DNA of 64,000 nt. Source: Tribonema minus (taxonomy: Eukaryota > Sar > Xanthophyceae > Tribonematales > Tribonemataceae). The DNA lies in NCBI GenBank assembly GCA_017506865.1, contig JAFCMP010000024.1:682001-746000 (forward strand), read 5' to 3'. Below are positions 1-64,000 of the stretch, in pieces; within the stretch, counting starts at the first letter, position 1; each line of letters opens with the position of its first letter. Position numbers and translations under genes: made by a program. The notes beneath the pieces were generated by a model, which saw only the letters and a program-made list of their open reading frames with translations, was not told the DNA's origin and ran no database searches.

Positions 1-553
1 CCTTGAAGGCGGCCGACGCAATTGATAGTGCTCAACAGTTGCACCATTGGACATATACGGCATTCATTGCGCGCTCCTGGTGTGCTGCTGCTGCTGGTCC
101 AAGAAAAAAAGCTGGCAAGCAGACGAGCTCAGGCTGGCATAGGTGTGTGACGCATCGCAGCGCGGTGCGTGGCGATAGCGCCGCGCATCAACGCTGCACA
201 TGCTGCACTTCTGCACTTTAGCATCTTCTAGAGGCTCTCTGCGTGTGGCACCCACTCACAGTTACGGCAAAAAAGGATAGGCGTTCAATATGTACCGGGC
301 AGATTGCCTTGTGATGGCCCGAACGACAAGCCGGTTACGACCACACGGCACTGTGCAGCGTTGCGTTGACGACCACGCTCGACCAGTTAGCACGCAAACA
401 CTGCACCGCAGCACAGATCATCCTCTGCTTTGCCTGCGCCATGCCCGCCAGCCCTCACGCCCTTGGCCACTCACCGCGTCATGCGCAGTAATAAGATCGT
501 GATCGTCCACATTTGGGTACGTTTGCCTGCCCCCCCCCCCCTGAGTGACCCAC
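1..553. other. No confirmed gene; probably intron of the C-CAP gene
   Basis: No convincing coding stretch was found here. The minus-strand C-CAP gene at 554-1378 must continue to the left, because the exon ending at 554 has a donor-like GTGGGTCA and the family's next conserved block (normally reading like PIIESS) is absent. This stretch is therefore most likely its third intron. A C-run at 530-541 lies just past that exon. Confidence 0.4.
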
Positions 554-1378
554 CTCAGTCTTGCTGTACAGGCTGAAGAGGCAGTTCTGGCAGTCCCGCG
601 TCCTCAGCTGCAGCAGCCAAGCGACACAGAGACCGCACAGCCTGAGTCAGGGTGCACATGCCTCTGTGCTGAGCGCTTTATCAGCGCAGCGGCGGTTGTG
701 TTGCACAAGCAGTGCCAAGCACGGCACTGTCGTCGGTGACATGTCTACCAATGAGGTAAGTGACAGTCGCGCGCCTGAGTGCTCTCATGGACGACAACAT
801 GGCAGACATCTGCATTGAGTTGTCGCTGCCAATCTCCAGCGTGAGGAGACACGGCATGGCACGCGAAGCTGCTGGCAACCCATGTCGGTGCTCACAACAG
901 GTATGCAGAGGAGCACCAGCTTAGTTCAGGTACATGCGTAATTTTTGTTGACTCACGCCGTGCACCGCACGCTCAGATCCCAGGCAATCAACGGATGCAA
1001 TTTGAAATATTGCTGCTGCTCTAAGGTCTGCTTAAGCTGTAGGCGCCTTGGATCGCACTGAAGAGCACGCACCTGCTTGCAGGCAGCGTAAAACGTGCAA
1101 CCCGAGCAGTTCCTGACGAACAGGGATTCCGCACAAGCAGCCACAAACACCCTGCAGTCCACCAGGTTGTCGCACTGCACCATGTCACTGGCATCCAGCA
1201 GCTGCACCTCGCACCGGCTCAGGTCACTGAGGTCGAAGGGCTGCCCCTGCACTGCACCAGGCAGTTTGATCAGAGTCTGGTCGACGGCATTTCTGAAGGT
1301 ATACTGAGTCTCGAACTCATGCTTGCGCCAGGCTTTTCTGTCCGTGAAGACTGTACCGTCGGTAGCCGTGAACACCAT
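554..1378 (-). CDS. C-CAP/TBCC-domain protein (RP2/TBCC-like), 5' part
   Basis: Two exons are supported: 1073-1378 (ATG at 1378) and 554-607, joined in phase 0 over a 465-bp intron with donor GTGCGTGC and acceptor CTGCAG. The product begins MVFTATDGTVFTDRKAWRK and has the right-handed beta-helix pattern of the tubulin-cofactor-C/RP2 C-CAP domain: a LPGAVQGQPFD strand, DLSRCEVQLLD, a VRNCSGC turn and then ACKQ joined across the intron to LRTRDCQNCLF. The QLRxRDC block is diagnostic. Family members act as GTPase-activating proteins for tubulin or ARL GTPases, or localise to basal bodies and flagella. This one looks like the small single-domain algal type. The C-terminal exons lie beyond the left edge. 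Only 244 bp separate its ATG from that of the divergent RRM gene, so the two may share a promoter. The family call is firm; the exact function is inferred. Confidence 0.82.
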
Positions 1379-1622
1379 CCTATGATGGAAAGGGCTGCGG
1401 GTGCCCGTGCTAGGCTTTTGGATGTTTACAGTTGAGGACAGTTCTGAAGCGCGTTCGGGGCCTTCGTTGTGCCAGGTGCAGTGTGTGGACACACACCAGA
1501 GATGGTGTTCTGAGGTGCGAGCGCGTTACTCCAGCGCTAGGATCCCCGTGTGGTCATCCAATTTTTCTTCCCTGTGTTGCTGCCTGCAAGCGGTGCGGTA
1601 AAAGAGGGCCGCCTGCCTCAGC

Positions 1623-3329
1623 ATGCCGACGACGGAGGAGGCTATTGCTATGGTGAGCAGGTTGTCTCTTGGAAGCGGTGCTAAGTCGTCATCTTCTACG
1701 ACATCCTCGAAGCAAAAGCCACCATCATCCGTTAGCTGGGCAGACAGCGACGATGAAGCTCAAGCCGCACCAGGTGAACTCGCGCCCAGGAGCCAAGACA
1801 CCGACACATTGCAGGCAGTGGCATCGCCGCCAACGCAGGACGTCCCCGCTGAAGCTTTTGCAGTGGATCCCTCTGTACAGGTTATAGCACAAAAGCAGCA
1901 GCAACAGCTGCCGCCGCAGCGTCAGCATCAACAGCAACGAAGGCAAGGCGGCGGGGGCAAGCGGCACGGACAAGCGGCTAGCAGCCCTACTACCCAGCCA
2001 CACGGTGCACGGCACCAGCGCCACAATGGTTTCCCGCGAGAAGACAGGCACGCCTCAGATCTGGCGTGCCGCACGGTCATCATCACTGGCTGGGACCCGG
2101 ACACCGCGCCCGAGGACGAGGCCGCCATCCTCTCGCTGTTCGAGCACGCGGGGCGCCACACCACTGCGTGGCAGGGGCAGCGCGGCGCTGCGGGCAGATC
2201 GGCGACGCTGGTGTATGACAAGGTTGCTCAGGCGGCGCGCGCGCGACGCCTGCATCGCCTCGCCAGCGGGCTGCACGCCGCGTTTCCGCCGCCCTGCAGC
2301 GGCGGCGGCGACGGCGCGGCGGCAGCTGCGTCACCCCCGGAATCCGGGCGCCGCACGCCTGTCAAGCAGCAGCAGCAGGCGGCGACGCCGCCGACGCCAC
2401 CTGCGACGCCGGTGCCTCCGCCGCACGCCGACCGACCGCAGCAACAGCAGAAGCCGCAGCAGCAGCAGCAGCAGCAGCAGCGCGCTGCGGCGCACACGCC
2501 CCAGCAGCGGCCGCAGCCACGCTCAGCAGTGGCAGCCACTCCCAGCCCCGCGCTGCAGACCCCAACAGCGCGGCCGGGCGGCAGCAGCCGCGGCGGCGGC
2601 AACATCACCGTCGTGTCAGCGCGCGGCGTCACGCTGGACGGCTGCGATGAGAGCGCGCGGCGCGGCGCGCCGCGGACGCTCAGGGACATTGAGCCCCTGG
2701 CCATCTATGTAACGGGGTGGTCGAATGTGCCGTCGCCACGCGACCGCGACAGGCTGCTGGAGCCCTTCACCTCCCAAGGGGCGATCGTGACGTGGCTTCC
2801 ACGCTCCGCGCCGCCGCCGAGGCAGCAGCAGGCGGACGGCGACGGCGCAGACGGCGACGGCGCAGCGGCGCCGGCAGCGGCAGCAGCAGCGGCGTGGGAC
2901 AGCGAACCTTCGCAGTGGCCGGGCGGCAACGGCGGCGGCGGCGGCGCAACGGCGGGGGGCGACGGCGATGCGGCCGCGCGCGCGGAGGACGCGGACACGG
3001 AGGAGACGGCGGTGGTGGTGTTCGGCGCACGCCTGCACGCGGCGCGCGCGGCGGAGGCACGGCGGCTGGGCGACGCGGGGCTGCGCGCGCGCGCGCTGCG
3101 CGACGCGCCGCCGGCGCTGGCCGCGGCGCTGCGTGAGCTGCCGCTGCGCGTCCCCGCCCGCCCGCCGCTGGACACGAGCGTTGCATCGCGGCTCATCGCG
3201 GCGTCGCTGGGGATCCGGCGCGCTACGCCGCCGCCGCCGCCGGGGGGCGGCGGGCCGCGGGAGGACGCTGCGGGGGACGAGGGGGAGGGCAGCAGCGGCG
3301 GCGGCGGCGGCGGCGGCGGCGCTGCGTAG
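1623..3329 (+). CDS. Intronless protein with two RRM-like domains (TGW signature)
   Basis: One uninterrupted 568-residue frame from ATG 1623 to TAG 3329. Residues about 149-218 and 359-480 look like two copies of a degenerate RNA-recognition fold. Each starts with a beta strand ending in TGW (VIITGWDPD and AIYVTGWSN), followed by an alpha helix containing LF or LLEPF and a later beta strand (ATLVYD and AVVVFG). The second copy is split by a Gly/Ala/Asp-rich insert. An N-terminal SSVSWADSDDE patch precedes poly-Q and Pro-rich linkers, and the tail is poly-Gly. Canonical RNP1 aromatic residues are not evident, so RNA binding is inferred from fold similarity only. GC content and amino-acid bias rise sharply towards the 3' end. 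The length of open frame in GC-rich DNA is not proof by itself; the repeated TGW domain is the main support. No family name is assigned. Confidence 0.62.
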   Translation: MPTTEEAIAMVSRLSLGSGAKSSSSTTSSKQKPPSSVSWADSDDEAQAAPGELAPRSQDTDTLQAVASPPTQDVPAEAFAVDPSVQVIAQKQQQQLPPQRQHQQQRRQGGGGKRHGQAASSPTTQPHGARHQRHNGFPREDRHASDLACRTVIITGWDPDTAPEDEAAILSLFEHAGRHTTAWQGQRGAAGRSATLVYDKVAQAARARRLHRLASGLHAAFPPPCSGGGDGAAAAASPPESGRRTPVKQQQQAATPPTPPATPVPPPHADRPQQQQKPQQQQQQQQRAAAHTPQQRPQPRSAVAATPSPALQTPTARPGGSSRGGGNITVVSARGVTLDGCDESARRGAPRTLRDIEPLAIYVTGWSNVPSPRDRDRLLEPFTSQGAIVTWLPRSAPPPRQQQADGDGADGDGAAAPAAAAAAAWDSEPSQWPGGNGGGGGATAGGDGDAAARAEDADTEETAVVVFGARLHAARAAEARRLGDAGLRARALRDAPPALAAALRELPLRVPARPPLDTSVASRLIAASLGIRRATPPPPPGGGGPREDAAGDEGEGSSGGGGGGGGAA

Positions 3330-5128
3330 GCAGTTGGAGCTGTGCATCTGTGGCCGGCACGTGCCAGGTGTTTAAGCTTGTGCACGGAGGGCGTGGGCTT
3401 GTGCGTTGCCGGGGGGTTGAGCGTTGCTCAGCACAGTTTGGTTCCTCAGCGCGCAGCGTGCAGCAGGGCAGCAGTTTGGTGCGTCGGCGCACGGGGAACC
3501 ATGCGTAAGCACAGCTGGACAGCGGCGACGGAGCGCCACTTCCTCCGTGTTGAGGGAAGTGATGCCCAGAATGGGCACCGCGCAGCGCAGTGCATGTCTG
3601 CACTCATGCGTTGCGCCACGCGTTGAAGCTGAACGTGGGGATGAACGGTAGAAGTGCCTTTGTGCTAGATTAAGGTCAGGCTCAACGAGGCAGCGATTGG
3701 CGCTGCTCTGTGCAGTTCTGAGGGGGAATCCCCCAACGGCTGACATAATATTACACATCGCGTCTCTAGTGCTCTTGTCTGTTCAGCTTCATGCGCCCAC
3801 TGCTCAACCACCATTGTTACTTCTCTGACGTCTTGTCGTTTACTCCATGTGGTTGGTGTGTGCCCGCATGTGTAACATGTATGTAGCTGCGACACATTGC
3901 AAGCATGTGCAAGAACCAAGGTCAGTCAGCTTCTTGAAAGATGGCATGCTTCAGACATCTTGCACGGTTCATTGAAACGCAGTACTGTATGTATAGGGGG
4001 TGTATGGGGCTGAGGCTAGTTAGGTACCTACTTCTGGAAGCTGGAGGAGCCAAGGCAATTCGGCAAATGATTGAAAGAGAGTGGTGTACATCAGCTTCTA
4101 CGGCGCAATGAATGCATCTGGGGCGTGGCGTGCAACGCAGACAGCAAGACGGCTGTTGTGCAGCTCTGTACTCCCACGTGCTGAACATGATAACTTCAAC
4201 TTGTAAACAAAGCAACGTATGAAAATCGCCTCAAGTGGTGGTGATTGTGCCAGACTAATGAATCGTCATCAGCCGCTTTCAACTGAATTTACGATGAGCA
4301 CGTGTTGCCAGCACATGCCAGATATGCTCAGCGCTGTAACACAAGAAGAGCGTGACATGGATCTGCAGGCGCGTCGCTGTCACAGCCAATGCATCAACGC
4401 AGTCCAAAACAAGAAGTAGCCGTGACTTGTCGATGTTGCAAGCAGGCAGCAAGCTCGTGCATCAGCGCCAGGCAAAGGCTGAGATGCCCAAACCACAGAA
4501 CTGCAACGCAGACGCAATGCAGCCAAGCGCTCAGCACCTCGCAAGCAAATGGGCGAACAGCGCGTACATGCAAACTGTGCCTAGTGCGATTACCGCCAGA
4601 GCATGAAGCGATGACACTGCAGCTGCAGCAGCATGAGCTTGCACACACTCCTCATGAAGACTGCGAAACAGCACTGGTGTATTGTGATCGTACGCACCAA
4701 CATCGACTGTGAACAAACTAATTAGCGAGGGAGATCTCGCACATACTTATAGTTGTGGCGAGCGTGTTTGGCAAGCCTGCCTGTCTGCGCGAGTGAACTG
4801 TGAAGCAGCAAAACACGTTGCTGCCAATCTGTCTGCTCTTGTTGATCCACATGGCGGGATGCGCTGTGGTGATGACTGCCCTAGCAGGAACGAAACAGAT
4901 GAGGGAGCTGTACGCGGCGGTTGTCATGGCGCATTGGCAGCAGCGCACCTGCTCTGCCCACTCCTTCCGCTTTGCCTTCAAAATATAACGCCGTAACGCC
5001 TCGCTGAGCAGCTGCATCCTGAATGCACTTGCACAAACTGACACCTCCACACCATTTGCAAAGCAGCGCAGTTGATGCTACCTGGATCAGGCATTGATCA
5101 GGTGTACGCTGCTGTGCCGGCGCGCGTG
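3330..5128. other. Intergenic, no gene seen
   Basis: About 1.8 kb between the RRM gene and the 3' end of GTP cyclohydrolase II. Only short overlapping frames on both strands are present, with no recognisable domain. The two flanking genes converge here, so it should hold both 3' UTRs. An AACTTCAACTTGTAA motif occurs near 4193, one of many such motifs in the window. Confidence 0.4.
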
Positions 5129-5953
5129 CTATAAGCCATCGATCAGATGACCCATCCGTTCTACCTTGCTGCGCATGTACCGCTCGTTGTCCTCATGAGT
5201 GGGGACCACGACGGGAACGGAGTCTAAGACCCTGACCCCCAGAGCGCGCAGGGATGCGACCTTGAAGGGGTTGTTGGTCATGAGCCTCACCGACTTGACG
5301 CCCATGTCTTCGAGAATGTAGGGTACGCACTCATACGAGCGCTCGTCGTCGGCAAAGCCCAGGTGCCTGTTGGCATCGACCGTGTCGAGGCCGCCATCCT
5401 GCAGGGCGTACGCTGCGACTTTGTTGGCGAGGCCTATGCCCCTGCCCTCCTGCTGCAGGTAGATAACCGCTCCCCCGTGCTCCTGTATGTGCCTCAGCGC
5501 CGCGTCCAGCTGCTCCTTGCAGTCACACCTGCGAGAGCCCAGCACCTCGCTGGTCTGACACTGGTCGTGCACGCGGACGAAGACGCCCTCGCCCTTCGCC
5601 TCCCCCGCCACCATCACTACAGGCTCGTGGCTCCGTTTGGGGCCGATGTGCCGGTAGGCACGCAAGGTGAAGGCGCCCTTGTCCGTAGGAAGGCTGCACG
5701 CGCTGACGAAGGTGGTGGCGCAGGCACCGCATGCTGCTGCCGCTGTTGCTGACTGCGCAAGTGGCAGCTTCCTCTTGCGCGTTAGCCTCGGTGCCTGGCT
5801 TGAGGCCTCACTGTCATCGGCACTTGTGTACGGCGATTCCGATTTTGGGAACAAAGAGGACAGCTTCACTGCCTCTGCTCCGCTGAGCACGCCGCCGAAA
5901 AGCCTGAGGATGTCATGGTGCTGCTGAGGCACCTGCAGCCCCACGCTCGCCAT
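5129..5953 (-). CDS. RIBA: GTP cyclohydrolase II (riboflavin biosynthesis)
   Basis: A 274-residue intronless gene starting at ATG 5953. GTP cyclohydrolase II opens GTP to 2,5-diamino-6-ribosylamino-pyrimidinone phosphate, formate and pyrophosphate, the first committed riboflavin step. The catalytic core spans residues ~93-274. Zinc ligands are Cys132 (HDQCQTSEV) and Cys143/Cys145 (RRCDC). QQEGRGIG lies at 167-174, the AYALQD tyrosine is Tyr182, ADDER at 202-206 carries the catalytic Asp/Arg pair, and TNNP (226-229) binds the base. It is a stand-alone GCHII: there is no DHBP-synthase domain, unlike the bifunctional RibBA common in plants. The first ~90 residues are Ser/Ala-rich and not conserved. 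They might be a targeting region, but no clear signal peptide is present. It is divergently arranged with the gene starting at 6065 (111 bp between the ATGs). Confidence 0.96.
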   Translation of the reverse strand: MASVGLQVPQQHHDILRLFGGVLSGAEAVKLSSLFPKSESPYTSADDSEASSQAPRLTRKRKLPLAQSATAAAACGACATTFVSACSLPTDKGAFTLRAYRHIGPKRSHEPVVMVAGEAKGEGVFVRVHDQCQTSEVLGSRRCDCKEQLDAALRHIQEHGGAVIYLQQEGRGIGLANKVAAYALQDGGLDTVDANRHLGFADDERSYECVPYILEDMGVKSVRLMTNNPFKVASLRALGVRVLDSVPVVVPTHEDNERYMRSKVERMGHLIDGL

Positions 5954-6064
5954 GGCTGGAAAGTGAGCTCACTGAGCAAACTTTGAGGTGAGACTCGAAG
6001 TGGGGGCGGGTCAAGTCACCAAAACTTGAAGTTCACATTCACCCTTGTTGGCCGCTGGCGGAGC

Positions 6065-6736
6065 ATGCACAAGGCGCGAAGACAGACCTTGTTCATAGGC
6101 AGCGTCTACTTTCTGCTGCCAGAGTCCCGACGTGCGGGGACCGTGCTGCTTGCCGAAGGTGTGTTGGCGCGCTTCCGCTGGTGCTCGTGTGTTGGAATTC
6201 CACAGCAGGCGTTGGGTGGGCCCAGCATTCTCGCGAAGGTCGAGCTGAGCTGTACACTTCTTGACGCTTTACAGTGCAGTGCACCCCGTTGCACCTATTG
6301 TGCTCTTATCTAGGGCTGAGACTGCTACAGCAGCACACACACTGACTCCGCCTCATGACTTTTGCACGTTTTCCCCACAGCAGCAGCAGCAGCAGCGCCA
6401 CCACCCGAAGCCGCTGGTGATGAAAAGGCCGACGCGCTAATCGAGCCCGACATAGCCATTGAGTGGTACCTGCAGCAGCACGCGCCATGGCGCACCGGGG
6501 ACTCGAGGTTGGACAAAATGATGCACGAAATGAACACCGTGAAGGTGCATTATGATGTGGTCAAGATTTTTGAGCTCCTCGAGAAGCTTGGCAAGGATGT
6601 TGCTGAATCACGGCAGGACGTTGCAGAAATTCGCAGGGACGTCACGGAGCTTGGAGCTGAAATCAAGTGGATTCAGTCAATTCTGGTCGGCATGCTGGTG
6701 TCCCTCATAGCCGTTTTGTTGGGCAAGATTGTTTGA
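6065..6736 (+). CDS. Small coiled-coil protein with C-terminal membrane anchor
   Basis: Two exons join in frame: 6065-6158 (ATG 6065, donor GTGTGTTG) and 6381-6736 (acceptor TTTTCCCCACAG), giving 149 residues. A short hydrophobic patch in exon 1 (FIGSVYFLL) and a poly-Ala linker precede a helical region with heptad-like repeats (EKLGKDVAESRQDVAEIR) at about 92-125. The protein ends in a single transmembrane segment (ILVGMLVSLIAVLLG) followed by only three residues. That is the layout of a tail-anchored membrane protein, and it superficially resembles mitochondrial coiled-coil/TM proteins (DUF1640/MCUR1-like) and XhlA-type coiled-coil anchors. No specific function is assigned. Exon 1 is the weaker part of the model. 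Confidence 0.6.
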
Positions 6737-8142
6737 GTAGAGTCCTGCAGGCGCAGTACAGTCCGCAGCCACAGCCGCTGCTCTGCTGCATCGGCTTTTG
6801 CTGCTTTTGCGGCTACCTTCGTTGTTCTTCCTGCAGCACCACTGCTACTACCCTTGCCACTGCATCATGTAATTTGAGGCTGATCGATCAGGGGCTTTTT
6901 GCATCTCTGTCTTTTGTCAATTGCTGCGGCAGCATGCGCACAAGACGTGCAAAATGCGCTGCCGCTGCTCTCCTGCAGCATCAAAGAGATGCCGCTTCAC
7001 TAACTTTGAAAGCAGCTGCTTCAACCTGGTGTTGCTCTGCGGCATGCCATCAGTGTGCTTGCAAGTCGACCGGCAGCGGTACGAAGAGCTGGGGCAGGGG
7101 GCACAGCATGCACGGACTGGAATGACTGCGACAACGTGTGCCGCATCGCTTGTTTGGTGCGGATACATGCAGAGATTCTTATGCATTGACACAACTTGAA
7201 GACTCATTGTCCTTGGCGTCATGGCTGACTTCTGGACTCGGTGGTTGTGACTGTGGTGCTGAAGCACGTGCTGCAGGTCACCTGAGCACACGGGTTACCT
7301 GCACTGTTGCAAAGCTTGACCTTGGAAGTCTTACTCGTGCTACTAGTTCTGGAATGTAACTGCAGCGGGTGTTTGTTGCTCAATGAGCTCAGTTGCAGAG
7401 GATGTGGCTGGAGGCGCAGGGGCAGCTGCTGGCATGGTCACTATGACAGATGGGGCGGAGAATGCACTGCTGCTGCTCTTTGTCGAGTCATGGCCGTGGT
7501 GCATGCAGTGTGGCGAATTGGTGGGCCTCGCCTTGGTGGTGACGATGGCACGCTTGACACCCCGAATGAACGCCTACCACATGGATGTCAAGAACGCTTC
7601 TCTATATATATATGTGGCAACAGCATGTTTCACCTTGTTGAAGGAATGCTGCACAGGCATCTGGAAGTCATCTGCTGATGCGGGAGCTGGTACAGATGTC
7701 CATGCATGCAAGCAGTGCTCCAAACACCGAGGAAACACTTTTCGGTCTACCAGAATAGTAGGTGGCCTCTGCTGTCTACATATGACACAGTCTTCTGCCA
7801 GAACGCAGCACGCTTTTTTCACTGAGGTGTGGCGCAGCAAATCATGGAACATTTTCCAGATGCAAAAAAAAAAAGACTTGCGCTGTGTCAATGGGCGGCG
7901 GTGGTGGTGGTGGGCAGTTCACGTTCTGATCCAAGGTCTAAGCGTGAAGGTTTGCTCGACTGTGTGGCATCGTTAGCAAGCCTCTGCAAGCCAATACTCT
8001 TGTAATGCAAGGGTCCCCTGCGGAGCCCGCAGGACGCCTTGGCATCTAAGCATGCTGGTTAGTGCAACAGCTGTCTGAAAGATTATATACCTCTAGTTGA
8101 TTAGAAGCTGTACGAAGCACTGTCGCAATACTTGTCATCACG
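6737..8142. other. Non-coding stretch, no gene supported
   Basis: This stretch is of mixed composition, with short runs such as ATATATATAT (about 7604) and A12 (7864). One frame at 7383-7976 is open for 197 codons but has no start context, no splice partners and no domain I trust; see the rejected list for its weak Copia-like motif. Confidence 0.35.
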
Positions 8143-9000
8143 ATGCGAGAGCCCTCTGATGCCCATCGTGCGACTCAGACAACACTTTGGAGCAGAAGAA
8201 CAACAGTAGACATACTGCAGCATTGTTGCACCAAGGGCGTTTTCAAAAACTGTTGTCAATGCAACGCATCTGTACCCAGGTCATACTGTGACTGGTCACT
8301 TGGGAATGCTACTTTGCTTCTTGTTGAAGAGACTGACCTTAGTTGAAGCAGGTCAATACGAAGGCCCATCGATGGTGTGCACAGGTTCATTACCACTCTT
8401 CCTACGGACAGCTAGTGTGTGGCAGCTAGTGTGGCAGCAGGTGAGTTGGAGGCCTGCTGTAACAAGTCGTTGTCCCAGCCCACGTTGCCGCAACACCTGC
8501 CTACATAGATACAGCTGACGACGTGCCGATTCTTTCGACTGTGTCCACTTGGATTGCCTTTTTTCGCCACAGACATGCCTCTCCTCTCTAGCTTGGGGGT
8601 AAAAGTCTCTAGATACGCTGATGATGTGCCAATGCCCGTGCAAAGAGCAAGTGTTGCGCTTTATCCCCATATAGCGGTCCAGACACGGTGCTTGATGGTG
8701 AAAGGCACGTGTGACTCCGTTGCGTGTCCGTGTTTGAACTGCTCTCTACTGCAAAAGTGGAGTGGCTTCAGATTGACCATGGCTGGTTTAGCATAGCAAG
8801 AGAGGTTCGCCAGCCAATGGCACGTCCGATTTCAATTTCTGTCCCTTTGAGTGCTGCGACCAGACAGCTATGAGACCAAGGTGGTAAGAGCAGTGTTTAG
8901 TCCTGTTGTGATTAGAGTTAGGCCCCAGTTTCTTCAGCGCAGCACAAAAGTATAACTGCTACCACCCAACATTGACAGCAGAGCAAGACTTCCATGAGGG
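8143..9000 (+). repeat. Diverged direct repeat, copy A
   Basis: This segment matches 9815-11045 in the same orientation, with many substitutions and indels. Shared landmarks are GCATTGTTGCACC, GCAACGCATCTGT, a GGCCTGCTGT...GTCGTTGTCCCAGCCC block, GTGGAGTGGCTTCAGATT, AGCGCAGCACAAAAG and CTTCCATGAG. The order of the landmarks is conserved. Both copies also hold an internal subrepeat around GCTGATGATG. No long conserved reading frame was seen, so this is probably an old non-autonomous mobile or segmental duplication. Confidence 0.7.
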
Positions 9001-9064
9001 TACATAATGAGCAATCTTGCAGAGGTGCTGCTGAATCACGATGCTCCAGGACCATTGCATTGAA

Positions 9065-9812
9065 GGTGACGCTAATGGCGCCACGTTTGTTGTCATGTTT
9101 GCGGTGGCATTAGCTTGGAGGCCCTGTCGCTGTGCCTACCTTGCCAAAATCAACAAAGTGGCAGGCATTTGTGTAGCTGATGTCTCTCAGCTTCTGGGCA
9201 TCGGGTCAGGCGTTATGCAGTCACTACTGTGGGGTATGGCAGGCACTTACCATACCACAGCGGCTACAGCACCGCGCTCACTATTGACAGCAGGACCTGA
9301 TTTTGAGACTTCTCGGGTGGCACCAGGCTGCACTCAGCACACAAGCTGAAGTCCGTGCTCGCAATGAGGTGCGCCGCACTGTAATGCAAAGCGCTGGGTT
9401 CAAACGCAGGCGCTCGGCCCACGCAGTTGAGCGCTGCTAATGACAAAAGTGAAGTGCCGGGGTTGCGCGGGTTAAGCGCCTGCATTTGCACCCGGCACTT
9501 TTCATTTGCAGCACGGCGCACATCGCGCGCACGTACTTCGGCTCGTGTGCTGGAAGCAGGTGCCACCCCAGAAGCCTCAAGATCAGGACGTCGTGCTGTC
9601 ATCAGCGTGCGCAGTGCTGTGGTTGCTGTGGTATGGTACATGCCTGCCATACCCCACAGTAGTGACTGCAAAACGCGTGACCCGATGCCCAGTAGCTGAA
9701 TGAAGTCAGCCACAAAAGATGCCTGCCGCTTTGTTGACCTTGGCGAGGTAGGCACAGGGGACAGGGCCTCCAAGCACCGACATCCCCGCAAACATGAAAA
9801 CAAGTGTGACAC
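9065..9812. repeat. Long fold-back (inverted repeat) element
   Basis: The left arm (about 9065-9415) is complementary to the right arm (about 9474-9812) over most of its length. For example GGAGGCCCTGTC near 9117 pairs with GACAGGGCCTCC near 9763, and TGGGGTATGGCAGGCA near 9230 pairs with TGCCTGCCATACCCCA near 9640. The centre carries a further hairpin (AAGTGCCGGG...CCCGGCACTT). The arms are diverged by substitutions, so the inversion is not recent. It sits between the two direct-repeat copies. It could be a fold-back transposon, a MITE or a hairpin RNA source; no TSD was identified. Confidence 0.72.
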
Positions 9813-9814
9813 CA

Positions 9815-11045
9815 CAGTGCGAGAGATCCCTTTCTTGCCCATCGTACTAAGACACGAATACCTTTTTGAAAGCAGAACAACAAAAGTAGAAGGCATGCTG
9901 CATAGCTGTGCCCAGGTGTTGTAAATGCAATTCCATGCACCTTGTTGCCAATATCTGGGCGAGCATATGTTTACAACAAGTCAGTTTCGCTAAGAAGCTC
10001 TGTAGCCAGCGGCAAAGACACAGATAAGACCCAGCAGCACAACATAAATTGAAACGATACTGCATTGTTGCACCGAAGTATGCAACGCATCTGTTGCGGC
10101 TTGGGATAGACTGAAGACCAATTATACCCGATTCATAGTTAGACTTGGCTGGTCACTTTGGGACCTTGACATGTGCCTGAGCTGTGCCTGACCTTAGTTG
10201 AAGTTAGCTCAATGTGGTAGCATCGCGCATCCCCTATGCTTAGGGTTTGCTGAGCAGTGACAAGTGGGAGCGTCACCTGCCTTGCCACTTTAATCACGCT
10301 TGCATCTGGTAGTATGTGGTGCACTGCTGCTTGCACACTTCTGCTGGTCCAGAGAGGCCCTGTTTCAACATCAGGTCATATACCAAAGGGCACATCTGTG
10401 TGTGCACATCTTCATTACTTCCTCTTCCTACGGAGCTAGTGGCAGCAGGTTCGAGGCCTGCTGTACAAAGTCGTCGTCCCAGCCCCAAGCCGACCCTCCT
10501 CGCGCCGCAGCACTCTGCCGAGATGCAGTTGACGAGGTGCCGATGCCCGCGCGCAGGCTGCCTTGTTGTTGTGGGATTCTTCCGTTATCCGTCCACCACC
10601 ACCGACATGCCCTCCTCCCTAGATGCAGCTGATGATGCCCGTGCAGAGGGCAAGTGTTGCGCATTGTCCCCATGTAGCAGGCCAGACATGGCGCTTGAGT
10701 GTGACAGCCACGTGTTTGCTCCCGATTACGCGGTCACCGTGTATGCACTGCTCCGTGCTGCAACAGTGGAGTGGCTTCAGATTTGCCATGGTTGATGGGA
10801 CAATGCGTAGCACGGGTAGGTGCCGAGCGCGCGTGGTCGAAGAGGTTTCCCAGCCAATGCGCACGTCCCGTTTTTGTCGTCTTGAGTGCCGCTGCAACCA
10901 GACAACAGCACATGAAACCAAGGTGGCAGAGCAGTGTTAGTGCTGTTGTGATTACAGTAAGGGACCAAGTTTTCGAGCGCAGCACAAAAGGATGACTGCT
11001 ACTACCCATGAAAGCAGAGCATGTCGTTGACTTCCATGAGAATAA
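9815..11045 (+). repeat. Diverged direct repeat, copy B
   Basis: Partner of 8143-9000. It starts with GTGCGAGAGATCCC, matching the GATGCGAGAGCCCT start of copy A, and contains about 100 extra bases near 9930-10040. It ends at CTTCCATGAGAATAAG, matching the end of copy A. Confidence 0.7.
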
Positions 11046-11689
11046 GAAAACAAATGAGTAAATCCTGCAGCAATTCTCCAATGTCAACACTTTCAGAGCA
11101 AGCCTGACATCCGCAGAGCACTTCGGTATCTAATGGTATACTTCAGAAGTACAGAGTCTTGACCACAGCACAAATGTATTGAACTGAGCCGCATCAGCAG
11201 CAGCCTTGTTGGCAAATTGCATTGCCCAAAACAAGCAACAGTAGGAGGAGCAACAATAGAAGAGGTACACTTCATTGAAATAGTAGCAGGGCAGCAGCTT
11301 GATTGTGGCTCAGGATGAGTGGTTCAGAGTTAGCGTGAGTGATAGCGCAACAGCTCTGCCGGTAGCAGTGTGGGGAACGCCTTGCTATTGTACCCATTGC
11401 CGATTATGGAGCACAGTTATTCATGGCAGCCAAGACAAGCAGTAACCCTATACCAGACAGCCTGCAGCATTGACAAACTACAGCTGATGCAAATAATTTA
11501 ACAATGGCAATACGAGCAGCTTGAATACGCAAGCTCAAGTGGAGCAGACGCTACAATCATTGGCCCGTGCATGGTGCTGAGTAAACTACATACCGTTAAA
11601 GCACATGAAAGTAAGCATGTGCCGTTGTGCACGAGCCGGCTCACCACAGCATACAATTAGAATTAGGAATAGTGTGAGCTAACCCAATA
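11046..11689. other. No confident gene; possible 3' exons of the membrane-protein gene
   Basis: The minus-strand gene at 11690-13135 needs further 3' exons, which should lie here. A donor GTATTGGG follows its last recognised exon near 11690. I could not place the next exon with confidence. Confidence 0.3.
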
Positions 11690-13135
11690 CCTTGAACCTG
11701 CTGTGCTGGCAGCGTCATCTTGGCAGGGACGCGCACAGGCACGCCTACCGTTTGATTGATTGCATAAGGCTTGTGCACTATATATGGGCATGAGTCAAGG
11801 CTAAGTATCGTCGGCAGTACATGGTTGCGCACAGGGCAAAACACCTCTTTCCACTAAACGACTCCAGGAGATGCTGTACACTCGATGACGTGTGTAAAGG
11901 GACCACAGGGCGCCAACTTGAACACTGATGCTTTCAACGATTACAAGCTTGCAGGACTTCCATGAGGTTGTGGTGAATATTGCTTCACCCAGCACCTGGT
12001 TGTCAGCAATGACGACAACCCGTGTTAGTCATGCAAAGCGTCACCTGCTAAATGGCTTTGCACAACTAGAGCTTGCCAAACCTTGATTTGTTTCTATAAG
12101 CTGGGCAGAGCACTGGCCATGTATGCACAGCATCTGATTCTGCGAAGCCTTGTGGTCAACCGCTGCTGCGCTGGCACCTTTTCACGGAGTGCTTCACGCT
12201 GCACACAACGAACCGTATCAAGCGCACACCATGAAAACTGCAATGAGTCCTACAAGAGCATCGTGTATAGTACGTCACCTGCTTCGTCTGTTGCCGCAGT
12301 TCCTGTACCAGTGCCAGTAGATGTGAAGTCAGTCCCTGTGGCCAGCTGGCCAGGCACTCTGTCTTGGCGTTGAGGAGCATGAAGCGCTGAAAAGTGCCAA
12401 AACCATGATACGGCAGGTAGACAGAATATAACAAGTAGAGCATACTCGGCAGCTGCGTCCCGATCTTGTCCTTCTCCAGGCGATCACTGAGAACCCCGGT
12501 GAAGGATGGAAGATGACGATATACCTTCTGCACGGGGACTGCAGATATACTGCAGTAGCAGCAGCGACAGCAGCCGACAATGAGCTTGATGTCAGTACCT
12601 GTACAGTAGTGGCAGAAACAGAGCTGTGCCGACACATGAGGGAACCGTTCGGCGCCCAGGAATCGCTAGCTACTGTGCTGTCAACAGCCCTGCTCTGCCT
12701 GGAACGTGCATCTTTGCCACGCACTTTTCGAAAGATGCTGCACTGCGCCACTGAGACGGAGATGGAAGCAAAGCACACAACTGCCTCACCAGCACAGCAT
12801 GCTTTGTGCAGCCAGTGTCGCTGTGCAGCCAATGTCGTCGCCCACTAGCGACCTTGATGAGCAGAGCAATCAACACCGACCAGCAATATGATCGCTGCTG
12901 TTGCTGCATCGCAGACGTAGTGGAGCATAGCATGGCCAGTTCCTGCCTGTAACGACACAGCTGCGTGCACTACTCTGTACTTCAGAAGTACAACAGTAGC
13001 TACCACCAGGCTATGCATGTGAATGATCGCGAAGGGGTACTCCGGAATGCAAGCCAACGCTCCCTCAAGTATGAGTATCACGCACGTTACTCCTAGGTTC
13101 AAGGTTGACGTGATCTTCATGAAGCAAGTCATGGT
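11690..13135 (-). CDS. Unidentified multi-exon membrane protein (one frame break)
   Basis: Four exons chain with matching phases: 12853 up to at least 13135 (an in-frame ATG at 13135), 12599-12780, 12279-12527 and 11845-11995. Introns have donors GTCGCT, GTACTG and GTGACG and acceptors ending CAG. Exon 1 encodes two or three hydrophobic helices (VTCVILILEGALACI, LVVATVVLLKY and AAIILLVGV). Exon 3 reads KVYRHLPSFTGVLSDRLEK and then a hydrophobic LLYSVYLPYHGFG stretch. The frame of exon 4 closes at about 11845, and a good-looking frame one base away continues to about 11690 (VHKPYAINQTVGVPVRVP). That implies a one-base frameshift, an unrecognised intron or a sequence error. The consistent phases argue that a real gene exists or recently existed. 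No family is recognised, and the 5' and 3' ends are unresolved. Confidence 0.45.
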
Positions 13136-13419
13136 GCACAACAAGAATTCAACGACAGAGCACGAGGTGCTAACTTGGCACTGATCCGCTCAGTTTCCCA
13201 TTACAGCATCACCTGTGGCACGATGCCTGCCAGTGCTCCCATCAGCAACAGCCGTGGGCGAATGCCGCACATTTAGGCCTTTCAGTTCACGTTCCCAGCA
13301 AGCCGATCAGAGATTGTCGTCCGCGCTCATCTGGGTGCCGTCTTAAGAATAGCCGTCAGCGATAGGTGTCGCACAAGATCCAATAATAATTGAACTTTCC
13401 AATAACCAACGACAACGCT

Positions 13420-13691
13420 CTAACTTTGTGCGAGAACGCTGGCTTCATCCTCTGAGACCTCCACGTATGGCTGCAGCGCGATGAGCAGCTGCATCAGCAG
13501 GTGGGCCTCGCTTCGCTGATCCTCAGCCTTGCTGCATCTGCGTCGTTGTTCAGAAAAGGTTGCAAGCGCTCCGGCAACTTTATACTCCTCCAAGTCCTGT
13601 GCAGGCAGCGGCACCAGTGGCGCATGGCACATTTCCTTAGCGTTTCTGCAGGAAAAGCTACAGCAGGGTCTGCCGGTCCTTCGCCTATCAT
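13420..13691 (-). CDS. Small hypothetical protein divergent from NAF1
   Basis: ATG at 13691 and a 30-base exon (13662-13691), then a 65-bp intron (donor GTAGCT, acceptor CACAG), then exon 13420-13596, phase 0 throughout, giving 68 residues. The second exon reads DLEEYKVAGALATFSEQRRR and continues with an amphipathic helix (AHLLMQLLIALQPYVEV). The short first exon is an inference; the second exon is the better-supported part because its composition is that of a soluble helical protein and it lacks the low-complexity bias of shadow frames. Its ATG is 91 bp from that of NAF1 in the opposite direction, implying a shared promoter. Function unknown. Confidence 0.42.
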
Positions 13692-13782
13692 GCTGCCGCC
13701 GCGCTTCGAAATCACACACGAATAAATGCAACACTTCAAGTACTGAGTTGATGTTGTTTTCATTGGCTGTGTACTCGGAAGG

Positions 13783-15912
13783 ATGGTGGATTCCGCTGAA
13801 GCAGCAGCAGCTGCCGTCGCAGCATCTGAATGTTCTGCACCATCAGTTGCCGCCGATGCAGCTCCCGCAGCATCACCGGCGACGGCTGGACCAACTTCAG
13901 ATGCAGCCCAGCCGGAGCCTGATGCAAAAGCAACGTCGGCGGAGCCTGCCTCTGCAGTCAAACGTATAGAGAAGCGCCCTCGCAGCGACAGCAGCAGCAG
14001 CGACAGCAGCGCCGAGGCACCGGGCGCAGAGGGGGCAGCCGGGTGGGTGGTGGATCCTACAGGACGACAAGGACCCAGCGACATCGAGGCCATAGCGATG
14101 GCGCTGGGGGTGCTGCCGGAGGTGGAGCTGCCGCCTGGGAAAACGCGCGGCGCCCCTCAACAGCCAATTGAAAGCACTGCCAGCAGCAGCTCGGAAGCTG
14201 ATAGCAGCGACGACGACGCCGATGATGCTGACGACGAGCCACAAGCCGCCGCGCGGCCTCCCCTTGTTAACGTCGAAAGCGACCTGCTGAGCATTGCGCG
14301 AGAAATGGCTGCTGCCAACATACAACCCGAGGGCGTCGTCGCTGCCGCCGCGGTGAACCCGAACATCCCTCGCCCCCCCGCGCGGGCCCCCCCCGGGGGG
14401 CCCTCCGACGAGAGCGACAACGACAGCGGCGACGACGCGATCGCCGGCGCCGCAGCGATGATGGTCGACGAGGACGCCGACGAGGAGGCCGCGGACGCGG
14501 TCTCCAAGGCGCCGCCGCGCACCGTGAACGAGGTCGACGTGCCCATCGAGCCCCTCGCGCCAGACGCCGTAGACCTCGCCACCGCGCAGCTGGAGCCGAT
14601 CGGCGAGGTCACCGCCGTCGTCGTCGCGGAGCGCGTCATCATCGTGCGCGGCGACGCCGGCGTGGGCGCGCTCGACGAGGGCAGCGTCCTGTGCGCCGAC
14701 GCGCCGCCGGCGGAGGGCGGCGGCGGCGGCGGCGGCGACGGCGGCGCTGCCGCGGAGCGCCGCGTGGCGCTCGGCCGCGTGCACGAGGTCTTCGGCCCCG
14801 TCGCGGCGCCGCACTACGTGGTGCGCGTGGACTCGATGCTGTCGGCGGCGGCGACGGCGGCGCTGACGCGCGCGCGCCCCGGGCAGCGCGTCTCGCGCGT
14901 CGCCGCGCTGTCGGCGTGGCTCGCGCCCGCCGCGGTCGCGCGCGGGCGCGGCTGCGACGCGTCCAACGTTCACGACGAGGAGCCGACGCGCGCGGAGGAG
15001 CTAGAGTTCTCGGACGACGAGGCGGAGGCGGCGCACCGCGCGCGCGTCAAGGCGGAGCGGCGCGCCAAGTTCGCCGAGGAGCACCCGGCTGCGGCGGCCA
15101 AGGCGGCGGCGGCGCGCGCGGAGGCGGCGGCGAAGGCGCGCGCGCAGCGCGGTGGCGGCGGCGCGGGGGGGCGCGGCGGCGGCAGGGGGGGGCGTGGGGG
15201 CGGGCGGGAAGAGAGGGCCATCGCCCGCGCGCGGACGTACGAGAGGCTGCTGGAGGCACAGCGGCAGGCCTACCTGGCGCTCCCTCAGAATTACCCCATG
15301 CCGACAGGGCCGCTGCCGCAGGGGCCGCCGCCGCCGCCCTTCTATGCTGCTGCGGGCATTCCGCCGCCGCCGCACGCGTTCCAGCAACCGATGATGGCGC
15401 AGCAGCCGCCGCCGTTCATGCCGCCTCCGCAGCAGCAGCAGCAGCAGCAGCAGCAGCCCTACGCGCCCCAGCCGTTTGGCTACGGCTACCCGCCGCAGGC
15501 ACCGCACGGGGGGCCGCCCATGGCGCCGCCGCCGGGAGCGCCCATGATGGCGCCGCCGCAGCCGCAGTGGCAGAAGCAGCGGCCGCCGCCGCCGCCGCAG
15601 TGGCAGCAGCCGCCGCCGCCGCCGCAGCAGTTTCCGCCGTACGGCGGCCCTCACGCGGGGCACCAGCAGTACCCGCCGCACATGCCGCCGCAGCAGCAGC
15701 GGCAGCAGCACGCGGCGCACGCAGCAGGCGCGCAGCAGCGGAAGCCGCGCCACCAGAAGTCAAAGGGCGCCGCGAACGCGCAGCAGCAGCAGCCGCAGCA
15801 GCGCGCTGCTGCCGCGGCGGCGGCGGCGCACACGCCCAGTGAGACGCCCAACCTGGCGCTGGGGCCGACACCGTACCACCACTTCGGCCTCGTGCCCCCC
15901 GAGAACAAGTAG
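13783..15912 (+). CDS. NAF1: H/ACA snoRNP assembly factor NAF1
   Basis: Intronless, 709 residues, ATG 13783. Nuclear assembly factor 1 holds the place of Gar1 during H/ACA snoRNP (and telomerase RNP) biogenesis by binding Cbf5/dyskerin. The Gar1/NAF1-like beta-barrel is at about residues 247-392: TVNEVDVPIEP, IGEVTAVVVAERVIIV, GSVLCAD, then LGRVHEVFGPVAAPHYVVRV. It is followed by the NAF1-specific GCDASNVHDEE (~390) and LEFSDDEAE (~408) motifs. The N-terminus is acidic and Ser-rich, with a KRIEKRPRSDSS patch that may be nuclear-localising. The region at ~450-475 is Gly/Arg-rich. The final 230 residues are Pro/Gln-rich with repeated PPPQ and a Q-run, as in other NAF1 tails. The central Gly insert (GGGGGGGDGG) inside the barrel is unusual. 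The start was chosen as the first ATG of the frame, 91 bp from the divergent gene. Confidence 0.9.
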   Translation: MVDSAEAAAAAVAASECSAPSVAADAAPAASPATAGPTSDAAQPEPDAKATSAEPASAVKRIEKRPRSDSSSSDSSAEAPGAEGAAGWVVDPTGRQGPSDIEAIAMALGVLPEVELPPGKTRGAPQQPIESTASSSSEADSSDDDADDADDEPQAAARPPLVNVESDLLSIAREMAAANIQPEGVVAAAAVNPNIPRPPARAPPGGPSDESDNDSGDDAIAGAAAMMVDEDADEEAADAVSKAPPRTVNEVDVPIEPLAPDAVDLATAQLEPIGEVTAVVVAERVIIVRGDAGVGALDEGSVLCADAPPAEGGGGGGGDGGAAAERRVALGRVHEVFGPVAAPHYVVRVDSMLSAAATAALTRARPGQRVSRVAALSAWLAPAAVARGRGCDASNVHDEEPTRAEELEFSDDEAEAAHRARVKAERRAKFAEEHPAAAAKAAAARAEAAAKARAQRGGGGAGGRGGGRGGRGGGREERAIARARTYERLLEAQRQAYLALPQNYPMPTGPLPQGPPPPPFYAAAGIPPPPHAFQQPMMAQQPPPFMPPPQQQQQQQQQPYAPQPFGYGYPPQAPHGGPPMAPPPGAPMMAPPQPQWQKQRPPPPPQWQQPPPPPQQFPPYGGPHAGHQQYPPHMPPQQQRQQHAAHAAGAQQRKPRHQKSKGAANAQQQQPQQRAAAAAAAAHTPSETPNLALGPTPYHHFGLVPPENK

Positions 15913-16754
15913 AGCGCTGCCGTGAGTCGGTCGAGGTAGGCTTCCGGGAGATGTTGAACACGTGCGCACATACATGGTGACTGTCATACACGAGCTCCCT
16001 TGTATGCACGTGCGCACATACATGGTGACTGTCATACACGAGCTCACTTGTATGCGGACGTGCGCCTTTGGCTCACTGATGTTCGCGCAGTGCTGCAATT
16101 GCTGACGCGCTCATGTGCCATCACGCTGCGTCAAATGTACACAGCGGCCCGCGCGCTTGGAAGGCAGCCGTGCTGGCAGCTTCTGTGCCACGCGGCGGGC
16201 CGTGCGTACACGTCTTTGCAGATGTCTTTCTGATGTCGGCACATGAAAGTGATGCAGCTATACGTGGCGACTAGTGCTGCGGCCAGCTGTGTTTGCGTGC
16301 GCTTGCAGCGCGGCATGGCGGCCGTGCTCGAAGGTTGTTGGGAAGTATGCGCCAAGCACGTAACCCGGTTTGACTTCATACACATACCATTGCTGTGCAA
16401 TGTCCGCAACTAATGGCCGTCAGTTTTTGCGCTGCGGCATTCAGCGTAGTGACTATGGTGACATTCGTGCGGAGTGACCATTGCAGTAGGTCAACCTCCT
16501 TGACGATGCTGAGCTGAGCCACCAATGTCAGATGGTCATGAACTAATGCATCGAGTGACAATGCATAGTAGGCACAGGGAGCGCATGGCAAGCAGAATGA
16601 CGCGGTGGAGCAGCTCTGCAGCGCCAATGCAAGGGCGCACGCCACACGCTTGCACCAATTTCAAACAATCACCAAATGAAATACGCCCCCGGTGATCACA
16701 GCACGTTCGCTGATGGATCCACTCGAGGCCACGGCGTCAGCTCGTGATTGCGTG
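15913..16754. other. Convergent intergenic region between NAF1 and SepSecS
   Basis: Holds the 3' ends of both genes and the 48-bp tandem repeat listed separately. No coding sequence with recognisable features. Confidence 0.5.
15959..16054 (+). repeat. 48-bp tandem duplication
   Basis: Two adjacent 48-base copies (15959-16006 and 16007-16054) start CACGTGCGCACATACATGG and end CTTGTATG. They differ at one base (CTCCCTT against CTCACTT). The near identity indicates a recent slippage or duplication 46 bp downstream of the NAF1 stop, inside its likely 3' UTR. Confidence 0.95.
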
Positions 16755-18903
16755 TCATTGCTCATCCTCAGCTGCGCGCCGCGGCTCCGACACTGCGGAT
16801 GCGCAGCCCTCGCCAGCACCTGCGCCCTGCGATGCCAGACTGCCTCCGTCCGCTGCGACGGCAGCAGCGGCGCAAGGCGCCGCGCTTCTGCCGCGCTGCT
16901 TCTGCGCCTCCGCAAATACTTTCGACAGCCTGGCGATGAACTCGTCCGTGTCCGCCTGCCGCATGCCGATGGCGCACGCCGCCGTTAGATACGCGCATGG
17001 GTACTCGTCTACGCTGGACCCGTACCCCCTGAACTCCAGACCCGCTACAGTTGTGACGGCTGGCACGGCAACGGCGGCGGCGGCGCCATCGTCATCAGCA
17101 GCAGCGCCCGAAGCGACGGCGGCAGCACCGGCCGATGCCGCCGCCGCAGCGGCGCTTGTGGCACCGCCACCGCTGCTGCTACTACTGCCGCCGCCGCCGC
17201 AGCTGCTGCCGCCGCCGCTGCTGCTGCCGCCGCCGCCGCTGCCGCCGCCGTTGCCGCCGTTGCCGCCACCGCAGCCGCCGCTGCCGCCACCGCCGCCGCC
17301 GCCGCCGGTCGCGTCCACCACGCGCGTGCCCGACACGCAGCGCAGGAACAGCGCGGCACCGACGCGGCGCGGGTCGCGCACGCGGCGCAGCGTAATCGCG
17401 AACGAGATCGTGTTGTCGGGCGCGGCGATGAGGGCCTCGCCCGCGGCGGCGGCGCACGCAGCGAGCGCGGCGCGGAACTCTTTCGCGCGCGCCTCGCGCT
17501 CGTCGAGCAGGCGGCGGTAGCCGTCCGCGCCCATGGAGAGCAGCGTGATGAAGAGGTCGAGGGCGGGGGCGCTGCTGGCGCGGCCCGCGTAGGTCTTGCC
17601 TACGCGCGCGATGAAGGCCGCGTCGGGGCCGCAGACGATCGCGCCGCCGACGGGGACCATGAAGTTCTGGCGCGCGGATAGGATGCGAGGCGGGGGGGGG
17701 GGCGCGTTGAGACGATTGATCTGCTGATTTGATTTGTACGGGGGCGCAGGGACAGGGAGGAGGGGGAGGGGTGGGTGGCTTCTCCTGATTTCATGGACTT
17801 CCGCTTCGATGTTGGATGTGATTGGCCTTCGCCCGCACAGCATAATCTCTATGTCACACAACCTGCAATTGTGGTGCTGCCTTCAAGCACAGCGGCGCGC
17901 GCACCCCCCCCTTCTCTGCACTGCTCATCGCCTACCTACACACCACCACATTCGCATGCATCGTGAGGAAATGGGCTCAGGACGGTCTCGTGCGCGCCGC
18001 CCCCGTCCCCGCGGCAGCAGCTTATCACACAGCCCCGCCCCCCACCTTGTCCGTGCTCTGCACGACCGCGTCCACGCGGCCCACCGCCATGGCGCGGTTC
18101 ACGAGCGCCGTCGTCGCGCGGCACTGCAGGCCGTACGCGTTGTTGACGACGTGCGCGATGCCCGCGCGCGCGCACAGTCGCGCGGCGACATCGACGTCGT
18201 CCCGCACGCGCGGCGCGAAGCAGCTCGCCGTCGTCACGACGCACAGGATGCGGTCCGCGCCGTGCGCCTCTATGGCAGCGCTCAGCGCCGCGGCATCCAT
18301 CCTCACGACGCCGCTGTCGTCGAGGATGTTGGGGATCATGATCGGCGTGAAGCCCGCCGTCGCGATCGCCTTCAGGCACGACTTCTGGTCGACGCGCGGC
18401 CACAGCACGAGGCGCGCGCCGGGTGGGCGCGAGCCGCGCAGCGCCGCGAGCGTCAGCGCCAGCGCCATGCCCGTGGCGAGCGGCAGGACGAGCGCCGCGC
18501 GCGCGTTGGCGAGGCCCGCCACGCGCAGCGCGTCGCGCGCCAGGCACGCGCACAGGGCACTCATCAGCGAGGAACCCGCCGCCTTTGGCTGCACCTCCGC
18601 TATGTCCCCCGAGCGCCCCACTCCGTGGGCGAGCCTGAAGCAGCGGCGGGCCACCAGGGGGCAGAAGATGCGTGCCTCGCGCTCCCCCACCCCCACGTTT
18701 CCCAGGAAGTTGTTGCTGTCCATCATGGCCAGCTCGCTGAGCAGGTACTCTATGGTGGCCTCATCCCAGCCCGTCGGTGGCAGCCTCCTGTTGGCGAGCA
18801 GAGCTGTGACCAGGTTGTGGCGAGAGTTGAGGGCCTGGCCTGCTTGGGCGATGTAGGTGGGCTTCACGAGGCCTGCTGCCAGTTGCAAGTTCTTTTTGTC
18901 CAT
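16755..18903 (-). CDS. SEPSECS: O-phosphoseryl-tRNA(Sec):selenocysteinyl-tRNA synthase
   Basis: Two exons, 18046-18903 (ATG 18903) and 16755-17666, phase 0, 589 residues. This PLP enzyme converts O-phosphoseryl-tRNA(Sec) to selenocysteinyl-tRNA(Sec) using selenophosphate. Clear blocks are MDSNNFLGNVGVGERE, the phosphate loop HGVGRSGDIAEVQPKAAG, WPRVDQKSC, TTASCFAPRV, HVVNNAYG, and VVQSTDK joined across the intron to NFMVPVGGA. Then come YAGRASSAPALD and SSVDEYPCAYL. The PLP lysine (human Lys284) is Lys286, the last codon of exon 1. A ~90-residue Gly/Ser/Ala insert sits between GTRVV and the LEFRGYG strand, and an Ala-rich tail extends the usual ~500 residues. The start matches the family N-terminus (LVKPTYIAQ). 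The intron is about 380 bp (donor GTGGGG). Its presence means the organism makes selenoproteins. Confidence 0.96.
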
Positions 18904-19933
18904 TGCTTCGCTTGCTTGCACCAATCTGTGCAAAACTCTCTCTTTTTCTGCATGTACATCTTAACTTCGCCAAACCAAACTGCAACTTCAACGCCTCAAA
19001 AGCACACTCGCACTGTTGTGTCGCGCCGGCTGCTCAGAATCCGACGGCAACAGTGTGGTCGGCTTAGTTGGCACCACCGCGACTGCACGTTTAACTGTAT
19101 CTTTTTCTAAGACGAACTGATCATCCTGCAGCTGATGTCTTTTGCTCACGAGCAGGCTGCTAGAATCGGCCTTCTTGTACGCCCTTTAATGGCCAGCTTG
19201 AGGCGTTGAATGACCCAGCTTTATAAGTGCTGCACGTGAAAGCGCCGGACACCGAGGCAGCGCACAAACAATGCAAGCATGATGCACCACATAAAGTGAC
19301 GACGGACTTCTTATTCAAGGCAATGCATGCACTTAACGCACCAAGGGCCTCTGTCTCCAGGTGGGCCACATGCAAGCTGAAAGCTGCAACATTCTCAACA
19401 GCCCCCGCCGCTCACATGCATCAGGCTGCAGACAAGCAGGCGACACCAAGACCCTCCAGATCAGCACAACCATCGTCATCATTCGTGCAGCCCCATGTCG
19501 ACTGCAGTCGAAAGGCACAAGAGTCAAATCCGTGCATCGCACCGCCGCAAGGGCCTGCTGCAGCACCGCTCCACGCAACAGCGCCTCTGTGCGCCCTCCA
19601 TTACCCCTCCCCCTTCCCCTCCTTGCCCCCTCCCCCAAGCCCGCTCATCGCTGCACCAACACCAAGAATATGTCCAATGATACACATGTGTTGAAGAGAG
19701 AAACCAACTTGCACGCGCGGCATTCCCAGGGTCGCCGCTGCGAGCAGCCCCCGGCACTGCCAGCCCCGCGCCGCCCTGCTGTGTGGAGCGCTGTCACATT
19801 GGCAGGCGCAGCTGTCGTACAGCCGCTAACCGCCTGCTGAACCTACGTTGATCGGTGGGAGTTAACATTGGTGTGCTGCGGCCTTTGAGGGGGGGGGCAA
19901 AGGAGGGGGGCAGGGGGGGGCGGCGGGGGGGGG
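18904..19933. other. Intergenic, upstream of SepSecS and downstream of PP2C
   Basis: Both flanking genes are on the minus strand, so this should contain the SepSecS promoter (nearest 18904) and the PP2C 3' UTR. An AACTTCAACGCC motif occurs near 18984. There are C-rich tracts at 19604-19635 and G-runs at 19888-19932. No gene seen. Confidence 0.4.
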
Positions 19934-22900
19934 CTACACGCCGCGCCCCGGCGGCGACGAGTTGCCCGCTGACGCCGGGTCAAAGTCTGGGTCGTCCCTG
20001 CGAGCACACGCACAGGAGAGCCGCGTTAGCGCCGCGTGACAAATTACAGAGGCGCACGCGAATGTTCAAGGGCATGCTCTGAAACGTACACGACAGGCTG
20101 TGGCGTGTCATGAGAGTTCGCTTGCTCTGGCGGAGTGTGTGCAGCGGTAAAACATTGGTGCGCATGACAGCCCTGCCCGCTCCCTCAGAGCTCGTTTCAG
20201 ATGAGTGTAGCGGCCGCAATGTGTGCTTGCTGCAACGCCGCTCAGCGCAGCGATGCAAGTAAGACTCTGGCAGTTCAGTGGTGCCGCGTCACGCTACGCT
20301 CCATGCACTCACAGCGCGAAGTGAGGTGCGCCTGGTGAACTTCAAGTGCAAACCTCGCGAGCTACGGCGTTGGGAGCGACGTGCCACTCCAGCGTGTTGA
20401 TGTTCCCCTCCACCAAATACAACGACGACACGTCTGGTTTGGTGGCGTACCAAAGTGCGGCAACAAGCAACACGCTCAAAGCTGTGCAGATCTATGCATC
20501 ACCACACGTGGTGCAGCAGGAGACTGCAAGCGTCCAGATGGAGGGCTTTGGCCACCACTCTTGTATGTGAACTCACAGCACAACGCAGCGCTGGAGTGAT
20601 GCAACGACAACAAGCTGCGGTGAATCTCAAGCAACAACAAAAACGCAGCGCCGGACCCATCTTGAAACGACGACAAGCTGCCATGACCAACAAGCGATTC
20701 GCGGCGCTCTGATGCGCACTCGACGAGCGCACGCGCAGCGGCGGCGGCAGCCAATGCTGGCGTGACCAACGCACCTTACCTACCTGCGCGACTCCTTCTG
20801 CGCCTGCTCCGCCTCGCGCGCGGCGCGCCGGCCTGCGACGCCCTGCGCAGCAGCGTTCAGCAGAGCAGCGAAAACGACGCCAGCATGTGAGACGCCGCGC
20901 AGCACGCGTGTCTGTACAAGGACAAGGACGCGCAGGTTGCGGGCGCCGGCGCGGCTGCACGGGCGTTGCGATGAGCTGATGGACAAAGGCACGACATGCG
21001 TCTGGCTTGGTCACACATGGTGCGCACGTGAATTGCCGGCCGACAGCCGCAATGCCGCCGTGGCACAGCACGACGCATTCCTCTGCTCCGCATCGCCCCA
21101 CCAGTGCCTCAGGAGCCTTTGCTTGGGAGGGGGAGGGTGGGGTCATTTGCGTCAGGCGTAAGGCATGAGATGCTGCGTTCAAGCACAGCGCGAGCGCAAA
21201 GCGCGCAGCGCGCCGCGCTCGTTCGCTCACCTCCCCCTTGGGGGGAAGATCATTCATGGCATGCGGCATGATGATGCTGCCTTGGCACAGAGCGTGCGAG
21301 CGCGTATGCAGCGCGCCGCTCTCGCGTTTCGCTCACCCACCCCTTGGGGGGAAAGGGGAGGAGATCATTCACAACATGCGGCATAACGATGCTGCTTTCA
21401 GACGCAAGCGCGAGCGCGCAGCGCAGCGCAGAGCAGCGCTCGCGTGTTCGCTCACCCGCCCCTTCCCCGCCTTGAGCGCCTTGAACGCGACCATGACGAC
21501 GCTCATGTTGTCGCGGCTGCCGCGCGCGAGGCACGTGTCTATGAGCTCCTCGCACGCGAGCCCGACGCGCGCCTCGCCGTCCGCAAAGATCTCCATCGCG
21601 CAGCGCTGGCAGTCCTGCGCGAGAGCGGGCAATAGGCGAGCGAGATACACAGAACGATCCCCAGAGTCAGTGCGATCTACTGTAATGAAGCGCCAGTGGC
21701 TGAAGTGCGCTCTCCGCGCTGCGAATGCCGCTGGGAGGCGCACACAAGGATCTCCATCGCGCACGCAAAGATTGAGCGACCGTCACAGCGCGCGGCGATC
21801 TGCGGCAGCGCAAGCGAAGTTCAACACAGCCCTGCAGTGAATGCCGCGCGAGGACAGGGCGGCGATCAGCGCGCCGCACGCGGCGCTGCGTGCTGCACGG
21901 CGCGGACGCTGCAGCTGCACGTGCAATAATGGACGCTGCTCTGCCGCACGCGGTTAGACTGCCGCCTGTTGTGCCGCCTGTTGACCCCCGCTCACCCCCC
22001 CTCCCCCCGATTCCTCGCGCACGGGCGCCGACGGCGTGTCGTAGGCTGCGCCTCAGCGCTCGACGCGCGCGCTCGTACTACTATGCATGACAAGCTCTCG
22101 CATGCGCTCATCGGTGAGTGCGCACGCGCCACGGGCGCAGCGCCAATACGCACTGCAGTTGAGGCGCGCTGCATGTGACAGGGTAGGGGGGGGGGGGGGG
22201 CTGGACGGATGCATCGCCACCGCCGCCTGTCACGACAACAAGCGCGCATTGGGCGATCGCCGCGCACAACTCACGCGCGCATCGCACGCCCGCCACTACT
22301 CACGTCGTTGTTCATGACGTCCCACACGCCGTCGCAGCAGAGCAGCAGGAGCTCGTCGCCGGGCGTCCGCCGGTACACCAGCGTGTCCGGCACGCACGTG
22401 ACCTGCGCGCACGGGGGGAGGGGGGGGGAGGGGGGGGGGGGGCATGCGTGAGCAGCGTCCTCGTGTGGTGGCGATGGAGCGCAGAGAGCCCGCTGTAGAT
22501 GCGTTTGCGCCGTCGCGAGCGCGGCGTGGCGTCACGTGCATCAGGCGCCGCCGAGGCACCGTGCGCAGCGATTAGCACGCAACGGCCCTCCAGCGCCGTC
22601 TGCAGTAGTAGACGCGGGACGGAAGCACGCTGTGAGGGATCCTGGCACGCACTGCTGCGCAGCAGTGCTCACCAACAGCGCGCATGCACATAAATCCTCT
22701 GCGCATCACGCCGCGAACGCGCGCCGATATCGCAGGGAACGGCCGCGCAGCAGCCTTGCACACACAAACGCTGGCGCTTGACATGCAGCACTGGCAGCGC
22801 TCGACATGACGCGCAGCGCGCACACGACAGCAGCGCTGCTGCACCAGTGGGTGGAGGAGCGGGAGCAGCAGTTCTCGACGCCGCGCACATCTCCCGCTTC

Positions 22901-25900
22901 ACGCGCGGCGCTCTGCGCAAGGCACGCGCAAGTCGGCAGCGCGCTATGAGGCAAGTAGGAACAAGCATAGCAGCGTTGTCTACATACTATGCGCCATAAC
23001 GATGCCCCCTGCACGATGCAATCGAGCCAGCACGAGCTGCGCGGCACTGTGCGCAAGCGGCGGCAGCGCTCACAACGACAAGCGGATAGTGCCAGACTCA
23101 GCGCGCCGTGCTGCACCATGCACTATATACATGTGCCATGGTGCACCACTCACCGGGGTGGGAAATCAAATATTGAGACTGGGCCTCGGCCATGCAGCTC
23201 ATTGGTGCTTTGCGAGCAACGCTCCGCACGAGGCGTGCGCGAGTCGGCAACACGCTCTGAGGTAAGTAGGTTTGACCGCCGCGGCGCTACTTGCGGATAT
23301 ATAGTGCGATGCCCCTGCACGATGCACGCGGGCCAGCGCGAGCTCTATGCGCAGCGCTCGGCGCTGTGGTTGTGCGCAAGCGGCGGCAGCGCTCACTGCG
23401 GTGAGCAGCCTCAGCGCGCCGCCCCGCCCGCGGAGACCACCATGCACTGCAAACGTGCGCCGTGGCGCACCACGCTGCAGGGTGGGAAATTCAAGATGAG
23501 GCGTGGGCGTGGGCCTAGCAGTTCATCGGCGCGTTGCGCTGCTGCCTGGCACAGCGCGCCCTGGGGCTAGGGTGAGCATAACCTTTGAGTCTCAATTTAG
23601 AGCAACGGCTGGAATTGGGGTGTGCTCACCAAAGGGGGGGGTAGGCCCCTAGTCGCCGATTAGAGCTAGTGTTGGGATTGGGGTGTTCTCATCAGGTCTG
23701 GGTGTAGACTAGGGGGTCGTCCCCACCTTGCCAGGTGTTGGGGTTATCATTAGGGCTGAAGGTAAGCGGCTGCGTGTCCCTTGCAGTTCCCCGGCGGCAG
23801 GTCGCTGCTCTTGTACTGGATGTCGTGGAGCGTGCGGCTCACGGATGGGGGTAGACTAGGGGGGTGCGCTCCCCTTGCGGGGGGTAGACTAGGGGGGTGC
23901 GCTCCCCTTGCAGGAGGTAGACTAGGGTGGTGCGCTCACCTTGCAGTTGCGCGGCAGCAGGTCTCTGCTCTTGTACTGGAAGTCGCCGAGCGCGCGGCTG
24001 ACGGCGAGGTCGCCGTCGACGCGCCGCATGCTCACATGCCCGCCCGCCGCCTCTATGCGCGCCTTCTCCTCCGCGTCGTACGGCTTGTGGTCCTGTGCGT
24101 CACACGACGAGAACAGCGCGAGCACCAGTGAGTTGGCGAGCGCTTGCGCTGTGCGACTTCCCATAACCGCAACGCCGGCATACTCAAGTGCATGCTCTGG
24201 TGTGCTGAGCCATGTGCATTGCTCTGAAGGTGACACCACATAGGTAGCTGGCCATCGGTACCTCGGTCGCCGCCGCGACGCGCCCCCCGCTGCAGATGAG
24301 TCGCGCGCGAGTCACCGCCATAATTACACATGGTGGCGTCATATATGATCAGATGATAGCTGTCATGACAACACATAGCTGGCCATCAGTACCTCAGTTG
24401 CCGCCGCGACGCGCCCCCCGCTGCAGATGATCGCGCGCGAGTCGCCCGCGTGCGCCACCACAATGTGGTTGGGCGTGATCACAGCGCTCAGCGCCGTGCA
24501 CCCCGACCGTTCGCTCGCCGACTGCGCCTCTGGGACCTGCGGCGGCAGCAGCGGCACCGGCGGCAGCAGCGTCAGCAGCAGCGGCAGCAGCAGCGTTACG
24601 AATGCGCGGCTTCGCATCTGAGCTGGAGCACGGATGCACAATGTTTTTGCAGCGGCAGATGGCGCGTTATCTCCCTGCCGAAGCGTGCTACCTGTGAAGG
24701 TGGGGTCGTCTGGTGAGCGGTGTGACTACAGGCGTGACCACTGGCGCGCCAGCTTTCGCCTGCGACGCCCGCAGCGCTGCGCGAACACGATGGTGAGAGC
24801 ATCGAGCGTTGCGCTGCCGCCGCCTTGCCCCTCAGAGCTCTGGCGTGGCGCTGAGCACTGGGCAGGCTGAGGTTAAAGCGCGCGAGAAGCTGATGCTACG
24901 CAGGTGCATGCGACGACTGCGCCGAAGCAGCGGTGTCTGGCCTATATGAGCGGTTGCAACGGCAACTGGTGATAGAGATTGAATACCAGATCATGCATTT
25001 GGGCATTGAGCAGCGGCGAGCTAATCGCGAGATCTTAGTGCTGTGTGGGTACCGCAAGATGCATGAATGCGCCGCCAGCCGCCGCTATTTACGGGGTGGC
25101 CGCCACGGCCACCGCTATTTACGGGTTCAGCCTTCTACAGCTCTTGCGCCTGCCTTTTTGAAGATCAATGAGACCAAGAAAGAAGGCACTCAACGCCTCC
25201 TCGGCGTGATTTGCCATAGAGACCAGCACCGCCTGTCCCATGCGTCACCACAACAACACGATGCGGATGCCAGTGTCCAAGTGGTGCGTAACTGCTGACA
25301 CCAGTGGGCGTGCCCGCAGCAACTTTAAGTTGCCTGCCACCTGAGCAATGTTTCCTCAGCGCAAGCGCCACGACACACAAACCAGTACATGCACTGAGGC
25401 CCTTGCAAAGGCTGGCGTAACGTTGCGCGCGCCGGCGCCCGAGGCGCAACGCGCGGTAGCAGGCGAGAGCGGCAGGCGGCTCTACCCGTCACAGTTACAC
25501 CAACATACCCTACATGCCTATCCAGCTGATGATGATGATGCTCAGCTTAACCCTAATTGCGTACACTTATGGTATCACATACCTTTTGTAACGCCTCGTC
25601 TATGTCAAGGTACGCCGTGTACAGCGCCTTGCACAGGAGCTCCACGTTGCGCCCGCCCGCCGGCTGCGCGACGTACGCCTCGTAGTCCGGCGTCGCGCGT
25701 AAAAACCTGCCTCCCCAGCGGTTGCGGCACGATGACGCGATTAGAGAGGAATCGGTGCGCAGCAGACGGCATGTGAAGCGAGCATGCAAGCACACACAAC
25801 TGCCGACTGATGCTGCGGATGGACGAGCTCCCACGACAGAGAGGGCACAGCCCTGCATGGATACGCTGGGTACCTAAGGTGTTGTGCCTTTCTGCTCCTC

Positions 25901-28234
25901 ACACGGATTACATAGCGTACTTCTCAAAATGTGACTGCGGCACCATACGCGGCGCGCACACCCGCGCGGGCAGCAGCCAAGACAGCACGCCCGCCACGTG
26001 ACGCTTCGGGGCGCTGCGCCTGCTGCTGTAAACCGACTCGAAGACGAGCGCCGCGCGTGTACATGAAGCAGCCGGAAGAGTGTGTACATGCTGAGGATGA
26101 TCATCATCGCTGTCATCGGTGCACGCCGGCACTGCTGTCTGCGGGCCGTGCAGGCGGTTCGCAGTGCCCACAGCATGTGCGCCTGCGCATGACCGCGCGA
26201 GCAGCCCCCCCCCCCCCCCCCCCCCGCGTGCGCAAGCAACCTCCACGATGCAGCGAACCTCAAATCGAACTGAGCATGACTTCAGGGTGACGCACCTTGG
26301 ATTCGGCATGGTGCCAATGCTAGAGCTTACGTACTTCCGCACACAACCCCCCCCCCCCCCGCCATGCCTGCCGCTACGGATGCGCTTTCGGCATGGTGGT
26401 ATCAGCCTCGCAGTAGGCAGGTACGCACGTGATGCTGAGCGCTGCTGCTCACCTCATCATCTCCTTCCCCGCGTACGTCGCGCACATACTGCCCCCGTGA
26501 CCGTCATATACGGCCACGAACGAATGATTTGGCAAGCCCGGCATCGCCGTGATGATGGTGTGAGAGTCCTCCATCTCCACGCGCCAGCCCTTGAGGGGGG
26601 GGGGGATACAGCGACGGCGGTGCAGCGGGCGGCTAAGCGCGCTTCTGCTGCTGATGTTGGTGGGGTTGTTTGTGCGGTCAGACTACACAGCAACCGGATT
26701 TGGTGCAATGGGTGGCTAAGCCCGCTGCCGCTGCTGCTGCTGCTGATGGTGGCGTGTTGGTGCGGGTCAGATTACGCGGCAACACCGAATGCAGTACACG
26801 CCAGGGCATGGTGCAGCGGGCGGCTTAGCGCGCTGCTGCTGCTGATGCTGGCGCGTTTGCACGGGTCAGATTGCGCAGCAACGCCGGATGCAGTGCACGC
26901 CAGGACATATATGCAGCATGTTGCCTGCCCTGCGCTGCAGCGACGCGCGGCACAGGCGGCACAGCGGGCTCCCTCGCATACATGGGCAGGTTGCAGGGGT
27001 TGAAGTAGAGCGCAACGTAGGATGCTGCGGTTCAAACTAGAGAGCAGCAGAATGGGGACATGGATTATCTTACAGTACGCTACGAGAAGCGTAGGCCAGA
27101 GCCAGCGTACATGCGCAGTGCGCTGCTGCTGCGATGTGCTGCTCATGACTGAGCGCTGACACAGTGCGCGAGTGCAGCGCATTGGGTTTGAAACAGATGA
27201 AAGCTGCCGTCATAGACTATTGGCCGAACATGATAACTTAGGCTGACACAAGCAACGGCCGAATAGAGTTGACTGTGGTCACCCGCAGATGGCGGTCCCG
27301 CTTTGCGCTCTCGCGGTCAGTGACGGCGGCGCTGCTCGTGCGCTTAGTCAGTCACGTTCTGCAACAACTGGAGAGTCACAGACCGCATACTTCAAGTTGT
27401 GAGGACATGGCCTGTTCGTGTTGGAAGAACAGCCGCTGCCGGACTTTGTAACTCCATCGGATAACGCTTGCGCCGTATGGCCTCGGCAGTGCGAACGGCG
27501 TGTTTGAGCATGCGCTGAGAGGGTTGAAGTTCAGCGGCATCAGCGTCGGTGCTTGCCGCGCTGCACGCATTCAACTACGGTCAAAGCACTCAAGTGCCGC
27601 AATGCATGTCCATCGCAGTACTGCCACATGCTTGCGTCCTCCTCATCACGTGGTGTAAAGCTCTTGCGTACTGCTCGCGGCGTAAACGCACCAGAGCCGC
27701 CTGCACTGCTATAACCCAGGCACAGATTTGAAGTGAAAGCCAACGCAGGTGACTGCCAAGCTGTCACGCAGTCTCAGCTCCTTGACCGATGGCAAAAATC
27801 GCCATATAAATCTTTACTACATGAGCGTCCCTTGTGCCTCTCTTTTGGGGCAAGTGCTTCTGAAAGCACCTGAGGACAAAGTGCACTGCCATACCTGCAT
27901 GGCGGAAGCACCAAATCTGAGCCCGTCCTCGCTGGTGTCCTCCTCCGTATCCTTATCCGTCACGGGCTTATCCAAGAACGTCCCCTGAAGCGGTGCAGAC
28001 GACACATCAGCAGCAAAATGTCAGGCTGATGAGAACGGACTGTGCCTGCTTCTGTGCCCTCCATATGACACAATTGGACTGATTCAGAAGGCAAGAAAGT
28101 CCTGTCCAATTTGGCAAGTGGAGAAAGAATCGGTCTTTGCGATCAGGCTGGTGGTATATATATGTGATCAACTAGTGGCGGCAAGCTGTGACCTGTCGGA
28201 GGAAGGATCCGTACACACTGTGTGTTCTTACCAT
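19934..28234 (-). CDS. PP2C-family protein serine/threonine phosphatase
   Basis: Ten exons give a 343-residue protein: 28232-28234 (ATG only), 27895-27984, 26453-26589, 25583-25706, 24393-24536, 23940-24092, 22304-22402, 21456-21614, 20784-20842 and 19934-19997 (TAG). All junction phases agree. It is a metal-dependent phosphatase with every catalytic acid in place: Glu38/Asp39 in [11 protein letters not shown], Asp60/Gly61 in [43 protein letters not shown], Asp241 in CCDGVWDVM and Asp285 in [10 protein letters not shown]. The protein begins [12 protein letters not shown], so Gly2 could be N-myristoylated, though Asp at position 6 is unfavourable. The tail is short ([11 protein letters not shown]). 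Introns make up about 87% of the gene and carry several tandem and exon-edge duplications, listed separately. The catalytic exons are certain. Least certain is the start, because ATG is the last codon of a longer exon (28232-28373). Confidence 0.92.
21225..21455 (-). repeat. Duplicated 5' splice-site region of PP2C exon 8
   Basis: On the gene's strand, the exon 8 edge AAGGGGCGG|GTGAGCGAA (boundary at 21456) recurs twice in the intron as AAGGGGTGG|GTGAGCGAA (about 21345) and AAGGGGGAG|GTGAGCGAA (about 21230). Each is followed by similar GCGCGCTGC-type intron sequence, and between them lies a repeated ATCATTCA...CATGCGGCAT segment. Unit length is about 105-120 bp. Confidence 0.75.
22915..23480 (+). 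repeat. ~305-bp tandem duplication in PP2C intron 6
   Basis: Two diverged copies, about 22915-23160 and 23222-23480, share AAGTCGGCAGCG/GAGTCGGCAACA, GAGGCAAGTAGG/GAGGTAAGTAGG, GCCCCTGCACGATGCA, GCGCAAGCGGCGGCAGCGCTCAC and GGTGGGAAAT. The copies are in the same orientation. Confidence 0.75.
23780..23945 (-). repeat. Duplicated 3' edge of PP2C exon 6 plus 32-33-bp tandem repeat
   Basis: The minus-strand sequence of 23783-23843 encodes a diverged copy of the end of exon 6 ([14 protein letters not shown] against [14 protein letters not shown]), but its donor reads GGACAC rather than GTGAGC. Between the copy and the real exon edge (23940) lie three copies of a 32-33-base unit containing GGGTAGACTAGGG (starts about 23848, 23881 and 23913). 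The third copy runs into the real splice site. Confidence 0.8.
24243..24320 (-). repeat. Duplicated 3' edge of PP2C exon 5
   Basis: The minus strand repeats the end of exon 5 and its donor: GGDSRA followed by CTGCAGCGGGGGGCGCGTC and GAG|GTACCGATGG, against the genuine GAG|GTACTGATGG at 24392. The copy carries frame-disrupting changes, so it is a non-functional exon edge with an intact 5' splice site. Confidence 0.8.
26619..26911 (+). repeat. ~100-bp tandem repeat, three copies, PP2C intron 2
   Basis: Units start at about 26619, 26709 and 26811. Each contains GCGGCTTAGCGCGCTGCTGC or a close variant, then CTGCTGATG, a TGCGGGTCAGATTACGCGGCA-like block and GCAACACCGAATGCAGT-like ends. Copies are diverged 10-20% by eye. 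Confidence 0.75.
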
Positions 28235-28715
28235 ACTGGGGCCGCTTGGCGGAGAAGCGAGAGGCGCTAGGCCGAATTCCCTCGATAAGTACGTCTGCAA
28301 GCCACTCCTTGTCTAGCAGATAAGTCCCAGCGACGACAGGTGTCTCTCCTTCACAAAACTCTGCACGCCGTTTCTGGGCAAAAACGCAAACCCTGACCCT
28401 AGGGTTAACGCCTAGTGGACGTAAGTTGCATGATTCAGGTATACTTACCCAGCACACGTACATATGCATTGTCATGATGCGTTTTTAATGTGGTCTTAGC
28501 ACTGCTGTTGCCTTTCACTCGACAACGTCGCTTTGCTTCTCTGGCTTGCAGCAGTTTGTTGATGTGTTGTCGTTGACCATTGGCAAATAGGGGCAGACCC
28601 AGACAGGCGCATGCTGGTTCCAGCACGTCCGGCCTTCCTGACGGCAGGTGGGTCTCAGCTTGGTATTTCTTGATGCCGTGCGTGCCACAGTAACTCCCAC
28701 CTGTACGGCGCTACA
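28235..28715 (-). CDS. Candidate exons of an unidentified minus-strand gene
   Basis: Two coding-looking segments lie directly upstream of the PP2C start. One is 28232-28373, with acceptor TTTTTGCCCAG and donor GTAAGAAC. It is open as KRRAEFCEGETPVVAG, then YLLDKEWLADVLIEGIR, then SAKRPQYG. The other is 28449 to about 28700, donor GTAAGTAT, open as HGIKKYQAETHLPSG, then LPLFANGQRQHINKLLQARE, then NAYVRVLG. The phases do not join across the short intron between them with the obvious acceptor, and the first segment also ends in the ATG used for PP2C. They could be exons of a separate gene, a 5' UTR that happens to be open, or remnants. No family recognised. Confidence 0.38.
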
Positions 28716-29463
28716 CAATGGGTCACACAGGTGACACAGGCAGGTTCAGTCGGAGAATTGACCCCAATGACAATGACCACAAGATGCACAGAGGCCGCCG
28801 CCTTGTAGCCCAAACCGAAACTGATGCCGGATGCGTGCTCGCGAAAGCCGCTGCACTAGAGAGCGAGAGCTACCGTCCTTTCACATGCATTCAAACATCA
28901 GTGCTCGATATGTGAGACCACACAATAGCAGAGGTGGATGACAGCTGCAAGCAGTGGATCTGCCCCCTTCTTTTTTTCCTGCTAGTGCCACGTGTTAACC
29001 CTAAGCTCCCTTTTAGGGTGCGTGATGTCGCAGTTTAAAAAATTTGCAGACTGACTGTGCAAAGTCTGCAGCTCTTGTCGTGCCTTTTTTCTGACTCCGG
29101 CACCAGCGGTGGTAAATCATCGACGGCAAGAGCAAGTAGCAGTGCAAGTGAGAACATCTGTGGCCAAAGATCAGCAGCCAGGAGCTCAGTGCGCCACACG
29201 ACCCCCTGGTCTTCTTCATGTGTCTTTGCTAGACTGCGGAAAGCGCATATACTTTGGAAGCACACACAGGCGACCTTACATTCTGTGTCCGAGCCACTAG
29301 CGTGCAACTATCGGAGTGTTCGAGCATGGCATTCGCCAGCGACCTGGCACGGTCTATGGTATCTCAGGCATCCATGCAGCCGCGCAGTGGGTCCCGACTT
29401 CGAAGGCAGCACAGGTGCTTCAGACATTGTAGCAGCAGCGGTGGGCGACAAGCGGCACTGGGG
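28716..29463. other. Unassigned region with open frames on both strands
   Basis: A 65-codon plus-strand frame (28718-28915) and a minus-strand frame at about 29035-29240 (with VVWRTELLAADLWPQMFSL and a hydrophobic LALLLALAV) are both open, but neither has a recognisable domain or convincing splice partners. The region should also hold the promoter of the SRPBCC gene that starts at 29464. Confidence 0.3.
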
Positions 29464-32400
29464 ATGAAAGCAGCTGTGGTTTTGACCGTACTGCTGGCCA
29501 TCTCCCTCTCCTGCGTGCGAGTGGAAGCATCTCTGCGGGTAAGAGCTCAATTCGCCTGATGCGAAGCTTCGGCAGTTCACCGCGCCGTATTCAGCTCTAT
29601 GCCTTCCACTTCTGTTCTAAACCAAACTCTTGCTCTGTAATGCCTGCCACTTCTGCAGGCAGGAGGCAGGGCCGGTGCGTCATTGACAGCACGCACACGC
29701 ACGAGGCGGTTACCGCAGCCAACAGCTTTCACAGCAGCAGCGCCGCTGTCAGCCGCAGCGGCAAGCCGCCTTCCCTCCTTATCACGAGCCCCCATCCGAT
29801 GGGGCACTGCTAGCTTGGCAGAAGGGCCTACTGCTACCTATTCCGCTGGCCCTCCAGGCCGGTCAGCCTCCAGCCTGCCTGTCGCTTCCCGAGAGCCTCG
29901 AACCGATGTAGCATCTGCGCAAGATGCCGCTCGAAGAAGGGCTCAGGTGGAGGCAGCGATCAATGGCATGGGAGCTGCCGCAGGCGCGGCGCAGGAGCCA
30001 CTAGAGCCGCCGCGGCCCGCATTCCTGCCAGAGCTGACGCTCGAGGAGAAGCGGACTCTGGCTCGGGGGGAGAGGGTGCAGCGGCAGACGCGGCAGGGCA
30101 GCTCTGGCACGGGGCTGGTGGTGGTCGACGTGCGCGCGGACGCGGCCACGGCAATGGAGGTTCTGCAGAGCTTTGCTGCATATGGGGTGAGTGCTTGAGG
30201 ACGCTGTGCGGCGGTGCAGTTGTGCGCAGAGAGTACTGGTGATGTTGACTGCCATGGCAGGCGCTGTGGGGCGCTGTGTGCAGCTCGGCGACAGGCTGCG
30301 TGCCTCGTGCGTCAACGCTTGTCGCGCACGTACCTTGCCCACTGCTCAAAGCGGCGCTACCCTGAACATGTGTCCGCAATGATGTCATGGCGTGCGTAGC
30401 AGCAGCAGCAAGGTATATGCTGGGTGTCAGGCCGTGAATCACTGCAGTCGACCGTGGTGTGTTCAGGGGCTATCATCATACCAAGCAGGGTGTGTTGTGC
30501 GCGTTCGCTGCCATCATTCATTCATATCAGTGTAGGGCATGCGGTTGCCGCTGCAACTGCACTGCGCACTGTGATCGGCACAGATGTCTGTCAGCCAAAC
30601 CTAAGGCAGCAGCTGGGACCTGTTGGCACATGCGCGCGCTTTTACTGCACATCTGTGTGCACAAGGCGCGTGCCAGCATCTCTGATTCTATTGCACTATG
30701 GGCCTATGAGTGTTGCGACGACAAACCAGTTCATCATGTTTTGGCGTGCTTATTTATGCTTATCACCGGCCTTGTACCTTTTCTTCATCGTCCAGGACTT
30801 ATCTTAGTACAGTAGTCAACCTTGAAGAACGGTCGTTCGCATTCTCGTTTGCATCATCAGGAACGATTGCTCCGCACAGAACCTCTACTTATCAGATACA
30901 TTAGCTGCACTGCACATGTACCCACAGTCTTTGCATTAGTCGGGCTGGAGCGCTGCAGAATGACCTGCAGACACACACACCTCTGTAGCGCATCTGTTCA
31001 GTCATTCTTATGGAGGCCGGTCCTGCTGTCTGGGTGCAGGATATGATTAGTACCATCAAGGAGGCACGCATCCTGGCGGAGGCACAGGTTCAAAGAAGTT
31101 TAAGTTGACATTGCTCAGAACCATATCACCGCTCAGTAGCGCTGCAGCTCGCGCGCATTGCAGTGTATCCTTCTGATGCGCTTGTCCAATAGGCTTGTGC
31201 AGTTGTTGTATGGACCTGAGTGGGGGGGCTTCCAGCTCGCTATGAGTTGCACCTGCTTCAATTTCGTGAATGTGGCTTATTGCTGTGCCCTGGCTCTCGG
31301 GACAGCCATTGCCCGAGTGTCAGAAGCGCATGGGAGCATGTACATCAGCCCTCTATGACCGAATTCACCCGTGTAGGGTGCGTCCTGAATGATTAGGTAC
31401 ATAGCCTCCCAGGTCTGGTGGCTTGATACCTTTGTGCTCTGAACTGAGATGCCCACTTCAACACGCAGATGCCTCTTGAAGTTTTGTGGGTGTGTGAGCT
31501 TGAACGGCGAAGGAAGTACAAAGCCCGTTGCTCTTGCAGGTTTGATGTTGGAAGGTTGTGAACTCCGCTACTTGACCTCAAAGCACGTCACTAGCACTGT
31601 GGAGCGTCACCTGCAAGCACACTGCGCGTGCGTCTTCAAGTGCGCAGTGCGGCGTGCATGCCTCCCTGAGCTGAGCGACGCAGCCACTGCCCCGAGCGCT
31701 TGTGGAGAGGGCACTTATATGCAATGTACTTGAAGCAACTACCCAGTGCGCTGTGCAATGGCGTTGCTAATGGACAGGCGGGGGGGGGGGGGGGGGGGGG
31801 GGGGATACGCCGCCACGCACAGCGCAGCAGTGCACCATTCAGATTCGCTGCCTCATGTGCAACTACATGATCCTGCGCATGCCCGTGCACACGCGCACGT
31901 TCTGACTCCCTCACTCACAACACTGCTCGCTCTCCCCTTCTCCCCGTCGCGCAGGACATGATTGACACGGTCAGGGAGGCGCGCATACTGGGCCAGCGCG
32001 GTGGCGTCACCAAGGCCGAGTTCCTCATCAGCCGCTTCAAGCTGCGCGTGCGCGTGCTGCTCAAGTCGAACCCCGCGGCGAGCACGGTGGAGTTTGAGCT
32101 CGACCCCGACTGCAAGGCCGCGGGCAAGAGCGTTCTCAACGACGTGAGTGCGGAGGCTTTTGTACGCAGTGCAGGTGTATGGGTGTGGTATGGCTGGGTG
32201 TTGCAGTGCGTGATGCCTGGCGCGCGGATGTCCATGGGACGTGCACGTTGCGTGCGTGCGCGCGCATGTTCTTGCCATCAAGTCTTTGCATATCAGGTTC
32301 ACCTGGGCGCTGGCATGGTCATGGGTGTTGCCCGCTCAGGTGCATCATGTGACACGCTTGCCCATTGTGGATCGCTTCAAACGGTTTACCGGTGACACGC

Positions 32401-32903
32401 TTGCCCATTGTGGATCGCTTCAAACGGTTTACCAGTGCTTGCGCCCCGGAACTGATGCTGACTCCCTTGTGTGCATGGCTGTTCACCATGTTCCTATGGG
32501 CACTCACCGCCGCCACCACCTCTATTGAACCCAGCTTTGCGTTGCTTCACGCCTGAAGCGCAATTACTCACCAGCCCCCCCTCCCCCTTGCCCCCCGCAC
32601 CCCCCTTCCCGCCCCCAGGCGCGCGGCATCTGGTACGTGGAGAGGCCCCCCGACTGCCGCCCCGGGCACTGCCGCATCTGGCTCGTTGCGAGCCTCGTCG
32701 TGAGCGGCCTCGTGCCGGGGTTCCTCGTGGACTACGCGGCCGCGCGAGCGCTGCCGCGTGCGAGCACGTGGCTCAAGCCCACGTGCGAGCGCGTGCAGCG
32801 GTCGCACGAGCGCGAGGGGCGGCGCCACCTGCTCAACGCTGTCGCGGCGACGGCGGCCGCGGCGGCTCAGCAGCAGCAGCAGCAGCAGCAGCGGGAGGGC
32901 TAG
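29464..32903 (+). CDS. SRPBCC/START-domain protein (COQ10/polyketide-cyclase-like), signal peptide
   Basis: Four exons, all phase 0: 29464-29538, 29659-30186, 31955-32143 and 32619-32903, giving 358 residues. Exon 1 is exactly a signal peptide (MKAAVVLTVLLAISLSCVRV, then EASLR). Residues 26-70 are rich in Arg, Thr, Ser and Ala with an AFTAAAP patch, like the transit-peptide part of a bipartite plastid presequence. The SRPBCC fold spans residues ~150-335: GLVVVDVRADAATAMEVLQSF, YGDMIDTVREARIL, FLISRFKLRVRVLLK, EFELDPD, IWYVERPPD, IWLVASLVVSGLVP, ALPRASTWLKP. This family binds lipids, quinones or other hydrophobic ligands in a helix-grip pocket; the ligand here is unknown. The C-terminus ends in a Q-run. 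The YGDMI and NDARG junctions reproduce continuous family sequence, which confirms the introns. Plastid location is an inference. Confidence 0.85.
31032..31090 (+). repeat. Duplicated 5' edge of SRPBCC exon 3 (pseudo-exon)
   Basis: Within intron 2, CAG followed by a segment encoding DMISTIKEARILAEAQ mirrors the true exon 3 start DMIDTVREARILGQR at 31955. Similarity includes the acceptor CAG and about 45 exon bases, then breaks down, and a stop follows at about 31101. Confidence 0.85.
32349..32433 (+). repeat. 43-bp tandem duplication in SRPBCC intron 3
   Basis: GTGACACGCTTGCCCATTGT begins an identical 42-base block at 32349 and again at 32392, separated by a single G. The copies are identical, so the event is recent. 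Confidence 0.95.
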
Positions 32904-34016
32904 GGCGTGTGCGTGTTGCTAGGTGTTGTTCACTTGTACACGCCAGTACACGCCACCCCCGTTCAGAGGCAGAGGCACCGGCAGCAGCGGGAGGGGCTAA
33001 GGCGTATCAGGGCGTGCTGTACCCGCGCCGCACATGCAGCTGCTGTGACGCGCTGCGGCAAATCGCGGCGGCAGCAGCCGCAGGCGCCTGCGCTCGCCTA
33101 TCGGGCAATGTGCATCGCTACTCGCCCTCTGCTCTGGGCATGCTGACACGTCGTCGCCGGTTCGCGCCCAACCGAGGTGCTGTGCCTGTGCGACGACGGA
33201 GCTGATGATGCCCGTGCGGCTTCGCCAGCCCAGGCCGCAGTGCTTGTATGCGCAGCCAAAGAACTGCAGCCCCCCCCCCCCCCACCACCCCCTGTTGCTG
33301 CTGCTTGGGAGGTAGGGACGAAGAGGGGGAGGACGTGCTTCATCATCACAACAATTTAGCAACAAAGATGGCAGTGTAGGATCGTAAGGGAAGCAGGGGC
33401 TTGCGTTTGTACCATTACTGATCAGCGTAGAGCTGGGTTTTGAGTGCTGTAAGTATTCCCATCTGGTGAGCCTGGCAGTCGGGCATGGGGAGGGGGGGTG
33501 TGCGGGCAGGGTCGGGGGTGGGGGCGATCGAAGCCTCATAGCACGAATGCTGTGCGGGGCGGCAGCGATTTTGATCAGTTGTTCTGTCGCGCAGCCAAGT
33601 CACAGCATCTTATACATACAATGCATTATCAGCCTTCGACGTTGCCAGATAGCAGCTTTCGTGGTGACTGTTGTGCTGCAGAGTGGTCTCTGCTCTGATG
33701 GCCATGCATAGTGAGCCTCTCCATGCATTTCAGCATCTGTGTGCATCAGGGGATGTCCTCTCAAGACATGGCATGAGTTGAGCTGCGACAAAAAAAATGA
33801 TCATGACGTTGAAGTTGAGGAAACCAAACTTCAATAGTGGTGCGTGGAAACCGAGCTTGCCGTCATTACAGAGAGATCTAGATCTGTCCCATCTCAGTGC
33901 CTTGTCGCAGAAGGCTTCTTTCAACTGGGCAACAGCAGCTGCTGCTGGCTGATGCGCTGCTATACGCCGTAGCAGTCAGTCAAAATTAAGCCGAAGCCAT
34001 CTACCTCACACGACAT
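32904..34016. other. Intergenic
   Basis: Holds the 3' UTR of the SRPBCC gene and the upstream region of the armadillo gene. A C-run at 33270-33282 and a GTTGAAGTTGAGG motif near 33808 were noted. No gene seen. Confidence 0.4.
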
Positions 34017-37000
34017 ATGGTGGACCAGAGCTCCCAGGCGGGACAGGATGAAAACGCGCCTGTCACTGCACCTGCAGCGTGTGTCCAGGCAAACTCAGAG
34101 CAGTCCGTGCTCGGCCGGCTAAGGACTTTGCAAGCCGAGGGAGATCCAGACAAGGCCATCGCAATCGTGCAGATCATGTTGCAGCACTTTCGCAATGTGG
34201 AGGTGCAGCGCGAGGGATGCGAAGCCATCTGCAAGCTCGCTCAGGCCACCAGCGGGAGGGCCAGACACAAACTTGGCATCGCGGGGGCGTGCAGGGCCGT
34301 CGCGGTGGCGATGTCGGCGCATCTGGCGGATGTGCGGGTGCAGAGGCTGGGCGCCAAAGCCATCGCCTGCCTGGCCAGCAAGCACCAGGTATGCAAATTA
34401 TATGTATGTAACTGCTCGGCAGGCTCGCTCGGAGTCAGAGACTGACCTGCTTTTGGATTGGATCGCGGCAAAAGCAGACCAGCCCAGATGATGATGATCC
34501 ACTGACGCACAGGCATAGGTACGCCGCAGCCGCCGCTCGGATGCCCAGTGGTGCGCTGTGCTGCGCATATGCAGACGGGCACCCCACCTGGTGTAGTGCA
34601 GAGCACACATAAAGTCAAGAAGTGTTGCCGTCTCTAATCCATCGTCTTCAGGCCGTCATGTCACACCCTTGTGCCCGCCCGCCCGCAGTGCACCCAGCCC
34701 TTGGGTCAGAACCCATGTGCATGTACAGTACTGCCAGTAGCACGCCTCCGGCAGAGAGCAGGGAAACCTGCCTGCCCACCTGCCCACTACGCCACCGCGC
34801 CACCAGTGCATGTTGAGTTTCAACCGCTGCAGCCTGTGCTGTGTATGGATGCGCCTCTCGAGGACATCGTGCACGTGACTCGCGCGCAAAAGCCACCACC
34901 TCGCGGCGCTGCACAGCCGCACTTCAAACAGAACTGCATCTCTCACGTACTCATGAAAGTACGTGCAAGCTCCACTGTCATCTGCCGCCGTAGTTGCGCC
35001 CCGTACGCCTTCCACCTGTCATTTAGCTGAGAGTGCCACGATGGTGGTGCACTCATGATACCAAGGTTATTTGCTTAAATCGCCAGTAGTTCTAGGAGGG
35101 AGGGTAGTTGAGGCCTGCCTGCCCTGCGCCGGGTCCTCGTTGCTCACCAGCTCTCGTATTTATTGGTCTCGTGATTCAATCCGCTTTCCCAATTCTGGCA
35201 TGTTCGCCGTTCAATACCGGTCCACAGATCCATTGAGACTTCCTGGCTGCCAGGTGTTTCCTGTATGCCACACGCACTACTGAATGCTACTTCAACGAGC
35301 TGAAGCACGTCGTCGTTTGCGCCCGCCGCTGGGCGCAAGCGCGCAGTCAACGCCGACGACCTCGGCGCTTGGTGTGTTGTAGACTGGGGCTGCCGGGACA
35401 CACAGCACGCATGCCCCACGTGCAAGCAGATTCCGCACACCAGACGCGCCAGCACACCCTGCAGCCGTATTGTATAGTAGGCCACAGGGACTCTCACAGC
35501 CGCGTTTCCCGCCGTTTGCGTGCGCAGTCAAGCGCCAGCGAGCGCGGGCGCACGGGCGCCTGCGAGGCGGTCGTCGCGGCCATGCTGTCTCGCGCGTACT
35601 ACAAATGCCATGTTAACAACAAATTCAAGGTAGTTGATGCCCGCCGCTCCCCCCGCGTGCGCGCGCAGTCGAACGCGAGCGAGCTCGGGCGCACGGGCGC
35701 GTGCGAGGCGGTCGTCGCGGCCATGCTGTCGCACGCGCGCGACGCGGAGGCGCAGCGCTGCGGCGCGTCCGCGGTGCACTGCCTCACGGTGGACCACGCG
35801 GCGAACGCGGCGCGCCTCGTGCGCGCAGGCGCGTGCGCGGCGCTCGTCGGCGCCATGCGCGCGCACCCGCAGCACGAGGGCATACAGGTGCGCGCGCTTG
35901 CGGACAGTGTCTGCGTGCTCGGTGGGAGAATTTACTTCAAAGTTGACACGTCCTTCAAACTTGGACAGTCGACAGGGCGTTTGCTAAAGAGTCCCAAGAA
36001 CTGCGGGGCGCCTGCCGGCACCAAAGCAGGAGATCAACATCTCTTGTTTTTCTTGGGTTGTTGTCTGAATTTCACGGTAGTGGATTCAGCAGAACATTAT
36101 ACGCGACCTTGATGCATGAGAGCTGCCCGCGCCCCACTAGCTGTAGTGCGTCCGCCCCATTGCCGCTGATCGAGCCGCAACAATTTTCTGACTCGGGGCT
36201 TGAGAGTGTACGCCCGACGGGTACGGGCTGTACTGCAAGCAAAAACGGTGCGTACATGAGCGTGCAGGTGGTCTGATGGCGGCGCGAGCACGCTCCTCAG
36301 GCGCAAACTCCTCACACCCAAAGCATGCATATGTGCACGGCCTGCGACCCACTCATCCACACGGTGTGTGCGCGCACTGAACCCCCCCCCATTGTCCCCC
36401 CCCCCCCTCCCCCTCGTGCCCTTGCCCCCCCCCCCCCCTCGGTCCCCCGCCGCTTATCCTCTGGGTAACTGTATACCCCCGGGTAACTATGCCCACAGGA
36501 GAGCGGCGCCGGCGCGATCCTGCGCCTGTCGCGCAGCGACGCAGCGGGCTACCGCGCGAACCAGTGCGCGCTCGGCGCCGCGGGCGCGTGCCGCGCGGTC
36601 GTCGCGGCGCTGCTCGCGCACCCGCGCAGCGCCGGCGTCGCGCAGAACGGCACGGGCGCCGTCGTCTGCCTGTCCGGCTCGCACGCCGCCAACAGGACGC
36701 GCCTCGGCGTCGCAGGCGCCGCGGAGGCGGTTGTTGCGGCGATGCGAGCGCACCGCGGCGGCAGCGGTGCCGGCGCTGCCGCCGCCGCCGCCGTCGTCCA
36801 GTACCACGGCGTGCGCGCGATCGGGGAGCTCGCCGAGGGCGGCCACGCGTTCAACAGGGCGCGCCTCGCCGCTGCGGGCGCGCGCGCCGCCGTCGCGGAC
36901 GCCGCGCGCAGCTGCGGCGGCGGCGGCGGCGACCGCGCCGTGTACGTCGGCGGCGGAGAAGGCGATGGCGACGGCGAAGCCGCGGCGGTGCGATCCGTGC

Positions 37001-37413
37001 GCGCGCTGCGGGCGCACGCCGCGCGCGTGCTGGCGATGCTCAGTTCGCCGCCGGCCGCCGCCGCCGGTGATGGTTGCCGCTGTGACGAACAAACGCACAC
37101 CGACGCAGGTGCAGCTACGGCCACTGCTACTACCTCGGGACTGTCGTCAGCCCACGCTAAGATCGTTGCGCGGACGGCGAGGGCGGCGATAGAGGAGGCG
37201 GCGCGGGCCGCGGTGGCGGCAGCGGTGGCGCGCGCCGCGGCGGCGGCGGCGGCAGCGCGCGCGGTGCTGGCGGGGACGTCGGACGCGGCGGAGGTGGCGG
37301 CGGCGCTGCTGGCGATGACGGCGGTGACGGCGGCGACAGAGGAGCTGGTGAGGGAGTCGGAGGCCTGCCGCGCGCCATTCGACACGGTAGGCGGCGGCAG
37401 TATGCGCCGCTAG
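34017..37413 (+). CDS. Armadillo-repeat protein
   Basis: Three exons in phase 0: 34017-34388, 35669-35887 and 36499-37413, giving about 501 residues. Successive ARM-like units are visible: VQREGCEAICKLAQ..GIAGACRAVAVAM, VQRLGAKAIACLAS..GRTGACEAVVAAM, AQRCGASAVHCLTV..VRAGACAALVGAM, then ESGAGAILRLSRS..GAAGACRAVVAAL and AQNGTGAVVCLSGS..GVAGAAEAVVAAM. The repeats continue without break over both introns, which validates the exon joins. ARM proteins are alpha-helical scaffolds for protein binding; the partner is unknown. The last ~120 residues are Ala-rich and helical. The frame ends with TAG at 37413, but a GTAGGC donor at 37386 could splice to a further exon. The 3' half is strongly GC-biased. 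Confidence 0.8.
35527..35592 (+). repeat. Duplicated 5' edge of ARM exon 2
   Basis: The segment after GCGCAG at 35527 encodes SSASERGRTGACEAVVAAML, almost identical to the genuine exon 2 start SNASELGRTGACEAVVAAML at 35669. Only about 66 exon bases are repeated, with the acceptor, in the intron just upstream. Confidence 0.9.
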
Positions 37414-38228
37414 CTGCTGCAGCTGTGTGCCAGCGCTGTTGGCGGCGGCGCCGACGCCGGTCACGGCAGGTGTGGCGGCGGTGGCAGCTGCGGCAGCACC
37501 GGCGGCGGCGGTGGCGGCGGCGACGGCGGCAGCGGCGCCGTGACACCAGCGGCGGTGCTGGGAGCGCAAGAGGCAGTGCAGCGTGACACAGCTGCGTCTT
37601 GTTCTGTTAGGCGAGGCTGGCTCAGGCGGTGTCCAGCAGCGCAGCCCTTGCAGTCCTCAACACCCATCCTTACTTCGTGCTGACCTTGTCGGTAAACTTG
37701 GTCTGCACTCAGCAAAGCACTTACAGTACTTTTACTGCAACTCCGGACCTGGTACGTGGGCCCCTGCAACGCGCATGCTCTTATATTTGTGAGGCACCAA
37801 ACACCCGGGGAACGGCAGACGTTGGTAGCCAGCGGGGTTGAGCAGTGGATGAGCTCATCTACATCCGAACATGGGCGCGGCACCGGACCGCGTTTGGCAG
37901 ACGCGCTCTGCCAGCTGCTGGGTCAGCCATTTGAGATTAGACTGTTTAGCATTTTGAAATGTTTGCACTGTAGACTTGCATTGGCACGTGCTCACCTGTG
38001 CGGCGTCCGGGGGAGGCACCACTCATAATGAACGAACACGCCTAAGTGCACAACCACATGCATATGTCGCAGCCGCTGCCTAAGGAGTATGGCAATCTGC
38101 TTTCGTGCAATGCTCTCTTGACAGTTGAAGTGAGTTCTTGCACATGCGCATGATGCAGCACGTCGGGCACCTCGTCGCCATTCGCACGCCTTCATTCGCT
38201 GTACCGCCCCGCAGCTCTCAGCCTGCAA
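37414..38228. other. Region downstream of the armadillo gene, no gene seen
   Basis: GC-rich triplet-like sequence to about 37560, then mixed sequence. A frame around 37629-37700 (SSSAALAVLNTHPYFVLTL) could be a last exon of the armadillo gene, but no splice partner could be proved. Confidence 0.3.
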
Positions 38229-39420
38229 ATGGTATGGTATGACTTGTACTGCTGCGGAGAGCACGTTCTTCAGGGACTCCCTGGTGTTAAAGTGCACGGC
38301 AGCGTGTCTCGCTGGTTTAGGTGCTGGTGCATGTTGGTCCGGAGGGGCTTCCGAGTATCATACACAAGGCTGATGGGATATTTTGTCAGTGGACATGACA
38401 ACGGAGGCGAACGAATGTAGACAACTTTTTGAGCACACGACCTTGGAGCCTCAAGGTTGCAGCTGCATCAAAATGTACGAGATACTGCTGCTGCTGTTGA
38501 TGCACGTGCTGGCAGCTCAGTGCGAGGCATGGGTACACCATCCTTGAAGGCAGCAGCTGCTGCTCGGCGGGCATTGGTTTGCGTGGTTCAGCGCATGGTG
38601 CCTGCCACTTGTGCTCACCCAGAGTATGATTGTGCGTCATATATGAAACTTGACTGCTGGTGCTGTGTGTTTACTCTCTATAAAAAACTTCAATGCCGGG
38701 ACTTCTGTATAGGGATCGGCGGCGCTCTGGCGGCGTGCGCCCACGCTTTGGCGGGCGGTGGTGCGGACGCGACGCGCGCCTACGCTCCTTGGCGGGCCGC
38801 GTCACGCTGGTGGCGTGCGCCCACGCTCTTTTGGCGCTGCGGCGTGATGGTTTGATGGCATGGTATGAATTGTACTGCTGTGAAGAGCATGTGTCTCTAG
38901 GGACTTCCTGTGTTCAAAGTGCACGGCAGCCTGTCTCGCTGGTTTAGGTGCTGGTGAGTGTTGGTCCGGTGGGCTGCCAAATTCACAAGGCTGATGGAAT
39001 ATTTTGTCAGTGAACATAACAACGGGGGCGATCGAATGTAGACAACTTTGTGAGCGGACGACCTTAGAGCCTCAAGGTTGCAATTGCATCGAATGTACGA
39101 GATACTGCTGCTGCTGTTGATGCACGTGGAAGCTCAGTGCGAGGCATGGGTACACCATCCTCGCTGCTCTGCGGGCATTGGTGTGCGTGGTTCAGCGCAT
39201 GGTGCCTGCCACTTGTGCTCACCCAGATTGTGACTGTGCGTCATGTGAGAAACTGTACTGTGCTGGTGTGTTTACCCTCTATGACTTTTGCACCACACTT
39301 CAATGCCGGGACTTCTGTTGGAGGTTAACCAACTGGGGATAGGCGGCGCTCTGGCGGCGTGCGCCCACGCTTTGGCGGGCGGCGCTGCTGATGCGACGCG
39401 CGCCTAGGCTCCTTGGGGGC
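38229..39420 (+). repeat. ~600-bp tandem direct duplication
   Basis: Copy 1 (38229 to about 38800) and copy 2 (38857 to about 39420) share, in order: ATGGTATGGTATGACTTGTA/ATGGCATGGTATGAATTGTA, CTCGCTGGTTTAGGTGCTGG, ATTTTGTCAGTG, GAATGTAGACAACTTT, GAGCCTCAAGGTTGCA, TACGAGATACTGCTGCTGCT, GTGCGAGGCATGGGTACACC, TGGTTCAGCGCATGGTGCCT and CTTCAATGCCGGGACTTCTG, ending in GGCGGCGTGCGCCCACGCTT. Identity is high, with small indels. No conserved open frame, so this is probably a non-coding duplicated element. Confidence 0.92.
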
Positions 39421-39849
39421 CACGCGCTTCGGTTCAAAATGCAAACTTAAACTGCAACTTGAAGAACTGGCCAGGCCGTGGGGCGGAGGCGCAGGTTCTA
39501 GGTCTCAAGCAGGTAATTGCAAAGTAACGATAAGTGTCTGAAGTAAGAGACAACACTACGTTGCTGCCTGGCCGCATGGCCTTCAGGGCGGCCCGGATGT
39601 GATTCACTGTGCGCAAAAAACAGACGTTTGGCACTTCGCTAAACCTATGTGATCAGCGGCGCGGGCTGCGCTGGCCTATCTATGCAATGGAAGGAAGGAA
39701 CCGCAATTGCACTCGCTGCTTTGGTGATTCGGAGTGTGCCACAGATTTCTCAGATTGTCTCCTACTTTAGCACACTGTGAAGAACCACAGACTCGAAATT
39801 CACCAAGTCATTCCTCAACGCCTGACACCGATGCTGTGACTGCATTGCA

Positions 39850-42742
39850 TCTGCAGGTTCCGCATCAGCACGAGGTCGGCAGCCAGCTTCGGAAGCTGCG
39901 GGCGGCCCGTGTTGTGTGTGCAATTAAGCTCGATCATGGACGACGCGACGTCTGAGGCTTTGGTGGTGAGCATGCTGCGAGCCTTCCCTGACGATGCCAG
40001 CATACAGGTATGGGGTGCCCGTGCTATCAGTGAGCTCTTCCTTGCTGGAGGAGCTGATGAAGGCATCTCGCGCCGCTTTGGACAGGCAGGGGCGTGTGCC
40101 GCTTTGGCGTCCGCCCTCGCCACACATTGCCGCAAGGTCTCTGTTCAGCAAGCAGGCCTTGAAGCAGTGTACAATCTGGCTCGCGAGGGCACCGCAAACA
40201 GCGAGAAGTTTCGGGAGCCGGCATTGGTCTCCCGCTAGTCACTGCGATGCGCATGCACGCTGACAACGCCAGCATGCAAGTGGTTGCATGTATGGCCATG
40301 GAAAGACTCAACGCAGCCGGCGTTGCAGGATCGGACGCGCGTTTGCAGTAGCTGGCGCCCTCGAAGCTCTGGCCTCAGCGCTGCGCGCACACGTGCAGCA
40401 CGCGGTAGTGCCACAATAGGCCCTGCGCGCGCTGCGCGCTGTCGTCGCAGCCAACCGTGGATCGCAGATTGCCGCCCTACAACTGTGGGAGCGGCTGCAT
40501 GCGGCGCACGTCTCGGAAGCGATAGTCGCTGCCTTGCGCGTCGACGTCACTCAGCCAGGCCTGCAGATGGTTGGGACTGGAGCAGTCAGCACGCTTGCGC
40601 AGTGCTTGGGCGGCACGCCCGCCGTGCAGCAGCTCCTGGACGCGGGTGCAGGCGATGTGCTCATAAAGGTTCTCGCTGCTTCCACGGCGGCATACATCTG
40701 CGCTGCCGCTACGTTGAGTGCACTGGCAATGTTGGCACGCAATGGCGGCGGCGCTGCCAGCGAACGCCTCCTGGCAGCGGGCGCTGACGAGGCCATCATG
40801 GCGGCCGTTGCCAAGCACTGCGAAATCGAGGAGGGAGGCACTGCGAGGCGCGCTCACGTGCTCTGGTCTGCGGCATCGGCGGTCGCGGCGCTCGCTGCGC
40901 ACTCGCCCGCCAATGGTGCCAGATTCTGCGCGGCAGGCGCGGCCGCGGCCGCAGTGAGAGCTGTGCAGCTGTCCCTGGACGCACAGGAGGCGCAGCAGCT
41001 TGACGGGACGGCGCACCTTCTGCGGGATTTCGGCCTGGAGGCGATAGGAGCGCTGGCCGCGGCAGGCGACGCAGCCAGGTCAGGCTCGGAGCCTGGCTCC
41101 GAGTCTGTGGCGCTCGTGGAGGCGGGGGCGCGCGAGGCGGCGACGGCCGCGCTCAATGCACTGCTGGCCGAGCCTTGCGGCACCATTTACGGCGTCGATG
41201 ACAAATCGTTGCTCTGGGCGCTGCACGCCATCTATCGTCTAAGTGCTGATGCGAGTGCAGCTGACAGGCTGCGCGCTGCAGGCGCCTGCGAAGCGATATC
41301 GAACGCCTTGCCCTCGTGCCCCGGGGCAAGCTTGCATTTGTCTGTTGCAAGGGAGGCTCAAGGCCGCCTGGCGGTTGGTGCAGCACGTGCATCAGGTGCG
41401 TGAAGACTGCTCAATTGCAACACAGAAAGAGACACATGCTGCTTGTCATTGACAGCAGGCATCTACAGAACAAAAGCGGGTTCACGGATTTATCCGCAGC
41501 GACATGTCACGGCAGTCCCCACTTTCACAACATCTGCTGGCGCACACCTAGGCAGCTGCACACATCATCGCATTCGCTCATGCCGTGGCTTACAAGTCAT
41601 CCTTGCGCAATCTGCCATTGGTGAAGGGCGCATTACTGTGGCACCTAAAGCAGCATGCTCGAGCATTTTTACAGTGCAGCAGGGTCACATCAGCTCAAGC
41701 TGCATACAGCATTGATTTTGGCTTGTGTCGAGCCACACCTATTTTTGAGTGCTTGTTGCATACTGCAATGAATGTTGATGCATGGTGTGTCCAGTGCATG
41801 CGCCGTTGCTGCTGCAAACACATGACAAGTGCACGTTGTGTATGCAGACAAATGCCTTCACATTCGATGCGTCAACGTCAACAGCAATCACCCCCCAAAC
41901 AAGCAGCTACAGGTAAATATCTCCTGCAGTGCATGCTCTGTTGTACGTATGCATTAGTGTGCAGCGCTCTTTGCGGTTCTCTACAAGAAGTTGACACCGA
42001 CATCAATGCGCACATCGGAAGCTGTGTTCCCCTGCAACGCTGGCCAGGCAATGCCAGCTCAGACTCCGATGTTGTATTTCTCGGGCTTGTGCCGGCGCGA
42101 GCATGTGGGGTGACATCAGCAGCGATCAATCCGCTGCCTTCACATCGCATACTGATCGGAGCCATGTACAGTGACGCTGAGTTTGACCTTGGCGCTGCGC
42201 ACAATTTCTGCCCTTGGTGCTACACTAGGACGTGCAGCAGTACGGTTCGTTGCCGCAGGTTTCCACAAAGCAATAGTCAATGTGTGCATTCGGCGCAGCA
42301 TGGCGCCATAGCCCTCCCGTCGGCTGGATCGTCTTGTGGCGCGTGCTGAGAGCGCGCTGACGCAGAACAAAGCATCGATGCCGTGCTGGAGTGTGCCGCC
42401 GCCGACGCTGCCGCCGTCGAGGCGCGTCTGGTCGCAGCAGGAGCGTGCGAAGCCGTGCTGGGCGTGATGAACGTCTTGGTCAAACCGCGCCCCGTCCCCT
42501 CGTGGCACTTCAACGACTCGGCGCTGCGCGCCGCGGTGGACGCGGTCGCTGCCCTGAGCGGCGGCGCGGCGGCGGCGGCGCGGCTGCGCGCCATCGGCGC
42601 CGGCGACGCGGTCGCCGCCGCCGCCGCCATGTCCAGGTGCGCCGAGGGCTCGTTGCTGGGGTCCACGGCTCAGCTGGCGCGACTGCGTCTCACGGCGGCG
42701 CCGCCACCACCAGCCGGCAGCGACCGCGACAGCGCCGCATAA
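39850..42742 (+). pseudogene. Decayed armadillo-repeat paralogue
   Basis: Clear ARM units continue through this region but in three broken frames: SIQVWGARAISELFLAGG..GQAGACAALASAL (from ATG 39936), NASMQVVACMAMERLNAAGV after a shift near 40215, and FAVAGALEALASALRAH after another shift near 40330. An in-frame TAG stops the last at 40417-40419, after which the same frame stays open to 41405 (GAVSTLAQCLGG, LSALAMLARNG, AGACEAISNAL). A final block at about 42345-42742 reads GACEAVLGVMNVL and AAVDAVAALSGGAA, after a possible intron with donor at 41396. At least two frameshifts and one nonsense codon argue for a pseudogene. Sequencing errors are the alternative, since the open stretches are long. 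Confidence 0.65.
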
Positions 42743-44209
42743 AGTGACGCGCGAGGAGACGCGGCTCGAGTGTACACAGGTTGGCATGAGGGCGGCATTG
42801 TATCTGTCGGCCCGTATGTAGCATGACAGGGCACTGTCTGATGATGCTCGCAAAGGTGGCTGCAAACGGCGAGCTTCAGTTGCCCTGATGGACACTTCAT
42901 GTTGAGGTTGAATGTTGACGTTTATCATTATGTGACTGTCTGCTGCGAAGAGGGCTGGTCCTGTTGAGCTTGCTGGTGGTGATGCTGCTGCTGTTGCGCT
43001 CACTTCACTGGTACTCAAAGTGTCTATGATGATGTCAGTCATGTACATGAGTCGCTTCCCAAGCAATAACTCATGAAATTACTTGCCAGCTGTACCACAT
43101 GCTATGTACCGCATCGACTTCTGATCGGGGGCGGACCCCCTTTGAGGCATCTCTTTCGGGTCAGTGCTACGTACTGTATATAGTAGCCTTTTCTTTCATC
43201 AACACAAGCTCGCTCCCTTTATTTCTGGCGCCTCTGAGCAGTGCAAACCAAATGGAAGTTGTGAAACAAAAACCAGCAAGTTCATTGTATAGTCTACACG
43301 GAGCGTTCCACCAAAGTCAGTACTTGTGCACTTGCAGATATGAGGGCCCCAAGGGAGGCCGAGTCTCTTACCATATCATTCCTAGGGTAAACTTCAGTAC
43401 TTGCAGTTGCCACAATGTGCCACTTGAAGCAACTCTACAGCCTTAACCCAACCCTCAGTCCCCTGGTAGGCATTAACATTAGCGGCCCTAGGTCCCACGT
43501 ATGCTCTGTGTGTGCCAAACGAGCCTCTGGCGGTGGGCGCCCATGATACCGCCCGGGCCGCCTTTACCGGGCAACGCTGGTAGATCAGCAATGCCATTAG
43601 CAACCATGGTCCACCGTAGAGGACACAGCGCACAAGTAACGCCATGCAACAGAAGGGTGTACTCGGATAAATGCATCAAATAAGAATTCATGGCGCTGCA
43701 TGCCGGGCAGTTGTTGCGTGTCTCTCACAGTGAGGTCGCTGTGCCACCGCCTTGAGCTACGTAAAACAACGTGCTTGCATGCTGCTTTGCCTAACCCGCC
43801 ACATTTCGCTAGGTTAACCACATGTGTGCTACCTATACGCTCGCACTGAACTTATAGTCCCTGAGGGGCATCCCCACCAGGTGCACAAGTAAGTACCACG
43901 ATGCAATTGGTTGCCAGTCACACAGGAACCGCTTCTCACAATTGATCGGCACGCACGCAACCATACTACGCTAGCCTGCAATGCAATAGGTTCCGTACCA
44001 GCAGTGCAAGACCCACAAAATGAAAAGACTAGGCAGAGGACGGCTTGAGCTTCATCTCCGCTGCACACAAACCTTCCTATGCCTAGTCTTATCCTTCGTG
44101 GTCTGCTGCGTGGCAGGTACCGGTGCGGCCGCTGCAGCCTCCTGCTCCTTTGGGTGAGCAAGGTGCTTTGGCGAATATACGCGTATATGTCAATCCTCAG
44201 TAAACGCCT
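42743..44209. other. Intergenic, no confident gene
   Basis: A minus-strand frame at 43394-43645 is open for 83 codons, with a hydrophobic LLMALLIYQ segment, but lacks a start context and splice support. Otherwise mixed-composition sequence. Confidence 0.35.
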
Positions 44210-44425
44210 CTTTGGCACACAGCTTGTGAAAGTACATGGAGTCGTCCAGCCTGCCGGCCGGGCCGGGCCGGGCCAAGCAGTGCCAACAGGGGCTACGCAG
44301 TGCCCGGCCCGGCCGAACCAGGCAGGAGATGCGCGGCATGCTAGCATGCGTGCAGAGCCCGGGCCGGCCCGGCCGGCAGCTGGACGACTCCCTGTTCCTC
44401 CACAAGCAGTGTGCCAGGCTTTGCA
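44210..44425. repeat. GC-rich fold-back hairpin
   Basis: The outer arms are complementary: TTGGCACACAGCTTGTG...GAGTCGTCCAG (44211 to about 44248) against CTGGACGACTCC...CACAAGCAGTGTGCCAG (44379-44418). They continue inward through GCCGGCCGGGCCGGGCC and its complement GGGCCGGCCCGGCCGGC. The arms total about 65-70 bases around a ~80-base centre. The GGCC-rich stem would be extremely stable. It could be a MITE relic or a structured RNA. Confidence 0.85.
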
Positions 44426-44435
44426 TAGTGTGCCA

Positions 44436-44514
44436 GTCACAGCTTTGACACCACGCCGGGATTTGAGGTTTTGAGGTCACAGCTTTGACACCACGCCGGG
44501 ATTTGAGGTTTGAG
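44436..44514 (+). repeat. 40-bp tandem duplication
   Basis: GTCACAGCTTTGACACCACG starts two consecutive near-identical units, 44436-44475 and 44476-44514, both ending GGGATTTGAGGTTT. They differ by one T near the unit end. Confidence 0.95.
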
Positions 44515-44623
44515 GGCCCTTCGCTTCATCACTTCGCTTCATCCTTCCAGGTGACGGTGATGCTCAGCACTTAGGATGCCCTGAAGAGGGACAAAAGCAA
44601 GTGCTGTGTGTAGGGCGAGGTCA

Positions 44624-45815
44624 ATGGCATATGTGGGCAGTCAAGGGAGCGCGTTTGGCGAAGTCGTGACAGCCCCGCCCTGGTCGGTGGCGGGGGAGGC
44701 GCAGCACTCTATGGCTTCCGACTGTGGCTTCGGGCACCAAGCACAGGCACCAGAGCACATGCAGCTGCAACAACAGCAAGAGATGGTGAGTGCGTTATAG
44801 AAGTAGACGCAGCACACGTGTAGCTTGATCATTTGTCTCAGCGCTGCCCAGCTCGGTGTGTGGAGTTTCGGAAGGTGGACATCTGCCTCGGGGTCTCTCG
44901 CCCACCACGTTGTGTCGAGGCTGCAGGAACAGCACCAGACGAGCTTGGCTACCGCCAATCATGCTTGGTTTGATCAAGAAGGACCATGCAATTTCTGCTT
45001 GTCGGCGATGATGTGCTGGTGCATGCACTTGCCACCTTGTTCCTCGTGTCATCATTCAGGATCTGCTGCTGCCTGTGAGGCGTTGTGTTGATACTTCGTG
45101 AGCTGTGATACTGTTGCTGCAATGCCTGGGTTCTCTGAAACTGAATTGAAAAAGGCAAATCCCTTGCTCGAGCCTCATTGGCGCCAACAGCTTTGCAGCG
45201 ACATGATGTTGCAGGGTCTGCGTGGCGTGCTGCCGTCCTCGCACGGCCGAGCCAGTGCCATCAACAAGCTGTCAAGATATAAATCATTGCGTTCTTGTTC
45301 TGATGACTCACGCACGATGCGCTCAACAGGATCTGCACATAGCTGCGGCGGCGGTGGAGGAAGCTGCGCAGGAATCCGCGCACCTGCGGATGCTGCTGGC
45401 GGAGGTGCTGTCTCAGGCCATGGACGCTGGGTTGACCATCAATGAGGAGCTGGCCAACAGCGTTGCAGATGCGCTGAGCAAATCGTCCGAATTCATGGCC
45501 GCCGCCGCTGAGGAATGGGATCAAGGCAAGCAGAGCGTGTGTGTGCTGATGCCCTGTGTCCATGCTGAGTTCATCGCCTGTCAAGCGTCGCCTCGCATTG
45601 AGTGCTCTGTTCAGACAGCGGAGCTGTCATCATACATCTGTACCAACTTGATATGGGTGATGCAACGCCAACGGTGGTATTGAGTGCTCGCCTGATTACT
45701 AACCACGTTGCAGCGCACTCTGGCAGCAGGCGGCACCAACAACTGTGAAAGCAAATATGACATGCGCGGTTGCGTATTGGCTGTCGCCCGCCTGTGCCAA
45801 CGCCTGCCGTGGTGA
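44624..45815 (+). CDS. Small predicted coiled-coil protein
   Basis: Three exons in phase 0: 44624-44785 (ATG, donor GTGAGT), 45330-45536 (acceptor CTCAACAG, donor GTGTGT) and 45714-45815 (acceptor GTTGCAG, stop TGA), giving 156 residues. The N-terminus has Gln-rich QLQQQQEM. Exon 2 is a continuous helix (AAAAVEEAAQESAHLRMLLA, then EELANSVADALSKSSEF). The C-terminus ends ARLCQRLPW. There is no known domain. The last junction is the least certain: a GC-AG donor at GATCAAG|GCAAGC is an alternative but would not keep frame. It lies upstream of the DYRK gene on the same strand. Confidence 0.5.
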
Positions 45816-46228
45816 TTCAAAATGAGCGCTCTCGCGAGTGGCGCCCACAAGGGCGCGGTTCATTCCACTTTGCGCATGAAGCCTCGCCTGCAGCCCCCCC
45901 ACACATGTACTTCTTCTGAGCCAGCTCAGCTCAGGCAGCGGTCCTCTAGCCACGCCGCTTTGCCTGCGGCGGCCGTATCGCTGGCGCAGAGCGGTGTTAC
46001 GCAAGTAATCGTTGCGCGCCGCCGCAGCCTCAACTGGTTACATCCTGAAACTGCTCTCTGATGTACGCTGCGTTTTGTCTGCGCACACTCGCAACCGAGC
46101 GTGCCTCAAGCTGTCGCCGCACACCGTGAAGCGTAGAGGCTGCGCGCGCGCTGTTGCGCCGCACACTACTCCGCGGCGGGCGCCAGCACCCACCCGGCGT
46201 CACTGTGCGTACAACACGCACCCGCAGC
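45816..46228. other. Upstream region of the DYRK gene, start exon not resolved
   Basis: An ATG-initiated frame (45822-46061, MSALASGAHKGAVHSTLRMK) begins seven bases after the previous stop and may contain the first DYRK exon, but no donor gives the phase required by the exon beginning near 46229. Confidence 0.3.
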
Positions 46229-49200
46229 TCTCCCGCTGCGTGCTCAAAACCGAATGCTGCTGCTGCTGCCGCTCTCAATCGATCGCGACCGTGCGCAGCC
46301 GACGCGGCCGAGGGCGCCGCCTCCCACGCCCCGCCCCCGCCGCACCACCCCCGCCAGTGGGGGGACGCGCCGCCGCCCCCCATCGCCGCCCCCAGCGGCC
46401 CCCCCTCCCACCACCAGTGGACCCCCCCCCTCATATCCACCCCCACCGGCCCCGGTGCGAGCTACGCTGGCGACGCGGCCCTGTCGGGCAGCGACGGCGG
46501 CGGCGGCAGCGGCGGCAACTCGTACCCGCCGCAGCTGCAGGGGGCGTGGAGCGACAGCGACGACGGGGGGTATGGGGGGGGGTTTCCCACGGGGGACCTG
46601 GCGGGGGAGCTGCAGCAAGGGGGGGGAGGGGGGTCTGTGACGGGCGACTCGCGGCGCGCGAGCGTGGACCTGGACTACGAGATTGAGTACCGGGACGACG
46701 GCGTGGACGAGTGGGAGGGGGACAGCGACCCCGGCTATGTGAGTAGCGCTGAGCGCTGCTTGCTTGCTGTTTGGAGCCTTTCTTGCGCATACTTGTGCGT
46801 GATTGCCGCATGGTGATGGTCGCCAGCGGCTGTGTGAACTGTGGCGGCGGCGCGCACGGCGGCGCTGTGCGGCACCGCGGCAGGCGGGCTCGCGTTCAAA
46901 ACAAAGCTTCGTTGCCGATCGGCAGCTGACTTCACCTCCTGCGTGCAACTGCGCCGCAGCATTGTTCAACGGTGGTGGTGATCGCTGTGCTTTCCATCAA
47001 AGATTTTGCAGGTCTTGACGCAATGTGGTTGGACATGCAGTCAGGTCCGACCCTAGGCACAGCGCTGGCATTACACATGTCAGTCGAACCACAATCTGAA
47101 CATGAGGAGTGCCCAGCACGCCTGGTGCTGGCCTCAAGTCAGTGACTGGGCTGCTTTGCGGACTGGCGTGCCTTCAGACTGTCCCTTTACAGGCTTGCTC
47201 GAAGTAAGGGGGTAAGGGGGCGACATGCAAACTTCACTGCAAACTTCAACAAGGGCCCTGGTGAGCACTGCTGCTGTGCTGGTGAACGTCGATCAACGGC
47301 ATGAGCATCGGCGCTGACAGCCCACCGCATGCCCGTTTCCGGTGCGGGCTTGCTGCAGCGCAGCGCAGAGGGGGTGACGCGCAGAAACTTCACTGTAAAC
47401 TTCAACGGTGGTGCTGTGACCTGTTGACCTCAATTCGCCTCTGCAGGATTCGTCACAGGTCTGCTCTGCGTGTGGCTTGTTGTGCAGGGGGGGCACCTGA
47501 GCACGACACAAAAATAGTCTGGTTAGTACTTTGAAGTGTATCTTGTACCGTGTGACTGAATTGGCTGTCGGTCCATGCCCTGCTGCCGATGCCTGTCAAC
47601 ACGGAGGGGGGGGTCCTGCATTGGGACGCAATCTCATGTGTGCCACTGCTGCTGCTGCTGCTGCTGCTGTTGATGGTGTTTGCAGCACGTGGTGCACATG
47701 ACGCTGGAGGAGTTTGCTGCTACAGGCGACTGCATCCTCACGCAGGTACGTCACTTCAAGTAGAAAAACTTCAACTGTCGACAGGCAGTGTAGTGCCATG
47801 ATGCGGTTGGCATTGTGCCTGCTGAACTACCTGTGCTCTCTTCTGGCTCTGTGTCACAATTGCATTCGCGCAACCTACGGCACCTGTGTTGTGAGCTTAG
47901 GCAGTGGTTTTGGCGGTTGACGCGCCATGCTTCCAGGCATCCGACCTGCAGCGCACTCAATTTATTCTGATGCATGCGGGTCTTGCGGCAGGGGTAACCG
48001 CAATGCTGCCACAAGTGCAATCTGCAGCGTATTCAATTTTTTGCAGCTCCCAACATAGTGCCACAGTTCCTCATCATATATACCCTGCCGACTCGACGCA
48101 TTTTTTGCGAAGTAGCCTCTTCGTGAGTGAGGGGAGTGAGTCGGGCTCACAAGTCAAGTCAAGCGCCATTGCGCATCGTGTATCGTCCATGCTCCCCCCC
48201 CCCCCCCCCCCCCGGCCCCCAACCCAGTGCCAGCCCACAATGCTGGTCGGCGCCCTCATCCCTCTGGCCGCCCGTTTGAACGACGCTGCACAGCACCACG
48301 TCTGGTCCTTGCGAAAGCGCCTCTTTGTCAGTGGGCAGGGGTAACGCGTCAGGTGGTTGAGACCCGCCCATTTGAGCGCAGCAGCAGTCCGCTGTCGCAA
48401 ACAGTCATCACCAAGCCGACAGCCCACACGCCACACTTGCCGCGCCTGCCCCCTGCACACTGACGCTGTCTCCGCAGGCGGACGCCGCGGATGCGCCGCC
48501 GCGCAGCGGCAGCAGCGCTCGACCGAGCGGGCCCACCGGCGGCGCGCCGCTGCTGCCGCGCACACGCGCCGACACGGGCGGCCATGACGGCGACGACGAG
48601 GCTGACGGCGCCGCCAATGGCAGCCTGCTGAGCGACCTCGACGCCGCGGAGGCAGCGCTCGCCATGGGCCAGCAGGTAGGGTTTGCGGAGCTCAGTCAGG
48701 GTAAGGGTTAGGGTTAGGGTTGGGTGAGGGTAGGCGGTGCAAAGGCCACGCTCGGCATGGACCAGCAGGTAGGGTATTGCGGAGCAGAGCTGGCGTTAGC
48801 GTTGGGCCGTTGCGTTCGCAGGTGTGCTGGGGTAGCCTGTGCAGACGATGCGGGGGCAGTGCTTGCCATGAGCAACATAGCGGTTGCTGGGCAAGGTTCT
48901 GCCGCCTCGCGCAAGCGGAGCCCCCTGCATGGGTTCCTGTGATCGTCTGCTGTGGGCGTCGAGCCCGTCTGCTCTCGTCCTCGTGGGTGGGGGGGGTCAC
49001 TGAACGGGGGGCCATCAGAGTGAAGCTGGTCAGGAGCAACGACGGCGCAGATGCGGTTGCGGCTGGCGGCAGCGCTTGCCATGCGCGCGGCTGCTGCCAC
49101 CCGCCCCGCCCTCCATCCGCATGTCTGCGCCCGAGCCGAGGCCCAGTGGAGTGGGCCCCCCTTAAGTTGGTGTACATGGATGGCAGCAGCAGGTACCGCA

Positions 49201-52200
49201 CGACGACTCACACGCTGCGCGCCGCCTCGCTTCCCCCCTCTCCGCAGCAGCAGCGCGGCAAGAGCGCCGGCGGCACCCTCAGCGGCGACGGCGGCAGGCC
49301 GAGGCGCAGCCCGCGCGAGTCCAGGCTGCGCGCCGCCGCCGCTGCCGCCGCCGCTGCGGCCGACGCGGCGCAGCAGCAGCGCTCCCTGTCCCCCATCAAG
49401 GGGGCGCGCGTGCTGGACCACGCGGACACGGAGGGCGGCGGCAGCGCGGGCGGCGCGGCCGTGTACTCGGACGACGAGAGCACGCTGGCGTGGGAGGAGG
49501 GGGGTGGCGGCGGCGGCGCGCTGATGGAGGGCGTGGACCTGGGCAGCGTGGAGACGCGCGAGCCGAGCGGCAGGTGGGGAGTTTGGGGGGGTGTACATAG
49601 TGCGCGGGAGGGGGGGGGCAGGCGCGTTCGGTGCTGGGGGGCGCCGGATGGGGGGCGGGGGGGGGGGGAGGGTATGCATGTTGGCTTGCGTCTTTATACA
49701 TGCGGACATGCACCATATGTTCACATGTACACGCTGAGGTGCGCGAGGCTGCTGTGGAGCGCGGTATGCTGCTCGAATGGGATTGTCAGCACGCTGGGCG
49801 GTGCGTACCGCAAGAGTCGTTGTCGGCGTGCGTCTGGAGGCCGGTAGGCCGAGGGGGAAGGGTGCAGCACGTCTGTCGGGGGCAGGGGGGGCGGGAGACC
49901 TATGCGACGGCGTTTCAAGCCTGGAGGCACACGCAGGGGGTCCTGGTGTTCTGCATGAGGGAGACTCCCGCTTGGCGACAACAGAGCAGTTTCATACGGG
50001 TGACCCTCGCCGATATCGCCCCGTGCGACACCGCAGCGCGCGCCGCTGCAGTTGCAGCGCTCAACTCCACTGCAGCGTCACGTGGCGCTGTACCCGATGC
50101 CACTGCCCATCTCTGCAGCACTGACGCGCGCCGCTGCGCCATGCTGAGCACTGCCGCCCTCCCCCCCCCTTCAACGCGCCGCAGGCTGCCCACGTGGTCT
50201 GAGGAGGAGCTGCGCGACGAGTTTGCGCTGAGCCTCGACGGCACCGCCGACGGCAGCAGCGAGCGCGGCAGCGGCGACGCCGCCGACCCCGCCGCCGCCG
50301 CCGCAGCAGCCATCGATGACGACGAGGACCTCGCCGGCGCCGTCTTTGCCGCCGCCGCCGGCAGCGGCGGCAGCGGCGCCGTCGCCGCGTGCGACCCGAG
50401 CCCCGCGGAGTACTCGGACGCGGACAGCACTACCGTCTCGGAGGACGGTGCCGGCGCCGGCGGGGGTCGCGCCGCGGACCGTTCTACGGACCAGTCTGTG
50501 ACGCAGCGGTCGCCGGCGGCGCCGAAGCGCGCGCACTGCTGCCGGCGGCGCCGCCGACGCCGGACCGGCAGGAGCTGTCGGACGGGGGGGCGCGGGGGGG
50601 GGGGGAGCAGGTGGCGGGGGCGCGGGGGGGGAGGGGGGGGAAGGCGGGCGGCGTGGACGCGAGCGCGTACTTCCGGAAGCTCAAGGGGGACCACAGCGAG
50701 CCCGCGCCTGTCGACGGGGTGAGTGCGCGTGCTGGCGGCGGCAGCAGTTGCGTCGTAACTGCTCGCGCTCGTCGAGACCGGACCGCGTACGATCACGACT
50801 GCTCAAGGAGTGCGTGAAGGCGCAAAGTGCTTGAGGAGCGCGTGAAGACCCTTCTCGCCCATCGTGACCGGACCATGTGCGGTCATGGTGCTTTGAAGAG
50901 CGTGCGACGGCGCTTGCAACTTCAAGTTGAAGTTTTGGGCTGCGGCGTGTTTTTTATGATGGAGCTGCAGCGGCGTCGGCGCACGCTCAAGCGCGCGCAC
51001 CCCCCGTGAGCTTTCACAGCGCGGCGGAGAGCGCAGCGGCGGAGAGAGCTCTGCGACGGTTGTGTGCCCCATAGCTGAGTGCTGTGCATTTTCGCACATT
51101 GCGGCGGGGGTGCGGCGTGGAGCAGCGCCGCTGTGTCTCATGGTGCGCAAGGCCTGGCCCGACGTGACCGCCAGGGCCGGGTGTTGTACGTCCATTCAAG
51201 CAATGTTAGCGGGTGTGCGCACAGGCACCACACCTCGGAGATCAAAAGACAGTGCACAGTATGTTTGTTTGCATCGAGGTTAGGTTATGCAGGGGTGGAA
51301 GTTTGGGTGCGCAGGTTGAGTGTTGTCACACTCGTACACAGGCAGTTCTCAAAGCATTTCGCCGAAGTTTTAATGGGTGCGTGATCTTGGCAACAGCTGC
51401 GAAACTGACAGCCCTCCTCAGGTGCAATAGTATATTTTATAACTGCTGAGGAGACTTCCGACACGGTGCAGTCGTCCCCTGGGGCCTTCCAGTTTCAGCA
51501 GGCTCCGAAACATGTGGCAGGGCTAGCAGTACATGATGTCAAGTGTGCATGGAGAATGAAGGGACTTGGGTGTTCATCCCTTCCAGTGTCCCCCCCATTG
51601 CCGCACCCGAAGACGATCATGCGTCGAATGAAGTACACTGCAGTACACAGCGACCCTCACTGAGCATTGCTGCGCGACGGTCTGCTTGTGAAGTCCTTCC
51701 AAGTCACATGTTGACTCATTGTTGAGGTACACCGTACTCTGCGTCGACAGCAACCCCACTGAACGCTGAGCGTTGCTGCATGATGGTATCTTTGCCGCAG
51801 TCCTTCCAGGTCTTCCAGCTGCCAGACACCCCCGGGGGCTTGGACCAGGAGGAGGAGGAAGAGGGGGAGGAGGAGGGGGGGGGCATCGCCGACAACATGA
51901 CCGCAGAGCAGCTGGACAGCTTCGCGTTGCGAGTGGTGAGGGAGAGTCACCCATGGATGCGCTGTTTGCAAGTTCAATTTGAGTCAGAGGCGGCACCGCG
52001 CCTCTGCGCGCGCAGCCTACTCACTGCGACTGTGCCGGGACGCAGCCGTGTCCGAGCTGCAAGTGCGGCGTGATGCAGGCCAGGCGTCGCGTTCTGTCTT
52101 TGTTTTGTTGTCGGCGTCAGCTGCGCACGTCGCGCGCGCTCTCGCGTGTACTGTACATGGCAGTAGCGTGTTGCACATGCTCACTCAATCGTCGATTCAT

Positions 52201-55200
52201 CAAGTGGCTGGCGGCACCTGCGCGGTAGACGCGCGCACGCGGGGGCGCACAGCCCGTTCGGCACGCACCCAACCCTACACCCCACCCTAACCCTAACTCT
52301 ACTAATGCGCCCCCGCGGGAGACGACACATGCGCATCATGGGTGGCCGTCTTCGTCTGCATGCAAGCGCGCGTTGTCCAAGCCGCGACGCCTCAGAGTGC
52401 CGTTGCGCGCCCGATAGCGCAGCGTTGAACGTCTACGACTGCTGCAGCGTGTTGTGGTCGCTCGCGCTGCTGCGGGTCACCTCGCGACGCGCTTGAGTAC
52501 TCATTTGCGGTGTCGGGTGCTGCCGTCGGCCGAGCGCCTGCACGGCGTGAGTACTCGTGGAAACGAATTAAAAGATCGTAGAGCTCCAGGTGACACGGTG
52601 CGGTCAGCCGCGAGTGCCTTCCGCCGATAACCGTGACCGCCGCCGCTGGAGCAATTGGCCACGAGTCTCTCATCCGCCGCATCGCAAACTGCCGTTGGTT
52701 GACCACTGCAGGTCTTCGCGCGCGGCCGGACGGGCTTCCAGGCGACCAGGAAGCTGCACGCACCCGTCAACTCTGTCATCGCGGGCCGGTACCAGGTCAG
52801 GCGCGCCATCCTACACCTACATACCTACCCCCAGCATGCAACGCGCGCAGCAGCTTGGATGTGAACCTCAAGTTGAAGTGAAGCGCGTACCACTCGCAGG
52901 CATGCACGCCTGTCGGCACGCAGCCAGTGTCGTCCGGTGGCCTCACTGGCGAGCGCAGCTGCGCAGCGCGGCATTGCCTGTGTGCTGCAGTTCTGTAGCC
53001 CATGTCGCCGCGTTTTCGTGTCACCACAACGCCTGCCACACCAGTCTCATCGTGACACGATATCGCGCGGAGCCTCTGACGCTCCGCCGCTGACTCTCGT
53101 TCGCTCGCGGCACATGCATACCGCCAGGTGTGCCGCCACATCGACTCGGCGGTCTCAAGCGACGCGCTGCACTGCGTGGACCTGCACGAAGGCGACCGAC
53201 CCGTCTGCTTGAAGGTAGGTCGCGCACTCGGAAGTATGTATGTACACGGTATGCTTGACCCCTAACCCTAACCCTAAGCCACTGCGTGGATCTGCACGAG
53301 GGCGACCGGCCCGTCTGCCTGAACAGCCTGCACCTGCATGAGGACGACCGGCCCGTCTGCCTGAAGGTAGGTAGTGCACTGGAGGTATGTATACAACCGC
53401 TGGGCCCTAATCCTAGCCCTAAAGCAGGCTCAGCACAGAATGTCTATTTCTTAATGAGTGAGGTGGTGTGTGTATGTTTGCTGGACTAAACCAGCGTCAC
53501 TCAGCACTGTGCCTATGGCCTGCAAGAGGGCGACCGGCCCGTCTGCTTGAAGGTAGGTAGTAGCGCACTTGAGGTATGTATACATAGGCGGAGCACCCAG
53601 CTGTTGGGCTCAATCATGGAGGCCGCGCGCAACCCTAACCCTGACACTTTTGCAGCGGGCGGGTCGCAAGAGATGCGTAAAAGAGCCGCGAGTGCACGCC
53701 GCCGCTGCTTTAAAGCTCGGCTGCAGGAGAGGCCCCCTGCGGGCAACGCACTTCGCGTGCGCGGTCAATGCACGCGGAAACCCCCCACGCGGAGGCGTTC
53801 AGTCCTTGACCCCGGTCCCCGCGGCCGTGCCGAATGCATGCAGAGAGCCAGTTCTCAAGAAGCGTTCACTCACTGACCCCAGCCACCTGCGCTTGTGCGC
53901 TGCGGCCCTGCCGTGCGCGCAGGTGGTGAAGAACGACAAGGACCTCTTCGACCAGTCGCTCGACGAGATCCAGCTGCTGCGCTACATGGGCGCGCGCGGC
54001 GACGCGGAGCGTCACCACTTCCTGGCCATGCACGACTGCTTCTACTACAGGGTGAGGCGGCGAGCTTTAGATGGCGACGGGGTGGTGCGGACGTCGCCGT
54101 ACCGTGTGTACTTCCATGCGAATTTGCATGAGTTTGCAGACATTGAAAATCATCGATTGCAGTATGCATGTCAACGCTGCACGTGTACTCTACGCACGTC
54201 CGCACCACAGGCCGGTAACACCCCCTCCGTCGACTTCACCGCGACCCCCATGGTGCGCAGCAACCCAGAAGCACAGAAATGCTTGCGTTGGGTGTGCCTG
54301 CCCCAAGCTGCTTCACCCCCCTCCCAGGCGCAGTCGCACGGAACCTGCACCTCCTAGCGGCACTCGCACCGGCTGTAGAGGATGGATGTGCTGGCGCTGA
54401 CCTCTGCATCGTGCGCCCCTTCCCCCGTCCCCCCCTCATTCCCCTGCGCGCAGGAGCACCTGTTCATCGTCAGCGAGCTCCTCGGCGAGAACCTGTACCA
54501 GTTCTCGCAGCGGCTCAAGGAGGGAGGGCTGCCGCCGTACTTCACCCCCGTGCGCGTGCGCGGCATTATGCACCAGTGCCTGGAGGCCCTCTCCTTCATG
54601 AACAGGCTGTCCCTCATGCACTGCGACGTCAAGGTAAGCGAGCGCCCCCCCCCCCCCCCCCCTTCCAGCCCTCTCGTCCCTGACGCACTGTGACATGAAC
54701 TGAGAGAGAGTGCCCCCCCCCCCCCCCTCTCCTCGCTCCTGGTGCATTGTGACGCCCCTGATGCGTTGTGACGCCAACTGAGAGAGACCCCCCGCCACCC
54801 CTCCTCGCCCCTGATGCACTGTGATATCAACTGAGAGCCCCCCCCTCCCCCCGCGACTCGTCCTGCGGCGTACGGCAGCGACATGCGACGGCTGTGTCTA
54901 TGCATGCGCGCATGTGGACTCTGCCCCTTGCGCACAAGCTCGGCGGCGCGCACCGTGCTAATGACATTCCAGCCCCCACGCTTCACGAGAAGCCATTTGA
55001 AACGGGGCTGTCCCCCAGCGCGCTGCAGTGTGATGCCCGTGTCGCTGCGATGTGGAAATGAGGTGCCAAGGGTCGCCAGTTAGGTGGCTTCTCGAAAGCG
55101 GCGCGAGTCACACGTGCGCACCTTCGAGTGCAGCATGCCTGTGCCCTGACGACGATTCATTCGCAGCCCCCCCCCCTCCCTCCCCGCCCCCCCCGCTTCG

Positions 55201-57118
55201 CTGCCCCCATATTCCATGCTGGACGCCGTCACAAACCCACCCCCCCCCCCGCCTCTCCCCGTTCGCCTGCAGCCGGAGAACATTGCGATGCGGGACTACG
55301 CGCAGGGGCGCGTCAAGCTCATCGATTTCGGCTCGGCGTGCTTCACGAGCGACCGCGTCGCGGCGTACATGCAGAGCCGCTTCTACCGCGCGCCGGAGGT
55401 CCTGCTGGGCCTGCCGCACTTCGGCCCCGGCGTCGACACGTGGAGCCTTGGCGCCGTTCTGGCGGAGCTGCTCACGGGGTGAGGGCCAGATGAGAATGAG
55501 CGTCGCTGTTGGTTTCCGGTAGTCTGCGCTGCGTGGCGCGCTGTATTGATTATTCACAGTAGCACTTTGCCCCGGCGTCGACACGTGGAGCCTCGGCGCC
55601 GTACTGGCAGAGCTGCTCACGGGGTGAGGGATGATCATGAGCGTTGCCGTTGGAATCCGGTAGTCTTTGCTGCATGGCGCACTGTATTGATTCTTACAAG
55701 GTAGCACTTTAGTACACGCGTGAGCCAGAGCGGCGCGGCGCTGGCGGAGCTGCTCACGGGGTGAGGGCCAGATGAGAATGAGTGTCGCTGTTGGTTCCTT
55801 CGGCCGCTGTGACTTCAACCCATCAACTTCACCTGTTGCAGTTTCAGGCATGCGCGCAGCCGCCGATCTCCAACAGACACGCTAACTCACCTACCTGCAT
55901 GCCCGGCATCGCGGTGGCGTTTGCTGCGTGGCGCAACGTATGGGGTTATTGAAGCGGCGCTATGCGCGCGCGTGAAAGAGAGCGGCGTCGTGCTGGCGGA
56001 GCTGCTTACGCGGTGAGGGCCCCGCAAGGGGGATGAGCGCCGCTGTTGGTAACTTCAACTCATCACCTTCGCCTGTTTCTCAACTTCAGGCACGCCTGAT
56101 GCGCGCAGGTCGCCACCAGACACGCAACCTCCCCCCCCTGCACCTAGTTGCCTGCATGCTCGACGTCACCATGCATCTGAGCACTGCTCCGCAGGGGAGA
56201 CTCGCGAGGTGTGCATCGCGCTGGTCTTTTCTGCGTGGCTGCTGCTGCCTGCTGCTGCTGCTGCTTGTGCCTGCTGCCTTGCACATTTTCTCACTGCTGC
56301 TGCTGCTGCTGTATCTGCGCGCACCACCCCCCACCCCCTCTCAGGAACGTTCTCTTCCAGAGCGACACGTGCGCCGCGCTGCTCGCGCGCATCACCGCCG
56401 TCGCCGGCGCCGTGCCGCCGGACATGGTCGTCGCGGGGCGCGAGTCGCCGCGCTACTACACGTCCGCAGGCGCGCTCTATGAGCGCGAGGGCGCGGGGAC
56501 GTCACACGTGCAGTTGGTGAGTCCCGGCGCCACACCTCTTGCAGTATGGTGTCAACAAGGATCATGGCGAGTGCTCGGCGGCGGCAGAGTGCAGTGTGCG
56601 CGAGGGCGCCCGCATGCGCTGGCGCTGCGCAAGCTCTGCGCTCGTGGCATCGGCCGCGTGGCGCGCCGACGCGCCCCGGCCGAAGCTGCTATCGAAGCCG
56701 CGCAGGCACCTGTGACAATAAGATGCGCCGCACTTTGTCCTGCGCAGCGGCACACACCACATGCGCTCGAGGTGCACCCTGCGCTTTGTGCGACATTCCC
56801 TGTCCTTCACGCGGGGGAACGCGACGTCACTCGCCGCTGCTGCCGTGGCACACTGCAGAGACGAACTGACTGCTCTCCACCCCCCGCTCAACGGCGCGTC
56901 TCTCTCCGCGCGCGCAGCTGCGCCCGAAGCGCACGCACCTGCGCGCGCGCCTGCGCCAGGACGACCCCCTCCTCCTGGACTTTGCCGCGCTGCTGCTGCG
57001 CCCGGACCCCTGCGAGCGCCCCTTCGCGTGCGAGGCGCTCGCGCACCCGTGGCTGCACGCGAGCGGCGCCGCCGACGGCGACGGCGGCGCGGCGGACGCG
57101 GCGGCAGCGCAGCAGTGA
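46229..57118 (+). CDS. DYRK-family protein kinase (plant DYRKP type)
   Basis: Exons: about 46229-46738, 47686-47745, 48478-48675, 49248-49573, 50185-50497, 50572-50718, 51801-51935, 52712-52795, 53128-53214, 53923-54051, 54454-54633, 55273-55478, 56345-56516 and 56918-57118 (TGA). The long N-terminus is acidic and Ser/Gly-rich. A DYRK homology box (SFALRVVFARGRTGFQ) precedes NSVIAGRYQV. The kinase domain shows VCLKVVKNDKDLFDQSLDEI (ATP lysine), SELLGENLYQF, the catalytic loop HCDVKPENI (Asp of HxD present), LIDFGSACF and YMQSRFYRAPEVLLGLP, then WSLGAVLAELLTGNVLFQSD. The activation-loop tyrosine before MQSR is kept; the first Tyr of YxY is Ala. DYRKs autophosphorylate on that tyrosine and then act on Ser/Thr. 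Algal relatives are known in starch and oil control. The frame changes between 50497 and 50572, explained here by a 74-bp intron. The 5' end is unresolved. Confidence 0.9.
48676..48800 (+). repeat. Exon-edge duplication with telomere-like repeat (DYRK intron 3)
   Basis: The exon end GCCATGGGCCAGCAG|GTAGGGTTTGCGGAG (boundary 48675) recurs at about 48752-48787 as GGCATGGACCAGCAG|GTAGGGTATTGCGGAG. Between them is GTAAGGGTTAGGGTTAGGGT (48701-48720). The 5' splice site is intact in both copies. Confidence 0.9.
53215..53585 (+). repeat. Triple exon-edge duplication with CCCTAA motifs (DYRK intron 8)
   Basis: The end of exon 53128-53214 (GACCGACCCGTCTGCTTGAAG|GTAGGT) is repeated at about 53280-53324 (GCCCGTCTGCCTGAAC, donor lost), 53325-53390 (GTCTGCCTGAAG|GTAGGTAG) and 53518-53585 (GTCTGCTTGAAG|GTAGGTAG). 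Each copy except the first is followed by a GAGGTATGTATACA-like intron start, as in the original. CCCTAACCCTAACCCTAA lies at 53260-53277 and degenerate CCCTAA units at 53404-53421. Confidence 0.92.
55479..56045 (+). repeat. Triple exon-edge duplication (DYRK intron 11)
   Basis: The end of exon 55273-55478 (GAGCTGCTCACGG plus GGTGAGGG) recurs at about 55569-55630 (including GGCGTCGACACGTGGAGCCT), 55735-55798 and 55988-56045. Copies retain GAGCTGCTCACGGGGTGAGGG or a near match, and parts of the following intron (GATGAGAATGAG, GTCGCTGTTGGT). Unit spacing is about 150-250 bp. Confidence 0.92.
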
Positions 57119-58466
57119 CGCGCGCGCATTTACTTTTTTCCACGCGCGCGCGGCTGGCGGTGGTGCCGGCGCCGCCGCCTCGGCGCGACGCCCGGATGTG
57201 TGTGTTCCGGGCTGCCGCTGTATCAGTAGTTGGGGTTTAGGGTTACGTTTAGAGATACTACGCTGTGCATTCGCGCCCAACGCGCTGCGCCCGGCTGACG
57301 GCGCGCCAGTGGTGCGTGCGCGCCTTCATCCTAGATGTTGTCCGTCCTCCGCGGGAGCTGCGCCTTCCGGGGGGGCGGTGTGCTCTAGTCCTTCGCAGCG
57401 CGCGCCCGCGTGCGCGCTCGCTTCCAACCGACACAGACTACGACGACACCACACCTCACACCACATCCCAGCAGAGACACGCACGCTGCGCGCGGCGCTC
57501 CGCAGCAGCAGCAGCAGCGGCGGCGGCAGCCGCGCAGTGTCAGCGGCGCGAGCAGACCCCCTACCGGACCCCCCACTGCCCCTCGTGCAGGCCCAAGTCC
57601 AAGTGATCTGTTTACCTCTGATGCCTGTCCTCAAACAGCGCGCGCGCCGTCGGATTTGTTGTTGCGTCCCAGAGAAGCGGCGGGGGTCAGGGGCGCCCCC
57701 CTTCCCCCCCGACCCTTCTACCCCCCACCCTTGCGCTCTGCGGCAGGGCCGGGCTTGCACGTGACCTCCTCTATTATTTGTTCAACGCTGCCAAGTGGTT
57801 CCGTGCGGCGCGCGCGCTGGCTCACAGACGGGCCGCGCGCGCCCCCTGCCCACGAGCAGCCCCCCCCCCCCCCCCCCGCAGCCTCCTGCGACCGCGCCAA
57901 TCCTCCATGGCAGACTGGCCACCCTGCCACTCTCGTGCGCGCGCGACTGAGTCCCCCCTGTTTCGCTGCCTCCGCACACGTCATGCCTGTAAGACTGATA
58001 TGCATACGTGGAAGTGCCGCTGGTACGTCCCCGGGGGGGCGGCACGCTGACCCCCCCACCTCCTTTACCGCCGCTTTAGTTAATTTTGAAACATGAAAAC
58101 GACACAACAGATATATTTTGCATTTTGTTGTCTCTTGACATGTTTGAAATTGCCAGGGTTGGCGGCGAGGCCCAGCCACTAGTCGTGCTTTTGACAAAGG
58201 CCCTGCATGCTTGTGTAGGCACCTGCTTCCGACAAGGCGTTGCGTGCTTGTTCACTTGCGTGGTGTGAATTTGTGGCCAGTGCAGCTGCAGCATGTGAGG
58301 GCTTCTCCCGCACCGTTGGCGCCACGACTGAGCTGAGCTTGACTAGTGTCTGATCAGATTTTAAGTTCAAGTTCAACCTGACAACGAGGAAAGTTCCAGG
58401 AACGAAGGAACGAGGTGATGACGCTGGGATTGAATAGGTAGTTGCGACACACACTCTCCTTGTGGC
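57119..58466. other. Intergenic between the DYRK and DGAT2 genes
   Basis: Holds the kinase 3' UTR and the DGAT2 upstream region. TTTAGGGTTACGTTTAG occurs at 57236-57252, a C-run at 57860-57878 and TTCAAGTTCAACCTGA near 58365. No gene seen. Confidence 0.4.
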
Positions 58467-61400
58467 ATGGTGGAGGTACCAAAAGCAGCTGCGGCGCTTG
58501 CGCTGAGGAGCGGAGAGGAATTCAGCATCACCGCACTTGCAGAAGAAGAGCAGCAGCTCAACGTGATCACGCCAAGCACGAGTGCCAACAACTTTGAGCA
58601 CTTGGATGTGAACCTGATCCCTTTCGACAGCACAAGCACGGAGTGCTCCAGTGATGTCGATGCAGATGATCTCCGCTCAGAAGGCAGGCTTAGGAACTGC
58701 AGCTGCCACTGCCTGGAGCCGTCAAAATCGAAGCCTGGCTTCTTCGAGACCTGCCTGGCGATGCTGACGCTGGGCCTCGTATGCGGCTGGTGAGCGAACT
58801 CGACATCTTCTGCGCTGCTTCATCGCAATGTTAACTCATCTCAGCGCGCTGGCCGCGTCCTCCCCAGTAGCGCCATGATGTTATGTGCTGGCAACAGCCC
58901 AGCGCTGCTTTTGGATCCTGCAGTTGCCTCTGCGAATCTTCAGGCAGTCGCCGGTTGGACGGATCTGGGTCCTGCAGAAGTCTGGTACGCTTTGGCGAGG
59001 TTTTTGCACGCTTTGGCGAGGTAAAGCACGTGATAGCACCCAAAACATTTGTAGATGACACTACACAGCTGGCGAGTCATGTTACGGAGATATACGATTC
59101 CGCGTACTAGAAGTACATACCAATCTGTAGAGTTGTCAGCCGATGCCTCTTGTCGGCTTATCCGTCAATGGGGTCCCGGTCGGCTCGGCTACACCGGCTA
59201 GCCGATGCGTGGATATATGAGTCGGCTTTCCACCGGCTTTTGGTCGGCTTAGGAGATTGGACCGGCTTCACGGTGTCGGCAGCGTTTTTTTGATGATCAT
59301 TTCACTCTCCTCGGCTCCTTGCGAGCCTCAGTTTCCACTACTCTGGCACTCATCTGACACTGTAAGGCTGATGCGGTGCCGACGCTGCTCAGGCAGCCAC
59401 CCCCAGAGCATACGTATACGAGCGCGCAGGCACCCACGGTCCCACACTTGGTTCAATTCAGAGTTGAAGTTGGCAAAGCTTTTTGGCTGTACTTACGCCT
59501 TCGCGGCAGTACGTGTGACGAATGCTTTCCGTACTGCATGCTCAGCAGACTGCAGCAACAGCATCAGCTCTGCGCATCTCTGGTGTGTTTGTTGCGTGAG
59601 TCAGAACTGGTGATTCGCGTATATGCAGCATCGTATAGGGAGCGCATGGTCCGTTGCCATCTGTAAGGCACCTAACCGCCTCCTTGGGTGCCTGAAGTCA
59701 CTCCAGCATCTCCTGCCTGCGGCTTGCTGTTTGGCTGCATTGCGCATTTTTCAAGAACAGACGACAAAAAGCCGGGGTATCGATCAGCTGGGCAAACCGG
59801 CTACACCGGCTAGCCGAAGCCGACCGGCTTAGCCGGTGGTCGGCTGACAACTCTACCAATCTGGTGTTGTAGTGCATCGGGTCAGCTTTCTGCACCATTA
59901 CATAGCAACAGCCACCATACCGCTGCAGTCTGCAGCCCCAGCTCCTTCTCCCATCATGCACTGGTCCTGGCACCAGCGGGGCTGAGGCACAGGAGGTGAC
60001 TAGTGCCCGCAGTGGTGATGGCGGCGTGTGCGGCAGCCGTGTTCGATCCGTACAGGGCGCAGGCGAACAACCTGGACAGGAGGGACGGTATGGCCGCGCT
60101 GTACCGTGGCGTGCTCCAGATGGGGCTGTATGGAGGGCCTACAGTGTAGTGGGATTTGCAAGTTCATTTGGGCTTAGTTGAAAGTGTCTCAATGCGCATT
60201 GCCTATGTATACCAATGCACTTGCGCAAGGCGCTGTGCATCTCCAGTTCCAGAGCTGTTGCTGGACAGCGCCGTTGCATCAAGCCCAACAGCGGCAGGTG
60301 ACGCAGAGCTGTGTTGATGATGTTCACCCAGTGGAACAGGCCGTGCGAGGCAGGCACTGCGCCATACCTGCATACCCCATGTCAGATGGCACATCCATGT
60401 GTGCTGCACGTCAACGACCCGAGCCACAGGGCTCTCTTCGCGCGATCAAACTCATTACAACGTCCCACATGACATGCTGCTGCTGCGCTCGCACTGAGCA
60501 CTGCCACCGCCGCGGCTCATCTCCCTCTGCGCAGGTTCTACATGATACTGCTGCTGGAGGCGGCGCTGGTGATACACGCCGTCGCCTGCCAGTGCGTCTG
60601 GAGCGGGTCTATCGCGGCGCTGCTGCTGGCGAGCTGCTGGTTCCCGCTCGACAACAGGTGCGCGCCGCGCGCGTGGCATTTCAGTTTGGGTTAGCGGTAG
60701 GGTTGGACGTATGCACCAATTATCAACTGCAACAGTGGTATCCGCTCGACAACGGGTGCGCCGCGCGCGTGGCAGTTCAGTTTGGGCTAGGGTTAGGGGG
60801 TAGGAGCCAATTCAACTACAACAGTGGCGGTCCAGGCGTACTCTGGTGACCACCATGTCCGTGAGAGGGAACACTAAGTAGTTGCAGGAGCAGCAACGAC
60901 GGAAGCCATGATCCACACCTTGGTGCATATGGCCACGCAGCTTCAAGACGCTCGCATTCAAAGCGACTTTCCATTGTGCTGTTGTGGCCGTCCTTCTGCG
61001 CTGGTCACAGTCGTGCTCCCTTCGTGATTACCTCGTTGCGCACTCTGGAAGTTCAACATCCAGTTTTGATTGACCGAGAGGCTTGAGACCTGACCCACGG
61101 CAACCATCTGAGAGGGGTTATCTGGGTGTGTGTTCCAAATTGGGACGCCTTGGGGCGCACTGCTCCTAGAGCAGATGGGGAAGACATATGCATGGTGGGG
61201 GGGGGATGTGGGGGGGTCTGCTGTCTCAGCACTGTCATTTCTCACCCCTCCAAAGCGCTGGTGCGCACACTCACCTGCAGCTGTCGCATTATCGTCATGT
61301 TCCGTGTTGCAGGTACCCGTGGGAGGCGTTCATACACGGCCCCCTCTTCAAGCTGTGGCGCAGGTGAGCTGAGGGGTATGTAGGGTAGGTTGGTAAGTTC

Positions 61401-64000
61401 GCGTGTGGTACCTCAACAGTGAAGTTTGCGGGGTACAAGTCATGTGTCACAGCCCGTTGTGTCAACGTGTCTCAGCGCGGTATGGCAGCCCTGCAGCGCT
61501 CTGCACTGTGTCCTCAGCGTGTATGTATGAAAACATGAGGGCCGGCATGCTCAACGTCAACTATAGTCCCTGGGCTGTGTGTGGCACCTTGGCCCCGATT
61601 GTGACCGCCGCCTGCTCTGCCTTTGTGTATGTACTCATGTGAACCAGTACGGCATCACATCTATGACCCCGCTTCAGGTTGTCTTGCTGCTGTAGGTAGT
61701 GCGTCAAAGCCGATGTGTTGCGACGTTTGTGTATCATAGAATTTCATGCGTATTGAAGTTGATGCTTGCCTCTATTCGTCACGCAGGTACTTTGACTGGT
61801 CGTGCGAGGTGCATGAGCAGCTGGACCCTAGCAGGCGCTACATGTTCGCCGAGATGCCGCACGGGTGAGCCATGATACATACCGTATGCTTTTTAACCGC
61901 TGCATCACTATCTGGCGCACATACCATAACGACCATCAAGTGCAAGCAAGTATTATGGCGCGGTGATTTTTAATTGCTGCAACACTGGTTTGTGCAGGAT
62001 GCATGGCTCAGTTTAGGCTGCAAGGCTGCAAGTTCGCAGTTCCACACTCCTTGGTAGCAGGCGCTGAATTTGCGCCCATGCTGCACTTTGCCCCGCACAT
62101 CTGTGCACGAGTTGTCCCTTGAAGCCGCTATGTATGCTCGCCTGCTTGCCGGTCGTGAGCTGCTGACCCATGTGCGCCTACCCCTCCACCCCCCTCCCCC
62201 AGTCGCCCCCCCCCCTCTCCCCTGCCCCTGTCGCAAAGCTGCTGCCGCTTCACTATCGCGACATGTCATTCTCACGTCTCGTGCCCCCCCCCCCTCTCCC
62301 CCTCTCATCCCCCCCCCCTTGCCCCCGCTGCCCCCCCCCCCCCCCCTTCAGCGTCATCCCCCTCCCTGCGCTGCTGTCGGCCTCCGTCGTGCGGCACGCA
62401 TTCCCGGGGCTCGGCTACGTCATGGGCGTCGGCGCAGACATCGTGCTGCGCGTGCCCGGCATTCGCCAGCTCTATGGCTGGCTCGGCGTGCGCGCCGCCG
62501 GCCCTAACACGATTCGCCAGATGTATGAGGTGAGAGCTAATGTTAGAGTTAGAGTCAGGCTATTTACGATATCACATGTCGAGGTTGGGGTTCGTGGTTG
62601 GGTAAGGTTGATCGGTCCCAACACTCCAGGGACAGGAATGAAGCTGGGCTGCTCTTGCACGTCACGTGTAGAGGGTCTGACATACAGTAAGTCGGTCCTA
62701 ACACTATCCGCCAGATGTATGAGGTGAGAGGGGGGGCTGAGCAGTGCTAGTAAGGGTTAGGGCCACACTAGGGTTAGTGTAGAACTAGGGTCACTGCTGG
62801 GCTGCGTAGGGTCAGGGTTGAGGTTACGTTTAGGGTCAGAGTTAGGGCAACATCACTGGCATGACGCGAGCCATTTGCGGCTTGACAGCCTGATGTGCTT
62901 GTACAATCAACACACAGACGTGCATGGCTCAATGCCGTGGCGCGGCGCGGCGCTGCGGAATTTGCGGACGCGCGGGGCGTGCAGCAGCAGCGCTCAGCGC
63001 GCGCCACACGTCAGCGCTCAGATGGCTCCTGCTTCTTTCTGTGCGCTGCCGCGGGATGGCATCCACGTGGGCGTTGTTCGCGGGATGGGGTGCGTAAACG
63101 GGGGGGGGGGGGGGGGCAGGCGACATCAGTTGCGAACATTGCTGAAACTGCTGTTTGCAGCAGCAGCAGCGCTCACTGCACGTTCATCGCACGCCACACG
63201 TGCTCAAACCGCTGCTCTCGCTGTGCGCTCGCTGCTGCCTGCAGGATGGCGTCCACGTCGGCGTTGTCGTCGGCGGCATTGCGGAGATGTTCCTCGTGAG
63301 CCGCAAGGAGGAGCGCATCTTCCTGCAGCAGCGCAAGGGCTTCGTGCGCGTCGCCATACGCAACGGCGCCGACATTGTGCCGGTGGTGAGTCACAGTTGA
63401 GGTTTTTTAGGGTTACAGTATGTACGGTTTTGATCGTAGCGACTTCCTGTAGCAGCGCTTGGTGCGCGTCGCCATACGCAACGGCGCCGACATCGTGTAT
63501 GTGGTGAGTCACAGTTGAAGCTGTCTAGACTGCAGCAGCGCAAGGGATTTTTGCGTGTCACCATACGGATTGGCGCGGACATCGTGCCGGTGGTGAGTCA
63601 CAGTTGTTCTAGGGTTGAAGTGGGGTTTGGCGAGGATCATGGCATCATCCTGCAGCAGCTCAAGGGCTTTGTCAAGAACAGCTCAGACATCGTGCACCTT
63701 CAAGAAACTTCTAGCAAATCAAAGCCCCCAATTGCAATCGACGTTGTAAAGTTTATGCATGACATGATGAAAAATCTCACTTGCATGTGCGCATACGCGT
63801 TCCTACCTGCCTAATCGTCTGAGCGTTGACTTGCCGCATGGCGACCATGGCTGACTTCATCCTTCCTTTACCTGTGCCGCGCGCATTTCGGCTGCAGTTC
63901 TTCTTCGGGAGCAGCCTGCTCTTCGACATTGCCGGCGGCAGCGACAGCAACAGCTACCTCATGAAGCTGAGCCGCAAGATGAGGTCCAGTCTCGTGCCTT
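58467..64000 (+). CDS. DGAT2: Diacylglycerol O-acyltransferase type 2, 5' part
   Basis: Seven exons with matching phases: 58467-58789 (ATG), 60535-60657, 61313-61363, 61787-61864, 62352-62529, 63245-63385 and 63898 to beyond 64000. DGAT2 makes triacylglycerol from diacylglycerol and acyl-CoA in the ER/lipid-droplet membrane. The first ~90 residues are soluble and Ser/Glu-rich. A hydrophobic hairpin follows (CLAMLTLGLVCGWFYMILLL and further), then FKLWRRYFDWSCEVHEQLDP, SRRYMFAEMPHG (catalytic His191; HPHG in animals, EPHS in plants), VLRVPGIRQLYGWLGVRAA, VGVVVGGIAEMF, LQQRKGFVRVAIRNGADIVP and FFFGSSLLF, then KLSRKMRSSLVP at the edge. About the last 15-25% of the protein is missing. Intron 1 carries a transposon and later introns carry exon-edge duplications. 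Exon 1 is assigned because its phase and hydrophobic end join perfectly to exon 2. Confidence 0.93.
59128..59855. mobile_element. Non-autonomous hAT-like DNA transposon (MITE)
   Basis: A 728-bp element with perfect 16-bp terminal inverted repeats TAGAGTTGTCAGCCGA (59128-59143, and its complement at 59840-59855). It is flanked by an exact 8-bp target-site duplication CCAATCTG (59120-59127 and 59856-59863). The 8-bp TSD and the TAGAG-type terminus are typical of hAT elements. Subterminal CCGGCT/AGCCGG clusters lie at both ends, as expected for transposase binding sites. No transposase is encoded. It sits in intron 1 of DGAT2. The intact TSD and TIRs suggest a recent insertion. Confidence 0.93.
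60658..60810 (+). repeat. Exon-edge duplication with TTAGGG motifs (DGAT2 intron 2)
   Basis: Exon end CCGCTCGACAACAG|GTGCGCGCCGCGCGCGTGGCA (boundary 60657) is repeated at about 60740-60775 as CCGCTCGACAACGGGTGCGCCGCGCGCGTGGCA. Original and copy are each followed by GTTTGGGTTAGCGGTAGGGTT or GTTTGGGCTAGGGTTAGGG. Confidence 0.92.
62504..62770 (+). repeat. Exon-edge duplication with TTAGGG motifs (DGAT2 intron 5)
   Basis: CCTAACACGATTCGCCAGAT, then GTATGAG|GTGAGAG (real boundary 62529), recurs at 62697-62730 as CCTAACACTATCCGCCAGAT, then GTATGAG|GTGAGAG, followed by TAAGGGTTAGGGCC and ACTAGGGTTAGTG (62752-62778). Confidence 0.92.
62975..63090 (+). repeat. Duplicated acceptor and 5' edge of DGAT2 exon 6
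   Basis: The segment AGCAGCAGCGCTCA...CGCCACACGT...CTGTGCGCTGCCGCGG followed by GATGGCATCCACGTGGGCGT mirrors the end of intron 5 and the exon 6 start (63157 to about 63275, GATGGCGTCCACGTCGGCGT at 63245). The copy lost its AG acceptor (GCGG). Confidence 0.85.
63386..63705 (+). repeat. Triple exon-edge duplication (DGAT2 intron 6)
   Basis: The 3' end of exon 6 with its donor (GACATTGTGCCGGTG|GTGAGTCACAGTTG, boundary 63385) is repeated at about 63450-63516 (ATCGTGTATGTG|GTGAGTCACAGTTG), 63529-63606 (ATCGTGCCGGTG|GTGAGTCACAGTTG) and, truncated, at 63649-63698 (CTGCAGCAGCTCAAGGGCTT to ATCGTGCACC). The second copy keeps an open frame from the CTGCAGCAG on (RKGFLRVTIRIGADIVPV). TTTTAGGGTT (63405) and TTCTAGGGTT (63607) follow the donors. 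Confidence 0.93.

Follow-up and report, generated by a model that had tools for sequence, protein, structure and literature searches.

Recurrent duplication of exon ends with their 5' splice sites in introns of Tribonema minus and its possible origin in break repair

Fill-in and end-joining of staggered breaks reportedly give rise to small tandem duplications, and Schiml 2016 is among the references of PMC8355091. In excerpts of PMC8355091, small tandem duplications are described as the outcome of fill-in at staggered breaks, and a CST-Pol alpha-primase model of fill-in and adjacent nicks is based on insertions in humans and plants. As far as these excerpts go, such duplications are short and direct and have no sequence preference, as is the case for those of Tribonema minus described here, whereas the Tribonema copies are diverged, often multiple, mostly intronic and in excess at intron starts, and the mechanism behind them is one that we infer. 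Intron gain by tandem duplication in potato RdRp, as presented in an excerpt of PMC4974935, likewise crosses an exon-intron boundary; in Tribonema, however, the copy lies within an intron, and no new intron was seen. The insertion of telomere repeats at breaks is described for mammals in an excerpt of PMC2246262, and the interstitial telomeric sequences found there at double-strand breaks are, like the tracts found here, TTAGGG repeats within chromosomes. Unlike those of the excerpt, the Tribonema tracts are mostly intronic and tied to local duplications. Tribonema minus is a xanthophyte, and among the titles listed from an open-licence library, none concerned duplicated exon 3' ends in Xanthophyceae.

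Exon ends that recur in the following intron

The window, i.e. the whole stretch of 64 kb in which the copies were first noticed (C24:682001-746000), was analysed together with the 30 kb flanking it and a 200-kb control (C1:300001-500000), giving a sample of 294 kb from two contigs, or 0.2% of a genome of 158 Mb in 554 contigs. Exons were predicted by a hidden Markov gene finder that was self-trained on the sample. It called 137 exons on one piece and 259 on the other, and for the three genes concerned, PP2C, a kinase and DGAT2, the main calls are consistent with homology. Some copies were called as short exons and therefore only the boundaries of predicted exons of at least 60 nt were used; predicted introns may extend into intergenic sequence. 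Copy-bearing introns came out shorter, not longer, with this gene finder because it splits introns at copies, and this comparison was therefore given no weight for the intron growth suggested in the initial annotation. After splicing by hand, DGAT2 matches Pfam DAGAT and the kinase matches Pfam Pkinase. The kinase shows 100% identity, over the full length of the hand-spliced query, to a protein attributed to Tribonema minus. Homologues of the PP2C query carry PF00481, and DYRK-type kinases are among the named relatives of the kinase (best 120 of 389).

The initial annotation had described nine exon ends that are repeated together with their donor sites, three of them in each of PP2C, the DYRK-like kinase and DGAT2. 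All nine recur with donor-side sequence in their own next intron when the last 75 nt of the exon and 45 nt of intron are aligned to that intron at E <= 0.05 (Table 1). This recurrence is a real feature of the sequence and, as had been stated, it concerns unrelated genes on both strands. The alignments gave 21 copies altogether and one to four per exon, where a copy had to reach the exon part and self-matches, C-runs and one intron-only match were excluded.

Many copies had been said to retain a usable GT donor; by eye, 13 of the 21 copies keep GT, and eight of the nine exons own at least one such copy. Other details of the description needed correction. The 15-60 bases given for the copied exon part do not extend to exon 21456-21614, which contributes only about 9 nt. 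Nor are the copies centred on the splice junction, as the exon share of a copy ranges from 0.08 to 0.82 and is mostly below 0.4. Three cases are weaker than first described, namely exon 54454-54633 of the kinase and exons 23940-24148 and 21456-21614 of PP2C; for exon 23940-24148, the sole GT sits in a weak copy (E 0.006).

Table 1. Duplicated exon ends, their intronic copies and associated repeats in the window
Feature	Position	Strand	Basis or details
PP2C exon DCQRCAM...KAGKGR, donor region repeated downstream	21456..21614	-	gene finder, translation, homologues
Tandem array, period ~115	21162..21464	-	copies 21297-21345 and 21191-21239: ~9 exon nt, GT, intron start
PP2C exon, 3' end 23940	23940..24148	-	gene finder call, translation, homologues
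Copy of 65 nt from the 3' end of exon 23940-24148, GT lost (86% identity)	23779..23844	-	alignment
33-bp minisatellite, 3 copies, from end of exon 23940-24148 and intron start	23847..23946	-	alignment
PP2C exon VPEAQSAS...GGRVAAATE, 3' end 24393	24393..24536	-	start by eye; gene finder start 24622
Copy: 54 nt of exon with GT donor and start of intron, frameshifted (88% identity)	24231..24316	-	alignment
Kinase exon VCRHID...DRPVCLK	53128..53214	+	gene finder, homology
Telomere-like CCCTAACCCTAACCCTAA tract, spacer directly before first copy	53260..53277	+	sequence
Three copies of end of exon 53128-53214	53280..53581	+	53280-53323 (no donor), 53319-53392 (GT), 53519-53581 (GT)
Kinase exon EHLFIV...MHCDVK	54454..54633	+	gene finder, homology
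Three weak copies (70-79% identity) of end of exon 54454-54633, no GT left	54676..54852	+	alignment
Kinase exon PENIAM...LAELLTG	55273..55478	+	gene finder, homology
Three copies, GTGAGG donor in all	55562..56050	+	55562-55664, 55732-55796, 55984-56050
DGAT2 exon FYMILL...WFPLDN	60535..60657	+	gene finder, homology
Tandem copy, adjacent (offset 98), of 20 nt of exon with donor and start of intron	60736..60827	+	alignment
DGAT2 exon VIPLPAL...TIRQMYE	62352..62529	+	gene finder, homology
Copy: 31 nt of exon with GT and a few nt of intron (92% identity)	62693..62730	+	alignment
DGAT2 exon DGVHVG...GADIVPV	63245..63385	+	gene finder, homology
Copies 63443-63518 and 63530-63606 (both GTGAGT), 63642-63672 (no donor)	63443..63672	+	alignment
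Part of first DGAT2 copy, read in P0001 as in-frame 17-aa exon QRLVRVAIRNGADIVYV	63453..63503	+	protein model

Local direct duplications across the sample

Self-BLAST of the sample identified 191 direct pairs with a spacing of up to 1.5 kb, 166 of them at bits >= 50. One order-2 Markov shuffle of the 294 kb yielded none, in agreement with the earlier claim that random duplication is exceeded. The same 294 kb contained 13 inverted pairs no more than 1.5 kb apart, and direct pairs at distances of 1.5-24 kb numbered 26. Orientation and locality are those expected of tandem duplication by break repair (166 direct vs 13 inverted pairs). Half of the duplications have an offset of about 117-326 bp, and the gap between the copies of the 166 pairs is at most 10 nt in 51, 11-100 nt in 44 and more than 100 nt in 71. 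Clusters are found mainly in introns or at exon edges (73; 0.42 per kb of intron), with six in mainly intergenic sequence (0.14 per kb). The window is no special place, as by the strict criterion given below 6 of 53 donors are crossed inside it and 23 of 166 outside; the exon-edge copies are part of a wider process of duplication in introns that reaches beyond it.

As the best reading of these data, and a fairly probable one, we propose that error-prone repair of breaks makes local tandem duplications and that selection spares the copies that lie past the first donor. Staggered breaks or nearby nicks in DNA would have their breakpoints anywhere, and fill-in of overhangs followed by joining would leave a tandem duplication; at times, telomere repeats would be added where the DNA had broken. 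Duplications inside an exon would break the frame and be lost by selection, whereas one over a 5' splice site would be tolerated, with the first donor still in use and the copy left in the intron; where a 3' splice site is duplicated, the redundant copy would fall upstream. The copies would then decay neutrally. Against this stands that only the 51 pairs with the smallest gaps are adjacent, so that a clean tandem origin would require most pairs to have been eroded or to have received insertions afterwards. No repair gene was found, as a six-frame search for the Ku family was without a match, but this search ignored introns and was therefore a weak test.

A junction was counted as crossed when a copy extended 12 nt or more to both sides of it. 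In the full sample, this was so for 31 of the 221 donors and 20 of the 228 acceptors, and without TE-like stretches for 29 of 219 and 20 of 227. Even if nothing but ordinary repair is at work, about one donor in eight of the sample (29/219) is crossed by a duplication. Outside the window, 23 of 166 donors (P=0.02 vs mid-intron) and 17 of 173 acceptors (P=0.22) were crossed; for points in mid-intron and in exon interiors, the shares were 7.6% and 1.7%. The comparison of exon edges with exon interiors, on which the initial annotation had made its proposal depend, came out in favour of the edges (13.9% of donors vs 1.7% of interior points, outside the window). Donors and acceptors did not differ in the 200-kb control (18/149 and 16/154); on the contig of the window, the counts were 11/72 and 4/74.

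Sliding the repeats at random gave 15.2 crossed donors where 29 were seen, a number reached in none of 500 slides, and 15.9 crossed acceptors where 20 were seen (P=0.14); as the slides also land on exons and intergenic sequence, they understate the expectation for introns only. Exon interiors are depleted of duplications, with 1382 nt covered vs 4051 nt expected from sliding and none of 400 slides as low (control, 895 vs 3075; window contig, 487 vs 1019, P=0.14). The coverage profile of the 221 donors stands at 0.165 at the donor, remains at 0.14-0.16 over the first 150 nt of the intron and is about 0.045 at 70-100 nt inside the exon, and for the 228 acceptors it is about 0.114 at the acceptor and 0.065 at 30 nt inside the exon; the copies extend onward into introns past the junction. 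The partner of a donor copy lies downstream in 28 of 31 cases and upstream in five, and that of an acceptor copy upstream in 15 of 20 and downstream in six.

Two alternatives concern the nature of the repeats themselves. An assembly artefact, for which no supporting point was found, is hardly credible, as mean identity to the source is 0.915 in exon parts and 0.878 in intron parts, and this divergence of about 8.5% and 12%, made up of substitutions and indels, is unlike joining or polishing errors. Insertion of an introner or transposon, in which a mobile element would bring the repeated sequence, might be suggested by the frequency of local repeats in introns and by two control stretches that look TE-like by eye, yet every copy matches its own exon end, and for a 401-nt array in the kinase, the one unit searched, no place in the genome other than its own locus gave a match, in a search that passes over simple repeats and the most frequent words. 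We consider this origin very unlikely. The two TE-like stretches (C1:315900-317200 and C1:441000-443000) consist of near-identical local repeats (94-100%) and were left out of later counts.

Intron starts and telomere repeats

In 142 introns of at least 450 nt, exon-masked coverage by duplications was 0.137 in the first 150 nt vs 0.069 in mid-intron (p=0.008), and 0.090 in the last 150 nt (p=0.24); the first and last 150 nt did not differ significantly (p=0.13). The 105 introns of 450-1500 nt outside the window gave 0.142, 0.079 and 0.096 for first, middle and last parts (p=0.037, first vs middle). In the 200-kb control alone, the masked excess had p=0.085, and unmasked pairs at least 80% identical had p=0.009. 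The window alone showed no intron-start pattern (first 0.088, middle 0.048, last 0.111; n=25). Outside the window, the share of junctions crossed by pairs at least 80% identical was 9.0% for donors (15/166, P=0.001) and 5.2% for acceptors (9/173, P=0.04) vs 2.0% for mid-intron points. This difference is partly a matter of detection bias, as a pair with one exonic copy stays similar longer.

This excess speaks against the reading preferred here, as selection on splice sites alone predicts none at intron starts over mid-introns. It may come from breaks linked to transcription or splicing, or from introns that the gene finder has over-extended. A mutational process of the former kind, in which R-loops, nicks or a stalled polymerase past the 5' splice site concentrate duplications at intron starts, remains a candidate because of the excess, which is two-fold after masking. 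The density of clusters in introns, a sense-strand excess of G in the first 150 nt (GC skew +0.064 vs -0.014 in mid-intron) and the frequency of TTAGGG tracts in the first fifth of introns point the same way. However, control donors and acceptors are alike, the masked excess is weak in the control alone and absent in the window, first and last 150 nt are not significantly apart, and the gene finder may stretch introns into intergenic DNA, so that we regard such a process as possible but rather doubtful. In a tentative and equally doubtful extension, the first 100-150 nt of introns would be a duplication hotspot, where transcription- or splicing-linked breaks past the 5' splice site undergo fill-in and telomerase-like addition and exon ends with their donors are recopied, occasionally to become new exons. 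If the intron-start excess holds genome-wide, Tribonema would offer a natural record of break sites in transcribed genes and could serve to test the seeding of duplications by splicing or R-loops.

Telomere repeats accompany the duplications. The 294 kb contain 75 TTAGGG tracts, of which 70 are intronic, five intergenic and none coding, and five control hexamers gave 3-26. Duplication spans, which make up 13.3% of intron sequence, hold 21 of the 70 intronic tracts (p=2e-4), and TTAGGG occurs in 9 of 84 spacers between copies vs 3.3 expected (P=0.007). By fifths of the intron, the tracts number 23, 15, 8, 14 and 10. Their unit is the species' telomere repeat, TTAGGG, as expected: a 30-base TTAGGG array had 2303 forward and 3123 reverse matches in the genome (overlaps counted apart) and a reversed control had none; the matches listed include arrays with which contigs C2 and C3 begin, as well as internal ones on C1 and C2.

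Divergence and splicing of the copies

Exon copies differ from their source by 6.7, 5.6 and 13.4% at codon positions 1, 2 and 3 (intron parts, about 12%), and an unconstrained copy beside a constrained exon is expected to differ by about 6, 6 and 12%. The copies thus diverge like neutral DNA, as expected. Among third positions, 30 of 57 sites with A or T in the exon differ, as do 55 of 542 with G or C (positions 1-2, 78/1210). Because A/T third bases differ far more than G/C, the exon has changed at silent sites after copying, and the third-position signal stems in part from this change. Between copies, the differences were 0.116, 0.077 and 0.228 at the three positions (24 non-independent copy pairs), and in trios the copy-only changes were also biased to third positions. 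We take this bias to reflect copying from the exon at different times; neutral decay alone would not predict it. Coding selection on the copies, which the third-position differences had first suggested, was largely, if not wholly, set aside, as the rates are those of a copy drifting freely next to an exon under constraint, and the bias between copies is compatible with repeated copying from the exon.

The initial annotation had also suggested that the copies form selected arrays of alternative 5' splice sites, to which cassette exons may be added. At first sight, this is supported by the GT kept in 40 of 42 copies of the sample, by the third-position bias among copies and in trios, by the gene finder, which calls some copies exons, and by the DGAT2 model P0001, which takes one copy as an in-frame exon. 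However, retention of GT in about 88% (37/42) is expected without selection from an identity of about 0.94 at positions 1-2, and the third-base bias also fits copying at different times from a silently changing exon. Use of a copy donor leads to a stop in 40 of 44 cases, with two in frame and stop-free, and the lengths added are spread evenly over the three frames (15, 15 and 14).

P0152, a transcript-derived sequence of EukProt, is 98% identical to the PP2C query over 83% of it, and its small differences mean that it stems from another strain or species than the sequenced one. If both intronic copies of PP2C are removed, the junctions AAATE/DHKPYD and RNCK/VTCVPD are expected, and P0152 joins AAATE to DHKPYD and RNCK to VTCVPD; the copies at 24231..24316 and 23779..23844 are both missing from it. 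P0152 fits the first donors at the two testable duplicated exons (2/2), and its own source genome may or may not carry the copies. The kinase model P0032 contains no copy. First-donor use is suggested by this one transcript-derived protein and this one protein model. P0001 has 17 extra residues from the copy and a second insertion at 63170-63244, before exon 63245; both insertions are absent from three stramenopile homologues (Phaeothamnion, Pylaiella and Ectocarpus), and we think that they are annotation errors. Selected arrays were not supported, and we judge them, like cassette exons, improbable. Duplicated donors can mislead gene annotation, perhaps as in P0001, and they supply raw material for new exons and introns.

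It was also considered whether the copies are ready-made exons, with units bounded by AG and GT. This seemed to hold for the copies at 60736, 55562 and 63443, yet by eye the bases upstream of the copies follow no such rule.

Further observations concern PP2C and other parts of the window. P0152 is without exon 21456-21614, whose donor region is repeated, and goes on with residues of exon 19940-19997. A diverged direct repeat of about 71% identity and 2-kb offset occupies 8349-8998 and 10372-11040, and exons at 5181-5953, 13783-15912 and 16755-18875 presumably belong, judged by eye from their resemblance, to GTP cyclohydrolase II, Naf1 and SepSecS (selenocysteine synthesis). A local duplication of 0.6 kb with 82% identity is found at 38229-38801 and 38855-39424, and the translated exons of the gene around it resemble what we take to be Armadillo repeats.
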